The position numbers and the translations under genes are program-made. Below, in pieces: positions 1 to 56,391 of a stretch of DNA of 56,391 nucleotides. The notes under the pieces are model-generated. The model was not told the DNA's origin and made no database searches. It saw nothing but the letters and a program-made list of their open reading frames with translations. Position 1 is the first letter of the stretch; each line of letters begins with the position of its first letter. Origin of the DNA: Desulfobacula sp. (lineage in GTDB: Bacteria; Desulfobacterota; Desulfobacteria; Desulfobacterales; Desulfobacteraceae). The DNA is taken from contig JABGOU010000022.1 of NCBI GenBank assembly GCA_018645325.1, forward strand, positions 1 to 56,391, given 5' to 3'.

Positions 1-161
1 ATACTACTAAACTCTTTAAGGTCTTGTTTTAAGACCCGCTTCAAAATTTCTCACTGACCAATTTTCAAAGATCAAACCAGGTTTTTAAATCACAATTATG
101 TGATCGACAAAACCAAAACAATATACACGCAGTGTTTATTGTTGTCAATTAGTTTTTGCAT

Positions 162-1448
162 CTAAATCAAAATAATTTTATGATATTTTTTCTTTCCAGC
201 TCTTAACAAAATTTCATCTTCTTTAATATCTTCTGAGATAATAATCTGGTCAAAGGAGGCTACCCTATCGCCATTAATATAAGCCCCACCCTGCTGGATA
301 AGTCTCCTGGCATCTGATTTGGATTTACACAAGCCTGAATCCATGAACAAATCAATTATAGAAACCTTCTCTACAACATCATCTTTATTATAAGATGATG
401 ACGGGACTGATTTCTTATTTATAACCAAATGAGTTTTCCTTGGGATGCTGCTGGAAATTAAAAGATCCCCGGGTATATCCAAACCCCCAAACATTGATAC
501 AGAAGCTTCCAATGCTTTGATCGCCTCATCTTCTCCATGACAAATTCTGGTGGCTTCAAAAGCTAAAACTGCTTTGGCTTTATTAAGATCGGCACCTTTA
601 AGATGACCTACCTGATTAATTTCTTCCAATGGCAGAAAAGTAAACAAGGCAAGGAATCTTGCAACATCTGCATCGTCGGCATTTACCCAGAATTGATAAT
701 ATTCATATGGTGAAAACCTTTGGGCATCAAGCCAAACTGCCCCTTTATGCGTTTTTCCCATTTTTATCCCACTTGCCGTGGTTATCAAAGGAAATGTAAT
801 ACCAAAGGCCTGTTTTCCTATTGTTCTACGAGTCAAATCAATTCCTGCAACGATATTACCCCATTGATCTGAACCGCCCATCTGTAAAAAACAATCATAT
901 GATTTTGCAAGCTGCATGAAATCATAGGACTGAAGCAGCATATAATTAAATTCAATAAAGGTAAGTCCGTCTTCAGAATCCATCCTGGCTTTATAGCTTT
1001 CTGCCTTTACCATTCGATTGACACTGAAATGTCTTCCAATATCCCTTAAAAATGGAATATATTCCAGTTTTGTCAACCAGGAAGCATTATCCAGCAGCAA
1101 TGCTTTATCCTCAGAAAAATCAAGAAATCTGGACAATTGGTTCCGAAGACCTTTTTTATTTTCGTCTATTTCTTTCTGGGTAATAACTTTGCGAAGTTCA
1201 GTTTTTCCAGACGGATCTCCAATCAAACCGGTCCCACCACCGACCAATGCTATGGGTCTGTGTCCATGCCTTTGCATATGAGCCAAAGCCATTATACAGA
1301 CAAGACTTCCAACATGGAGGCTTGCTGCGGTCGGGTCAAATCCAATATAACAAGTTACCCTGTTATTGGACAAATAATCTTCTAATTCCTCAGTATGGGT
1401 AAGGTCTTCAACAAAACCACGTTCCTTTAATACGGACAAGACGCTCAT
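162..1448 (-). CDS. tyrS: Tyrosyl-tRNA synthetase
   Basis: Charges tRNA-Tyr with tyrosine in the cytoplasm. The 428 residues match the usual length of the E. coli-type enzyme (about 424). The class I catalytic domain carries HVGS at residues 45-48 (HIGH motif) and KMGKT at 229-233 (KMSKS motif). A C-terminal S4 RNA-binding domain begins near residue 355 (SDARRLIQQGG). The ATG lies 12 bases after the rny stop, so the two are probably cotranscribed. No T-box-like leader is seen. No clear terminator lies between the stop codon and the window edge. Confidence 0.97.
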   Translation of the reverse strand: MSVLSVLKERGFVEDLTHTEELEDYLSNNRVTCYIGFDPTAASLHVGSLVCIMALAHMQRHGHRPIALVGGGTGLIGDPSGKTELRKVITQKEIDENKKGLRNQLSRFLDFSEDKALLLDNASWLTKLEYIPFLRDIGRHFSVNRMVKAESYKARMDSEDGLTFIEFNYMLLQSYDFMQLAKSYDCFLQMGGSDQWGNIVAGIDLTRRTIGKQAFGITFPLITTASGIKMGKTHKGAVWLDAQRFSPYEYYQFWVNADDADVARFLALFTFLPLEEINQVGHLKGADLNKAKAVLAFEATRICHGEDEAIKALEASVSMFGGLDIPGDLLISSSIPRKTHLVINKKSVPSSSYNKDDVVEKVSIIDLFMDSGLCKSKSDARRLIQQGGAYINGDRVASFDQIIISEDIKEDEILLRAGKKKYHKIILI

Positions 1449-1460
1449 TTTTTTAACCTT

Positions 1461-3026
1461 TTATTTCTTAGTATATTCTACTGCTCTTGTTTCTCTGATC
1501 ACAACGACTTTAACTTGACCCGGAAATGTTAGATTTTCTTCTATCTGGCGGGCAATATCGCGGGAGAGAAGCATTGCAGTTTCATCACTAATCTTTTCAC
1601 TCTCAGTAATGACTCTTATTTCACGACCAGCCTGAATGGCATAAGTATTAACAACCCCGTCAAAAGAATTTGCAATATTTTCCAAATCTTCCAGCCTTTT
1701 AACATAATTCTCCAGGCTCTCCTTTCTAGCACCCGGCCTTGCTCCGGACAGGGCATCGGCAGCCTGTACAATATAGTCATATACTGATCCCGGCATCTGA
1801 TCTTCATGATGAGCTGCAATAGCATTAACCACACTCTCGTTTTCACCATATTTCTTGGCAAGCTTGGCACCGATTATGGCATGGGCACCATCAACCTCAT
1901 GGTCCACTGCTTTTCCAATATCATGTAACAATCCCATACGTTTGGACAATTTAATATCCAATCCCAGTTCAGCCGCAATAGCGCCCGATAAAAATGCAAC
2001 TTCAACAGAATGCTGCAATACATTCTGGGCATAACTTGTTCTAAACTTAAGCTTGCCAATCACTTTAATTAATTCAGAATCAATACCATGAACGCCCAAA
2101 TCAAAAGCTGCCTGTTCTCCAGCCTCCTTAATAACGAGGTCGACTTCTTGTGTTGCCCTTTCAACAACATCTTCAATCCGTGCCGGATGGATTCTTCCGT
2201 CAGCTATCAATTTTTCAAGGGAAAGCCTGGCAACCTCTCTTCGAACCGGATTAAACCCTGACAATATAACAGCTTCAGGTGTATCATCAATGATCAGATC
2301 AATTCCTGTAGCAGCCTCAAGTGCCCTTATATTTCTTCCTTCACGGCCAATAATTCTACCTTTCATTTCATCTCCCGGGAGATGAACAACTGAAACTGTT
2401 CGCTCTGCCACATAATCCCCGGCATAACGTTGAATGGCAGTTGAAATGATCTTTTTTGCTTCCTTATCTGCATTCTCTCTTGCTTCACTGGTAATTTTTT
2501 TAATCAGTTTGGCGCCTTCGTGTCTTGCCTCTTCTTCCATTGCCTTAAGTAAAAGCTCTTTAGCCTCTTCAAGCGTAAGCCCTGATACTTTTTCAAGTTC
2601 TTTTTTGGTCTGGTCTAATACAACCTTGTATTTATGTTCAATTTTATTTGCTGAATCAAGTTTTTCCTGAATTTCAATTTCTTTTTTTTGAAAAACCAAT
2701 TCCCGTTTTGATAATAGATCTTCCTGCTTATCAAGTTTCTCTGTCTTTTTAGAAAGCCTCCTTTCTTCTTTTTTCAACTCAGAACGGGTTTCCTCAGTTT
2801 CCGAATCAAAATCACTCTTCATTTCCAAAAGCCTGGACTTAGCTTCCAATTTAGCTTCTTTTAGCAGGGTTCCAGCTTTTCTTTTGGCTGTATCAATTAT
2901 ATGTTTTTGCTCTTCTTCGATATTCAGGCTCTCTTGAACCTTTTTTTTCCTGAAAACCAAAAAGATGACTACTCCCAACCCCAGCAAAACGACAGCAATA
3001 GATGAGAGTATAACAATATATTCCAT
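1461..3026 (-). CDS. rny: Ribonuclease Y
   Basis: Membrane-anchored endoribonuclease that initiates mRNA decay. Its 521 residues show the full family layout. There is one N-terminal membrane helix (about residues 4-25), a long charged coiled coil (about 30-200), a KH domain with GRIIGREG at 223-230, and an HD phosphohydrolase domain with H368-D369 (LLHDIGK) and H339. Nothing is missing. It follows the 6S RNA gene and precedes tyrS on the same strand, an arrangement that matches other Desulfobacterota as far as I recall. Confidence 0.97.
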
Positions 3027-3182
3027 TCAAAAATTCTCCTAAATTATATTAACCTCAACACAACATGTTGTAATGATCTAATTTTATAAAGATTTATTTT
3101 TATAAAAATATATTCATAAAAATATGAAATGGGATAAAATATTGGAAGGATAAAATTAAACGACCTATTAATTGTTACAATT

Positions 3183-3368
3183 ACCCCCACAAACTGCCGT
3201 GTTGCTTGTTAAGGCTTTGAACCAATGGTTCAAAAGGTGGGTTGTCCAATTATACCTTTAGGCTTTTCCGTGACCTTCCGGAACTTAGCACACCGGTAAA
3301 AGTGTGGACTCCCTTTTTACTATGCGTTAGGACAAAGACTGTCATACAATCACGCACATTGCAGGGGT
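3183..3368 (-). ncRNA. ssrS: 6S RNA (RNA polymerase regulator)
   Basis: 6S RNA binds the sigma70 holoenzyme and down-regulates transcription in stationary phase. The minus-strand transcript of about 186 nt starts ACCCC and ends GGGGGT, giving the closing stem. Near the 3' side it has the segment TTGAACCATTGGTTCAA, very close to the E. coli 6S hairpin TTGAACCAAGGGTTCAA, followed by a CACGGCA block like the E. coli GCGGCA. The position directly downstream of zapA is the classical ssrS location. A good sigma70 promoter places its start at about 3368. The exact 3' end is inferred from stem pairing. Confidence 0.9.
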
Positions 3369-3373
3369 AAAAA

Positions 3374-3402
3374 TTTATAACAATTGCTATCTTTTTTGTC
3401 AT
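3374..3402 (-). promoter_or_regulatory. Sigma70-type promoter of 6S RNA
   Basis: On the minus strand, ATGACA (3402-3397) is followed after 17 bases by TATAAA (3379-3374). Transcription would start at about 3368-3367, exactly where the 6S closing stem begins. The -35 box overlaps the zapA stop codon. Seen in sequence; activity is inferred. Confidence 0.65.
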
Positions 3403-3692
3403 TCAATTCCTTTATCAATTTTTTCTATCAAGAATGAAATCTTATTGTCTGTTTCTTTTTCAAATTCAGCGTGTTGCACCTTAAGTTCATGAAAATCCTT
3501 TGACAAATTCATGGCTGCTAACAGCAGTATTGCAATTTTATTTTTCCCTAAGGTTTTGTTTTTAAATGACCCTTCGGCTTCTTTTATATATTTTTTTAAA
3601 TATTGTGCAACCCGCTCCGGATTTTCAACCTGGTTATCTGGTTTAAATCTAAACTCTTCTCCAAAAAGATCAATTACAACAATTTCATCCAA
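3399..3692 (-). CDS. zapA: Cell division protein ZapA
   Basis: Small cytoplasmic protein that bundles FtsZ filaments at the division ring. The core IDLFGEEF, then ERVAQYLKKYIKEAE and KIAILLLAAMNLSKDF, then a C-terminal coiled coil, is a typical ZapA. I prefer the TTG start at 3692, preceded by AAGGGA, because it gives a normal 97-residue protein beginning at the first beta strand. An in-frame ATG at 3752 would add 20 residues without family support and overlap the upstream gene by 32 bases. It sits between a ZapB-like gene and ssrS. Confidence 0.85.
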   Translation of the reverse strand: MDEIVVIDLFGEEFRFKPDNQVENPERVAQYLKKYIKEAEGSFKNKTLGKNKIAILLLAAMNLSKDFHELKVQHAEFEKETDNKISFLIEKIDKGIE

Positions 3693-3720
3693 TGAAATCC
3701 CTTTTCTGACATAATTGCGG

Positions 3721-3993
3721 TCATAGGCTTGATGGATATTCGCCTGAAGCACTGTTTGAAAAATAATTCAGTTTTTTCAAAAGTCCGTCAATTTTAGATT
3801 GAATCAATACATCTTGTTTCGAAAATTGTTTTTCAGTCTCATTTTTCACATTAAGTTCTGATTCAAGGCCCTTGATTTTTATCACCAACTCTTTATTTTC
3901 CTTCTGTAGTTCGTGACAAAATTCAATCATAAAATCAATTTTATCATCGATATCATCAAACTTTTTATTAATAGTGTCATTACCCATTTTCAT
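3721..3993 (-). CDS. ZapB-like coiled-coil cell division protein
   Basis: A 90-residue acidic protein predicted to be almost entirely coiled coil (about residues 10-80), with no membrane segment. Size, composition and placement immediately upstream of zapA match the ZapB-like partners often found before zapA in this phylum. That assignment rests mainly on context, because coiled coils carry little family signal. The first ATG was chosen; a second ATG two codons later is possible. Confidence 0.6.
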   Translation of the reverse strand: MKMGNDTINKKFDDIDDKIDFMIEFCHELQKENKELVIKIKGLESELNVKNETEKQFSKQDVLIQSKIDGLLKKLNYFSNSASGEYPSSL

Positions 3994-4054
3994 AATCTCA
4001 CAAAGCTTATTGATGTTCAGTATAATGCAAAATATTTCATAAAGTCAAGGCAAT

Positions 4055-4810
4055 TCATTTGTCACGCTTTTGTATCAGATATTCAGCTTTTTCAAGCTCT
4101 TCAAGCGTATTCACACCTATAACTTGCCCGGGATCTCCCATGGTGGTAACCACTATTTTTTCATTCCTTTTCTTTGCTATTTCAACAACATCCGTTAAAT
4201 AATATTCTCCCTGGCTATTCTCAGGCCTTATTTCATTAATAACCGATATTAGAAATTTCTTATCAAAACAATAAATTCCCGTATTTACTTTTTTGATTTT
4301 TTTTTCATTTTCATCGGCATCCGCTTCTTCTTTAATACAAAGCATATGGTTCTGCCCATCTTGTACAATACGTCCATAACCTGTGGGATCTTCTATATCA
4401 ATTGCAAGAACTGATAATTTCGATTGTTGTTTTTTATGCTCCTCCACCATATTTTTTAATGTGCTTTCCTGGATCAATGGCACATCCCCGCATAATACCA
4501 CAACATCTTTAATACAGGAGTTTAAGTCTGGAATGGCTGCCTTAACCGCATCACCTGTTCCCAAAAGATGTTCTTGCACTGCAAATTTTACCTTGAAAAA
4601 TTTAGTGATTTCTTCTTTCACTATATGGGCCTGGTGACCCACTACAACATGCACATTATCCCGGGCAATTTTTCTTGCACATTCAACGACAAGGACTACC
4701 ATACATTGGCCTCCAACCTTGTGAAGCACCTTGGCAATATCCGACTTCATCCGGGTTCCCTTACCCGCCGCAAGAATAACAACAGCAACATCATTATATT
4801 CCATCTTCAT
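4055..4810 (-). CDS. GlmU-like UDP-GlcNAc pyrophosphorylase domain protein (uridylyltransferase only)
   Basis: Nucleotidyltransferase matching the N-terminal half of GlmU, which makes UDP-N-acetylglucosamine from UTP and GlcNAc-1-phosphate. Seen: the nucleotide loop LAAGKGTRMKS near residue 13, GTGDAVKAA, the metal-binding LCGDVPLI, GYGRIV, NTGIYCFD and GEYYLTDVVEIA. At 251 residues it stops where the GlmU beta-helix acetyltransferase would begin (full GlmU is about 455). It is therefore a monofunctional uridylyltransferase, or a relative with another sugar phosphate as substrate. It lies downstream of atpC, the classical glmU position, but a terminator separates them. Confidence 0.85.
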   Translation of the reverse strand: MKMEYNDVAVVILAAGKGTRMKSDIAKVLHKVGGQCMVVLVVECARKIARDNVHVVVGHQAHIVKEEITKFFKVKFAVQEHLLGTGDAVKAAIPDLNSCIKDVVVLCGDVPLIQESTLKNMVEEHKKQQSKLSVLAIDIEDPTGYGRIVQDGQNHMLCIKEEADADENEKKIKKVNTGIYCFDKKFLISVINEIRPENSQGEYYLTDVVEIAKKRNEKIVVTTMGDPGQVIGVNTLEELEKAEYLIQKRDK

Positions 4811-4861
4811 CCTATCAGTGCATCCTTTATTTCAAAAGATATCAGGATCTGTCATGCAAAC

Positions 4862-4903
4862 AAAAAGGGGATACTTCAAACCGATTAAAGCATCCCCTTT
4901 TTT
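4862..4903 (-). terminator. Rho-independent terminator after the atp operon
   Basis: An inverted repeat AAAAAGGGGAT / ATCCCCTTTTTT with a 19-base loop lies between atpC and the GlmU-like gene. On the minus strand the stem is followed by a run of five T. It is nearly symmetric, so it could act from both sides. Confidence 0.75.
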
Positions 4904-4967
4904 ATTTAGTACTTTGATTCTTTTAGTACATTATTGTTAAACTCAAAACAAATTTATCCATACTTTT

Positions 4968-5366
4968 CTATTTGATCTTAAGTCTATGTACAGCACGTCT
5001 CAAAGCAGCTTCGGCTCTAACGATATCCGTATCCTCACGTTTTTCCGAAAGGCGCTTTTCAGCCCTGTCTTTGGCCATTTTCGCTCTTTCAACATCAATA
5101 TTCTGTCTACGCTCCGCAGACTCAGCCAGGATGGTCACTTTGTTCGGTAAAACTTCTGCAAATCCACCGTTAATGAAAAGGAATCTTTCCTTTCCTTTGG
5201 TATCTTTATACCGAAGCGTTCCAATCTTCAAAGATGTAAGGAATGTGGTATGCCCTTTGAGTACACCAAATTCACCTTCTGAACCCGGAGCAACCACAAT
5301 TTCAACTTCTTCACTGACAATTGCTTTCTGCGGCGTAACGACTTCAAGAAATAATTTCTCAGCCAT
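4968..5366 (-). CDS. atpC: ATP synthase F1 subunit epsilon
   Basis: Regulatory subunit of the central stalk of F1Fo ATP synthase. The 132 residues hold an N-terminal beta-sandwich (about 1-85, with [19 protein letters not shown]) and a C-terminal helical hairpin (about 88-130, [14 protein letters not shown]) that can inhibit ATP hydrolysis. Last gene of the atp operon, 21 bases after atpD. Confidence 0.97.
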
Positions 5367-5387
5367 AATATTCCTCCGAATGTTTAT

Positions 5388-6800
<1,413 letters not shown>

Positions 6801-6836
6801 CTATAAAGCTGTTTTCATATTAAGTATATCTTAAAT

Positions 6837-7730
6837 TTATCCCTTAAGTGCTTCTGCACCACCAACAATATCCATAAGGTCTGCTGTAATACCAGCCTGC
6901 CTTGTTTTATTGTATATTGTCTGAAGTTCTCCAACAATATCTTCACATGCCTTGGTTGCATTTTCCATGGAACTCATACGAGCAGCATGTTCACTGGTTG
7001 AAGTCTGGAGCAGTGCATCATATATCTGAATAAAAATATTCTTTGGCAGCATTTCACCAAGCAATGCATCAGAGGAAGGCTCACAGATATGTTCTGGAAG
7101 GAACCCTTCATCCTGTTCCACTTCTTTTTCTTCAGCTACGTCTTCTAATGAAGGAATAGGAAGAATCTGTTTTATTGTTGGTATTTGTCTTGCCATATTA
7201 ACGAACTTAGAATAGATCAGATACACTTCATCAACAGCCCCTTCAAGAAAACTGTCTATCATTTTTTGACCTGAGGATGATGCCACACTGAACTCAACAG
7301 TTCCACCCACAACACCGATAAATTCATCTTCGATGGGTTGGGGTTGTTTCTTTGCCCAGTCTCTACCCTTTTTGCCGAAACAAATCAGGGAAACATCTTT
7401 GTCATCAAATTCTGATTTAATTAATTTTTCAGCTTTTGAAATTAGATTCGTATTAAAACCGCCACAAAGCCCCCTGTCAGATGTACAGAGGATGAGCGCC
7501 ACTTTTTTTACCTCGTCACGGGGAACAAGCAAAGGACTTGCGTCCCCACCGGATTTACCGGCAATGCTTCCTAAAACATCAGCAAATTTGCTGGCATAGG
7601 GCTTAAATGCCTCCATGCTGTTTTGAGCTCCGCGTAATCTTGAAGTGGCAACCATTTTCATGGCAGAGGTAATCTGTTTAGTCTTTTTTACACTGACTAT
7701 CTTTGATTTTACTTCTTTTAAAGTTGCCAT
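6837..7730 (-). CDS. atpG: ATP synthase F1 subunit gamma
   Basis: Rotor shaft of F1. The N-terminal helix (KSKIVSVKKTKQITSAMKMV) and the C-terminal helix (MSSMENATKACEDIVGEL, then YNKTRQAGIT) are canonical. At 297 residues it is about ten longer than E. coli gamma. The excess falls in an acidic stretch near residues 195-232 (EDVAEEKEVEQDEG). Located between atpA and atpD as usual. Confidence 0.98.
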   Translation of the reverse strand: MATLKEVKSKIVSVKKTKQITSAMKMVATSRLRGAQNSMEAFKPYASKFADVLGSIAGKSGGDASPLLVPRDEVKKVALILCTSDRGLCGGFNTNLISKAEKLIKSEFDDKDVSLICFGKKGRDWAKKQPQPIEDEFIGVVGGTVEFSVASSSGQKMIDSFLEGAVDEVYLIYSKFVNMARQIPTIKQILPIPSLEDVAEEKEVEQDEGFLPEHICEPSSDALLGEMLPKNIFIQIYDALLQTSTSEHAARMSSMENATKACEDIVGELQTIYNKTRQAGITADLMDIVGGAEALKG

Positions 7731-7789
7731 ATAATCCTGCCTTTTTGCCTATAAATTATTGAATAATGCCACGATAGTTTCCAAGGTTA

Positions 7790-9304
7790 CTATACAGCAT
7801 CCTTGAATTCTTCGTCATAGGCTTCTAAGGCTTGTTTTAATTTGCCATCTATCTCTGCTGTAATCTCTTGTTTTTCAATTAAGCTGGAGAAAATTTCAGG
7901 GAAACGATTTTCAACAAACGTATAAAGGCCTTCTTCATATTTTGCAACCGCTGTTTTTGGATATTTATCAATATATCCTTTTGTTCCAGCATAAAGAGCA
8001 GTGACCATTTTGTGCATGGGAAGCGGTTTGAACTGGGGTTGTTTAAGAAGTTCAACCAGTCTCTCACCACGGGTCAGCTGTTTTTGTGTAGCAGCATCAA
8101 GATCTGAACCAAATGCGGCAAATGCTTCTAACTCACGGAACTGGGCAAGATCAAGACGGAGGGTTCCTGCAACCTGTTTCATTGCTTTAACCTGAGCAGC
8201 ACCACCAACACGGGATACAGACAGACCAACATCAATAGCGGGTCTGATACCGGCAAAAAACAAATCTTTATCAAGAAAGATCTGACCGTCGGTAATGGAA
8301 ATAACGTTTGTTGGAATAAAGGCCGACACGTCACCTTCCTGTGTTTCAATAATCGGAAGTGCTGTCAAGGAACCCGCACCTTCTGCATCACTTAATTTGG
8401 CAGATCTTTCAAGCAAACGCGAATGGTTGTAAAAGATATCACCAGGGAATGCCTCACGTCCTGGAGGACGTCTAAGAAGCAAGGATACCTGACGATAAGC
8501 AGCTGCCTGTTTTGAAAGGTCATCATAAATGATCAGGGAATGCTCACCTTTGTCTCGGTAGTATTCTGCCATTGCGCAACCCGCATAAGGAGCCAGGTAC
8601 TGCATGGCTGCTGATTCAGAAGCAGATGCGATAACAACTGTTGTGTATTCCATTGCGCCATGCTCTTCAAGAGCGGCAACAACCTGGGCAACGGTTGATT
8701 TTTTCTGACCGCAGGCAACATAAATACATTTGATACCACTGTCTTTTTGAGCTATAATCGCATCAACCGCAACCGCTGTTTTACCAATCTGACGGTCACC
8801 GATGATCAATTCCCGCTGCCCACGACCAACAGGGGTCATCCCGTCAATGGCTTTTGAACCGGTATAGCAAGGTTCATGAACACCTTTCCTGGCGATAACA
8901 CCCGGAGCAACCAATTCCATGTTCATGTAGATATCTGAATTGATCGGACCCTTACCATCAACAGGTTCACCTGTTGTAGTAACAACACGTCCCAGAAGCG
9001 CTTCTCCTACAGGAACCGAAGCAATACGATCCGTACGTTTTACAACATCACCTTCTTTGATGACCTTGTCATCACCGAGGATAGCAACACCAACATTGTC
9101 GGATTCAAGGTTCAATGCGAGCCCCAGTATCCCACCTGGGAATTCAACCAGCTCCATGGCTTTAACTTTTTCCAAACCATATACGCGGGCAATACCGTCA
9201 CCCGCTGAAAGGACTACCCCGGTTTCACTCAGGTCGACCTCTTTATCAAACCCTTTGATCTGGTCTTTTATTATTTGGCTTATTTCTTCTGCTTTAATTT
9301 CCAT
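7790..9304 (-). CDS. atpA: ATP synthase F1 subunit alpha
   Basis: Non-catalytic nucleotide-binding subunit of F1. 504 residues with Walker A GDRQIGKT at 169-176 and the alpha-specific [12 protein letters not shown] segment. The start codon overlaps the atpH stop by one base, indicating translational coupling. Confidence 0.99.
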
Positions 9305-9855
9305 TAGACACTCTCACCTTTTTTTAATGTTTCTCTCATATTAATCAGCTGAGTTTTCACGCTGCCATCCAGAACAAGATCACCCAATTTAGTTACCACG
9401 CCGCCAATGAGATTTGGATCCTGCTCAACATTCAGAACAATATTTTTTCCGGTCTTTTTTGATAATGCCTCTTTAATCTTATCAATTGCTTCTGATGATA
9501 ATTCAGTTGCAGAAATAATACTGGCCTTGACAACACCTTTAAGTTCATCTGCCAGATCTTTATAGTATGAAGCGATTTCTCGTAAAAACCCGATTCTGCC
9601 TTTATCAAACAAAAGAATCAAAAATGACTTCATGATGGCTGACAAATCTGTGGCAGATAAAACTGCCTCCAGAACCTTTTTCCTGTCATTTTTATTGTAC
9701 AACGGATTTGTCAATGCCTTTTCAAAATCTCCCTGCGTATCAAAAAGTGTGACAATAGAATCAAGTTCAAGATTATAATGTTCGGCCAGACCATCTTCCT
9801 GGCCGATAAGAATCAATGCTTTGGCATAACGCCTTGAAACTGCTAAGTTTTTCAT
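9304..9855 (-). CDS. atpH: ATP synthase subunit delta (peripheral stalk)
   Basis: OSCP/delta subunit joining the peripheral stalk to the top of F1. 183 residues, N-terminal helical domain beginning [11 protein letters not shown] and the family C-terminal motif [20 protein letters not shown]. It overlaps atpA and atpF by one base each. Confidence 0.96.
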
Positions 9856-10451
9856 TATGCCACCACCTTTTTCAAATATTCATCAACAAGTTGATCCTGA
9901 TCATCAGATGAAATGGAGGCCTTAATAACTTCTTCAGCTTTTGCCATGGCTTTTTCAACAATGTCTTGTTGAAGTTTGGCTTTAGCAGACTTGAATTCCT
10001 GTGCGATATTGCGTTTAGCCATATCCTCAAGTTTTTCAGCCTGTGCGGAAGCCTCAGCAATAATTCTTGTTTTAGCTTCTTCACCCTGTTTAATGTAATC
10101 TTCAACGATCTGTTTAGATTCCTGATCAAGATTTTTAAACTTGGTTTGGTATTCGACAAGTTTCTTTTGGGCTTCTGCTTTTTTTAATTCAAGCTCATTA
10201 ATCTCATCTTCTATGCTTTTTGCACGGGATGAGAAAAATTGGGCAACAGGCTTTCTTGCAATAAGAAACACGCCAATGACAAGAATCCCAAAATTCAAAA
10301 CTTTCCAGGTATCAACTGTAAGCCAGGCATTGTGTACACCTCCGCCTTCGGAAGATGCAAAAGCAATCCCACTGATTGCAACCATAAGTGTAGAAGCAAC
10401 CAAAAATAGCTGTAGCAGTTTTTTGTTCATTCCATTCTTACCCATTAGCAA
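9855..10451 (-). CDS. atpF: ATP synthase Fo subunit b
   Basis: Peripheral stalk subunit. 198 residues: a first hydrophobic segment at about 12-32 that resembles a signal or extra membrane helix, a second membrane helix at about 47-64 (WKVLNFGILVIGVFLIARK), then a long charged helix for dimerisation. The extra N-terminal hydrophobic stretch is a variation on the E. coli form. It overlaps atpF' by seven bases; the paired b/b' arrangement implies a heterodimeric stalk. Confidence 0.93.
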   Translation of the reverse strand: MLMGKNGMNKKLLQLFLVASTLMVAISGIAFASSEGGGVHNAWLTVDTWKVLNFGILVIGVFLIARKPVAQFFSSRAKSIEDEINELELKKAEAQKKLVEYQTKFKNLDQESKQIVEDYIKQGEEAKTRIIAEASAQAEKLEDMAKRNIAQEFKSAKAKLQQDIVEKAMAKAEEVIKASISSDDQDQLVDEYLKKVVA

Positions 10452-10876
10452 GCCCTCCCCAGAATCTTTTCGCCAATGGCTTTGGCATAGGCTTCCACCT
10501 CACCTTCAAGCGCTTTTCGGGCCTGTTCAGTTTCATTGGCAATCTGTTTTTTAATCTCGGCAAGGTTGGCCTGAGCTTTCTTGTTAATCTTGTCGATTAT
10601 TTCCTTTTCTTCTTGAGATGCTACCTCTATAAAAGCTTGTTTTTCATTCAAACCTTTAGATCTGGCTTGTTTCAACCCGTCTTTGTATGCATCTTCTCCA
10701 GCAACAAGGTCTTTTGAGGCTTTTTGAGCCCCCTTTTCCATACCTTCAATTTTTGCTTTTCTTTCAAGAAGAACACTACGGATTGGTTTGTACAGAACCA
10801 GATTGAGCACAAAAAGCAGAACTAGGAAATTGATCATCTGATATATCAATGATATATCAGGAATCACAGTTATCAT
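10445..10876 (-). CDS. atpF': ATP synthase Fo subunit b'
   Basis: Second b-type stalk subunit, 143 residues, with one N-terminal membrane helix (about 8-28), the LYKPIRSVLLERKAKIEG segment typical of b', and a long charged helix. It is the first gene of this operon. Subunits a, c and AtpI are not encoded here, so the Fo proton channel must lie elsewhere in the genome. Confidence 0.93.
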   Translation of the reverse strand: MITVIPDISLIYQMINFLVLLFVLNLVLYKPIRSVLLERKAKIEGMEKGAQKASKDLVAGEDAYKDGLKQARSKGLNEKQAFIEVASQEEKEIIDKINKKAQANLAEIKKQIANETEQARKALEGEVEAYAKAIGEKILGRAC

Positions 10877-10920
10877 AAAATTCCCTCCGCCAGTTAATAA
10901 TTATTAAAATTACCTTGTCC

Positions 10921-10985
10921 CAGTTGATAGTTATAAAAAAATCAACTGGTTATATACAACTGACTATTTTTACACAAAAATAGTC
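10921..10985. repeat. Two perfect inverted repeats in the atpF' upstream region
   Basis: In the 249-bp space between rodA and atpF', CAGTTGAT (10921-10928) pairs with ATCAACTG (10941-10948). GACTATTTTT (10962-10971) pairs perfectly with AAAAATAGTC (10976-10985) across four bases. The second could terminate rodA transcription or act as an operator of the atp promoter. Further upstream is a TTGACA on the minus strand (11037-11032) without a convincing -10 box. Confidence 0.5.
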
Positions 10986-11125
10986 TAAATTCCAATCAAA
11001 TCGGGAATTGAGTAACATCCGGGCAGCTATTTGTCAACATTGAAAAACAAAATATTTCAGGCTTTACAAATAATTTTTTAAAGACTCTTTTAAAAGAATA
11101 GCAAGGTTCATATTTACTTTAATAT

Positions 11126-12232
11126 TTAATTCGATGAAAAATTACGCATACTGATATTTAGAAGAATTCCAAAGCCGACCATATTGGTAATAACTGAAGA
11201 ACCTCCATAGGATACAAGAGGTAATGGAACCCCAACAACGGGCATGAGTCCCATTACCATCCCAATGTTAATAAATATCTGCCAGAAAATCATGGTTGTG
11301 ATACCAAATGCAAGAATAGAACCAAACATATTACGGCAATTATAGGCAATATTTAATCCCCAAAATAAAAAAATTAAATACAGAAATAAAAGAGCGCTGC
11401 ACCCCATAATACCCCATTCTTCAGCAAGGACTGATAAAATGAAATCCGTATGATGTTCCGGTAAAAAAGATAGTGCATTCTGGGTTCCTTTTAAAAAACC
11501 CTTACCCGTCAACATCCCTGATCCAATGGCAATTTTTGACTGGATAATATGATACCCTGCCCCAAGGGGATCCCGATCAGGATTTAAAAAGGTCAATATT
11601 CTTGATTTTTGATAAGGCTTTAATCCATACCAGAGCAGAGGAGCAGCAGCAATACAGATACCTGATACTGTATACAATACTTTTCGCTCCACCTTGACGA
11701 AAAGGGTAATTGAGCCTGCAATTAAAAGTAAGAGCAAGCCAGTTCCTAGATCCGGCTGATTTACTATTAAAACGAATGGGATTACACATAATACTGCCGG
11801 CTTGATTAATTTTCTAAAATTTAACCCCGCCTGGGAAATCGAAGTTGAATAAACAGATGCAAGACTGATAATCAAAGCAATTTTCATCAATTCAGAGGGC
11901 TGAATCCTGACAAATCCGATAAGAAGCCATCTCCTGGACCCGCCTCCAATCTTTCCAAAGAGAATAACACTGATTAAAAGCGCTATGCAGAGTGCATAAA
12001 TAAATAAATTTATTTTGTCCAGATCTCTATAATCTATCATGAGTATTATCATCATGACTACAAATCCGGTACACATCCAGATCATTTGTTTTTTAAAAAG
12101 GATGTGGACCACACCTGAATCATTTCCGGCCGTGAGGGCGCTGTATAAAATGCCAAGACCGACCATGCCTATTAAAATGGTCAAAGCCATAAGGCCCCAG
12201 TCAAAATACTTTATTAAACGCCTGTCAAACAT
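11126..12232 (-). CDS. rodA: RodA, SEDS peptidoglycan glycosyltransferase
   Basis: Polymerises glycan strands of the lateral wall as part of the elongasome, together with PBP2. 368 residues with about ten membrane helices. The catalytic-Asp segment FLPEHHTDFILSVLAEEWG and the C-terminal PLPLVSYGGSS are both present. It starts three bases after the mrdA stop and ends the mreBCD-mrdA-rodA operon. Confidence 0.97.
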   Translation of the reverse strand: MFDRRLIKYFDWGLMALTILIGMVGLGILYSALTAGNDSGVVHILFKKQMIWMCTGFVVMMIILMIDYRDLDKINLFIYALCIALLISVILFGKIGGGSRRWLLIGFVRIQPSELMKIALIISLASVYSTSISQAGLNFRKLIKPAVLCVIPFVLIVNQPDLGTGLLLLLIAGSITLFVKVERKVLYTVSGICIAAAPLLWYGLKPYQKSRILTFLNPDRDPLGAGYHIIQSKIAIGSGMLTGKGFLKGTQNALSFLPEHHTDFILSVLAEEWGIMGCSALLFLYLIFLFWGLNIAYNCRNMFGSILAFGITTMIFWQIFINIGMVMGLMPVVGVPLPLVSYGGSSVITNMVGFGILLNISMRNFSSN

Positions 12233-12235
12233 GGT

Positions 12236-14080
12236 CTACTCCGGTAATGTTTTTTTACTTAAAGATCCCTTAATATATTCTTCTATCAAAGCGCCTGCTA
12301 TGGGAGCTGCCCCACTTGATCCATGCTCTCCGTGTTCAACCAGCACTGCTATTGCGATGACAGGATTATCTGCAGGAGCGTAACAGACGAACCAGGCATG
12401 ATCCCGCAAAGAATACTTCATTTCTTCGGTTTTTCTTTTATCATTTTTTTTAATACTATAAACTTGAGCAGTACCTGTTTTACCAGCTATTTCAATATTT
12501 TCCAGTCTAATTTTTTTTGCAGTACCCCGCTGACCTTGAACAGCTTTAAGAAGTCCTTTTCTTACTATTTTTAATGTCTCTTTGCTGGCCGGCAGACCAC
12601 CTGTAATTTCAGGTTCAATCTTTTTTACCAAAACTCCATAACCGTCTTTAATTGTTCGAACAATTCTGGGCCTGAACAATGTACCACCATTACCAACTGC
12701 GGCAATCAAAACGGCCATTTGGAGTGGAGTCACTAGATTATAACTCTGCCCTATTGCCACAGAAAGTGTTTCACCCCCTTGCCATTGTTCCTTATATCGT
12801 TTTTTTTTCCATATTGAAGTTGGGATAAGGCCTTTTTTTTCATTTTCAAGCGAAATTCCGGTCTTTTTGCCCAGTCCGCTCCCCATTGCATACTGTGCTA
12901 ACTTATCCACACCAACTTTAATGCCTGCCCGATAAAAAAAAACATCACATGATTGTGCAATCCCTTCTATAATATTCATATCACCGTGGCCGTGTTTATA
13001 CCAGCAACGATAGGTTCTATTACCATACTTTAAAAACCCCGGACAGTATTCAGTGTTATCTATATTTATGTGCTTTTCTTCAATTGCGGCAAAAGAGGTG
13101 ATGACCTTATAGGTGGAGGCTGGTGGATATTCTGCCTGAATAGCCTTATTGACCATTGGCTTTCCCGGATCGGACATCAACGCTTCCCATTTTTTTTGAC
13201 TTATACCACCAATAAAATCGTTTTGATCAAAACTGGGATTACTTGCCAGTACAAGGATATCTCCATTATCAGGATCAATGGCAACTACTGACCCGGCTTT
13301 ATTTTCAAGCAATTTTTCTGCTGTCTGCTGCAAATCAAGGTCCAATGTAAGATTCAAATCAAGCCCTGCGACAGGCTTAACTGTTTTTAAAACCTTGATT
13401 ATTCTGCCGCTGACATCGACTTCTACCTGCCTTCCACCCCTTTTCCCCTGCAAATAGGTTTCAAATTGTTTTTCAATACCATATCTGCCGATTGAGTCTC
13501 CTGATTTGACATTGGGATATTTACCGGTTTTCAGTTCTTTACTGTTTATTTGTCCTAGGTACCCTAAAAGGTGAGCCGCTGTTTTTTTATGAATATAATA
13601 TCTTGTGGGTTCTATATCGATATGAATACCCGGGAGATCAAATTTATGCGCTTCGACAATGGCAAGCTGATTCCTTGAGATATCATTTTTTAATAATATC
13701 GGTTTGTAAACAGTACTATTTTCTACTTGTGAAATACTGTCCATAAGCTCATCAAAAGGTATGTCAATTAATTGGGCAAGTTTTTTCAATGTTTCTTTAA
13801 CCTCACCTGCATCCTCAAGCACTATTTTGAGATTAAAGGAAGGCCTGTTATCCACCAGTAATTTCTTATTTCTGTCAAAGATTAGGCCGCGAGACGATTT
13901 AATACTTTTAAGGCGTACTGCATTTTTTTCAGACAAAAGTCTGAATTCTTCACCTTTAATAATCTGAAGATATACCAGTCTTAGAAATAAGAGTGCAAAT
14001 ACAAACAAGATACATACACTTACACCAATAAATCTTTGTTTTATCCAATCTCTTTCCTGGTTTTTACTGAATTCGGTCAA
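12236..14080 (-). CDS. mrdA: Penicillin-binding protein 2 (elongasome transpeptidase)
   Basis: Periplasmic DD-transpeptidase anchored by one N-terminal membrane helix (about residues 18-42), partner of RodA. Numbered from the TTG start, the catalytic S322-T-Y-K325 lies in PPASTYK, the SxD motif is S377-C-D379, and KTGT is in AGKTGTAQV. I chose the TTG at 14080 because GAGGA lies just upstream and it overlaps mreD by only 17 bases. An in-frame ATG at 14155 would overlap mreD by 92 bases and add 25 residues with no family support. Confidence 0.93.
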   Translation of the reverse strand: MTEFSKNQERDWIKQRFIGVSVCILFVFALLFLRLVYLQIIKGEEFRLLSEKNAVRLKSIKSSRGLIFDRNKKLLVDNRPSFNLKIVLEDAGEVKETLKKLAQLIDIPFDELMDSISQVENSTVYKPILLKNDISRNQLAIVEAHKFDLPGIHIDIEPTRYYIHKKTAAHLLGYLGQINSKELKTGKYPNVKSGDSIGRYGIEKQFETYLQGKRGGRQVEVDVSGRIIKVLKTVKPVAGLDLNLTLDLDLQQTAEKLLENKAGSVVAIDPDNGDILVLASNPSFDQNDFIGGISQKKWEALMSDPGKPMVNKAIQAEYPPASTYKVITSFAAIEEKHINIDNTEYCPGFLKYGNRTYRCWYKHGHGDMNIIEGIAQSCDVFFYRAGIKVGVDKLAQYAMGSGLGKKTGISLENEKKGLIPTSIWKKKRYKEQWQGGETLSVAIGQSYNLVTPLQMAVLIAAVGNGGTLFRPRIVRTIKDGYGVLVKKIEPEITGGLPASKETLKIVRKGLLKAVQGQRGTAKKIRLENIEIAGKTGTAQVYSIKKNDKRKTEEMKYSLRDHAWFVCYAPADNPVIAIAVLVEHGEHGSSGAAPIAGALIEEYIKGSLSKKTLPE

Positions 14081-14612
14081 CTCTATCCTCAGTATTTTTA
14101 AACATGCTGTTTTGCAAAAAATTTGTTTTAAGTATCCACCTGTGCCAGAATGCATTAATGATCCAAAGGCCCGGCGGGATAAAAACCACTCCCCAAAACA
14201 CCTGTCTTATCAAAAGGCCGAAATTAAATTCCCAGATGGAGTTGATATCCTGATGGACAAAAACTGAAAATAATAAAAATCCATGTTGGAATAATATAGC
14301 GACAATACTTATAATAAAAATAAAAATAGTGCTTCGATGAAAAAGTAATTGTTTGGCTATTTGTACAATAATAAAAATCCACACATACGAAAAAATATGA
14401 TAAAAAAACGGAACTCCTGAAATACTGTCCATAACACATCCGATAATGATGGTTACCAAAACTATTGAATAGCGGGATGAAAGAAAGCTTAAAAAAATGA
14501 TTTCAATAATCAGTAAATCAAAACACTGATCAAACAAAGAAAATAAAGGGAGGATAATCGTTTGGATAACAATTAAAAATAAAGTGAGAACGATGAAAAA
14601 AACTGCATTCAT
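14064..14612 (-). CDS. mreD: Rod shape-determining protein MreD
   Basis: Small integral membrane protein of the elongasome. 182 residues, highly hydrophobic, about five membrane helices. Sequence conservation in this family is low; the position between mreC and mrdA is what settles the name. Confidence 0.87.
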   Translation of the reverse strand: MNAVFFIVLTLFLIVIQTIILPLFSLFDQCFDLLIIEIIFLSFLSSRYSIVLVTIIIGCVMDSISGVPFFYHIFSYVWIFIIVQIAKQLLFHRSTIFIFIISIVAILFQHGFLLFSVFVHQDINSIWEFNFGLLIRQVFWGVVFIPPGLWIINAFWHRWILKTNFLQNSMFKNTEDRVDRIQ

Positions 14613-14634
14613 TATTAGCCCTTTTTACAACAAT

Positions 14635-15447
14635 TTATCTGTTTTTTTTGAATACAAGGACTTCTTCTATTTTATTAAAATCAACGCTGGTATCCAGAAT
14701 AATATCCTGGAAAAGTTGAGAATGAATCTTTGTCACTTTTATAATTCTGCCAATTTTCATGCCTTTGGGAAACACTTGATCCAAACCTGATGAAACAACC
14801 ATTTCACCCTCTTTTACCTCTTCCTTTCTTAATGTATAGACAAAAGAACAATTGTCCTCATTGTTTCCTTTGACAATACCGCGGACACGGGAATTTTGTA
14901 CAAGTGAATCAACAGCAGAATTTCTATCCGTAATCAAAAGTACCCTGGAATAATTTTTTGCAACTTTAATAATCTGGCCTACAATTCCTTCAGGAACCAC
15001 CACAGGGCTACCTTTGACCAGGCCATCCTTTGTGCCTTTATCGATCATAATGGTTTTAAACCAAGGGGATGGGTCCCTTGCAACAATTTGTGCTGCCACA
15101 TATGTATCCGGCATTGAACTTGTAAAATTTACAAATTTCTTAAGCCTTGTGTTTTCTCGTTCCAATTCCTCATAGCGGTTCTTAATTTCAACTGATTTTT
15201 CAAGTTGTTTTTTCAGTTCAACATTTTCTTTAACTGCAAGTACCGTCATAAAATAAGTATTCCAAATATTTTGAGTAAAATGTATGGTTTTAGTAACGAC
15301 CATCTGGAAAGGAGAGGTAATGGAAATAAATATTCGTTCAATACCGTTGGTTGGTAAGAATTCTCTATTGCTCATGGTCATTGCTGTAAAATTAATAGCA
15401 ATAAAGAGAGCAAGACCAACAAAAATAATCAGTTTTTGTGAAAACAT
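14635..15447 (-). CDS. mreC: Rod shape-determining protein MreC
   Basis: Bitopic membrane protein linking cytoplasmic MreB to periplasmic wall synthases. 270 residues: membrane helix (about 7-25), coiled coil (about 65-105), then the beta-rich periplasmic domain with VVVPEGIVGQI and LLITDRNSAVDSLVQ. Four bases separate it from mreB. Confidence 0.95.
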   Translation of the reverse strand: MFSQKLIIFVGLALFIAINFTAMTMSNREFLPTNGIERIFISITSPFQMVVTKTIHFTQNIWNTYFMTVLAVKENVELKKQLEKSVEIKNRYEELERENTRLKKFVNFTSSMPDTYVAAQIVARDPSPWFKTIMIDKGTKDGLVKGSPVVVPEGIVGQIIKVAKNYSRVLLITDRNSAVDSLVQNSRVRGIVKGNNEDNCSFVYTLRKEEVKEGEMVVSSGLDQVFPKGMKIGRIIKVTKIHSQLFQDIILDTSVDFNKIEEVLVFKKNR

Positions 15448-15451
15448 TAAA

Positions 15452-16549
<1,098 letters not shown>

Positions 16550-16621
16550 TTATCAAACATTATCTGCTAACAAAATTAAGATTTTTTTACAAGTCCAAAA
16601 GATCTTAAATACAGTAATAAT

Positions 16622-17704
16622 TTATATTAATTCAGTAAATATCAAATCATGTATTTGCGGACGGAATTTTTTTAGCCCCTCATTTAATCTTAAAGGATGA
16701 ACTCTGTTGGTTAAAAAAATTATTATTATTCCTGTTTCAGGATCAACCCAAAAAGAAGTCCCGGTAAATCCGAGATGGCCTATGGATGACTTTGAAAAAT
16801 ATTTACCTGAAGAAGAATTCAGTTTTGAAGGAGTGTCAAATCCTGCAACCATTTCATGCTGTTTTTTTCTTGATACAAAATTTATTATAATATCGGACCT
16901 CAAAACCCTGGCGGGTTTATTCTGCAACGCATTCAATATTTCATTGCATAATTTATGGATTGAGGCCGCATTTCCAAAAAGCCCTGCATGCCCTTCAATT
17001 CCTCCGACAGCCCAGGCATTGTCATCATCAACTTCCCCTGCAAGCACTTTTTTTCTCCAGGGACATCGCTGGGTAGACACAATTTTTTTTTGATATTGTA
17101 TAAGTTTTTTACCCTTTGGGTCTGTTTCTAAAAAAAACAAACCATCAATCTCAAGTGGAGCATATATTTGTTTTGAAACGAATTGATCCAGTCTTTGACT
17201 GGTGATTTCTTCGATAACCCATGACAGGATCATAAAGCCCAGATCACTGTAGACCTGGTGCTCGCCAATTTTATTTTCCAATACCTCGCAGGCCAAAAGA
17301 TGTCTTAGAAATTGTCTGGGATTTTCTTTTGCCTTGATAATTTTTTTAAAATATTCACGGTGAGCCGGTAGTCCGGAAGTATGCCTGAGAAGCATGTCAA
17401 TGGTAATGTCTGCTTTTAAAGAAGTTTTAAATTCATATAGAATTGATCCGATTTTCTGATCCAAAAAAATCTGATCTCTCTCAATGAGTTTGGATATGGC
17501 AAGCGTTGTTGCAAGAGGTTTAGTCAAAGAAGCAAGATCAAAAATACTGTCTTTCCTCATTTTTCTTTTTTCAAAAATATCTGCTTGGCCATAGGATTCA
17601 TGAAATAATATTTTCCGATTTTTTGCGCATAATAGAACTGCTCCGGGAAAAAAGCCTTGTGAGATTGCATTTCTTACTTCCCTTGCAATTCTGTCTTTGC
17701 CCAT
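16622..17704 (-). CDS. Serine hydrolase of the beta-lactamase / class C PBP family
   Basis: Penicillin-binding fold hydrolase, 360 residues. Catalytic S59-L-T-K62 in DLASLTKP, second motif Y152-S-D154 (usual YxN), and a late HLGFTGTSFWVDP segment in place of KTG. No signal peptide or membrane helix is visible, so it may act in the cytoplasm. It ends directly upstream of mreB and follows the LD-carboxypeptidase by six bases, suggesting a role in murein turnover or muropeptide recycling (inference). Not a resistance beta-lactamase on present evidence. Confidence 0.85.
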   Translation of the reverse strand: MGKDRIAREVRNAISQGFFPGAVLLCAKNRKILFHESYGQADIFEKRKMRKDSIFDLASLTKPLATTLAISKLIERDQIFLDQKIGSILYEFKTSLKADITIDMLLRHTSGLPAHREYFKKIIKAKENPRQFLRHLLACEVLENKIGEHQVYSDLGFMILSWVIEEITSQRLDQFVSKQIYAPLEIDGLFFLETDPKGKKLIQYQKKIVSTQRCPWRKKVLAGEVDDDNAWAVGGIEGHAGLFGNAASIHKLCNEILNALQNKPARVLRSDIIINFVSRKKQHEMVAGFDTPSKLNSSSGKYFSKSSIGHLGFTGTSFWVDPETGIIIIFLTNRVHPLRLNEGLKKFRPQIHDLIFTELI

Positions 17705-17710
17705 ATAAAT

Positions 17711-18589
17711 TTAGCTCCAGTAAATTCTTGCAGGCTTTGTATCCATCTTAATACGGGCTCCCATGTTTAAAGACAGATTCACCTTACCATGGCCGGAATC
17801 CAGCCCCGAAAGAACCGGTACATTGTATCCTTCAAATATTTCATACAATATTTCTTCTAAATACTCATAATTATCACAGTTTTCAAAAGAACCGGTAATC
17901 ACTCCTCGAATTCCATTAAACAAGCCTGCCATCTTCATTTGTGTCAGCATCCGATCAATTTTATAGGCAGGTTCTCCGATATCTTCGAAAAACAGAACAG
18001 CATCTTTAAAATCCGATTGAAACCTTGTCCCCAGAAGATGGGATATGGTTGCCATGTTCCCACCTTTTAATATACCTTTACACATACCGGGCCTGATGAT
18101 CCGTCCATTAGTTATATCTATTATATTAAGACTGCCATTCAGGGACTTATAAAAAGCATCAATAGTCTCTTTTGCAGCATGGGCAAATGAAACCACATTA
18201 GGGCCATGAATAACTGAGTTTCCGGTTTCGTCAATTATAGCCAGCAATATTGCAGTGTTGTCGGAAAATCCAATAAACGGCTTGGGATTTTGCTTGATAA
18301 TATTCCAATTTAAGTGATCCAGAATACGTAAGGCTCCAAAACCGCCCCGTGCACAAATAATTCCATCTATGGCTGGATCTTGAAAAAGATCGTTAACCAC
18401 ATTTGCCCGCACAATGTCATCACCTGCAAGATATCTTTTTTTTTTAAAAATTTCTTCAGGAACTTTAACCTTGAATCCCAATGCCTCTATAATTTGAATT
18501 CCCGAATTTAATTTTTCAGTGTCAAAGCGCGCGGATGGCGCACAGACACCTAATCTGCTCCCTGGTAATAAAGGTGTGGCTCTTTTCAT
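17711..18589 (-). CDS. ldcA: Muramoyltetrapeptide LD-carboxypeptidase
   Basis: S66-family peptidase that removes the terminal D-Ala from cytoplasmic tetrapeptide during peptidoglycan recycling. 292 residues. ARGGFGALRIL is at 80-90 and the nucleophile is S109 in IGFSDNT. The remaining triad candidates are the Glu in FFEDIGEPAYKIDRM and the His in LDSGHGKVNLSLNMGA. No signal peptide. Paired with the adjacent serine hydrolase. Confidence 0.92.
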   Translation of the reverse strand: MKRATPLLPGSRLGVCAPSARFDTEKLNSGIQIIEALGFKVKVPEEIFKKKRYLAGDDIVRANVVNDLFQDPAIDGIICARGGFGALRILDHLNWNIIKQNPKPFIGFSDNTAILLAIIDETGNSVIHGPNVVSFAHAAKETIDAFYKSLNGSLNIIDITNGRIIRPGMCKGILKGGNMATISHLLGTRFQSDFKDAVLFFEDIGEPAYKIDRMLTQMKMAGLFNGIRGVITGSFENCDNYEYLEEILYEIFEGYNVPVLSGLDSGHGKVNLSLNMGARIKMDTKPARIYWS

Positions 18590-18612
18590 ACTTTTGCAGC
18601 TTTTATATAAAA

Positions 18613-20025
18613 TTAAGGCTTTATTCTTATAGAAGGATAAAGTCCTTTACGCTCTCCAGTTCTATAAGGTTGAATCGTATTAAAGGATATATTTTGATCA
18701 TCTTGAGCATGGCCTCTTTTTTCACCATTGTTAAACAAGGCGCCATTTGCTAATAAGATCTGGCTAATCCGTTTCCTGAAAGCATCAATAAAAACTGAGC
18801 CATTACCCGTGAAAACCATTTTCCCCATTCTCAGGGTATCCCTTATTTCAGCAAGGTCATCAAGCAAAATGGTTTGATTCCTTACATCTTCTTCAGATCC
18901 GATAAAACCCCATACCAGGTGTTCATCTGGTATTTCTATAGGAACTGCCGGATCTATGATGGTGTGCGGCATAATAATACATCCTTCACCAATTTTGATT
19001 CTTGCATTGAATTTTCCATTTAAAAACGAATTAAACCCGACAAAAGTTTCAAGTCCGATATCTGCATGTATTATTTTCCCACCATGGGCTGTTATGCACA
19101 AACCCGAAAGATTTGAATGGATAATATAGGTGTTTTCCTGGGCATTGGATCCGTCTCCCATTATGGCGTTGTCCAGAAAGGCCCTTTGAGATACAAGAAC
19201 ATTTTTGCCAATGCGTGTTTTCCCCAGAATCACGGCATATCTGTTGACGGCCGAACTTGATGGAGCATCTATCGGTGTCAGATTCACCACATCAAATAAT
19301 TTTTCATAATCCTGTTCGCGTTCCTTGACAAAATCATAAATAATCCCCCGGGGCTGATAAGAATCGTTCACGCCAACAAAATTATCCAGGATTTCATTTT
19401 TGAACTTATATTTAAATTCAAAATTCTGACTGCGCACCCAAACTGTTCCAGGATCAATTTTTCTATGAAAAAGCTCGCCTGCCTGAACATATGAAAATTC
19501 ACCGACAATACAGGAATGAAGGTTCATAAGATCCACGGATGCAAAAGGACCTAAAAAACATCCTTCAAGAGTTGTTCCATGAATATTAGCATAATGAGCT
19601 GAGATTGTATTGTGGATACCAAATTGTTCAGGACTCTCAAGATTGTGGGAGTTGCTGTGGACAAGCGTTTTATAAAGAAGACTGTCCCTGATCGTGATCA
19701 TTTCATCTTCAACAAGAGGAATATCTTTTTTATACCGGATCGTATCACCCTTTCTTTTTAATTCATCACCTCTCACATCACTTTTATAAATGGCTGATCT
19801 TCCCACGTAACATTTACCAAGGAAATAACTACCGGCAATATTGGAGTTCTTAAAATGAAAATAAATGGGATGTTTAGATGTAATCCCATAAAATGCATAA
19901 AAATCCAGCATTTTATCATATTCAAGAGAATTGTTTACAAAATTTTCCGTATTAAAATCAAATTCTTCTAAATTAACATTAACACGCCTGATAATTCTAT
20001 CATTCAATTGCTTGAGCTGATCCAT
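18613..20025 (-). CDS. Left-handed beta-helix protein of unknown function
   Basis: 470 residues, soluble, no signal peptide. Two regions (about 130-200 and 255-350) have the hexapeptide pattern of left-handed beta helices, for example VILGKTRIGKNVLVSQ and ARIKIGEGCIIMPHTIIDP. This fold is found in acyltransferases, nucleotidyltransferases and gamma carbonic anhydrases. I see no N-terminal sugar-nucleotide domain, so the substrate cannot be named. It starts a possible minus-strand unit with ldcA, 23 bases away. Confidence 0.7.
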   Translation of the reverse strand: MDQLKQLNDRIIRRVNVNLEEFDFNTENFVNNSLEYDKMLDFYAFYGITSKHPIYFHFKNSNIAGSYFLGKCYVGRSAIYKSDVRGDELKRKGDTIRYKKDIPLVEDEMITIRDSLLYKTLVHSNSHNLESPEQFGIHNTISAHYANIHGTTLEGCFLGPFASVDLMNLHSCIVGEFSYVQAGELFHRKIDPGTVWVRSQNFEFKYKFKNEILDNFVGVNDSYQPRGIIYDFVKEREQDYEKLFDVVNLTPIDAPSSSAVNRYAVILGKTRIGKNVLVSQRAFLDNAIMGDGSNAQENTYIIHSNLSGLCITAHGGKIIHADIGLETFVGFNSFLNGKFNARIKIGEGCIIMPHTIIDPAVPIEIPDEHLVWGFIGSEEDVRNQTILLDDLAEIRDTLRMGKMVFTGNGSVFIDAFRKRISQILLANGALFNNGEKRGHAQDDQNISFNTIQPYRTGERKGLYPSIRIKP

Positions 20026-20196
20026 AGTTAAAATCCCTTTATATAAAAAAGCTGTCTCTTAATATCATTAAAAATGGTTAAATAGATAAAAACCCATACC
20101 ATACAAATAGTTAAGAAACAAGAACAGATACCTTTGAGTATAATATCTGAAAATTTTTTTTAATTAAAACTTCTTTTTTATCTTTTGGAATGATCC

Positions 20197-20523
20197 TTAT
20201 TCCGGCAGATATTCTTCCCTTAAGGGAGAAAACACTTCAATTATAACTGAATCTTCTATGATTTCCGCCCTGTGCTCAATATCGCCTTTAATGGACCAGG
20301 TGTCTCCCGGCTCTGCTATAAAGCCTTCTCCTTCAATAAATAATTTGATTTTTCCGGAAACAATAAAACCTGTCTGTTCATGGTGGTGGGAGTGACTGGG
20401 CAACTCTTTTCCCTTTTGCAGATGAAACCGTATCAATGAGCTTTTTTCTCCATATACAAGAGTTTTTAATTCTACTCCCTCAAAAGGATTTAAAAAACCT
20501 TGTGGGTCATATTTTGCAAACAT
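20197..20523 (-). CDS. Small cupin-fold protein
   Basis: 108-residue single-domain cupin. Metal-binding motif 1 is HSHHHEQTGFIVSG and motif 2 is PGDTWSIKGDIEHRAE. Such proteins act as small metalloenzymes or ligand sensors, and nothing here identifies the substrate. A strong ribosome binding site (AAAGGAGGAG) precedes the ATG. It stands alone, 171 bp from the beta-helix gene. Confidence 0.85.
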   Translation of the reverse strand: MFAKYDPQGFLNPFEGVELKTLVYGEKSSLIRFHLQKGKELPSHSHHHEQTGFIVSGKIKLFIEGEGFIAEPGDTWSIKGDIEHRAEIIEDSVIIEVFSPLREEYLPE

Positions 20524-20713
20524 TTTCTCCTCCTTTACGTGTATTGTATTTTAACCTCTTCATTATTTTGACAAATACTACAAAAATTGCAATACTGATT
20601 TGTTAAAACAGCTTTAAACTTTTAGACAATGAAAAGCAAGAAGAGCAAGGAAAAAATCAAAAGTAAGCTTGTCTTCCTTCATGGTCTTAATGGTAATTTT
20701 TTATTAAAATATT

Positions 20714-20848
20714 GTAATTGTTCAGCCCGTTAAAAAAAGTTATCCCAAAAGCCCTGTCTGATGGATATTTGCAGGAGGTTAAGCGAATAGTCTCGAAACA
20801 AATATCCATCAGACAGGGCGGTTTCAAGCGTAAGAGCTGAATAATTAC
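20714..20848 (+). mobile_element. Miniature inverted-repeat element, copy A
   Basis: 135 bp. Termini GTAATTGTTCAGC (20714-20726) and GCTGAATAATTAC (20836-20848) are inverted repeats with one mismatch. It is flanked by a perfect 8-bp direct repeat AAAATATT (20706-20713 and 20849-20856). The interior is a perfect 21-bp hairpin (20751-20771 with 20799-20819) around a 27-base loop containing AGGAGG. It lies between the divergent cupin and U32 genes, ending 34 bases before the U32 start. The rest of the 359-bp gap holds the cupin promoter region and no gene. Confidence 0.88.
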
Positions 20849-20882
20849 AAAATATTAAACCTTAATAAAGGTATAAATAAAC

Positions 20883-22832
20883 TTGAACACACCCAAAATC
20901 CTTGCCCCGGCCGGGGATAAAAATTCATTTTTAGCAGCTATTGCTGCCGGTGCCGACGCTATCTACTGCGGTTTAAAAATATTTTCCGCACGCATGGAAG
21001 CCGATAACTTCAGCATTGAAGAACTTGCAAGATTAACCAGGCTTGCCAAATCCAAACGCATTGATGTCTATGTGGCATTTAATTCAATTATCAAGGAATC
21101 TGAGCTGGAAAAAGTTAGCAGAATCCTTAACAAACTCTGTACTTTTGTTGATTTTGATGCCCTTATTATTCAAGATCCTGCAATGATACCCTTAGCCCGA
21201 AAAGCAGGTTTTACAAAAGAATTTCACCTCTCGACTCTGGGCAATTGCACCTTTCCTTTAGCTTTAAAAACATCTCAACAATTTGGATTCAAAAAAGTTG
21301 TTCTGCCCCGGGAATTTACAATTGATGAAATAAAAACAATGGCTGAAAATATTCCCAAAGATATTGAACTTGAAGTCTTTATACATGGAGCGCTTTGTTA
21401 TTCCATTTCAGGACGGTGTTATTGGAGCTCATGGTTTGGCGGGAAAAGTTCCCTTCGGGGCAGATGTGTCCAGCCCTGTAGGAGAATGTATGAACAAAAA
21501 GGTCAGAAAAAAAGACATTTTTCCTGTATGGATTTTTCCGCTGATGTGCTTGCAAAAATTTTAAAACAAATTCCGCAAATATCGACCTGGAAAATTGAGG
21601 GCAGAAAAAAAAGCCCTCACTATGTTTATTACACTGTTAAAGCTTATAAACTCTTAAGAGATGATCCAAAAAACAAAAAACAAGCTTTGTCCTATCTTGA
21701 CTATGCCATGGGCAGAGAATTTTCCCATTATAATCTTTTATCCCAGAGGATAATGAATCCTTTGGATCATTCATCGGAAACCGGCTCAGGACTTTTTGCA
21801 GGAAGGATACAAAATCCTGCAACACCTTTTTTTATCACAAGAGAAGCTCTTCTGCCTTTAGATCTTCTAAGGATCGGGTTTGAGGATGATAAATTTCATG
21901 ACATTCAAAAAGTCACCCGGGCTGTCCCCAAAAAAGGAAAATTTTATTTAAACAAAAAATCAAAATTTAAAATCAAAAAAGGAACTCCGGTTTATATCAT
22001 AGACAGGAGAGGGTCAGAGCTTGCAAGTGTTATTAAAGATTTTGATACTGAACTTGCCGACATAGAAAAAATATCTATTCAACCTATTGAAGAAACTATT
22101 AAAAATTTTTCTTCTCCATTTATCCGAAAATCAAAAAACAAAATAAGAGAAATCACTCTTTCAAGGGGTAAACCCGGACAAAGACAAGACCATACAGAAA
22201 CAGGCGTATGGATTTCCACCCAGGGATATTCTATCTCTCCTTCAGGCAGGAACTGGTTGTGGCTGGATCCCCTTTTATTTCCAGGTGAAGAAAAGATATG
22301 CTCACAATATATTGCCACGGCCATAAAAAAAGGAGCAAAAAACTTTGTTTTAAACGCCTTCTGGCAATTGTCTCTTTTTAAAAATCCAAAAAAATTAAAT
22401 CTTTGGGCCGGGCCTTTCTGCAATATCACCAACAGCATGACCGTGAATCTTTTAAAACAACACGGATTTTCCGGCGCCATTGTCAGTCCGGAACTAGACA
22501 AAGAGACATTTAGTTCATTGCCCGGCAATTGCGATCTGCCAATCGGAGTTGTTATTTATGGCAACTGGCCTTTGGGCATTTCAAGAATCATTTCAGAGGA
22601 TCTTAAAACAAACCAGGCTTTTACAAGCCCCATGGGTGAAACAGCCTGGATATCAAAATTCAATAATAATTATCTTGTTTTCCCCAATTGGCGTCTGGAT
22701 TTAACTTCCAAAAAAGACACGCTTGCAAATGACGGGTTTTCACTCTTTATTAATATCCATGAAAATATACCCCGCTCAATTAAAATGAAAGACCGGCCGG
22801 GGTTATGGAACTGGAACCTGAAACTTTTATAA
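20883..22832 (+). CDS. Peptidase U32-family protein (RlhA/TrhP-like RNA hydroxylation type)
   Basis: U32 proteins were named as collagenases; characterised bacterial members (TrhP, RlhA) are needed for 5-hydroxylation of pyrimidines in tRNA or 23S rRNA. The 649 residues are close to RlhA length. The family signature EVFIHGALCYSISGRC is at 164-179, and four cysteines (C172, C179, C195, C199) are candidate cluster ligands. A U32 C-terminal domain follows. Start is TTG at 20883 with a weak AAAGG upstream. The leader is mostly mobile element A. Its end overlaps the convergent stress protein gene by six bases. Confidence 0.85.
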   Translation: MNTPKILAPAGDKNSFLAAIAAGADAIYCGLKIFSARMEADNFSIEELARLTRLAKSKRIDVYVAFNSIIKESELEKVSRILNKLCTFVDFDALIIQDPAMIPLARKAGFTKEFHLSTLGNCTFPLALKTSQQFGFKKVVLPREFTIDEIKTMAENIPKDIELEVFIHGALCYSISGRCYWSSWFGGKSSLRGRCVQPCRRMYEQKGQKKRHFSCMDFSADVLAKILKQIPQISTWKIEGRKKSPHYVYYTVKAYKLLRDDPKNKKQALSYLDYAMGREFSHYNLLSQRIMNPLDHSSETGSGLFAGRIQNPATPFFITREALLPLDLLRIGFEDDKFHDIQKVTRAVPKKGKFYLNKKSKFKIKKGTPVYIIDRRGSELASVIKDFDTELADIEKISIQPIEETIKNFSSPFIRKSKNKIREITLSRGKPGQRQDHTETGVWISTQGYSISPSGRNWLWLDPLLFPGEEKICSQYIATAIKKGAKNFVLNAFWQLSLFKNPKKLNLWAGPFCNITNSMTVNLLKQHGFSGAIVSPELDKETFSSLPGNCDLPIGVVIYGNWPLGISRIISEDLKTNQAFTSPMGETAWISKFNNNYLVFPNWRLDLTSKKDTLANDGFSLFINIHENIPRSIKMKDRPGLWNWNLKLL

Positions 22833-23654
22833 TTTTACGCTGCAGTATGGCCCTGTGATTAAAAGGTTGTTTGTTACAGTTGACTGAATCTGCTCCATTT
22901 TGCTTCCAAGCAGGATATCCTTAATAATTCCATGTCCATATGCCCCTAAAACGATGAGTGAATCATGGGGCACATCATACAACATGGTATTGAAATCTTT
23001 CTTTTCATAAAAATGCCAATGACCCGATAATTGCTTGACAGGTTCTGCAAGACCTTCTTTTTGTATTAAATCTTTATAGTATGCTTTATCCTGTTTCTCC
23101 AAAAGTGTATAGATCTTTAGACCAAAGCCTGAGGAAATGGCAATTTTCAATCCTAATTTCAATGCATTCAGTGCATTTTTAGAACCTCCAAAAAAAACAG
23201 AGATACTTTTCCAGGGTTTAAAGACTGGACTTGTAATTAAAATCGGAAATGGTGAATGCTTGATCATTCTTCTGACCTTTGGACCAATATGCCCCAGGCC
23301 TATTTTTGAAGAAAGGTCGCTGACAGACCTTGGACAGCACAAATAATCAAAATTGGTTGAAATATCCGGCAATGTTGATGCAGTATAGTTTTTTGGCTCA
23401 TAAAACATGGGTTTTATCTGCATTTCTTTAAACAGATCCTCGGCATGGCCTTTGGCAGTATCCGGAGATGTTAAATATGAATGATCCAGATCAACCTGAA
23501 CAGCATCATTGGAGAAATACATTAAAAATTTATCGTTCTTAGGAATATATGCGACAGGAAACGCATTGATTATTTTACAAAAATACAATGATTGAAGAAA
23601 GGTTTCCCTTCCAAAGGGGGTATTCCTGAAAATATGAAGCAATTTGTAATTCAT
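22827..23654 (-). CDS. Universal stress protein, tandem-domain type
   Basis: 275 residues, about twice a single UspA domain. The N-terminal half is divergent. The C-terminal half (about 145-272) keeps the ATP-binding pattern GAYGHG-x8-GS near residues 243-257. Third gene of an operon with a ClC channel and an HTH-EIIA protein, 21 bases after the ClC stop, which suggests a role in ion or osmotic stress (inference). Confidence 0.85.
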   Translation of the reverse strand: MNYKLLHIFRNTPFGRETFLQSLYFCKIINAFPVAYIPKNDKFLMYFSNDAVQVDLDHSYLTSPDTAKGHAEDLFKEMQIKPMFYEPKNYTASTLPDISTNFDYLCCPRSVSDLSSKIGLGHIGPKVRRMIKHSPFPILITSPVFKPWKSISVFFGGSKNALNALKLGLKIAISSGFGLKIYTLLEKQDKAYYKDLIQKEGLAEPVKQLSGHWHFYEKKDFNTMLYDVPHDSLIVLGAYGHGIIKDILLGSKMEQIQSTVTNNLLITGPYCSVKL

Positions 23655-23675
23655 CTTTCTCTCCTTATAAGATCT

Positions 23676-25403
23676 CTAATGGTCACTGGTTTGCATAATC
23701 AGTTCTCTGCGATACAAGTCCAGTATTCTTGTTTTTGATATCATACCTACAAACCTGTTATTTTCCACAACGGGCATGCTGTCCATATGATTGATATCCA
23801 TCATATCCAATACTTCCTGTAAATCATTTTCCAAAGATGCCGTCAAAACATTGGTATCCATGATCTGATTTAAAAACACCATGTCATACATCCCTGGATC
23901 CAGTGCAAATTTACGAATAGTACTGATTTGAATCACTCCTTTATATTCCTGTGTCCCATCTTCAATCACAGGAAAAAAATTCTGATCTGAGGTTTTTAAA
24001 AGCTCAATAAATTTTCTAAACACCATATTTTCAGAGACCTTTACAAATCCTGTCTCAATGAGTTCCCTGATATTTAAATCAGAAAGAATTCTTGCATCAG
24101 TACCTGGTCTTAAAAACTGTCCCCGCTCAATGAGTTCTTTAAAATAAAAAGAAGCAGGCTCTATATAGTGACTCATAGTGGATGAGATGGAGGATACAAC
24201 GATTAAGGGCAGGATGGTCTCATAACCGCCAGTGATTTCAACAATCAAAAAAATACCTGTTAAGGGCGCCTGCATCACACCACTGACAAGTCCTGTCATA
24301 CCCAGTAGCGCATATGCACCTTCACTTGCACACCCAAAAGACGGCACCAATATGATCAACATTTTATGAAACAAAACTCCGGTAAGGCTTCCGATTACCA
24401 GGCAAGGTGCAAATATCCCTCCGGAGCCTCCCCAGCCCAATGTCATTGCCGTTGCAAAAATTTTAGCAAAAACTGCTAAAAAAACAAAAAACATACCCAT
24501 TGAAAAAGTTCCGGAAATCATTGACTGAATTGAATGATATCCCTCTGCCAGAACCACAGGCATAAACATTCCAATGATTCCAACGGTACTCCCTCCAATG
24601 ATTGCACGGGCCCAAAAGGGAAGAGAAGATTTTTTTGCAATTTTTCCTGTCTGTCTTAAAACCTTTGTAAATAATACGGAAACCATTGCAGCAACCACAG
24701 CAAGGCCAAGGCTTGGTAAAATATCTGCACCCCCTACCTGAAACGGCAAATGGTTAAAAATTACCTGATCCGGGATAATGGCATGACTTACCTGTGCCCC
24801 GGCCACAGCGGCAATGGCAATGGGAATGATATTAACAAATTTCCATTCTCCCAGAATCACTTCGATAGCAAAAACCATACCTGCGATTGGGGCATTAAAA
24901 ATAGATGCAATGGCTCCTGCTGTACCGCATCCCACAAGCGTGATTCGCTGTCGATCGTTTAAACCCAAAAATTTGGCAATATTTGAACCAATAGCAGATC
25001 CGCTCATGACCACTGGCGCTTCAGGTCCGGCAGACCCTCCACTTCCAATGGTTAGAAAACTTGAAATTAACCTTGAATAACTGGATCGAAACCTTAGGAT
25101 ACCGCCATATCTTGATACAGAATATATCACTTCCGGGACACCATGCCCTGCCCCTTCCCTGGCAATTTTTTCAAGGTAAAAAGAGGACAGCAATGCTCCG
25201 ACAGCCGGCAAAATAAATGCCCAGCCATAGTGACGGAATGGATGAAGTATTTCAAGGACGGATTCCAGGGACAGCCGTAATGCCACTGCAGCAAGGCCAC
25301 TGCATATTCCTGCGATGGAACCGGCAATTATGAGCAGCAATCTGTCATCCAGTTGAAACAGCCTGCGGTATAAATTTTTGTAGAAATGTTTTATCTTAGA
25401 CAT
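23676..25403 (-). CDS. ClC-family chloride channel/antiporter with C-terminal CBS pair
   Basis: 575 residues: ClC membrane domain (about 20-430) and two CBS domains (about 450-570). Signature segments are GHGVPE at 86-91, GSAGPEAP at 123-130 and GGIFAPCLVIG. E128 aligns with the gating glutamate of GREGP, so antiport is possible. The usual Arg before it is Pro, and the Ser of the first motif (GSGIPE) is His87, so anion selectivity may differ from chloride. The CBS pair probably senses nucleotides. The gene lies between the stress protein and HTH-EIIA genes. Confidence 0.93.
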   Translation of the reverse strand: MSKIKHFYKNLYRRLFQLDDRLLLIIAGSIAGICSGLAAVALRLSLESVLEILHPFRHYGWAFILPAVGALLSSFYLEKIAREGAGHGVPEVIYSVSRYGGILRFRSSYSRLISSFLTIGSGGSAGPEAPVVMSGSAIGSNIAKFLGLNDRQRITLVGCGTAGAIASIFNAPIAGMVFAIEVILGEWKFVNIIPIAIAAVAGAQVSHAIIPDQVIFNHLPFQVGGADILPSLGLAVVAAMVSVLFTKVLRQTGKIAKKSSLPFWARAIIGGSTVGIIGMFMPVVLAEGYHSIQSMISGTFSMGMFFVFLAVFAKIFATAMTLGWGGSGGIFAPCLVIGSLTGVLFHKMLIILVPSFGCASEGAYALLGMTGLVSGVMQAPLTGIFLIVEITGGYETILPLIVVSSISSTMSHYIEPASFYFKELIERGQFLRPGTDARILSDLNIRELIETGFVKVSENMVFRKFIELLKTSDQNFFPVIEDGTQEYKGVIQISTIRKFALDPGMYDMVFLNQIMDTNVLTASLENDLQEVLDMMDINHMDSMPVVENNRFVGMISKTRILDLYRRELIMQTSDH

Positions 25404-25430
25404 TTAAGTTAGGCTGTTCCATTACCTTAG

Positions 25431-26108
25431 CTATATAGGGTTTGTTTTCTGAATAATTTCAATTTTTTCAATCAGACCAGCATAATCGGGTCCTGATTTT
25501 AGAAATTCTATAAACTTGTGATCCCTGAGACAAAATGACAAGGCAGATAATAAGTGCAAATGCATTTTTAAGTCCGGGCATAATATAAAAAATAATACTG
25601 ATACGCTTTTATTGTCCAAAGCTTTATAATCAACTGGGTTATCTAAAAAGCACACCGACACCAAAGGATTTTTTAAGTAATTTAATTGTTCCCTGGGATG
25701 GGGAATGGCAATACCATTTCCAATACCCGTTGAAAGTGCCTTTTCTCTTTCAATCAGCCGGTCAAGAAGATCAGACTTGAAATCATCCGGAATCATAGAT
25801 ATTTTTTCAATAGAAGATTGTAAAGCACTATTTACATCATGTCCTTGAATATCGAAATAGACTCCTCCGTTCTGGACCGCAACGGACAATGGGATTACGG
25901 ATAGCCTTTCTTTTTGAGGCATATTTTTTTTGTCGTAAAAATTCAATTTGATATTATGATTGGATGCCCATTTTTTTAATTCTTTTGCATCAAATCTGTA
26001 ATTTCTGCCTTTTTTAATAACGGGCAGTTTCCCCTGGCGTACCCACCGTTCAATAGTATCCTGAGCAACACCAAGTTGCTTCGACAAATCAAAAACCGAA
26101 AGTTCCAT
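25431..26108 (-). CDS. HTH (excisionase-type) - PTS EIIA (PtsN-like) fusion
   Basis: 225 residues. An N-terminal helix-turn-helix of the excisionase/MerR type (about 1-50, LSKQLGVAQDTIERWVRQGK) is followed by an EIIA domain of the fructose/nitrogen family (about 70-220). Its phosphorylatable His is H137 in GIAIPHPRE. The layout suggests a DNA-binding protein controlled by phosphorelay, or an EIIA tethered to DNA. First gene of the operon with the ClC and stress-protein genes, 27 bases upstream of ClC, so likely its local regulator (inference). Confidence 0.88.
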   Translation of the reverse strand: MELSVFDLSKQLGVAQDTIERWVRQGKLPVIKKGRNYRFDAKELKKWASNHNIKLNFYDKKNMPQKERLSVIPLSVAVQNGGVYFDIQGHDVNSALQSSIEKISMIPDDFKSDLLDRLIEREKALSTGIGNGIAIPHPREQLNYLKNPLVSVCFLDNPVDYKALDNKSVSVLFFILCPDLKMHLHLLSALSFCLRDHKFIEFLKSGPDYAGLIEKIEIIQKTNPI

Positions 26109-26417
26109 TTATTTTTCCTTTAATTATAACAGCCAAAGCAAAATATCTATTTTAATATTTTGGGTTTAAGCACATCAGGTACAATTTGGATACGCCTTCC
26201 GACGAAATCTTAAGAAAGATCAGGTCTGGCTGTTCAAGCTTTGCTCCAGAAGAATATCATATTTTCATTTATACATGTATCGTCCGCTATAAACTACTTA
26301 ATTCATAAACTTTTTTTCAGGCCTGTTATAAAGCAAACTGATATGAATGACAACCTTAAAAATTTATCTGATCTCCCGGGGCAGTGAGTTCAATCGTACA
26401 AAGGTAAAAACATCCAC
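26109..26417. other. Intergenic region between the EIIA fusion and higBA
   Basis: About 310 bp between divergent genes with no ORF or RNA gene that I can support. It must hold the promoter of the minus-strand EIIA-ClC-Usp operon, but no confident -35/-10 pair is visible. The 3' part passes into the higBA operator. Confidence 0.5.
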
Positions 26418-26470
26418 TATCTCAATGTAAGATATTTACCTTGACAAAATCTCAATTCGAGATATACAAT
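26418..26470 (+). promoter_or_regulatory. higBA promoter with two palindromic operators
   Basis: TTGACA (26441-26446) and TACAAT (26465-26470), 18 bases apart, form the promoter. Two related imperfect palindromes, TATCTCAATGTAAGATA (26418-26434) and AATCTCAATTCGAGATA (26448-26464), are spaced 30 bp, about three helical turns. The second lies inside the promoter spacer, so antitoxin binding there would block RNA polymerase. Confidence 0.8.
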
Positions 26471-26475
26471 AAAAC

Positions 26476-26763
26476 ATGCATATAATCACACGAAAACGAT
26501 TATTGGATTTTTCGAAAAAACATTCTGCTTGCAAAAAAGGACTTGAAACTTGGTATAGGATAATCAAGCACAGTAAATTTAATACGTTTACAGAGTTGCG
26601 AAAGGTGTTCCCAAGTGCAGATCAAGTTGGAAAATTTACCGTTTTTAATATTGGTGGAAACAAGGCCAGATTAATAGTGGCAGTCCACTACAACACCCAA
26701 CGTGTTTATATCCGGCATGTTCTGACCCATGCCGAATATGACACAAATAAGTGGAAGGAGTAA
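26476..26763 (+). CDS. higB: HigB-type toxin, mRNA interferase
   Basis: 95-residue RelE-superfamily toxin of the HigB type that cleaves mRNA on the ribosome. Conserved segments: TRKRLLDFSKKH, VFNIGGNKARLIVAVHY and YIRHVLTHAEYD. The start is the first ATG and matches family length. It begins only five bases after the -10 box, so the mRNA is probably leaderless. Toxin-before-antitoxin order is typical of higBA. Confidence 0.93.
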   Translation: MHIITRKRLLDFSKKHSACKKGLETWYRIIKHSKFNTFTELRKVFPSADQVGKFTVFNIGGNKARLIVAVHYNTQRVYIRHVLTHAEYDTNKWKE

Positions 26764-26767
26764 TACT

Positions 26768-27169
26768 ATGAATACTCAAATTAAAGAAGTTGCCAAAGTC
26801 TGGCCAAAGATACAAGATGTATTCACTATCCCCCACAATGACAAAGAATACAAAAAACTAGTTTCATTCCTCGACAGCATCATAGACGAAGTCGGCGAGG
26901 ATGAAAAACATCCCTTGGCATCATTAATGGAGACATTAGGTAGTTTAGTTGAGATCTACGAATCTCAAAATGTCCCTGAATTCCATGTTGATCCTATTTC
27001 TATGTTAAGAATATTAATGAGTGAGCATGGGTTGAAACAATTGGACATGAAGGAAATAGGAAGCCAAGGAGTTGTCTCAGAAGTTCTATCGGGAAAACGA
27101 TCCCTTAATTCTCGGCAGATTAAAGCGTTAAGTGAAAAGTTTGGAGTTTCACCCGCAGTATTTATTTGA
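26768..27169 (+). CDS. higA: HigA-type antitoxin
   Basis: Antitoxin with an N-terminal toxin-binding region and a C-terminal XRE-type helix-turn-helix (about residues 80-130, SEVLSGKRSLNSRQIKALS). 133 residues from the ATG at 26768, which has AAGGAG seven bases upstream and lies four bases after the higB stop. A longer in-frame start at 26729 would overlap higB and has no such site. It should repress the operon through the paired palindromes upstream of higB. Confidence 0.92.
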   Translation: MNTQIKEVAKVWPKIQDVFTIPHNDKEYKKLVSFLDSIIDEVGEDEKHPLASLMETLGSLVEIYESQNVPEFHVDPISMLRILMSEHGLKQLDMKEIGSQGVVSEVLSGKRSLNSRQIKALSEKFGVSPAVFI

Positions 27170-27405
27170 AAAGGAAAAACATTTTTAATCCAAACAAATT
27201 TACCGATCCTGCATAGCATCATTCAGCTCAGTTCCTGCCAAGCCGGCATTCAATTATATGTGCCAAAACCAGCATTGTAAGGCATTTTTCCCATATTAAA
27301 CCCTTTCAAGGTACCAATATAAAAAATTGACGGTGGGATTAAAGCTATTGGGTTTGCTGTTCATGATTCAAAAGATCTCCCCCAGGCTATCTGTCATCTA
27401 CATCT

Positions 27406-28149
27406 TTATTTAAAAAATGTCAGCAGGGCATGAAGGTTGGTAAGCGGGTGCGGAGGACAACCGGGCACAAAAAGATCCACAGGCAAAATAGTATCCAGGC
27501 CTTCTGTAATTTCAGGACTTCCCAAAAAAGGGCCGCCCGTTATTGTGCAGCTTCCCACTGCAATGACAACTTTTGGATCAGGAATCGCATCATATGTCGT
27601 TAATAACGCTGTTTTCATATTTCTGGATACAGGTCCTGTTACAACAATGCCATCTGAATGGCGGGGGGATGCCACAAAATTTATACCAAACCGTGCCAGA
27701 TCAAAAAACGGGGTTGCCAATACATTTAGATCTGCTTCACAGGCATTACAACCCGCTGCTGATACCTGCCTGAGCTGTAAAGACCGGCCAAATAATTTTT
27801 TAAAATGCTGTTTTGAGTGTTCGGCAAGGGCTGGAAGATCACCATTAGTCAACAAATCTTCTTTTTTGGAAGTAGCGATTTCAAAATCCCCCGTGAACTG
27901 AACAAATGCTCCATTTGAAATGCGTTCACAGGTGCCGCAGAATACACATCGCCCCATATCAATTTTTTTTAAAGCAATATCAATGGCATCTTGCGGGCAG
28001 GCATCTGCACACATTTCTACCATCTCCTGGGAAACATCTTTCTGTATGATCGGTCTTCCCCGATAACGTGGAAATACGGCTGGTTTTTCTTTAGGATAGC
28101 TACATGTTCTATAACCCTGTTCAAATCTATTTTTAAGTGTATTGAGCAT
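27406..28149 (-). CDS. Ehr complex: ferredoxin-domain / NiFe-hydrogenase small-subunit (NuoB-like) fusion
   Basis: 247 residues. The N-terminal ferredoxin domain has C47, C51 (CP) and C68-x2-C71-x2-C74, enough for one [4Fe-4S] cluster rather than two. The C-terminal NuoB/HycG-like domain has GCNACE (C134, C137), GSCTITGG (C201) and PGCPPHP (C231), ligands of the proximal cluster. It therefore combines HyfH- and HyfI-type roles as the electron-transfer arm. Last gene of the operon, 70 bases after the large subunit. The 236-bp gap to higA shows no feature. Confidence 0.9.
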   Translation of the reverse strand: MLNTLKNRFEQGYRTCSYPKEKPAVFPRYRGRPIIQKDVSQEMVEMCADACPQDAIDIALKKIDMGRCVFCGTCERISNGAFVQFTGDFEIATSKKEDLLTNGDLPALAEHSKQHFKKLFGRSLQLRQVSAAGCNACEADLNVLATPFFDLARFGINFVASPRHSDGIVVTGPVSRNMKTALLTTYDAIPDPKVVIAVGSCTITGGPFLGSPEITEGLDTILPVDLFVPGCPPHPLTNLHALLTFFK

Positions 28150-28219
28150 TTAAGACTCTCTTTTTCTTTTTTTAATTTCACTTAAGGTTAAAAAAAATAT
28201 TGTTTTGCATAGTTTCATA

Positions 28220-29728
28220 TCAAAGATCAAATCCACAATAAGAAAGATTGAAGCTTTTATTATTTAAAGGAAAATCCGATATCCCGGTGTCCCGCAAAGA
28301 CATTGATAGACCGTTCCAATTGTGAAAAGATGGATCCTTGACCTTGTACCGAAGTATTTTTCCATTTTTATCTGTCAGAACAGCATGGGATACTTCTCCC
28401 CGCCACGCCTCATTTAAGGTTACCACAAAAGAATCAGCAGGCAAATTATAATTAATATCATTCACACAATTTGTTTCAACGGGTATTCCAATCAAAGATT
28501 CTATAATACTCAGTGATTGCAAGACTTCATCGTATCTCATTCTTGCCCGGGCGTAAACATCACCGGACGGCTTTTTATTTTCTGGAATATCGATTTGATC
28601 ATAGTGCTCCGTTGGAAAACAGCGCCTGACATCATAGGGGATACCACATGCCCGGCCCGCCGGGCCGACAAGACCTAAATGGTCTGCATCTATATGACTT
28701 ACATTGCCGCAGTCTTCAAAACGAGCCCGCACCGTGGATGCGGAAAAAAGAAGGTCAAGAACATGTTCCACCTGGAGTCTTAATTCTTTGATCCGTTCAT
28801 CAAGAATTTTTCGAACATCATCGGACAGGGAGAAACGAACGCCTCCGGGGCGGACCAATCCTTTCCCGAACCGGTTGCCGCATAGCAAAAGAGACAGATT
28901 TAAAAAATCTCCACGCAGCCGTCCAAAATAATTGGCCGGTGGTAAAAATGCCACATCACCGCTTAACGCACCAAGATCACCTATATGATTGGCAAGCCGT
29001 TCCAATTCTAGTGCAATGGTTCGAATGATCCTGGCACCTTTATCGGGTTTAACCTGTGTCAGGGACTCAACTGCCTGTGCCATACAAAGGCTGTGACCAA
29101 TTGTTGTATCTCCGGCAATATTTTCAGTAAGGATGGGCAGCCTTTTTGCATGAACATTATAGAGCAGGTTCTCCACTGCCCTGTGCTGATACCCCAGTTG
29201 AATTTCCAGATTAAGTACGCGTTCACCAATGCAGTTAAACCTGAAATGGCCGGGTTCTATTACGCCTGCATGAACCGGCCCTACTGCGACCTCATGGATT
29301 TCATCACCCTCAACCTGGTAATACGGATAATTGCCCGGGATATCTTGTTCATAATCATTATCAAAAACATCCGGCATATTTCGATAGTTGGGATGATACC
29401 TGACCATTTTCAGCCAGGGGTGGCCCTCAGGTCGTATACCGAATTGTTCGGCAATTTCCCTTTCAAACATATGAAACGGCTCGCAGGTTTGAGTAAAGGA
29501 AGGATAGCTTTCCTTTGCATCACAACCTGCAACTAAAAGCTTGTCAGTTCTCAAAACAGCCAGCAATTTCATGGATGCATCATCCTGATAGCCGAAATAC
29601 TGAACAACCTTCCCGCCTTCTTTTACAATTGCCAGGGCCGTTTCATGAAATTCATCAAAAGGAAGATGAGGGATCTGTTCTCTTGCTAATTTTTCACCAT
29701 TTGATATTTCTAAAAAACCCGTTGTCAT
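28220..29728 (-). CDS. Ehr complex: HycE/HyfG-like large subunit lacking Ni ligands
   Basis: 502 residues. A NuoC-like N-terminal domain (about 20-130) is fused to a NuoD/hydrogenase large-subunit domain. In NiFe enzymes the first ligand motif is CxxC; here it reads NIAGDTTIGH (203-212), with A205 and T208 replacing the cysteines. The C-terminal motif DPCxxC reads FNLSYC (493-498), so Leu495 replaces one cysteine and only C498 remains. The protein ends four residues later, with no cleavable tail. This matches energy-converting hydrogenase-related (Ehr) complexes; the substrate is unknown. It overlaps the previous gene by four bases. Confidence 0.92.
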   Translation of the reverse strand: MTTGFLEISNGEKLAREQIPHLPFDEFHETALAIVKEGGKVVQYFGYQDDASMKLLAVLRTDKLLVAGCDAKESYPSFTQTCEPFHMFEREIAEQFGIRPEGHPWLKMVRYHPNYRNMPDVFDNDYEQDIPGNYPYYQVEGDEIHEVAVGPVHAGVIEPGHFRFNCIGERVLNLEIQLGYQHRAVENLLYNVHAKRLPILTENIAGDTTIGHSLCMAQAVESLTQVKPDKGARIIRTIALELERLANHIGDLGALSGDVAFLPPANYFGRLRGDFLNLSLLLCGNRFGKGLVRPGGVRFSLSDDVRKILDERIKELRLQVEHVLDLLFSASTVRARFEDCGNVSHIDADHLGLVGPAGRACGIPYDVRRCFPTEHYDQIDIPENKKPSGDVYARARMRYDEVLQSLSIIESLIGIPVETNCVNDINYNLPADSFVVTLNEAWRGEVSHAVLTDKNGKILRYKVKDPSFHNWNGLSMSLRDTGISDFPLNNKSFNLSYCGFDL

Positions 29729-31155
29729 TTAAATCCTCCGCCAATGGCAGTCACTGCATCAATTATAGTTTGATATAATGTATCCGGCATGTAGAAACAT
29801 AATATCAGAGATGTTAATAACAATATATATTGAGGCCAGACCATACTGGCCTTTTCTTTTAAGCCGATTATTTTATTGGAATCTGAATCATCAAAGGAAA
29901 TCTTCATTACCTGGTTGGCAAACCCGGCAAAAATGACACAAAGACTCAAGATAAAAATACCTGCTGCGATATAATGACCGGTTTTGAATGCACCGACAAT
30001 AATAAACAATTCTCCAATAAAAATACCAAAGGGAGGAAATCCTGAAATACCGGCAAAGCCACTAAAAAAGGCCACAAATGTTTTAGGCATCCGCGTTACC
30101 ATATCCCCCGTGTTTTTAATGAATCGATCCCCATATCCCAATAAGATATTTCCGGATGATAAAAACAAAGAAGACTTGATCAGGCTATGGTGAATCATGC
30201 AGATCACAGCGCCATATGCTGCAATACCACCGATACCGGTTCCAACGGCTATGATGCCCATGTTCTCTATACTTGAATATGCGAGCATTCTTTTGTATTC
30301 GTTTTGTTTAAGAATAAATGTTGCTGCTGCCAGAATTGACATCAAACCAAAAACAATCAGAATCGTACCTGAAAAATCATTTAATCCTGCTGCATGCATA
30401 ATTTTATTTGTCTTGAAAATCCCCAGATATGCACAATTTAAAAGCACGCCGGATAATAGTGCTGAAGCCGGACTGGGTGCTTCGCTATGGGCGTCGGGAA
30501 GCCAGGTGTGCATGGGTGCAAGACCCATTTTTGTCCCATATCCAACCAGTATGAATACAAACCCTGCTTTCAGCCACATGGGATCCAGTGTTTTGGCAAC
30601 TATCACAAGTGCTGAAAAAGAGAGCGGCGCATCAACATTACCAATATCCATGGAAAGTGTAATAAGGACTGATCCCAATAAAGCCATGGCAATGCCGACT
30701 GAACAAATGAGTACATATTTCCAGGTGGCTTCAAGGGATGCCGCCGATCTATGGGTATAGATTAAAGGAGCGCTGGCAAGGGTTGTTGCTTCAATGGCAA
30801 TCCACATTACCATAATATGGTCTGATAGGGTTACCATTGTCATGGTTGATAAAAACAGGATCATGGATCCTGTAAAAATATTTTCATGCTGGATTTCACT
30901 TTCTTTCAGATAGGCAACAGTATAAATAGAAATCAAAAAAAACAGCAGGGAAATAACCAGAAGCGACAGCAGGCCTTCCGGGGTAACAGCAAAATAACTT
31001 TTAAAAATTGCTTCAGGTCTATTTTTCCAAAGAAGCAGCGAAAGAAGAAGATGAATCGCTCCTATCCCTACTAAAAGCCTTCGGCTGATTTCCTTTGGAA
31101 GGAAAAATGCAATAATACCGATTATAAAAGGAGCCAGAAAAACAATTTCTACCAT
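29725..31155 (-). CDS. Ehr complex: HyfF-like antiporter-type membrane subunit
   Basis: 476-residue proton-pumping-type subunit of the NuoL/M/N family with about 14 membrane helices. The core signature APMHTWLPDAHSEAPSPASA and KRMLAYSSIENMG are typical of HyfF. It presumably couples redox chemistry to H+ or Na+ translocation. Starts nine bases after the HyfE-like gene stop and overlaps the large-subunit gene. Confidence 0.92.
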   Translation of the reverse strand: MVEIVFLAPFIIGIIAFFLPKEISRRLLVGIGAIHLLLSLLLWKNRPEAIFKSYFAVTPEGLLSLLVISLLFFLISIYTVAYLKESEIQHENIFTGSMILFLSTMTMVTLSDHIMVMWIAIEATTLASAPLIYTHRSAASLEATWKYVLICSVGIAMALLGSVLITLSMDIGNVDAPLSFSALVIVAKTLDPMWLKAGFVFILVGYGTKMGLAPMHTWLPDAHSEAPSPASALLSGVLLNCAYLGIFKTNKIMHAAGLNDFSGTILIVFGLMSILAAATFILKQNEYKRMLAYSSIENMGIIAVGTGIGGIAAYGAVICMIHHSLIKSSLFLSSGNILLGYGDRFIKNTGDMVTRMPKTFVAFFSGFAGISGFPPFGIFIGELFIIVGAFKTGHYIAAGIFILSLCVIFAGFANQVMKISFDDSDSNKIIGLKEKASMVWPQYILLLTSLILCFYMPDTLYQTIIDAVTAIGGGFK

Positions 31156-31164
31156 TTATAACAC

Positions 31165-31809
31165 CTATTCTTTTAAAGTTCTTAAGTTAGCCGTATCAAC
31201 ATCATCAAAGGTTCGTTTGATATTTTGAAGGATAATGGCCATAATCATAACACCGGCAAGCACATCAAGTAGAATTCCAAATTCAACAATATGACGGGCA
31301 CGAACTGAAATTGTTGTTCCAATAAGATAAATACCATTTTCCATCATGATATAACCCAATACCATGGCAATGGCATTTCTCCTGGCTATTAACAAAAACA
31401 TTCCTGTAGCAAGAAGCGCTATGGCAGTGGGAAATAAAAGGGTATAGTTACTGATGAACGGAATATTCAATTGGCGACTGATATAGGTGGCTGCAACGAT
31501 TAATCCAAGACCGCATAGCATGGAGGCATGAAACCCTATAATGGGTTCTACCTCTCTTTTTATGGCCACCTTTTTTATGGCCACATAAATGCTCATTGGA
31601 ATAATAATTCCTCTGATTAATAATGTTGCAACGGTGAAAACTACTCCACCGGCAGTCATGTCATGGCCAATAAAAAAAGGAACCATAGACACGATAATTC
31701 CCTGGAAAGCAATTACCTTTATCAGCCCGGGCAGCCTGCTTGAGCCAAAGGAAAATAAAACAGAGAGCAATACAAGTGACAAAATAGTATCTACCGGATG
31801 TAGTATCAT
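31165..31809 (-). CDS. Ehr complex: HyfE-like (NuoK-type) membrane subunit
   Basis: 214 residues, six or seven membrane helices. The C-terminal half resembles NuoK/HyfE (AMVLGYIMMENGIYLIGT). Its ATG overlaps the stop of the NuoH-like gene by four bases. E. coli Hyf has a comparable HyfE of about the same length. Confidence 0.88.
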   Translation of the reverse strand: MILHPVDTILSLVLLSVLFSFGSSRLPGLIKVIAFQGIIVSMVPFFIGHDMTAGGVVFTVATLLIRGIIIPMSIYVAIKKVAIKREVEPIIGFHASMLCGLGLIVAATYISRQLNIPFISNYTLLFPTAIALLATGMFLLIARRNAIAMVLGYIMMENGIYLIGTTISVRARHIVEFGILLDVLAGVMIMAIILQNIKRTFDDVDTANLRTLKE

Positions 31810-32726
31810 TTGATAAACTCCAAAGTAATGATGGTTGCAAAAAAGGCCAATGCAAAGGATGTCAGGACAAACTGCGGGACTTTATCCATTCTATACCGGG
31901 CAATAACAGATTCAGTCACGCCAACAGCTATATATACAATGAAAAGTCCTGCTATGTACAAGCCAAAATTAAATCCCCAAAATCCCAAATCAAAAGGTAA
32001 AAGCAGCCTTGAAACTATTGTTGAATAAAAAAAGAGTTTGCAGAAAGAACCCAGTTCAATGAGTCCGAAATCAGGTCCGCTGTGATCTAAAACCATGACC
32101 TCATGGATCATTGTAAGTTCCAGATGTGTAGCAGGGTCATCAACTGGAACCCTTGAATTTTCCGTCAATAGAATAATAAAAAAAGAAATCACAATAAATA
32201 GTAAGGGTGCACCGGCCATGTTCCAAAGCCCAATGGTATTGCCTTCAGTAAAATAAGCAGATAGCTGAAGCTCACCTGTCAATCGATAAAAAAAGATTAA
32301 AATCATAAAAGTTGTGGCTTCACAGATAATCGGGAAATAGGCCTCTCTTGCAGCTCCCATCCCCTCAAAGGGAGAAGCTGTATCCATGGCGGCGGCAATT
32401 GTAAAAAACCGGCCAAGGCCCATTATATATAAAACAAATATAATATCCCCATTAAAGGAAAAAATCGGCTGATATCCGGCAATGGGAAGAAACATGAGCA
32501 CAGTAAAGGCAGAAGCCAGTGAAATGATCGGCCCGAGTTTAAACACCATTGTCGTGCTGGTACTATAAACAGATCCTTTTTTAAAAAGCTTGATTAAAGT
32601 ATAATAATTAATCAGCAAAGGCGGTCCTTTTTTCCCTCCAAAAAAAGCCTTTACTTTAAGTATAACCCCTGAAAAGAAAGGTGCCGCCAAAATTGCAAGA
32701 AGCCAAAGAATAATGGATTCAATCAT
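31806..32726 (-). CDS. Ehr complex: HyfC/HycD-like (NuoH-type) membrane subunit
   Basis: 306 residues with about eight membrane helices. Homologous to NuoH, which links the hydrophilic arm to the pump. Typical segments are GKKGPPLLINYYTLIKLFKK near residue 35, SPFEGMGAAREAYFP and ENSRVPVDDPATHLELTMIHE, the last being the strongly conserved loop facing the peripheral arm. Confidence 0.93.
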   Translation of the reverse strand: MIESIILWLLAILAAPFFSGVILKVKAFFGGKKGPPLLINYYTLIKLFKKGSVYSTSTTMVFKLGPIISLASAFTVLMFLPIAGYQPIFSFNGDIIFVLYIMGLGRFFTIAAAMDTASPFEGMGAAREAYFPIICEATTFMILIFFYRLTGELQLSAYFTEGNTIGLWNMAGAPLLFIVISFFIILLTENSRVPVDDPATHLELTMIHEVMVLDHSGPDFGLIELGSFCKLFFYSTIVSRLLLPFDLGFWGFNFGLYIAGLFIVYIAVGVTESVIARYRMDKVPQFVLTSFALAFFATIITLEFIK

Positions 32727-32746
32727 AAAATTTTCCCATTTATTTA

Positions 32747-32806
32747 GGATCGAAAATTATATAAATTAAACCGAAAATTGCGTTCAGGTAATTTCATTTT
32801 CGATCC
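32747..32806. repeat. Long-loop inverted repeat inside the Ehr operon
   Basis: GGATCGAAAAT (32747-32757) pairs perfectly with ATTTTCGATCC (32796-32806) across 38 bases, just after the HyfB-like stop codon and before the NuoH-like gene. No T-run follows, so it is more likely an mRNA processing or stabilising hairpin, or a partial terminator, than a full stop. Confidence 0.5.
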
Positions 32807-32812
32807 TTAATT

Positions 32813-34771
32813 TTATATAAAAAACAACAACAATATTATAGCCAGTAGAATATAACCAATATAAAGATGAATATCACCATGTTGAATCCATCTCAATTTA
32901 TCAAACAAAAACAGCACGGGATTTACAACAGCCTTTTTCATATGAAGTTCTGCAAGATCATTCACATGACTTTTGTAATAGGTATTTAAAGGAAATCTAC
33001 CTGCAATTTTCGGGTGATCTTCTTCCAATGGTGCTGCAGGTCGAAAAAAATCAAGGATAAACGATGCATATGAAGACCCTGTGTACTGCATTTTAACCGT
33101 TGGCTGGGTAAAGCCACAGCCCCATGTTCCTGATTTTGTAATCTTTTTCCCTTTGTATAAAAAGGAACGAATTGCAATCACCAATAATAAAACAATAATA
33201 AAAACAGCTGCTGCAAGTGAAATATTCCCAGTCATCTGTTCAAAGGGTTCAAGCGGAACCCGACCGTAACCCAGACCCAAAGCGGATACAGCTTTAATGG
33301 GCATCCAGATAATAATCTTTGGAAACAATCCTATCAAGACACAGGCAAAGGCAAGAATCGACATGGATAAAATCATGGTCGGCCCTTTTTCGTCGACATT
33401 AAAAGCGGCTTTTGTCCTTGGTTCACCTTGAAAGGCAATACCAATTACTTTTGTAAAGCAGGCCAATGCCAGGCCGCCGATAATGGCAAGGCTGACAATG
33501 CCTAAGATACTCATGACAAAAACCCAATTTTCAAGGGCAACACCTTTAAATCCGCCGATATATATAAAAAATTCCCCTACGAATCCATTAAAGGGAGGAA
33601 TTCCACAGATGGCAAGAGAGCCAATGATAACAGCCGCTCCCGTAATTTTCATATTTTTCAATAACCCACCCAGGGCATCAATGGAACGGGTCCCTGTTTT
33701 ATGAAGAACCATTCCCGCACCCATAAATAAAAGGGTCTTAAAAATAGAATGATTGAGAATGTGAAGAAATCCTCCTGTAAATCCAAGAACGGCCATCAAA
33801 GGATTCCCTGAAGAAACACCAATCATTCCAATCCCTAATCCGATTAAAATAATGCCTATATTTTCAACACTGGAATAGGCGAGTAGCCGTTTGAGATCTT
33901 GTTGACCCAGGGCATAGACAATCCCTAATATACCTGAAATCACTCCTGCAATAAGGACAATATTGCCAAAAAGAGGTGTATGTAAATTCAAAAGCGCATA
34001 CATCCTTAAAATACCGTAAATACCGGTTTTAATCATGACTCCGGACATGACAGCGGAAATATGGCTCGGGGCTGCTGGATGGGCATGGGGTAACCAGACA
34101 TGGAAGGGGAATATTCCTGCTTTTGAGCCAAACCCGATAAACGAAAAAATAAATACCAAAATTTTTGCGGTTTCGGGAAGAGAACCCATACCTTCAAATC
34201 CAAAACTGCCAGTATTGCCATAAACAATTGCAAATGCAGCAAATATGAACATGGCGCCGACATGGGAGAAAACAAAATAAAGATATCCGGCCTTTCGGCT
34301 TTCGGGTTCGTGGTGTTTGTAAATAACCAGGAAAAAAGATGACAGAGACATGATTTCCCAGGACAGCATAAAGGTTATTATATTTGCTGCCGTTACAACC
34401 ATTGCCATGGAGGCAATCAAAATACTGAAGAAAAAATAGTTAACGGCTGTTCTCACAGCATTTTTTGAATTATCCATGTAATGGAAGCTGTAAATGGCGG
34501 CAAGAAGTGAGACCGTAAAAATAGCCACAAGGAAAAATCCGGAAAGTCCATCAATTTGAAACGCCAGGGAAAAGATATTCAGATAATTAAAGGAATGTGC
34601 AATACTTCCTGACTGCATGAGATTTGTCACAGCATCGAGTAACCCCCAGAAGCAGCCGATGCTTAATAGAAAAACGGTAATAATTCTCGATAATTTAGCC
34701 TGCCGTACTAAAAAAAGGGAAAATAAGCCTCCTAATAGTATTAGCAGTATTGATACAAAAAATTGACCCAT
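32813..34771 (-). CDS. Ehr complex: HyfB/HycC-like antiporter-type membrane subunit
   Basis: 652 residues with about 15-16 membrane helices, first gene of the operon. NuoL-like core with FPFHVWLPHAHPAAPSHISA and KRLLAYSSVENIG, typical of HyfB/HycC, and an extended C-terminus ending in a final membrane helix. With the HyfF-like subunit the complex has two pump-type modules. HyfD is absent from the operon. Confidence 0.93.
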   Translation of the reverse strand: MGQFFVSILLILLGGLFSLFLVRQAKLSRIITVFLLSIGCFWGLLDAVTNLMQSGSIAHSFNYLNIFSLAFQIDGLSGFFLVAIFTVSLLAAIYSFHYMDNSKNAVRTAVNYFFFSILIASMAMVVTAANIITFMLSWEIMSLSSFFLVIYKHHEPESRKAGYLYFVFSHVGAMFIFAAFAIVYGNTGSFGFEGMGSLPETAKILVFIFSFIGFGSKAGIFPFHVWLPHAHPAAPSHISAVMSGVMIKTGIYGILRMYALLNLHTPLFGNIVLIAGVISGILGIVYALGQQDLKRLLAYSSVENIGIILIGLGIGMIGVSSGNPLMAVLGFTGGFLHILNHSIFKTLLFMGAGMVLHKTGTRSIDALGGLLKNMKITGAAVIIGSLAICGIPPFNGFVGEFFIYIGGFKGVALENWVFVMSILGIVSLAIIGGLALACFTKVIGIAFQGEPRTKAAFNVDEKGPTMILSMSILAFACVLIGLFPKIIIWMPIKAVSALGLGYGRVPLEPFEQMTGNISLAAAVFIIVLLLVIAIRSFLYKGKKITKSGTWGCGFTQPTVKMQYTGSSYASFILDFFRPAAPLEEDHPKIAGRFPLNTYYKSHVNDLAELHMKKAVVNPVLFLFDKLRWIQHGDIHLYIGYILLAIILLLFFI

Positions 34772-35128
34772 AAATTCCCCAATCTATTTTATTCTTTTGT
34801 CTGACAATTTTAAGGATAGTGCAGGTTGTATATGGAATGAATTTTCATAAATGAATTGTGAAGACAATTCATCTTGCCGTATTCAAGCCTTTTTATCCCA
34901 TCATTATAATTATTTTTAGTACAATCTTTAAACATAATTTCAGCAGTATTTAAGCCTCTTTTAAGCCTCTATTTTTTTAATAAAACAGTTTTTATTAAAG
35001 TAGAACCTGGCTTTTGTCAAGAGATAAGACACAAAACATAGAATACATTCCATGTAATTTTATAAATAATTATCGGATTAGACGACTCTCAATAGTCTTT
35101 TTTGTTGATATTTGGAAGGCGGCAAAAA
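34772..35128. other. Intergenic region upstream of the Ehr operon
   Basis: 357 bp without a gene. It contains the perfect palindrome at 34851-34872 (separate entry), a tandem TTTAAGCCTC duplication near 34950-34970, and an AT-only hairpin near 34980-35000 that could end the 35129-36364 gene. The Ehr promoter must lie here; I cannot identify a convincing -35/-10 or -24/-12 pair. Confidence 0.5.
34851..34872. promoter_or_regulatory. Operator-like palindrome before the Ehr operon
   Basis: ATGAATTGT-GAAG-ACAATTCAT is a perfect 9-bp inverted repeat with a four-base centre, 80 bases upstream of the HyfB-like start. Its size and symmetry suit a dimeric repressor or activator; the protein is unknown. 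Confidence 0.5.
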
Positions 35129-36364
35129 TTAATGCCGGGAAACGATGGGCCGGTCTTCGGCATCAATATCAATGCCGATGGTATCACCGGTTTTAAACCC
35201 CAGACGTAAAAATTCCTTGACCACTTGGTCATGGCGGGCAACATTCCAATAGGCTGACCAGAGGGGATTTCGTACTGTGTCAATACCATAAGCATCATGG
35301 CTGCACAAATTGATTCTAAATTTGTGCTTTGCAATCAAGGTGTCAGCTTCGGCCAGAAAAATATCGATTTTATAAAGGTTATTGTGCAGGGTTTTTGACA
35401 GGCTTTTCTGAAGCTCTGGCCAATCTTCCAGGTAGTTATTGGTGATCTGATAGAGTTCGCTTGAGTCCTGTATGGAAAATCCCAGAATGGCAAATCGCTG
35501 GTGCCTCAGAGCAAAAGACTCCAGTTCTTTTTCATATGCCTTTATGCTGGATATGATTTCACTTATATCCGGCTTTGATACCCTGCTGTTCTGGACAAGA
35601 TCCTCGCATTGGCTTATGATATTAATATAAAAGGCTTTATTGTCCATTACATAAACCGGTCTTTCCCTGTAATTTCTCCGCTTTCGCATGCGCCTTATGC
35701 CATCTAACTTAATAGTACGCTCACTTTCTTTTTCTTCCAAGGTGTCAATATTTGAAATATCCTTGGCCTGCACAACATAAATTTCTCCATCTGTTGAGAT
35801 AATATACTCAATCTCGCATCTGAACTCCAAAGCCGCCTGTATATCCTCTGAAAGTTTGAACAGCCTCTGGTCATGGGGTACTTTGGTAATATAGGGTTCG
35901 CTCTGGACCTTAGGCGTGCGATTCCTGCAATAACCAAATTCCCAGTTATTAAAGATCATTTTTGCCATGACGCTGGAGCCGTTGACAAAAGGCATGGCAA
36001 TAACGCCCATTTCACTTATATCAATTTGGGGCGCATGATTGAACTTCTGCTGCCGTCGAATGGATAGTTGTTTGGATGTTTCAGCTATTTTAATCATACG
36101 GTTGCGTGCATATTTTATTCCGCCAATATCCGCATATGTTTCAATGGAATCAAAGGTACCGCCGTTATACTCTGATTCCATGGGATGTGCACTTCTTGCG
36201 ATGACTTTATAACTTTCACGATGTTTGTCTAAAAACAGATTAAGCTGATTGAAATCTTCATTGTTGAACTTTTCAGCTGATACATAAATAAAATCCGGGA
36301 CCTTAAATCCATTTTTTAGAAGTTTTTCAAGCAGCCTTGCTTTTTCAGGTATTTTGTTTTCCAT
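35129..36364 (-). CDS. Truncated PEP synthase-like (PPDK_N ATP-binding domain) protein
   Basis: 411 residues. The first half resembles the ATP-grasp domain of phosphoenolpyruvate synthase: ARSAHPMESEYNGGTFDSI (56-74), MPFVNGSSVMAKM (124-136) and EIEYIISTDGEIYVVQAKDI (184-203), the last matching the end of that domain. The swivelling phosphohistidine domain and the PEP-binding barrel are absent. Residues about 215-411 form a helical region I do not recognise. It is not a complete PEP synthase; it may bind or transfer phosphate to another protein. Divergent from the receiver/kinase cassette with a 95-bp shared upstream region. Confidence 0.7.
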   Translation of the reverse strand: MENKIPEKARLLEKLLKNGFKVPDFIYVSAEKFNNEDFNQLNLFLDKHRESYKVIARSAHPMESEYNGGTFDSIETYADIGGIKYARNRMIKIAETSKQLSIRRQQKFNHAPQIDISEMGVIAMPFVNGSSVMAKMIFNNWEFGYCRNRTPKVQSEPYITKVPHDQRLFKLSEDIQAALEFRCEIEYIISTDGEIYVVQAKDISNIDTLEEKESERTIKLDGIRRMRKRRNYRERPVYVMDNKAFYINIISQCEDLVQNSRVSKPDISEIISSIKAYEKELESFALRHQRFAILGFSIQDSSELYQITNNYLEDWPELQKSLSKTLHNNLYKIDIFLAEADTLIAKHKFRINLCSHDAYGIDTVRNPLWSAYWNVARHDQVVKEFLRLGFKTGDTIGIDIDAEDRPIVSRH

Positions 36365-36459
36365 GTTAAACCTTGACTTTTACAGCAGGTTTCAATATTT
36401 CATATAAAAACCGACGTATCATTCGGTTGGCAGCTAACTATTTTCTTTTTAGGTAACAT

Positions 36460-36951
36460 ATGTCAAAACAGAATGCAATACTTACCCCGGCCGATAGGCT
36501 GTCTTCACCAAATGGGTTTACGAAAATCCAATCGTACAAAAAATCCAATATATCTAAAAAAATCAGCCGCGAATTACCTTCAAAAGTCCTTTTGGTGGAT
36601 GATGAGAAAGAGTTTGTGCAGACCCTGTCGGAGCGTTTGCAGATGAGGGATATGGTGACTGCAGTTACCTATGATGGAAAAGCAGCATTGGAGATGGTTT
36701 GTAAAGATGCACCCGAGGTGATGATCATTGATCTGAAAATGCCAGGAATTGACGGCATGGAAACTCTAAAACGTGTGAAAAAGGTTAAACCTGAAATCGA
36801 AGTGATTGTGCTAACCGGTCATGGATCAGAACAGGACAAAAAAAGGTGCATGGAACTAGGGGCTTTTGCATATATGCAAAAACCAGTTGATATTGATTTA
36901 CTAAGTGAGTCCCTGAAAAAAGCATATAAGAAAATCAAGACCATTGAATAA
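36460..36951 (+). CDS. Single-domain response regulator (receiver)
   Basis: 163 residues: a 40-residue unstructured N-terminal extension and then a CheY-like receiver with no output domain. The acidic pocket is D47-D48, the phosphoacceptor D91 (MIIDLKMPGIDG), switch T119 and K141 (KP). The output must be through protein contacts. First gene of a receiver-kinase-kinase-receiver cassette. Confidence 0.92.
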   Translation: MSKQNAILTPADRLSSPNGFTKIQSYKKSNISKKISRELPSKVLLVDDEKEFVQTLSERLQMRDMVTAVTYDGKAALEMVCKDAPEVMIIDLKMPGIDGMETLKRVKKVKPEIEVIVLTGHGSEQDKKRCMELGAFAYMQKPVDIDLLSESLKKAYKKIKTIE

Positions 36952-36987
36952 AAGACCGCATGGTGCTAAATGCAATCATAAAAAATT

Positions 36988-38388
36988 ATGAGACGATTAA
37001 AAAAATTCAAACCTGCATTCTGGGACCACCAGGACTTTACCGAGAGCAATCCGAAAACCAGTTTTAATTTTCGACGGAAGTGGAAGCTGATTGTTCTTTT
37101 TACATCCTTTATGGCACTTTTGCCTCTTTTTGTAATGACTCTTGTGGACTTTAGCCTCACCCGCAGAATCATCGAGGATGAGGTGAAAAGCAGCATGTCA
37201 AAAATCTTGCAAGCTGCTGTGGGTTCAATTTCTTCTTCCACAGACCTTAAAAAATCAGCCCTTGATTACATCAACGGCTCTGATCAGGGAGAAGACAATG
37301 ACATATTTATTGTCAATGAAAAAGGGACCTTGCTAACCGACTCCTTTTATTACGGCAGTTCAGGCACACCAAATGCAATTAATACCAAAGCATTCAAAGA
37401 GATGAACGGAATCAAAAAAGATATAGCTTTAAATGGAAAGCCGGTCATCTCAGGATATGCCAGGATAAAGGATTCTCAATTAATATTGGTGTTGACCAAA
37501 TGTGAAGAAAAAATTACCGATCTTTGGCTTAAACCCAGGTTCAAGTTAGTCGGATATCTGGCTGTAAGCATTGTGTTAATTTTATTGTCCATCATGGGTA
37601 CTGCAACCTATCTTGTGAGGCGGATTCATTCAGCAGATCGTAAAAGGAGTGAAGCCCTTCACCATGCAGAATATGCTAAAAAACTTGCATCCATAGGCCG
37701 TCTGGCATCCGGGGTTGCCCATGAGATAAATAACCCCCTGGCTATTATCAACCAGAAAACAGGTTTAATGATGGATCTTTTGACAATGAAAAAAGATTAT
37801 TCTTCAGATGAGCGCCTGGTTCTTCTTGCAAACGATGTTCTAGATACTGTCAAACGGTGCAGTACCATCACCCGGCGGCTTCTGGATTTTGCCCGGCATA
37901 TGGAACCCAGCATAGAGTCGGTTGATATAGGTGAAGTCATAGGCCAGGTGCTTGCCTTTCTTGAAAAAGAGGCTGAGCATCGACGTATCACCATATCTGT
38001 TGACAACAAGGAAGCCATTCCTAATTTTGAATGTGATAAAGGAAGTCTGCAACAGATTTTTTTAAACCTGTTCGAAAATGCCTTTGCTGCAATGGAAGAT
38101 GGTGGACAATTGACGATTTCCATCAAATTTAAAACAAAAGATGAAGTGGCAATAATAGTTTCAGATAATGGAAGCGGTATTGCTGCTGAAGATATTGATA
38201 AAATATTTGAGCCTTTTTTCTCATCAAAAAACCATCATTGGGGTTCCGGGCTTGGATTGTCTATTACTTATGGCCTGGTAAAAGAGATCAATGGTGATAT
38301 AAGGGTAAAAAGTCGGGTGGGTAAAGGCACCCGTTTCACGGTGACACTGCCATTAAAGAAGGTTGAGGTCGCAAATGGTAAAAGATGA
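36988..38388 (+). CDS. Membrane sensor histidine kinase
   Basis: 466 residues. Membrane helices at about 33-53 and 188-210 enclose a periplasmic sensing domain of about 130 residues (possibly Cache-like). The dimerisation domain has H245 in GVAHEINNPLA and the ATPase domain has FLNLFENAFAAM (N box), DNGSGI and GSGLGLSI. All catalytic motifs are present. It starts 36 bases after the receiver gene and overlaps the next gene by 14 bases. Confidence 0.95.
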   Translation: MRRLKKFKPAFWDHQDFTESNPKTSFNFRRKWKLIVLFTSFMALLPLFVMTLVDFSLTRRIIEDEVKSSMSKILQAAVGSISSSTDLKKSALDYINGSDQGEDNDIFIVNEKGTLLTDSFYYGSSGTPNAINTKAFKEMNGIKKDIALNGKPVISGYARIKDSQLILVLTKCEEKITDLWLKPRFKLVGYLAVSIVLILLSIMGTATYLVRRIHSADRKRSEALHHAEYAKKLASIGRLASGVAHEINNPLAIINQKTGLMMDLLTMKKDYSSDERLVLLANDVLDTVKRCSTITRRLLDFARHMEPSIESVDIGEVIGQVLAFLEKEAEHRRITISVDNKEAIPNFECDKGSLQQIFLNLFENAFAAMEDGGQLTISIKFKTKDEVAIIVSDNGSGIAAEDIDKIFEPFFSSKNHHWGSGLGLSITYGLVKEINGDIRVKSRVGKGTRFTVTLPLKKVEVANGKR

Positions 38389-39034
38389 TAAGATGTCGGA
38401 ACTAGGAGGGATAAAATTTTTCGGTCAGATGACTGCCTCTGCAACCCATGAGATTAAAAATACCCTGGCCATTATCAATGAGAGTGCCGGGTTACTGCAT
38501 GATCTGTCCATGATGGCCCAAAAAGGTCATCCCCTTTCCCTTGGCCGCATCAATGATATTTCGCAAAGGGTTACAAGACAGGTTGCAAAGACTGATCTGG
38601 TTATACAAAGATTGAACCGTTTTTCCCACAGCGTTGATCAGGCAAAAGCAATCGTCGATCTTGAAAAAACTTTGATGTTTGTTCTAGATCTGGTATCCAG
38701 GCTTGTTCAGATGAAAGAGGTAACGATTGAGGTCATAGCTCCCCTGTCACCCCTACGGGTTGACACAAACCTGTTTTATCTGGAAAATATGATCTGGAGA
38801 GCCATTGAAACCGCCTGTCATGCTGCAGAAGGTGAAAAAAAGATAATAATTTCATTTGGACCGGATACTGAAACACCCTTGGTCCGGTTTTTGATGGACG
38901 CGGCTAAACAAGAGTTAATGGATGATCTGTTTGGCTCAAAAGAAGACCAAGCCCTGGCGGCATATCTGGATATATCCATTGAAAAAAATATAGATAATAA
39001 AGGTTTTGGCCTTTTGTGGCCAAAACGCATTTAA
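38375..39034 (+). CDS. Degenerate histidine kinase-like protein
   Basis: 219 residues from the ATG at 38375, which overlaps the upstream kinase stop. A phosphoacceptor-type segment ATHEIKNTLAIINE with a normal His is present, but the following region lacks N box, DxGxG and GxGLG motifs and there is no membrane helix. It could be a phosphotransfer (Spo0B/ChpT-like) protein that accepts phosphate from the adjacent kinase, or an inactive regulator. The family is not firmly assigned. Confidence 0.75.
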   Translation: MVKDDKMSELGGIKFFGQMTASATHEIKNTLAIINESAGLLHDLSMMAQKGHPLSLGRINDISQRVTRQVAKTDLVIQRLNRFSHSVDQAKAIVDLEKTLMFVLDLVSRLVQMKEVTIEVIAPLSPLRVDTNLFYLENMIWRAIETACHAAEGEKKIIISFGPDTETPLVRFLMDAAKQELMDDLFGSKEDQALAAYLDISIEKNIDNKGFGLLWPKRI

Positions 39035-39087
39035 CCTTTTACACCAATTTAATTTGGATAAAGCTTCACGTTATAAGGAGAAAAACA

Positions 39088-39516
39088 ATGTCGGAAAAAG
39101 TATTGCTTGTGGATGATGAAAAAGAATTTCTGGAGATCATGTCCGAACGGATGAAAGCCCGGGGTATGGAGGTAACCACTGCTGAATCTGCTGATCAGGC
39201 CCTGTCCATTATCGGAAAAAAGTCATTTGATGCGATTGTCATGGATTTTCAGATGCCGGGAATGGATGGTATGGAAGCTTTGAAGAGTATTAAAGATAAA
39301 AAGCCCGAACTACAGATCATTTTGCTGACGGGGTACGCCACCGTTGAAAAGACAGTGGAAGCAATGAAAGTTGGCGCAACTGATTTCCTTGAAAAACCGG
39401 CAGACATAGAGGCCCTTGCAGAAAAAATCAAAAAGGCAAAAACTGAAAAAATGCTCATTGTTGAAAAACAAACAGAAGAAAAGATCAAAGAGATTCTTCA
39501 GAGCCGAGGCGTATAA
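39088..39516 (+). CDS. Single-domain response regulator (receiver)
   Basis: 142 residues from the ATG at 39088 (AAGGAG eight bases upstream); an in-frame start at 39016 inside the previous gene is unlikely. Receiver with D9-D10, phosphoacceptor D53 (VMDFQMPGMDG), T81 and K103, then a charged C-terminal helix (about 115-142) but no DNA-binding domain. Similar to the first receiver of the cassette, suggesting duplication. Confidence 0.93.
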   Translation: MSEKVLLVDDEKEFLEIMSERMKARGMEVTTAESADQALSIIGKKSFDAIVMDFQMPGMDGMEALKSIKDKKPELQIILLTGYATVEKTVEAMKVGATDFLEKPADIEALAEKIKKAKTEKMLIVEKQTEEKIKEILQSRGV

Positions 39517-39643
39517 GTCATACTCCGCAGGGAGGAACAACCGCAGTCAACGCAGCAGGTGGTACCTTGATGGTGGATCAGGGTATGTATGCCGGAATAT
39601 TTCAAGCATACTAATAAATCCAACCTTTATCCGGTAAAAAACA

Positions 39644-39689
39644 GCCATTATCCCATTTATTAAACGCTGAACTAAAATGGGATAATGGC
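39644..39689 (+). terminator. Hairpin terminator after the receiver/kinase cassette
   Basis: GCCATTATCCCATTT (39644-39658) pairs perfectly with AAATGGGATAATGGC (39675-39689) over 15 bp with a 16-base loop. It is followed by AAAATTTTTAAT, giving a short T-run on the plus strand. Confidence 0.65.
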
Positions 39690-39762
39690 AAAATTTTTAA
39701 TAAACACCCTTGTCTCTTATTAATTTTTTACCAGCTTTATTACCCATTTTCAAAGACTCTTC

Positions 39763-39792
39763 TTGACAAAAACCAATTGCCTGTCTTATTTA
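39763..39792 (+). promoter_or_regulatory. Candidate promoter of the DASS transporter
   Basis: TTGACA (39763-39768), 18-base spacer, TATTTA (39787-39792), about 75 bases upstream of the ATG. The -35 is perfect and the -10 is weak. Confidence 0.4.
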
Positions 39793-39866
39793 GAACCAAT
39801 TTATAAAATAATGGGACAATATATCCCTTGGAAAACTTATATTAACTTTAGGAGAATAATTTTAAC

Positions 39867-41339
39867 ATGAGTACTCAAACAACGATTTCAACCGGCTTTA
39901 ATGTTGACTGGAAGCGGATATTATTTTTATCAATTGGTCTTATACTTTTTATTGTTGTTAATTTTTCCCCGCCTTGGCCTGATGCCATCGATCCCACGGG
40001 AAAACACTTTGTGTTGAGCCAGCAGGCAAAAGGAGCTCTGGCTGTATTTCTCTTAGGCGGCACCTGGTGGGTCTTTGAGGTAGTTCCCATTGGTGTAACC
40101 AGCCTCTTTATGGGAATTTTGCAGGCAGTCTTTCTTATCCGGCCTGCAAAAACTGCCTTCCAGCAGATGTTTGATCCTTCGGTTGTCTTTATTTTTGCAT
40201 CCCTGGTGATTGGAATTGTATTTACCAAAACAGGTTTGACTCGTCGCCTTGCGTACAAGATGCTTGCCATTGTAGGTGAAAAAACCAGCATGATATACCT
40301 TGGCTGTTTTGTAGTCACCGCAGCCTTGACCCATATCATGGCCCATACAGCAGTTGCCGCAACCATGTTTCCACTTCTCCTCACCGTCTATGGACTCTAT
40401 ACTGATGACTTTGAGACACCCACCAGATTCGGTAAGGGACTGTTCATTGGAATGGCCTATGTTGCTGGTGCCGGCAGTATCGTTACCCTGCTGGGTGCAG
40501 CCAGAGGTGCCGTGGCATTGGGTTTTTATAAAGAGCTTGTCGGCACTGACATCACTTTTTTTCAATTGGCCTTCTACATGTTCCCCATTGGATGGATCAT
40601 GACCTTTGCTTTATGGGTATTTTTTATGTTTTTTTTCAAACCAGAACAAAAAACGATTCCGGGCTTAAGGGAAAAAGCAAAAAAACTCAGTAAAGCCATG
40701 GGATCAATTACTAAAAATGAAATTATTGCCGCTTCAATTATTTTCGTATGTATATTCCTGATGTCTATCAGGCCTTATGTTGCCATATTAAAACCAATTG
40801 ACAAGTCAGCCATTATCCTGACGTCTACTGTATTATTTTTTGTAATCAGAATTCTTGACATTAAAGACCTTGAATCTATTCCATGGAACATTATCTTATT
40901 ATTTGGCGGTGCCATGAGTATTGGTTTCTGCCTTTGGGAAACGGGAGCTGCAGAATGGATTGCCATCAACTGGCTGAGCATGTTCAAAGATTCCAACTGG
41001 TTTGTCTTTGTAATGAGCATGTCATTTCTTGTTATGATGCTTACCAATTTTATTATGAATGTTGCAGCCATTGCCATCGTCCTGCCTGTTGCTCTGGTTA
41101 TTGGGCCTTATCTCGGAGTAGGACCTGATGTGATCACATTTTCAGCTCTTGTCGTCGCAGGTATGCCCTTCTTGCTTCTGGTTGGTGCGGCACCTAATGC
41201 GATTGCCTATGATTCCAAACAATTCACCACGGGTGAATTCTTTGGATATGGTATCCCGGCAAGCATTATGTTGATGATAGTGACGGGTATTGCCGTTTAC
41301 GTTATATGGCCTCTCATGGGTATGAAGATTATGCTGTAA
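39867..41339 (+). CDS. DASS/SLC13-family sodium:anion symporter
   Basis: 490-residue inner-membrane transporter with about 12-13 helices, of the divalent anion:Na+ symporter family (sulfate, di- and tricarboxylates). Paired repeats are visible around HIMAHTAVAATMFPLLL and LTNFIMNVAAIAIVLPVAL. The usual SNT sodium-site motifs are replaced (AHTAVAA, TNFIMNVAA), so substrate and coupling ion cannot be told. Sulfate is attractive in a sulfate reducer but is inference. RBS TTAGGAG precedes the ATG. A CBS-domain gene follows 23 bases later. Confidence 0.9.
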   Translation: MSTQTTISTGFNVDWKRILFLSIGLILFIVVNFSPPWPDAIDPTGKHFVLSQQAKGALAVFLLGGTWWVFEVVPIGVTSLFMGILQAVFLIRPAKTAFQQMFDPSVVFIFASLVIGIVFTKTGLTRRLAYKMLAIVGEKTSMIYLGCFVVTAALTHIMAHTAVAATMFPLLLTVYGLYTDDFETPTRFGKGLFIGMAYVAGAGSIVTLLGAARGAVALGFYKELVGTDITFFQLAFYMFPIGWIMTFALWVFFMFFFKPEQKTIPGLREKAKKLSKAMGSITKNEIIAASIIFVCIFLMSIRPYVAILKPIDKSAIILTSTVLFFVIRILDIKDLESIPWNIILLFGGAMSIGFCLWETGAAEWIAINWLSMFKDSNWFVFVMSMSFLVMMLTNFIMNVAAIAIVLPVALVIGPYLGVGPDVITFSALVVAGMPFLLLVGAAPNAIAYDSKQFTTGEFFGYGIPASIMLMIVTGIAVYVIWPLMGMKIML

Positions 41340-41362
41340 ATATAAATAAGGGAGAAGAAAAA

Positions 41363-41926
41363 ATGAAAATACAAAAAGTTAAAGAGTTAATGATTCCCTT
41401 ATCTGAATATGCCACGGTAAATGAGGATGACACTCTGGAAAAAGCCGTTAAAACGCTTTGTGATTCGCAAAAAGCGTTATCTATTGATGCCTATAAACAC
41501 AGGGCAACCCTTGTGTATGACAAAACCGGGGATATTACGGGGAAAGTCAGCTTATTTGATGTTTTAAGGGCGCTTGAGCCCAAGTACAGCCAGTTTGGGA
41601 ACTCGGATCATCTTTCCAAGATGGGATTATCACGATTTGGGCTGAGTAATGATTTTCTTCATTCTTTAGTTGAAAATTACAATCTCTGGGATGAAAGCTG
41701 TGAATCCCTTGTAGAAAAAGCAAAAAAAAGACCGGTAAAAGAGATCATGTATTCCCCCCAGGAAGGCGAATATGTCGACGAAGATCTTAGCATTCCAGAG
41801 GCGATCCATCATTTTATCCTGGGTAACCACCAGTCACTTCTTGTGCTTAGACAAAAAAAGGTTGTCGGGATATTAAGGCTTACAGACGTTTTTAAACTGA
41901 TTTGTGATCTAATGATAAAAGAATAG
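41363..41926 (+). CDS. CBS-domain pair protein
   Basis: 187 residues from the ATG at 41363, preceded by GGGAGAAG; a longer in-frame start inside the transporter gene is unlikely. Two CBS motifs (about 1-65 and 122-182, each ending in a short GKVSLFDVLRAL- or GILRLTDVFKLI-type helix) form a likely adenine-nucleotide sensor. Probably cotranscribed with the DASS transporter and likely to regulate it (inference). Confidence 0.87.
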   Translation: MKIQKVKELMIPLSEYATVNEDDTLEKAVKTLCDSQKALSIDAYKHRATLVYDKTGDITGKVSLFDVLRALEPKYSQFGNSDHLSKMGLSRFGLSNDFLHSLVENYNLWDESCESLVEKAKKRPVKEIMYSPQEGEYVDEDLSIPEAIHHFILGNHQSLLVLRQKKVVGILRLTDVFKLICDLMIKE

Positions 41927-41938
41927 TCAGAATTTATT

Positions 41939-41977
41939 CAGCAGGGCATAAAGAGGATCTAACTTCATGCCCTGCTG
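41939..41977 (+). terminator. Hairpin after the DASS-CBS unit
   Basis: CAGCAGGGCAT (41939-41949) pairs perfectly with ATGCCCTGCTG (41967-41977) over 11 bp. It begins 12 bases after the CBS gene stop. There is no T-run, so its termination strength is uncertain. Confidence 0.5.
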
Positions 41978-42141
41978 ATCCTGATCCATCCAATAAAAGC
42001 GATCTCGCATGTCCGGTACAGTGATATAAGTTCATTCCTGTCAAGGGTGCTAAACATGTACTGGGCAGGGAACCGGTCATGTGTACCGAATATGCAGTTA
42101 ATCTCTCCCACAATTTGTTCTATTGTAAGTTTCAGAACGGA
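41965..42141 (-). pseudogene. otsA: Remnant of trehalose-6-phosphate synthase (GT20, OtsA-like)
   Basis: One minus-strand frame between 42141 and about 41989 reads LKLTIEQIVGEINCIFGT and, a little later, LDRNELISLYRTCEIAF. This matches the GT20 stretch with VGEINGRFGT, then EELVALYRAADVAL, with spacing kept. The conserved continuation (TPLRDGMNLVAKEY) is lost, the frame closes at 41965, and a stop precedes it at 42142. No start codon or RBS fits. It is a decayed piece of a gene of about 470 codons lying just after the TauE gene. Confidence 0.75.
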
Positions 42142-42159
42142 TTACAAATTCAATATGAG

Positions 42160-43056
42160 CTAAATAAAAAAACCTGAAATATATTTTAAGGCGATAAACA
42201 TGATACAACAGGCTAAAATTCCTTTAATATATACTGCCCGGACAAATTTTTGAACCCTTGCTCCCAGGTACATACCCAAAAATCCGCCTGAACCGAACAG
42301 GGCACCCAGCATCCAGTCAGGCGACACAGCCATTTGTGGATAAATACCTGCCAAAAATTGATAGAAAATCACACCGGAAACCGATGTAACAAATGTACCT
42401 AAAAGAGCTGCTCCCGCAATCACATATACGGGCAGCCCTATGATTGTTACAAGTATGGGTGCAATGATTGATCCGCCCCCGATGCCATATATTCCGCCAA
42501 TAATCCCGACAAAAAAACAAAGAATATAAATGAATATCGGGGCGTAAGTATATACTTTCCCCCCAAATGTAAAAGAAACCTTTTTAAATGAGGCCTCCAT
42601 GACATCAAGATCATGAAAATCATTCAACTTGATATGATAGTTTTTTCCCTTTGTCTTGTCATTAAGGATTATATCTTTTAAAAGTTTCCATCCGATATAT
42701 AGCAGAACAAGCCCTGCAAAAAACTTAAAATTCCTTGGATCAGGCAAATACTCGATTCGCACCCATGCGCCAATAAAAACCCCGGGCAGAGTACCGATAA
42801 TGATAGCCTTGGCCAAAGGCCAAAGCATCCTTTTTTCCTTGATATACCGATATACCCCGCTTGGAATGGCAACGATGTTGAAAACATGATTGGTGGCGGA
42901 AACAGAAGGAGACGTATATCCAAGAAAGCTCATTTGGAACGGCAATAATAAAAAAGCTCCGGAAACACCGCCCATTGAAGTAAAAAATGAAACAACAAGA
43001 GCTGTGCAAAAAATGATATAAGGGTTGGCATGGATTTCTGCAATTGGGAAATACAT
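42160..43056 (-). CDS. TauE/SafE-family sulfite/anion permease
   Basis: 298 residues with about eight membrane helices in two repeats, each starting with a glycine-rich motif (SMGGVSGAFLLLPFQM near 27 and GGIYGIGGGSIIAPILV near 190). The family exports sulfite, sulfoacetate or related organosulfur anions; substrate unproven here. A hydrophilic insertion of about 35 residues lies between the repeats. The upstream region contains mobile element B. Confidence 0.9.
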   Translation of the reverse strand: MYFPIAEIHANPYIIFCTALVVSFFTSMGGVSGAFLLLPFQMSFLGYTSPSVSATNHVFNIVAIPSGVYRYIKEKRMLWPLAKAIIIGTLPGVFIGAWVRIEYLPDPRNFKFFAGLVLLYIGWKLLKDIILNDKTKGKNYHIKLNDFHDLDVMEASFKKVSFTFGGKVYTYAPIFIYILCFFVGIIGGIYGIGGGSIIAPILVTIIGLPVYVIAGAALLGTFVTSVSGVIFYQFLAGIYPQMAVSPDWMLGALFGSGGFLGMYLGARVQKFVRAVYIKGILACCIMFIALKYISGFFI

Positions 43057-43137
43057 TCTGTCTCCTGTTTTTACAAATAGTCTTCAAACATAGCCTGATA
43101 AATACCATTTTACGAGATATTGTAATTTTATCTGAAA

Positions 43138-43271
43138 GTAATTATTCAGCCGTTAAAAAAAATATTACCAAAGCCCTGTCTGATGGATATTTGCAGGAGG
43201 TTAAGCGTTTAGCATCGAACAAAAATATCCATCAGACAAGGCGGGTTCAATCGTAATAGCTGAATAATTAC
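43138..43271 (+). mobile_element. Miniature inverted-repeat element, copy B
   Basis: 134 bp. Termini GTAATTATTCAGC and GCTGAATAATTAC are a perfect 13-bp inverted repeat. Flanks ATCTGAAA (43130-43137) and ATTTGAAA (43272-43279) match 7/8. The internal hairpin has one mismatch relative to copies A and D (AAGGC for AGGGC in the right arm), a G-U wobble if transcribed on the minus strand. It lies between TauE and gdhA. Confidence 0.87.
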
Positions 43272-43348
43272 ATTTGAAAGATAATAAGGCCGGTGACAAA
43301 ATCCAACCGGCCTTATTAATTTATCCTTTTAAACTATAAGGAGAATAA

Positions 43349-44698
43349 TTAAACAACACCCTGATCCATCATTGAATCCGCCACTTTAACAAATCCTGCT
43401 ATATTGGCACCATTAACATAGTTGCCGGGGGTTCCGTATTCTTCTGAAGCAGAAAGACATGCACCATGAATACTTTGCATGATACCCTTGAGTTTGGCTT
43501 CCACCTCTTCACGGGACCATTTGATTCTCATTGAGTTCTGGGACATTTCAAGTCCGGAAACTGCAACGCCGCCTGCATTGGCTGCCTTGCCAGGGGCATA
43601 AAGAATTTTATTGTCAAGAAATATATCAACACCTTCCGGCATGGTGGGCATGTTTGCTCCTTCACTAACTAGATAAACGCCTTTATTTACCAGGTTCTGG
43701 GAATCTTTGGGATTGATTTCATTCTGGGTCGCGCTGGGAAAAGCGCAGTCTGCTTTATGATTCCAGATCGGATTGTGATCCACTCCCGCATCATGAGCCG
43801 TATAGACTGCTTCAGGATATTTTTCAATATATTCTTTGATCCTGCCACGTTTTACATTTTTCAGATACATGACATGCTGGAGTTTTGCTTGATCTATCCC
43901 TTTTTCATCATAAATATATCCGGAAGAATCAGAGAGTGTAATAACCTTTGCTCCCAGCTGGTTTAATTTTTCTGTGGTATACTGTGCAACATTGCCGGAG
44001 CCAGAAACCAGACAGACTTTATCTTTAAGGCTTTCGTTCCTTGTAGCCAGCATTTCCTCGGCAAAAAAGACTGACCCGTATCCGGTTGCTTCCGGTCTTA
44101 TCAGACTACCACCCCAGTTCAGGGCTTTACCGGTCAGAATGCCTGAAAATTCATTTTTTAATTTTTTATACATACCAAAAAGGTATCCGATTTCTCTTCC
44201 GCCCACACCTATGTCCCCTGCAGGAACGTCCGTGTCAGGGCCCAGGTGACGATAAAGTTCGGACATGAAACTCTGGCAGAATTTCATAACTTCATTATCT
44301 GATTTACCCTTGGGGTCAAAGTCAGACCCGCCTTTGCCACCACCGATAGGAAGAGTGGTCAATGCGTTTTTGAATACCTGTTCAAAGGCAAGAAATTTCA
44401 AGATGGAAAGATTGACGGAAGGATGAAAACGAAGTCCTCCCTTGTAAGGTCCAATTGCACTGTTCATCTCAATTCTAAAACCTCTATTTACTTGAACAAT
44501 ACCCTGGTCATCCACCCACGGAACCCTGAACTGAATCACGCGTTCAGGTTCTACGATTCTTTCCATGATTCTGGCATGCCGGTATTCTGAATTCCTGTCT
44601 AAAACCGGTTTGACTGATTCAGCAACTTCTGTTACTGCCTGATGAAATTCTTTCTCAAACGGATCTCTTGCATTGACTATATCCATTATTGTATCCAT
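43349..44698 (-). CDS. gdhA: Glutamate dehydrogenase (hexameric, probably NADP-dependent)
   Basis: Reductive amination of 2-oxoglutarate, joining ammonium to carbon metabolism. From the ATG at 44698 (AGGAGG 13 bases upstream) it has 449 residues, as in E. coli GdhA (447). Catalytic segment GGGKGGSDFDPKGKSD, the PAGDIGVGGREIGYLFG stretch and the nucleotide loop GSGNVA are intact. A 21-codon upstream extension to 44761 has no family match. Confidence 0.96.
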   Translation of the reverse strand: MDTIMDIVNARDPFEKEFHQAVTEVAESVKPVLDRNSEYRHARIMERIVEPERVIQFRVPWVDDQGIVQVNRGFRIEMNSAIGPYKGGLRFHPSVNLSILKFLAFEQVFKNALTTLPIGGGKGGSDFDPKGKSDNEVMKFCQSFMSELYRHLGPDTDVPAGDIGVGGREIGYLFGMYKKLKNEFSGILTGKALNWGGSLIRPEATGYGSVFFAEEMLATRNESLKDKVCLVSGSGNVAQYTTEKLNQLGAKVITLSDSSGYIYDEKGIDQAKLQHVMYLKNVKRGRIKEYIEKYPEAVYTAHDAGVDHNPIWNHKADCAFPSATQNEINPKDSQNLVNKGVYLVSEGANMPTMPEGVDIFLDNKILYAPGKAANAGGVAVSGLEMSQNSMRIKWSREEVEAKLKGIMQSIHGACLSASEEYGTPGNYVNGANIAGFVKVADSMMDQGVV

Positions 44699-44733
44699 TT
44701 TTACCCTATCGCCTCCTGTTTCAAATAAATCTT

Positions 44734-44791
44734 GGATTATCATAATCCGTATAAACGCCATTGTTTATATTTCAGAGCAAACGCCATTGTT
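44734..44791. promoter_or_regulatory. Direct repeat and palindrome upstream of gdhA
   Basis: GGATTAT-C-ATAATCC (44734-44748) is a perfect palindrome 35 bases before the gdhA ATG. AAACGCCATTGTT occurs twice (44753-44765 and 44779-44791), 26 bp apart. Together they look like regulator-binding sites; the longer gdhA start would fall inside the first direct repeat. Confidence 0.5.
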
Positions 44792-45041
44792 CATCCTGAA
44801 ATCAAAAATTAAATAATTTCATGATTTAATAAGTGTTATCATAAAACTATTTTATCTTGATGCTGCTAAATATACCTTGCACAATCCATCGTCAATAATA
44901 ATTTGCTTTTTTAACATGATTTTTAATATCCAATTACTTTTAACACCCTGATTTTATACTAAGCCTTTTCTCCGGAAGGTTTGATTCAACTGCTACCCGA
45001 TTATTGCGTGGATCTTTCACAAGGCTGCCACAAAAAATTTA
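44792..45041. other. Divergent intergenic region gdhA / trkA, gdhA side
   Basis: AT-rich, no gene or RNA that I can support. With element C and the following 140 bases it makes the 559-bp space between gdhA and trkA and should contain both promoters. Confidence 0.5.
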
Positions 45042-45177
45042 GTAATTGTTCAGCCAGTTAAAAGAGGTTATCTAAAAAGCACTGTCTGATGGATATTTGC
45101 AGGAGATTAAGCGAATAGCCTCGCCACAAAATATCCATCAGACAGGGCGACGTCAAGCATAAGAACTGAATAGTTAC
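45042..45177 (+). mobile_element. Miniature inverted-repeat element, copy C
   Basis: 136 bp, the most diverged copy. Left terminus GTAATTGTTCAGC, right terminus ACTGAATAGTTAC, flanked by a perfect 8-bp direct repeat AAAATTTA (45034-45041 and 45178-45185). Its hairpin has a mismatch near the base (GCACTGTC against GACAGGGC). It lies in the divergent gdhA-trkA region, 143 bases before trkA. Confidence 0.87.
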
Positions 45178-45320
45178 AAAATTTATAGAGTGCAGCAAAG
45201 ATCACCCGATGTTTTGGATGACGATTGAAGTTTATTATGGTCTCCCCATATTATTGACTATCATTAACTGATTTAGTAAGTTGTTTTCCAGGCTTTCATC
45301 AATGTTACAGGAGATATGTT

Positions 45321-46685
45321 TTGAAGATCATTATAGTTGGGGCCGGAGAAGTGGGTTATAACATTGCCGGCAGGCTTGCCTCTGAAAACAAGCAGGTTAT
45401 TGTCATTGACAAAGACCCGGATGCTGTCCGCCGACTTTCAGAGCGCCTTGACGTACAGGTTATTTTGGCATCCGGCAGCAACCCTAAAACTCTCATTGAT
45501 GCCGGCATCAAGGAGACCGATATCCTTCTGGCAGTGACGGACAGCGATGAAACAAACCTTGTCACCTGTCTTATGGCCGACCTGATATCACCCACAACTA
45601 AAAAACTTGCCAGGATCAGAAATTCTGATTTTGATTCATATTATGATCGTTTTAAAAAAGAAAACCCCCATATTGATACAATTATTAATCCTGAAATTGA
45701 GGTGGTAAACACCATCAAAAGATTGATGGTGGTGCCCGGTGCCGTCGATGTCGGTGATTTTGCCGACGGCCGGGTAAAATATGTCGGAATCAGACTTGAC
45801 AGGCATTCTCCCATGGCAGGAATGAAGCTCTTTGATTTTTCGTTAAAATTCGGTGAGGATCGGCCATTAATCGCTGCCATCATCCGAAACAACGAAGTTA
45901 TCGTTCCTAAAGGCGATAACAATATAGAATCCGGAGATTTAATATACTTTGTCAGTGAAACTGAAAAACTTGAAAAAATGCTGACTCTTTTCGGAAAAAA
46001 AATCATTCCCATCCAAAGAGCTTTAATTATAGGGGGCGGACGAATCGGTGAACGGCTGGCCAAATCATTTGAAACAGACTCAATCAAGACAAAGATCATT
46101 GAATCCGACATTGGCCGGTGCCATTACCTGTCTGAACGAATGGAAAAAACCGTTGTTCTGCACGGCGACGGATCTGATCAGAAACTCTTTCTTGAAGAAA
46201 ATTGCGGTCAAAATGATGTTGTTGTTTCAGTGACTAATGATGATGAAACCAATATTCTTGTTTCCCTTCTGGCAAAAAACATGGGGGTTAAAAATACCAT
46301 CACCAGGATAGGGAAATCAACTTATTTTCCCCTTCTTGCCACCATTGGTATAGAAAAGGTTGTCTCCCCCCGGCTTTCGGCTGTCAGTTCAATTTTAAAG
46401 GAGGTAAGAAAAGGAAAAGTTCTATCTGATATGTCCATTTTAGGGGGACGCGGTGAGTTTATTGAAGCCATCGCCCTTGAAACCTCTGACATTACTGATC
46501 AACCATTAAAAAAAATTTCCTTTCCCAAAGGTGCAATTCTTGTCTGCATCCTCAGAAATGGTCAGATTATGATCCCGGCAGGGAATAGTGTGGTCAATCC
46601 CAATGATAGGATCATCATGTTTGCGGTTAAACATGCCGTTAAAAAACTTGAAAAGCTGTTGACTGTTAAATTGGATTTCTTCTAA
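45321..46685 (+). CDS. trkA: Trk K+ transport regulatory subunit TrkA
   Basis: Cytoplasmic NAD(H)-binding gating subunit of the TrkH potassium channel. 454 residues with two RCK units, each a Rossmann fold (GAGEVGYNIAGRL near 7-19; GGGRIGERLAKSF near 238-250) followed by a TrkA-C domain. Start is TTG at 45321 with AGGAG upstream. Its stop shares one base with the trkH ATG. Confidence 0.97.
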   Translation: MKIIIVGAGEVGYNIAGRLASENKQVIVIDKDPDAVRRLSERLDVQVILASGSNPKTLIDAGIKETDILLAVTDSDETNLVTCLMADLISPTTKKLARIRNSDFDSYYDRFKKENPHIDTIINPEIEVVNTIKRLMVVPGAVDVGDFADGRVKYVGIRLDRHSPMAGMKLFDFSLKFGEDRPLIAAIIRNNEVIVPKGDNNIESGDLIYFVSETEKLEKMLTLFGKKIIPIQRALIIGGGRIGERLAKSFETDSIKTKIIESDIGRCHYLSERMEKTVVLHGDGSDQKLFLEENCGQNDVVVSVTNDDETNILVSLLAKNMGVKNTITRIGKSTYFPLLATIGIEKVVSPRLSAVSSILKEVRKGKVLSDMSILGGRGEFIEAIALETSDITDQPLKKISFPKGAILVCILRNGQIMIPAGNSVVNPNDRIIMFAVKHAVKKLEKLLTVKLDFF

Positions 46686-48136
46686 TGCGCTGGCAGTTTA
46701 TTGCACGGATTACGGGTATCCTTTTATTTTTTTTAGGGCTTTCCATGATTGCTCCTCTGCTTGTGAGTCTCTATTATCATGAGCTTGCTTTTGGCGATTT
46801 TATTCACTCCATCGCAATTACCACGATTGCAGGAATCATTCTCATCATTGGATCAAAAAAACGAGGCAGTGATGATTATATAAACCAGAAAGAAGGAATG
46901 GCAACAGTTGCATTGGCCTGGATGGCCATTACCCTTTTTGGTGCCCTGCCCTTTTACTTTGGACCTGAATTTACAAATTTTACTGATGCATTTTTTGAAT
47001 CCGTCTCAGGTTTCACTACAACGGGATCCTCTGTAATGACAAATATTCAAGGAGCGACAAAAGGCCTTCTTTTCTGGAGAAGCTTTATCCAATGGCTGGG
47101 CGGCATGGGTATCATTGTCCTGTCCCTTGCCATACTGCCGTTTTTAGGAGTTGGCGGTATTCAATTGTATAAAGCGGAAGTCCCCAGCCCCGTACCAGAC
47201 AAACTGACGCCAAGGCTAAGCGATTCTGCAAAAATTTTGTGGGCGGTTTATGCTTTTCTAACCTTAGCTGAAATCATTTTTCTACTGGGTGGAGGCATGC
47301 CTTTGTTTGAAGCATCCTGTCATGCTTTTACAACCCTGCCAACTGGTGGTTTTTCTCCAAAAAATGCCTCCATTGCCCATTATAACAGCACATATTTTGA
47401 TTATGTAATTGTTGTTTTTATGGTGTTGGCTGGAATTAATTTTTCACTTCATTATCAAATGTTGCGGGGTAAGACACTGGCTTTCTGGCAAGATACGGAA
47501 TGTAGATTTTTTCTTGGACTGGTACTTGTGTTAACACTGATCATGACATGGAATATTTATGGTTCTGTTTATACTTCCCTTAAAGACGCATTCCGGTTTG
47601 CAAGTTTCCAGGTTGTTTCGATCCTTACAACAACTGGATTTGGAACGGCTGATTATGAAATATTTCCAGGATTGAGCCAGGCACTGCTTTTTGTATGTAT
47701 GTTTATCGGCGCATCAGCAGGATCCACCGGCGGCGGGATGAAATGCGCCAGAGTCATTGTCTGCTGTAAATATTGTTATCGAGAGTTATTTAAAATCATT
47801 CACCCAAGAAGTATCAACCATGTAAAAATAGATAATACAGTGATCCCAAATGAAATTCTACGAAGTATCATGGGATTTTTAGCCCTGTATATCAGTCTTT
47901 TTATTGGGTCAGGTATTCTTCTTGCCGGCATGGGTATTGACATGATAACAGCTTTTGGTGCTGTTGCATCCTGCATTGGTAACATAGGTCCCGGGTTTGG
48001 AAGTGTGGGTCCCACTGAAAATTTTGCCCACATGCCGGTCATGGGAAAATGGCTTCTTGCATGGTGCATGCTCTTAGGCAGACTGGAAATTTATACGGTT
48101 ATTATACTCTTTGTTCCAGAGTTCTGGAAAAAATAA
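46685..48136 (+). CDS. trkH: Trk K+ transport membrane subunit TrkH
   Basis: Potassium-translocating channel subunit, 483 residues, with four pore-loop repeats. Selectivity-filter segments: VSGFTTTGSSVM, FTTLPTGGFSPKN, LTTTGFGTADY and CIGNIGPGFGSVG. It overlaps trkA by one base. A long palindromic element begins just after the stop. Confidence 0.97.
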   Translation: MRWQFIARITGILLFFLGLSMIAPLLVSLYYHELAFGDFIHSIAITTIAGIILIIGSKKRGSDDYINQKEGMATVALAWMAITLFGALPFYFGPEFTNFTDAFFESVSGFTTTGSSVMTNIQGATKGLLFWRSFIQWLGGMGIIVLSLAILPFLGVGGIQLYKAEVPSPVPDKLTPRLSDSAKILWAVYAFLTLAEIIFLLGGGMPLFEASCHAFTTLPTGGFSPKNASIAHYNSTYFDYVIVVFMVLAGINFSLHYQMLRGKTLAFWQDTECRFFLGLVLVLTLIMTWNIYGSVYTSLKDAFRFASFQVVSILTTTGFGTADYEIFPGLSQALLFVCMFIGASAGSTGGGMKCARVIVCCKYCYRELFKIIHPRSINHVKIDNTVIPNEILRSIMGFLALYISLFIGSGILLAGMGIDMITAFGAVASCIGNIGPGFGSVGPTENFAHMPVMGKWLLAWCMLLGRLEIYTVIILFVPEFWKK

Positions 48137-48139
48137 TTA

Positions 48140-48265
48140 GTGTTTGAACGAAAACTCACCCATCTACTGCGTTGCTGCAAAAGTTTGAAATCCTCATGTA
48201 CAGGAGTACACTCCGGTTTCAAACTTTCTTGCGCCTTGTATATGGGCAATTTTTCGCCCAAACAC
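48140..48265. repeat. Long imperfect palindromic element (second repeat type)
   Basis: 126 bp starting GTGTTTGAACGAAAA and ending TTTTTCGCCCAAACAC, with complementary blocks inward (CCCAT/ATGGG, then AAAGTTTGAAA at 48180-48190 with TTTCAAACTTT at 48217-48227, then GTAC around AGGA). No flanking direct repeat is seen. It sits between convergent trkH and the cyclic-nucleotide-fold gene, where it could terminate from both sides. Unrelated to the four GTAA elements. Confidence 0.75.
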
Positions 48266-48286
48266 GGGTTTCCGGTCAGGAACTAA

Positions 48287-48754
48287 TTATATGATTTCTG
48301 GATGGGCTGCCAAAGAATGTAAAAACTGACGTGTATGCATTTCCATTCTTGATTTAAAAATACCTACCACTTTCAGCATTAAGGTGTGGCCTATTTCAAA
48401 ATCTTCTTCAAATAATTGGCGCATCTGCTCACCTGAAATAGTAATAATTAAACTTGTCTCAGCACAGACTGCTGTAAATGTGCCGGATGATTCGCCCATT
48501 AAGGCGGAAACCCCAAATGTCCTGCCCGGTGATACTTCATCTAAAGTCAGAGATTCTCCTGAGGTTGATCTGCAGTTTAAAAAAACTTTTCCGGATAACA
48601 GCATATATAATAGGGTTTGTCCCTGATTTTGGCGAAACAGAATGCTTTCTTCATCAAATGTTTCAATTTGTGCAATAGCACCAATTCTTTCCAGTATGGG
48701 ATCCGGTAAATCTTTGAGAAAAACTATTTTTTTTAAATTCTCTTTTTCAACCAT
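48287..48754 (-). CDS. Cyclic nucleotide-binding-fold protein without DNA-binding domain (1)
   Basis: 155 residues from the ATG at 48754, chosen because it aligns with the start of the paralogue at 48950-49456; a GTG at 48784 is also in frame. One cNMP-binding beta-roll (FLKDLPDPILERIG to MRQLFEEDF) and a C-terminal helix, no helix-turn-helix. The phosphate-binding cassette reads FGVSALMGESSGTFTAV, so the usual Glu and Arg that hold cAMP are absent. Element D separates it from its paralogue. Confidence 0.85.
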   Translation of the reverse strand: MVEKENLKKIVFLKDLPDPILERIGAIAQIETFDEESILFRQNQGQTLLYMLLSGKVFLNCRSTSGESLTLDEVSPGRTFGVSALMGESSGTFTAVCAETSLIITISGEQMRQLFEEDFEIGHTLMLKVVGIFKSRMEMHTRQFLHSLAAHPEII

Positions 48755-48806
48755 TCTTATGGGCCCTCTCTTATGACTCCTCACTAAAAATATAGTAAAA
48801 TCATCC

Positions 48807-48940
48807 GTAATTGTTCAGCCCGTTAAAAAAATCATCCCCAAAGCCCTGTCTGATGGATATTTGCAGGAGGTTAAGCGAATAGCCTCGAAACAAATATCCA
48901 TCAGACAGGGCGGGTTCAATCGTAAGAGCTGAATAATTAC
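48807..48940 (+). mobile_element. Miniature inverted-repeat element, copy D
   Basis: 134 bp. GTAATTGTTCAGC (48807-48819) and GCTGAATAATTAC (48928-48940), flanked by AATCATCC (48799-48806) and GATCATCC (48941-48948), 7/8 identical. Perfect 21-bp hairpin 48843-48863 / 48891-48911. Nearly identical to copy A. It lies between the two cyclic-nucleotide-fold genes, ending ten bases before the stop codon of the second. Confidence 0.88.
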
Positions 48941-48949
48941 GATCATCCT

Positions 48950-49456
48950 TTATATCACCAGGGTAAGGTTCTCAATATCATTAATATTTTGTTTTAATTC
49001 CGGATTTTCATCCAAGGTTTTCATGATCATCTGTGCCCGCATATCCATTCTCTTTTTATATTTTTTTGCAACCCCGAGCATCATATGAAAAGCAAATTCA
49101 TAATTTTCTTTAAAAATCTGTTTCATCCGCTCGCCTGAAAGGGTAATCACTTCGCTGGGTTCCTGGCAAACTGCATTGTAGGCTGCAGTCGAGCCATTAA
49201 TTAGTGCAGAGGTTCCAAAAGAAGACCCTGACTGAATATTATCCAGAATAATATCAATCATAGGTGTAAGTTCCCTTTTAACTGCTACCTGGCCCATAAT
49301 TAACATGAAAAACGTATCAACCGGTTCATTAACACAAATTAATTGTGTATCAGTACCGAAAATACTCAGCTGGGCTTCATTGCCAATTATTTCGAGCAGA
49401 TGATCTGGAAAATCCTTTAACAGATTAATACGTTTTAAATCTTCTATTTTAACCAT
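48950..49456 (-). CDS. Cyclic nucleotide-binding-fold protein without DNA-binding domain (2)
   Basis: 168 residues, clearly related to the neighbouring 48287-48754 protein (MVKIEDLKRINLLKDFPDHL against MVEKENLKKIVFLKDLPDPI). cNMP-type beta-roll, cassette FGTSALINGSTAAYNAV, again without the ligand Glu and Arg, and no helix-turn-helix. It starts 14 bases after the antiporter subunit gene, so it belongs to the end of that operon. Confidence 0.87.
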   Translation of the reverse strand: MVKIEDLKRINLLKDFPDHLLEIIGNEAQLSIFGTDTQLICVNEPVDTFFMLIMGQVAVKRELTPMIDIILDNIQSGSSFGTSALINGSTAAYNAVCQEPSEVITLSGERMKQIFKENYEFAFHMMLGVAKKYKKRMDMRAQMIMKTLDENPELKQNINDIENLTLVI

Positions 49457-49470
49457 GTAACGCCTCGTTG

Positions 49471-51243
49471 CTATGTTAATATAAATACCAAAAGAATAAA
49501 GGATATGGCAACGGCTGCACCAATACCTATGGGCAGAGTCCCTTGAAGGATATCGTTGTACAATCTGTTTTTCTTTATTTCCAGACGCTTATCCCTGTAA
49601 CCCAGAACCAGCCATATATTGACGGATACAAACAAGGCTAAATTTGCAGCAGCACGATTAAAAAAAGAGGCAAAACCCTTTACAAAGGTCATTAAACTAC
49701 TCTCAGATACCCTGTTTATTGCATTTAGTCCATGATCCAAAACCATATAAGCACCACGGCCTATCTTCCTGTAGGTCCAGTCAACATCAAGGTTAATGGA
49801 TTTAATTTCCGGGGGATAATATCCGGAAAGAATCAAAAGAGCAAAAGCCAGGGCACCAAACATTAAAAGCTGGAGCTGACCCACAACATGTGCTCCGGTA
49901 TAAGGTATATAATCAACTATAAAGGGTAAAAGATTATATAGTGGCCCAGGAAATACCCCTATGAAGATACAGGCAAATGCCGCAATACCCATTGCTAATG
50001 TCATATTCCATGAAGGATCTTTGGCCCTGATGCCGGAATCATGTCCAAAAAAAGTAAAAAAAGGCACTTTAATACCTGCATGGTGAAAAACACCTGCCGA
50101 GGCAAATTGCAAAATCAGGTAGACCAGAACCATTTTTTCATTGACTGTTGCTGTGACGATCATAGATTTTGAAACAAACCCTGAAAATAATGGGAATGCA
50201 GATATGGATGCTGCACCGACAATACAGAACAAACAGGTTAAGGGCATTGTTTTATAAAGCCCCCCTATTTCCGTGCACTTGATTTTACCTGTCATCTGCA
50301 GAACCGATCCTGCCGCCATGAAAAGCAGGCCTTTATAAAGGATATGGCAGAATGCATGGGCAACAGCACCATTTAAGGCAAGTTGGGTCCCAATACCGAT
50401 CCCCACGAGCATAAACCCAATCTGGTTCAAGAGGCTATAAGCCAGCACCCTTCTGATATCATTTTCTAACACAGCATAAAATATAGGTACAAATACCATA
50501 AATGCCCCGATCCAGATAAGCAAATCTGCTCCAGGGAATGTCCTTATCAAAAGATATACTGCAGATTTTGTTGTAAAAGCACTTAAAAAAACCGTGCTGG
50601 TGGGAGTTCCCATGGGGTATGCATCGGGCAGCCATGCATGAAGCGGAATAGCAGCGGCATTCAGGGCGATACCGATAAAAATAAGATAAGACTCTATTCC
50701 TGAAAGACCGATATAATCAAAGGCAATTGTCTCTGTTTTCTGGATGTAAAGAACAATCCCGGCCAAAAGAAAAAGACCACCGATCAAATGTACCAGGATA
50801 TACCGCAAACCTGCTTGTCTTGATGCCCGGGTTCTTGATGCGATTATCAAGAATGTGGAACTGACTGCCATTACTTCCCAGAAAAGATACAGGGACAGAA
50901 AATCTCCTGCCAGAACAACACCTAAAGTAGCACCGGCATAAATAATTGCCGCAACATGCTGAAGGTCATCTTTTACTTTCAGTGCAAACAAGACACCAAG
51001 AAACGTCATTATTGTAAAGATATAGCCAAAGATTATTGAAAGCTTGTCAATTCTTCCCAAAATAAGGTTGTAGCCCCAAAACTCAAATGTCCAGATATTC
51101 CCCTGTGGAATATTCATCAGGACATAAAAAGCGGCCACTGGAATTAACAGCATATAAATGGATTTGGTCTTTCCTTTTAAAAAAGGAATAAGAAAAGAAC
51201 CCAAAATAAATATTATTGCAGGAGGAACCATATTACTTGTCAT
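49471..51243 (-). CDS. Antiporter-type membrane subunit (NuoN/MrpD-like, 590 residues)
   Basis: About 15-16 membrane helices. Core signature IPLHAWLPDAYPMGTPTSTV and RRVLAYSLLNQIGFM of the proton-antiporter family. Longer than typical MrpD (about 490) by a C-terminal extension that includes a final membrane helix. Its start overlaps the 81-residue small membrane protein by 11 bases. Confidence 0.9.
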   Translation of the reverse strand: MTSNMVPPAIIFILGSFLIPFLKGKTKSIYMLLIPVAAFYVLMNIPQGNIWTFEFWGYNLILGRIDKLSIIFGYIFTIMTFLGVLFALKVKDDLQHVAAIIYAGATLGVVLAGDFLSLYLFWEVMAVSSTFLIIASRTRASRQAGLRYILVHLIGGLFLLAGIVLYIQKTETIAFDYIGLSGIESYLIFIGIALNAAAIPLHAWLPDAYPMGTPTSTVFLSAFTTKSAVYLLIRTFPGADLLIWIGAFMVFVPIFYAVLENDIRRVLAYSLLNQIGFMLVGIGIGTQLALNGAVAHAFCHILYKGLLFMAAGSVLQMTGKIKCTEIGGLYKTMPLTCLFCIVGAASISAFPLFSGFVSKSMIVTATVNEKMVLVYLILQFASAGVFHHAGIKVPFFTFFGHDSGIRAKDPSWNMTLAMGIAAFACIFIGVFPGPLYNLLPFIVDYIPYTGAHVVGQLQLLMFGALAFALLILSGYYPPEIKSINLDVDWTYRKIGRGAYMVLDHGLNAINRVSESSLMTFVKGFASFFNRAAANLALFVSVNIWLVLGYRDKRLEIKKNRLYNDILQGTLPIGIGAAVAISFILLVFILT

Positions 51244-51478
51244 AGTAATTCTCTTTTTTCATAACAATTAATCTTAAAATTTTGGCAAGGAAAATAAGCA
51301 TAACACATGAAAAAAAACCATAAACAGCAGAAAACCCTTTAACATGTTCAAAAGAGAATGCCGGATGTGGAACAATAAAAAATTCTGCTATAAATAAAAT
51401 TACCAGAGAACAATAAAAAATAATCAATAGTTTTTTAACGTTTTTTGGATTATCAAAAATTGAAAGTTCTTTTTTCAT
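51233..51478 (-). CDS. Small two-helix membrane protein of the antiporter operon
   Basis: 81 residues, membrane helices about 16-35 and 47-69, ending with the charged tail VMKKENYYDK. The segment HPAFSFEHVKGFSAVYGF between the helices looks conserved from memory of similar clusters in related bacteria; no function is known. Overlap with the next gene suggests it is translated as part of the complex. Confidence 0.75.
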   Translation of the reverse strand: MKKELSIFDNPKNVKKLLIIFYCSLVILFIAEFFIVPHPAFSFEHVKGFSAVYGFFSCVMLIFLAKILRLIVMKKENYYDK

Positions 51479-51567
51479 TATTGCATCCTAATTTTAAAAA
51501 TAAAGTATAAAAATAAAGTATAAAAATAAACTTTTCCCAAAAGACAGATTGGCCGGGGTAAAACCCT

Positions 51568-51720
51568 TTAGTGGCCTGAACCGCCACCATATGAAAAGGC
51601 AAATATCAAATAGATCATAGAAACCGCAATAGCAAAATAAAAAGCGGCTCTATATCCGGGTACGGGTTCATGCCCAATCATTTCCCAATCTTCTTTTTCA
51701 TTTTCATCTTTGTTATTCAT
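51568..51720 (-). CDS. 50-residue single-helix membrane protein
   Basis: ATG at 51720 with AAAGG eight bases upstream, stop at 51568. The charged start MNNKDENEKEDWEM is followed by IGHEPVPGYRAAF, one membrane helix (about 27-44) and a Gly-rich tail SYGGGSGH. It fills an otherwise empty 290-bp gap in the antiporter operon. Clean start, RBS and membrane topology support a real gene; the family is not recognised. Confidence 0.7.
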   Translation of the reverse strand: MNNKDENEKEDWEMIGHEPVPGYRAAFYFAIAVSMIYLIFAFSYGGGSGH

Positions 51721-51768
51721 ATTTCCAACCTTTAAAATTTTTGAATCAAATACCCAAACCCACCTTTA

Positions 51769-53244
51769 TCAGATTGACAAACCGATTTTTATCAAATTAA
51801 CAAACATTGTTGGATAAAAGAATAAAACAACTGAAATGATTGCTGTTATGATCAAAGGGATGACAAGGCACAGGTTTGCTTCCTGGATTTTTACAGGAGT
51901 TTTGTTATCCTCTTCTTCACTTTTTCCAAAAAATGCTTTAAATACAATGGGCAGAAAATAGAATGCATTTAAAAATGATGACACCAAAAGGACCAGCATA
52001 AAGATTGTCTGCTGTGCTTCAAGGGTGCCTAAAATCAAATTCCATTTACTGTAAAATCCACCGGTTGGAGGAAGCCCGATCACGCCTAAAGCCCCAACAA
52101 AGAATGCAGCAAATGTAAAGGGCATTTTTTTACCGAGCCCCTGCATCTGACTGATATATTTCTTGCCCGTTGCCACAAAAATCGCCCCGGCACAGAAAAA
52201 CAGGGTGATTTTTCCAAAGGCATGCATGGCAATGTGTATGACCCCGCCTGTAAGTCCCTGGGGAGACAATAGTGCCACGCCAAAAATGATATAGGACAAT
52301 TGGCTGATGGTGGAATAGGCAAGTCTTCTTTTTAATTCATCCTGGGAAAGTGCAATACAGGATGAAACGAGAATGGTGACTGATGCAATGCTCATCACCA
52401 CAACCCCCAGATTAAAGTCTGCTAAAAGATCCACACCGAAAATGCCTGTTATAACTCTGACAATGGAAAATACGCCAACCTTTACAACGGCAACAGCATG
52501 CAAAAGAGCACTGACAGGAGTTGGTGCAACCATTGCAGCCGGGAGCCAGGTATGAAACGGCATAATTCCTGCTTTTGCAAACCCGAATACAAACATCAGG
52601 AGCAATACTAAGGCTGCAGGTTTTGACAATTGACCGGTAAAAATACCGGCTGTGGAAAATTCTAATGTTCCTGTGACATGATAGCAATAGATCATGGCGG
52701 GCAAAACCAGTGCGATGGATGTGCCTAAAATAAAGGTTAAATATCTTCGCCCGGAAATTCTTGAAGTTGCATCCTGATGATGGGTAACAAGAGGATATGT
52801 AGCCAAAGATAAGATTTCATAAAAAAGGTAAAGTGTCAGCAGATTGGCGGAAAAAGCCGCACCAATGGTAGCTGAAATAGCCAGTGCAAAAAAAGAGACA
52901 AATCGGGTCTGTCCATGTTCATTAAGCCCTCTCATATATCCTATGGAATAAATGGATGTCACTATATAGAGACTTGCCGCCACAATTGCAAACAGCATAC
53001 CAAGTCCGTCCACTCTGAAGGCAATGGCTGCTCCTGGTGCAATTTCAAATAATGTCAGGACAATCTGTTTTCCCCCAAGTATGACGGGAAGCATGGAAAG
53101 GACAAGAACAAGCTTAATGGCCCCTGCAACAAAGATCCATGATTCCCTTACATTGGGTTTACCAGAAGAAGAGACCAGCACCGGAATGACAAAAAGAGAG
53201 ACCAAAACTGCCAAAAGAGGTTTAATTGAGATAATGGTTTCCAT
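51769..53244 (-). CDS. Antiporter-type membrane subunit (MrpA/NuoL-like core, 491 residues)
   Basis: About 14 membrane helices. The core reads MPFHTWLPAAMVAPTPVSAL followed by a VVKVGVF helix, with the AMVAPTPVSA variant common in MrpA/NuoL-type proteins, then KRRLAYSTISQLSY. It likely carries one proton pathway. Between the MrpD-like gene and the 50-residue gene. Confidence 0.9.
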   Translation of the reverse strand: METIISIKPLLAVLVSLFVIPVLVSSSGKPNVRESWIFVAGAIKLVLVLSMLPVILGGKQIVLTLFEIAPGAAIAFRVDGLGMLFAIVAASLYIVTSIYSIGYMRGLNEHGQTRFVSFFALAISATIGAAFSANLLTLYLFYEILSLATYPLVTHHQDATSRISGRRYLTFILGTSIALVLPAMIYCYHVTGTLEFSTAGIFTGQLSKPAALVLLLMFVFGFAKAGIMPFHTWLPAAMVAPTPVSALLHAVAVVKVGVFSIVRVITGIFGVDLLADFNLGVVVMSIASVTILVSSCIALSQDELKRRLAYSTISQLSYIIFGVALLSPQGLTGGVIHIAMHAFGKITLFFCAGAIFVATGKKYISQMQGLGKKMPFTFAAFFVGALGVIGLPPTGGFYSKWNLILGTLEAQQTIFMLVLLVSSFLNAFYFLPIVFKAFFGKSEEEDNKTPVKIQEANLCLVIPLIITAIISVVLFFYPTMFVNLIKIGLSI

Positions 53245-53283
53245 TTATTGGTTTACCTTATTTTTTATAATCATATTTCATCT

Positions 53284-54768
53284 TCACTGTAGAAAAGGAA
53301 GAATGATGGTATTTACAATTGTTCCTGAATAAAGGCCCGCAACAACCAAGGAAATGCTGACAAGCCCGGATACAATCAGCATGGATAATGGTGCTTCCTC
53401 AATTGCCACGTGTGAAGAAGAGTCCTCATGTCCATGGCCTTCTGGCATGGGCTCAAAAAAACAGATTTCAAAAACCTTAAAAAACAAAACCGCACAGATC
53501 AGACTTGAAATAACAAGGGCAGCTGCAAAATGATAGGCCCCTGCCTCAAATGCTCCCAGGATCAAATACCATTTGCTGAAAAAACCGCAGGTGGGAGGCA
53601 CCCCGATAATACTGAAAGCTGCCAGAACAAATCCTGCCATGGTCCAGGGCATTTTGCCAAACAGACCCTTAAGATCAATAAAATCAACACGTTTAAGTTT
53701 ATAGACCATACTCCCCACTGCAAGAAAAAGGGCAAAAGTCATCAAAGCATCATTTAAAATGTGTAAAATAGCACCGGTCATGCCAAGCTGATTACCCATC
53801 CATGCTCCGCCCACCATATACCCGATTTCACACACAATAATATAAGCCAGCATTTTTTTCAGGTTCTTCTGGGCAAGCGCCATCACGGCTCCTGCAATGA
53901 TGGCAAAAGTTGCAAGCCAGACAACGGCTTCAGATAAATTCAGGGTTTCAAAGATATAATCAAGTCCAAACACTGTGATCATCAACCTTATCATCACGTA
54001 GACCATGACCTTAGTCATTAAAGGGGCAACGATCCTTGCAAATGCCACTGGTGAATATGAATAGGCATTGGGTAACCAGACATGCATTGGAAATAGGGCC
54101 ATTTTTATCCAGATGCCTAACATGCATAGAATAAACGCCACAAGTATAGTGGATGATCCATGAAGTCCTGACAGAATATTTGCCACATCAACCATGTTCA
54201 GCGAACCGGTTTTAAGGTAAAGATACCCCACACCTAAGAGATAAAAACTGGCACCAATAACACCAATAAAAATATAATTCAGGCTTGCCAATGGTCCTCT
54301 GTCCCTGTCCCCAAGAGCTACCATGGTATAACTGGTCAAAGAGGTAATTTCGATAAGTACATAGAGGTTAAACAGGTCGCCTGTGGCAGTAACGCCTAAA
54401 AGCCCAGTCACAAACAAAAGATAAATAGCATAAAATGATCCAGCCCTGTCGCTTGTTTCCTGCTCAACGCTTTTATAACTTGCAATCAGATTAAAAAAGG
54501 CAATACTTGCAACAATCAACAGGACCATGGCATTTAACAGATCAATTGTGTATTCAATACCCATGGGCGGAGCCCAGCCGGCCATTCGGTAATTAATGGT
54601 ACCCGAGGTGATAACCTGCATCAATACTTTAAATGCAGCAAACATTGAAACAGCAAGGCCAATTAAAGCAATTGGGTATGACAACCGTTCCTCTGTCCAG
54701 GCTGCAATCCCGGCTAAAAGAGCGGCTAAAAGAGGTGTAATAACTATGAGTGCTGGGTAATTATCCAT
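53284..54768 (-). CDS. Cation:proton antiporter subunit D (MnhD/MrpD-like)
   Basis: 494 residues, about 14 helices, with the MrpD-type LFPMHVWLPNAYSYSPVAFA and KKMLAYIIVCEIGYM. Length and position straight after MnhC match mrpD. The stretch GHGHEDSSSH near residue 450 is a hydrophilic loop rich in His. Three bases separate it from mnhC. Confidence 0.93.
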   Translation of the reverse strand: MDNYPALIVITPLLAALLAGIAAWTEERLSYPIALIGLAVSMFAAFKVLMQVITSGTINYRMAGWAPPMGIEYTIDLLNAMVLLIVASIAFFNLIASYKSVEQETSDRAGSFYAIYLLFVTGLLGVTATGDLFNLYVLIEITSLTSYTMVALGDRDRGPLASLNYIFIGVIGASFYLLGVGYLYLKTGSLNMVDVANILSGLHGSSTILVAFILCMLGIWIKMALFPMHVWLPNAYSYSPVAFARIVAPLMTKVMVYVMIRLMITVFGLDYIFETLNLSEAVVWLATFAIIAGAVMALAQKNLKKMLAYIIVCEIGYMVGGAWMGNQLGMTGAILHILNDALMTFALFLAVGSMVYKLKRVDFIDLKGLFGKMPWTMAGFVLAAFSIIGVPPTCGFFSKWYLILGAFEAGAYHFAAALVISSLICAVLFFKVFEICFFEPMPEGHGHEDSSSHVAIEEAPLSMLIVSGLVSISLVVAGLYSGTIVNTIILPFLQ

Positions 54769-54771
54769 ATT

Positions 54772-55188
54772 TTATTTTTCCGGCCCGATATCAACTAGGC
54801 GCATCCTGAGTTCATCTTCTTCCAGGGTCTGATACCGCTGGTATACTCTTACAGCTAATGCCATTGCAACGCCAAAAGTTGCAACAGAAACAACAATGGC
54901 GGTGAGCATTAAAACATGGGGCAAAGGATTTATATAATCAACTGCATGGATAACAGCAGCGTGGGTATCATTTCCTCCATGGGCATTTTGAATGATGGGA
55001 ATTGTGGCATCACGCTTGTAACCAATGGAGACGTAAAAAAGTATAATTGCGGTTTGAAAAATGTTCATTCCCACCAGTTTTTTTATCAAATTGTTTTTTG
55101 CAATCATGGCATAAAGGCCGATCATCATTAAGATCACATACAGCCAATAGTTATATTTTGCCACGATCAAGGTTAACAGATCAGTCAT
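54772..55188 (-). CDS. mnhC: Cation:proton antiporter subunit C (MnhC/MrpC, NuoK-like)
   Basis: 138 residues, three membrane helices. Signature NPLPHVLMLTAIVVSVATFG is diagnostic for MrpC. The C-terminal tail is charged. Between the MbhE-MnhB fusion gene and the MnhD-like gene. Confidence 0.95.
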   Translation of the reverse strand: MTDLLTLIVAKYNYWLYVILMMIGLYAMIAKNNLIKKLVGMNIFQTAIILFYVSIGYKRDATIPIIQNAHGGNDTHAAVIHAVDYINPLPHVLMLTAIVVSVATFGVAMALAVRVYQRYQTLEEDELRMRLVDIGPEK

Positions 55189-55197
55189 AAAGTAGCC

Positions 55198-56022
55198 TTA
55201 TAGTCCTTCCTCGTGCCTGCCTTCAGAGACAATATTAATATAAATGATGACCATTACCGCCGTCACAGCGATTCCCACGCCAATCTCCACTCCAAGCATG
55301 CCCAATGCGCGTATATGATGTGGGTCACCAGGTACCAGAGGTGCCAGTTTTGAATAGTCTAAAAAATTGCCTCCCATGGGCATGCAGATGGCTGCAATCC
55401 CGACATAGATTAACACCCCTATGGCTGCAAAAATTCCAAGAATTTTTTCCTTAACTCTCTTTACAAGAACTTTCAGGTCATAAGAAATAGCTAAAAGAAT
55501 CAAGCTGGACCCAAATATGACCCCACCCTGAAAACCACCACCCGGGGAAAAATCTCCATGGGCCACAACATAAAGAGCATAAATCTGGATAAATGGGATT
55601 AAAATCCTGCATATAGTCTTGATAATCAGATCTGACGGTACCCAGTCCTTATCCATATGTTCAAATTCTTTTCCTGTCTTTAGAACTTTTTTGCTGTCTT
55701 TTACATGAAGGATAACTCCGGTAGGAGTATGCCGATAAAAGCGTTCTTTTTTCTCTTTAAAATCCCTTAACAAAAGAAAACATGCCAGGCCTGCGCAAAA
55801 AACAACTGCTGTTTCAAACATAGTGTCAAACCCGCGATAATCAGCAAGAACTGCTGTTACAAGGTTTGGAACCTGGGTCTGTTCAACCGCTTTTTCAATA
55901 TAATCATTTGAAAGGTGAATAGATGCCGGGGAATGAGGATCACCCCAGCCAGGAAATTCACCTGTTCCATATAACAATAAAGCCCCGGTCAGGCAAACAA
56001 TAATAAACCCTAAAAATTTCAA
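55198..56022 (-). CDS. MbhE-MnhB fusion subunit
   Basis: 274 residues. The N-terminal part (about 1-100) resembles MbhE of membrane-bound hydrogenase/Mrp complexes (VLADYRGFDTMFETAVVF). The C-terminal part (about 128-270) is MnhB/MrpB (HGDFSPGGGFQGGVIFGSS). The two are usually separate polypeptides or fused to MrpA. It overlaps the DUF4040 gene by four bases. Confidence 0.92.
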   Translation of the reverse strand: MKFLGFIIVCLTGALLLYGTGEFPGWGDPHSPASIHLSNDYIEKAVEQTQVPNLVTAVLADYRGFDTMFETAVVFCAGLACFLLLRDFKEKKERFYRHTPTGVILHVKDSKKVLKTGKEFEHMDKDWVPSDLIIKTICRILIPFIQIYALYVVAHGDFSPGGGFQGGVIFGSSLILLAISYDLKVLVKRVKEKILGIFAAIGVLIYVGIAAICMPMGGNFLDYSKLAPLVPGDPHHIRALGMLGVEIGVGIAVTAVMVIIYINIVSEGRHEEGL

Positions 56023-56264
56023 TCCTTTGTCCTCCTGCTGGTCCTGAAAACTGCTGCAACAAAAAACACAGTACTGACTCCTGCTCCAACCGATGCTTCG
56101 GTAAAGGCGACATCAACAGCCCCCATTACTGCCCAGAGCAGGCACATCATAAATGAATAGGCACCAAATAAAATAGCTGTTCCAAGCAGATCTTTAACAG
56201 AGATGGCAGCAATAGCGCAAAAAATGACAAAGGTTAACACAATCAAATCAATAAGCCAGTGCAT
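56019..56264 (-). CDS. DUF4040 / MbhD-like antiporter subunit
   Basis: 81 residues with three membrane helices, matching the DUF4040 domain found in MrpA C-termini and MbhD (VDVAFTEASVGAGVSTVFF). Two bases separate its ATG from the mnhG stop. Confidence 0.9.
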   Translation of the reverse strand: MHWLIDLIVLTFVIFCAIAAISVKDLLGTAILFGAYSFMMCLLWAVMGAVDVAFTEASVGAGVSTVFFVAAVFRTSRRTKD

Positions 56265-56266
56265 GA

Positions 56267-56391
56267 TTAACCCTTTCGTTTCTTTTTAGTCCAGTGTCTC
56301 AATCCTGCCCGCATCCCGGCATCAACAATAGAATGGGTTGCAGTGGGACTGGAAAGAAATACAAAAAAATCCTGATTTTTTAACCTTTTCT
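56267..56391 (-). CDS. mnhG: MnhG/MrpG-like antiporter subunit, 3' part only
   Basis: The gene runs off the window. The last 40 codons read FFVFLSSPTATHSIVDAGMR and continue to a Lys/Arg-rich end, matching the last helix and tail of MrpG. It keeps the mrpG-(DUF4040)-mrpB-mrpC-mrpD order; mrpE and mrpF would be expected just outside. Confidence 0.85.
   Translation of the reverse strand, partial: KRLKNQDFFVFLSSPTATHSIVDAGMRAGLRHWTKKKRKG

Follow-up and report, generated by a model that had tools for sequence, protein, structure and literature searches.

The described systems closest to the repeats analyzed here are the insertion sequences of the IS66 family, whose ends typically begin with GTAA, and two families of short repeats, one of which, Chunjie, belongs to Geobacter uraniireducens, presumably a lineage related to the Desulfobacula host. 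Within IS66, the elements of the ISBst12 group (ISBst12, ISDge4) are described as single-ORF elements, and ISDge4, which has an 8-bp repeat and the ends GTGACTACTCAGCA/GTAACTGCTCAGCA, is reported to transpose, in a source where the mechanisms by which the family moves are considered insufficiently characterized (PMC12898284). MITEPsy1 from Pseudomonas syringae is described as a non-coding element of about 100 bp with terminal inverted repeats, thought to be mobilised by an IS with near-identical ends (PMC3189936). A 2024 review on MITEs of prokaryotes, in which IS66 is not mentioned, presents Chunjie, 178-235 bp long, as multi-copy and mostly intergenic, its ends being conserved and accompanied by direct repeats (PMC10969869). 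In the open-licence literature searched, neither a MITE tied to the IS66 family nor a MITE in Desulfobacula was found.

The window, a stretch of 56,391 nucleotides from a contig of Desulfobacula sp., contains four copies of a short repeat with inverted ends and an internal hairpin (Table 1). An earlier note on this DNA had described four copies of 134-136 bp with 8-bp flanking repeats, and all the positions and flank matches that it gave were reproduced exactly. It had read the copies as non-autonomous IS66-type MITEs inserted by a transposase, and had proposed a genome-wide count with a table of flanks, a search for a full IS66 element with the same 13-bp ends and a comparison of empty sites in relatives; genomic copies without 8-bp repeats, or an orthologous placement conserved among distant relatives as that of an RNA, would speak against it. 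The inverted ends agree at 14 of 18 bases in copies 1 and 4, and at 11 of 18 in copy 3. No long reading frame was found in the element, in such a way that coding capacity for a transposase is absent, and the longest frame that overlaps copy 4 has 43 aa and that of copy 1 has 46 aa, each extending beyond the element; as it has no coding capacity, the repeat was taken as a non-autonomous relative and not as IS66 itself.

Table 1. Repeat copies in the window, their flanks and neighbors, and the end motif relevant to their partner.
Feature	Position	Strand	Length	Sequence or match	Remarks
MITE copy 1	20714..20848	+	135 bp		U32 peptidase gene downstream
Copy 1 duplication	20706-20713 and 20849-20856			AAAATATT/AAAATATT	8/8
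MITE copy 2	43138..43271	+	134 bp		TauE-type gene on one side, Glu/Leu-type dehydrogenase gene on the other
Copy 2 flanks				ATCTGAAA/ATTTGAAA	7/8
MITE copy 3	45042..45177	+	136 bp		divergent dehydrogenase and TrkA-domain genes on either side
Copy 3 flanks				AAAATTTA/AAAATTTA	8/8
MITE copy 4	48807..48940	+	134 bp		flanked by two same-strand cyclic-nucleotide-binding-domain genes
Copy 4 flanks				AATCATCC/GATCATCC	7/8
Copy 4 left terminal inverted repeat	48807..48824	+		GTAATTGTTCAGCCCGTT	
Copy 4 right terminal inverted repeat	48923..48940	-		GTAATTATTCAGCTCTTA	inward reading
Copy 4 internal palindrome	48843..48911	+		GCCCTGTCTGATGGATATTTG/CAAATATCCATCAGACAGGGC	stem ~21 bp, loop ~27 bases; reverse-strand self match
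End motif of an ISBst12-type IS that would match the MITE				GTAATTRTTCAGCYC	

The genome-wide count revealed a large family in the host, by kinship a marine sulfate reducer of the Desulfobacula type. With a 21-base core and up to 3 mismatches allowed, 143 matches (76 forward and 67 reverse) were found in the 4.39-Mb host draft (G000, 90% complete), against 0 for the reversed pattern in the same genome, which places the family far from chance. Of the 87 readings from the own genome, which include a mirror one, 71 gave a length of 134-136 bp. Only 4 of the 26 genomes of the genus carry the MITE (the host, G021, G014 and G011), and a scan of 84,980 species with the exact 29-base core led to three MAGs, two of them named Desulfobacula.

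Direct repeats of 8 bp are general around these copies. Among the 86 complete copies parsed from the host genome, the flanks matched at 8/8 in 56, at 7/8 in 14, at 6/8 in 9 and at lower values in 7, whereas mispairing the left flank of one copy with the right flank of another gave 8/8 in 0.29% and 7/8 in 2.1% of the cases. In the first 72 copies parsed, identical 8-mers were found in 50 and identical boundary 7-mers and 9-mers in 1 each, in such a way that the duplication is specifically of 8 bp. Perfect duplications were also detected in the relatives (19/30 in G021, 12/16 in G014 and 1/1 in G011). The 16 of 86 copies with flanks matching at 6/8 or less count against the explanation as an IS66-type MITE; copies without the 8-bp repeat were not seen as a rule.

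Empty sites were found for two of the window copies. The genome G014 (contig C12) is without copy 1 at the insertion point and G021 is without copy 4, for which 16 of 21 congener loci have both neighbor genes aligned, 4-107 bases apart and with the core absent. Regarding copies 2 and 3, the core was found in 0 of 25 congener loci (L268-L292), but there the alignments stop short of the insertion points and therefore no empty site is claimed. Another copy of the host genome (L087) splits a different repeat, with an 8/8 duplication. A placement conserved in relatives was not seen, since apart from the restricted distribution 3 insertion sites were found to be common to two of the carrier genomes; some of the insertions are older than the split between the host and G021.

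A full IS66 element with the same 13-bp end was found in the congener G001. This element (L134) is a single-gene IS66 of 1759 bp with ends GTAATTATTCAGC/GTAACTATTCAGC, flanked on both sides by TATAATTT, its own 8-bp duplication, and its only ORF, of 471 aa, matches NF033517 and PF03050. The 13-bp GTAATTATTCAGC is identical to the MITE end (13/13), and one end of L134 equals the first 13 bases of the right terminal repeat of copy 4. Transposases of the L134 type were located at eight distinct loci in six genomes of the order, with GTAAYYAYTCAGC ends, 8/8 flanks and lengths of 1718-1759 bp; the ends of these loci agree with a MITE end at 12-13 of 13 positions, compared with 9-10 of 13 in the other IS66 groups compared and only 11 of 13 in ISDge4. 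As the MITE and the L134-type elements have around 13 bp of end in common and differ in the bases that follow, L134 can be proposed as a candidate partner, matched at the ends only, and not as a direct parent; against the explanation, G001, which has this best-matching IS, does not itself carry the MITE.

No transposase of the L134 type was detected in the host (A1 profile, E <= 1e-60, in the 90% complete draft) or in the other carriers, IS66 matches of other types being present in G021 and G014 and absent from G011. The sole PF03050 match in the host draft is an IS66 gene of contig C106 that three tyrosine recombinase genes interrupt, and it was rejected as autonomous parent because the gene is broken and no sequence within 2 mismatches of the 15-base end motif occurs on that contig. 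In G021 (contig C278), two inverted ends spanning 3.1 kb resembled a parent but were also discarded, as they are actually a MITE plus an end without core or partner nearby. Since the host draft yielded no intact partner, no claim of present-day mobility is made.

It is very likely that the repeats are non-autonomous MITEs moved in trans by an IS66-family transposase of the ISBst12 type (one-gene). The duplications, the empty sites and the congener IS66 end support this reading, and the first two agree with insertion by a transposase, as the earlier note had proposed; its IS66 assignment stands in kind and is refined here to the single-ORF ISBst12-type group, with no intact partner found in the host. 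Group-type ends (GTAAYTRYTCAGC-like) and an 8-bp duplication are present in the MITE, and, judging from its ends, an IS66 transposase would move it. The enzyme would recognise GTAATTRTTCAGC at both ends, the MITE, with the internal hairpin as part of the mobile unit, would have been inserted, mostly into AT-rich DNA, where the two strands are cut 8 bp apart, and either copy-and-paste or cut-and-paste would be compatible. The family seems to be now without its transposase in the host, or else the gene is missing from the draft. The repeats make up a new family within a kind of MITE already known, one that appears to lack its transposase. With the ISBst12 group it shares similar ends and 8-bp repeats, whereas the eight loci encode a transposase and the MITE measures around 135 bp, has no transposase gene and contains a long hairpin. 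It differs from MITEPsy1, described with a queried IS5 assignment, a 4-nt duplication and six copies in strain 1448A (PMC3189936), in its 8-bp duplication, its IS66-type ends and its number of core matches. Chunjie is set apart by its length of 178-235 bp (PMC10969869), and a kinship with it may exist.

Regarding their genomic context, of the 65 copies whose flanks were usable, 64 lie outside ORFs, the nearest ones being at median distances of 63 and 42.5 bases, with 35 in tandem, 15 in divergent and 14 in convergent gaps. These locations, and that of copy 3 between divergent genes, could indicate that elements of MITE origin were later recruited, their hairpins affecting the expression of neighbor genes at some sites. 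Such a recruitment is compatible with the MITE explanation but appears unlikely, as no clear orientation bias was found in tandem gaps (20 copies in the same and 15 in the opposite orientation), and the copies lie between genes probably because genic insertions get lost.

The stem arms of the hairpin vary by 2.0 and 3.8%, compared with around 10% in the spacers, a difference to which the core search and a small number of highly variable columns contribute some bias. Among 126 copies, 14 compensatory double changes were counted in the stem, against around 26 double changes expected under independence, with 357 broken cells, in such a way that no covariation was shown. The hairpin most likely serves as a structural spacer or is left over from the origin of the element. 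That, being steadier than the spacers, it could act in transposition itself, as a folded signal by which the MITE would have spread better than its parent, is a rather doubtful proposal drawn from sequence comparison; if true, it would account in part for the 143 core matches without an intact transposase of this type in the draft.

Duplications of 8 bp are not unique to IS66, those of the IS1595, ISL3 and IS256 types being examples. A MITE family moved by another transposase of this sort, with the GTAA ends as a coincidence, would fit the host draft, where an intact IS66 partner was not found, but is very improbable in view of the 13/13 match at the end of an IS66 copy bounded by its own duplication, with 12/13 in related copies, in a comparison of IS66-type transposases. 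An alternative reading, in which the repeat is no transposon but a structured RNA or regulatory hairpin conserved for its function (terminator, riboregulator, REP-like), might be suggested by the lower variability of the stem arms; it is scarcely credible and already largely refuted by the 8-bp duplications and empty sites, the patchy distribution, the lack of covariation, the absence of Rfam matches at the copies (gathering thresholds) and, for a terminator, convergent gaps that are not in excess and a T-run that is absent by eye after the stem of copy 4.

For bacteria of the Desulfobacula type, the MITE family provides insertion markers limited to the genus, and its many copies with empty sites are natural material in which the target choice of IS66 and the requirements on its ends are sampled. 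A match in G063 was rejected as a family member, as it covers only 24 bases and was judged to be due to chance. The end pattern, with up to 1 mismatch allowed, was matched once each in G018, G009 and G008, with no core present, and the reversed end pattern used as control gave one match, in G017. A relic of the right end of the MITE was observed in contig C128 of G011.

The coordinates and flanks that the earlier note had assigned to four repeats of the window were found to be correct by direct reading of the window (see the table). These copies are 134-136 bp long, start with GTAATTRTTCAGC and finish with a near-inverse of it, and each contains a palindrome of 21 bp with a loop of around 27 bases. 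We are highly confident that the repeats constitute a new family of miniature transposable elements (MITEs), present in four genomes of a single genus and with IS66 ends of the ISBst12 type. Their anatomy suggests that they would be transposed in trans by an IS66-family transposase.

Coordinates of the MITE copies and of other features detected in the window and in the host genome (G000)
Feature	Sequence	Positions	Strand	Remarks
MITE copy 1	window	20714-20848		8-bp direct repeats, 8/8
MITE copy 2	window	43138-43271		8-bp direct repeats, 7/8
MITE copy 3	window	45042-45177		8-bp direct repeats, 8/8
MITE copy 4	window	48807-48940		8-bp direct repeats, 7/8
Second short repeat	window	48134-48290		~155 bp, unrelated to the MITE; GTGTTTGAACGAAAAC... 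end, internal palindrome
6S RNA gene	window	3180-3370	minus	91.1 bits
Broken IS66 transposase gene (L063)	G000:C106	3115-7828		split by three adjacent tyrosine recombinase genes

In the host assembly (4,385,846 bases, 157 contigs, 90% complete), a 21-base internal core, allowed at most 3 mismatches, matched at 143 places (76 forward and 67 reverse) and the reversed pattern at none, in such a way that the MITE represents around 0.4% of the assembly at ~135 bp per core match. A search of 97 genomes (E <= 0.001) matched five, these being the host and G021, G014 and G011, which make 4 carriers among 26 genomes of the genus, and G063, from another family, whose match of only 24 bases was taken as chance. 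The exact 29-base core was found in 55 stretches of three MAGs (Candidatus Desulfobacula maris, Desulfobacula sp. SI073_bin145 and "Proteobacteria bacterium" Modern_marine.mb.74) within the genome_contigs collection (84,980 species), a scan that may have skipped entries belonging to the genome of the window.

Among 86 distinct complete host copies, the flanks were identical at 8/8 in 56, 7/8 in 14, 6/8 in 9 and fewer positions in 7, and pairing flanks of different copies gave 8/8 in 0.29%. In an earlier set of 72 host copies, identical flanks were of length 8 in 50 cases, and of lengths 7 and 9 in one case each. Flanks of 8/8 were also detected in the relatives (19/30 in G021, 12/16 in G014 and 1/1 in G011). 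Over 59 copies, the target octamers are AT-rich, their left side favouring A and their right side T.

The copy 1 site is empty in G014, where the flank alignments join with a 7-base overlap, corresponding to a single target copy (AAAATATA versus AAAATATT in the host). At the copy 4 site of G021, a gap of 5 bases separates the aligned flanks, with a single diverged version of the target. Of 21 congener loci, 16 have the two neighbour genes of copy 4 aligned at a distance of 4-107 bases with the core absent, the alignment of one side being missing in the other 5. Two host copies interrupt another short repeat, L087 with 8 bases of it duplicated and L009 with a 6/8 duplication. Three sites (L042/L250, L081/L255 and L094/L115) are common to the host and G021, a number that may be higher since only the copies on hand were compared, so some insertions are older than the split of these genomes. 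The L081/L255 flanks are identical over 400 + 400 bases, which may reflect recent exchange or cross-binning (G021 is a MAG), and those of the other two sites differ by ~5-13%.

PF03050 matches were present in 15 of the 26 genus genomes, and three related transposases matched 25 of 389 genomes of the order. Of the resulting loci, 58 (28 of the PF03050 loci and 30 from the order-wide search) were scanned for GTA...TAC ends with flanks equal at 7/8 or better, without presupposing the MITE end. Boundaries were found in 19, with 8/8 flanks in 18, one of the 19 (L182) duplicating L134 and another (L198) being weak; the 39 loci in which none was detected include many fragments or loci close to contig ends. 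Ends of the GTAAYYAYTCAGC type appeared in eight distinct loci of six genomes (L134, L184, L185, L187, L188, L189, L208 and L209). L134, from the congener G001, is 1759 bp long, is flanked on both sides by TATAATTT and holds a single 471-aa ORF matching the NF033517 IS66 transposase; 13 bases of its left end are identical to the MITE right end, and the other IS66 groups compared match at 9-10 of 13. We use the name "ISBst12-type" for the L134 kind on the strength of two features, a lone ORF and the ends. ISDge4 is described (PMC12898284) as an ISBst12-group element with a single gene for a transposase, an 8-bp direct repeat and the ends GTGACTACTCAGCA and GTAACTGCTCAGCA, and its transposition was observed, with a copy-and-paste mode stated.

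The ISDge4 end matches the MITE end at only 11/13 bases and a matching transposase is absent from the drafts of all four carriers, which slightly reduces our confidence in this explanation. In the host draft, the L134-type transposase had no match at E <= 1e-60, and the sole IS66 is broken, split by three tyrosine recombinase genes. As MITE and IS ends diverge outside the 13 bp and no L134-type match came up in the host draft, it is the group, and not the individual parent, that is identified. The layout of the broken IS66 locus resembles that of recombinase-in-trio elements.

The MITE consensus folds into one long stem inside paired ends. Over 126 copies, the stem showed 14 compensatory double changes versus ~26 double changes expected under independent mutation, with 357 broken stem cells, and selection for RNA pairing was not seen in this analysis. 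In 83 host copies, the two arms varied by 2.0 and 3.8%, the loop by 6.2%, the two ends by 3.9 and 5.6% and the two spacers by 10.6 and 10.1%, with per-column medians of 1.2-2.4% (arms and loop), 3.6% (ends) and 4.8% (spacers). The lower variation of the arms relative to the spacers is suggestive only, because the left arm belonged to the search core, biasing its figure, and spacer and loop variation stems in good part from a few highly variable columns.

Gene context, judged from ORFs rather than curated genes, was usable for 65 of 86 copies, the flank being too short in 19 and a neighbour lacking in 2. Only one lies inside an ORF, a short one of 95 aa; the gaps holding the other 64 are tandem (35), divergent (15) or convergent (14), and the overlap with a neighbour ORF exceeds 15 bases in a single one of these copies.

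Other short repeats are also present. The ~155-bp repeat has 21 pattern places in the host and, among the matches listed, copies of 81-99% identity in at least 13 congeners, and several of its copies are flanked by TAATTA-like repeats. A third one, with GGGTCCACTCAAAAAT ends and 16 pattern places in the host, sits inside the loop of the hairpin in certain MITE copies, with an apparent TAA duplication, and also contains MITE copies itself, in such a way that both are mutually nested (host loci L076, L091, L101 and L087).
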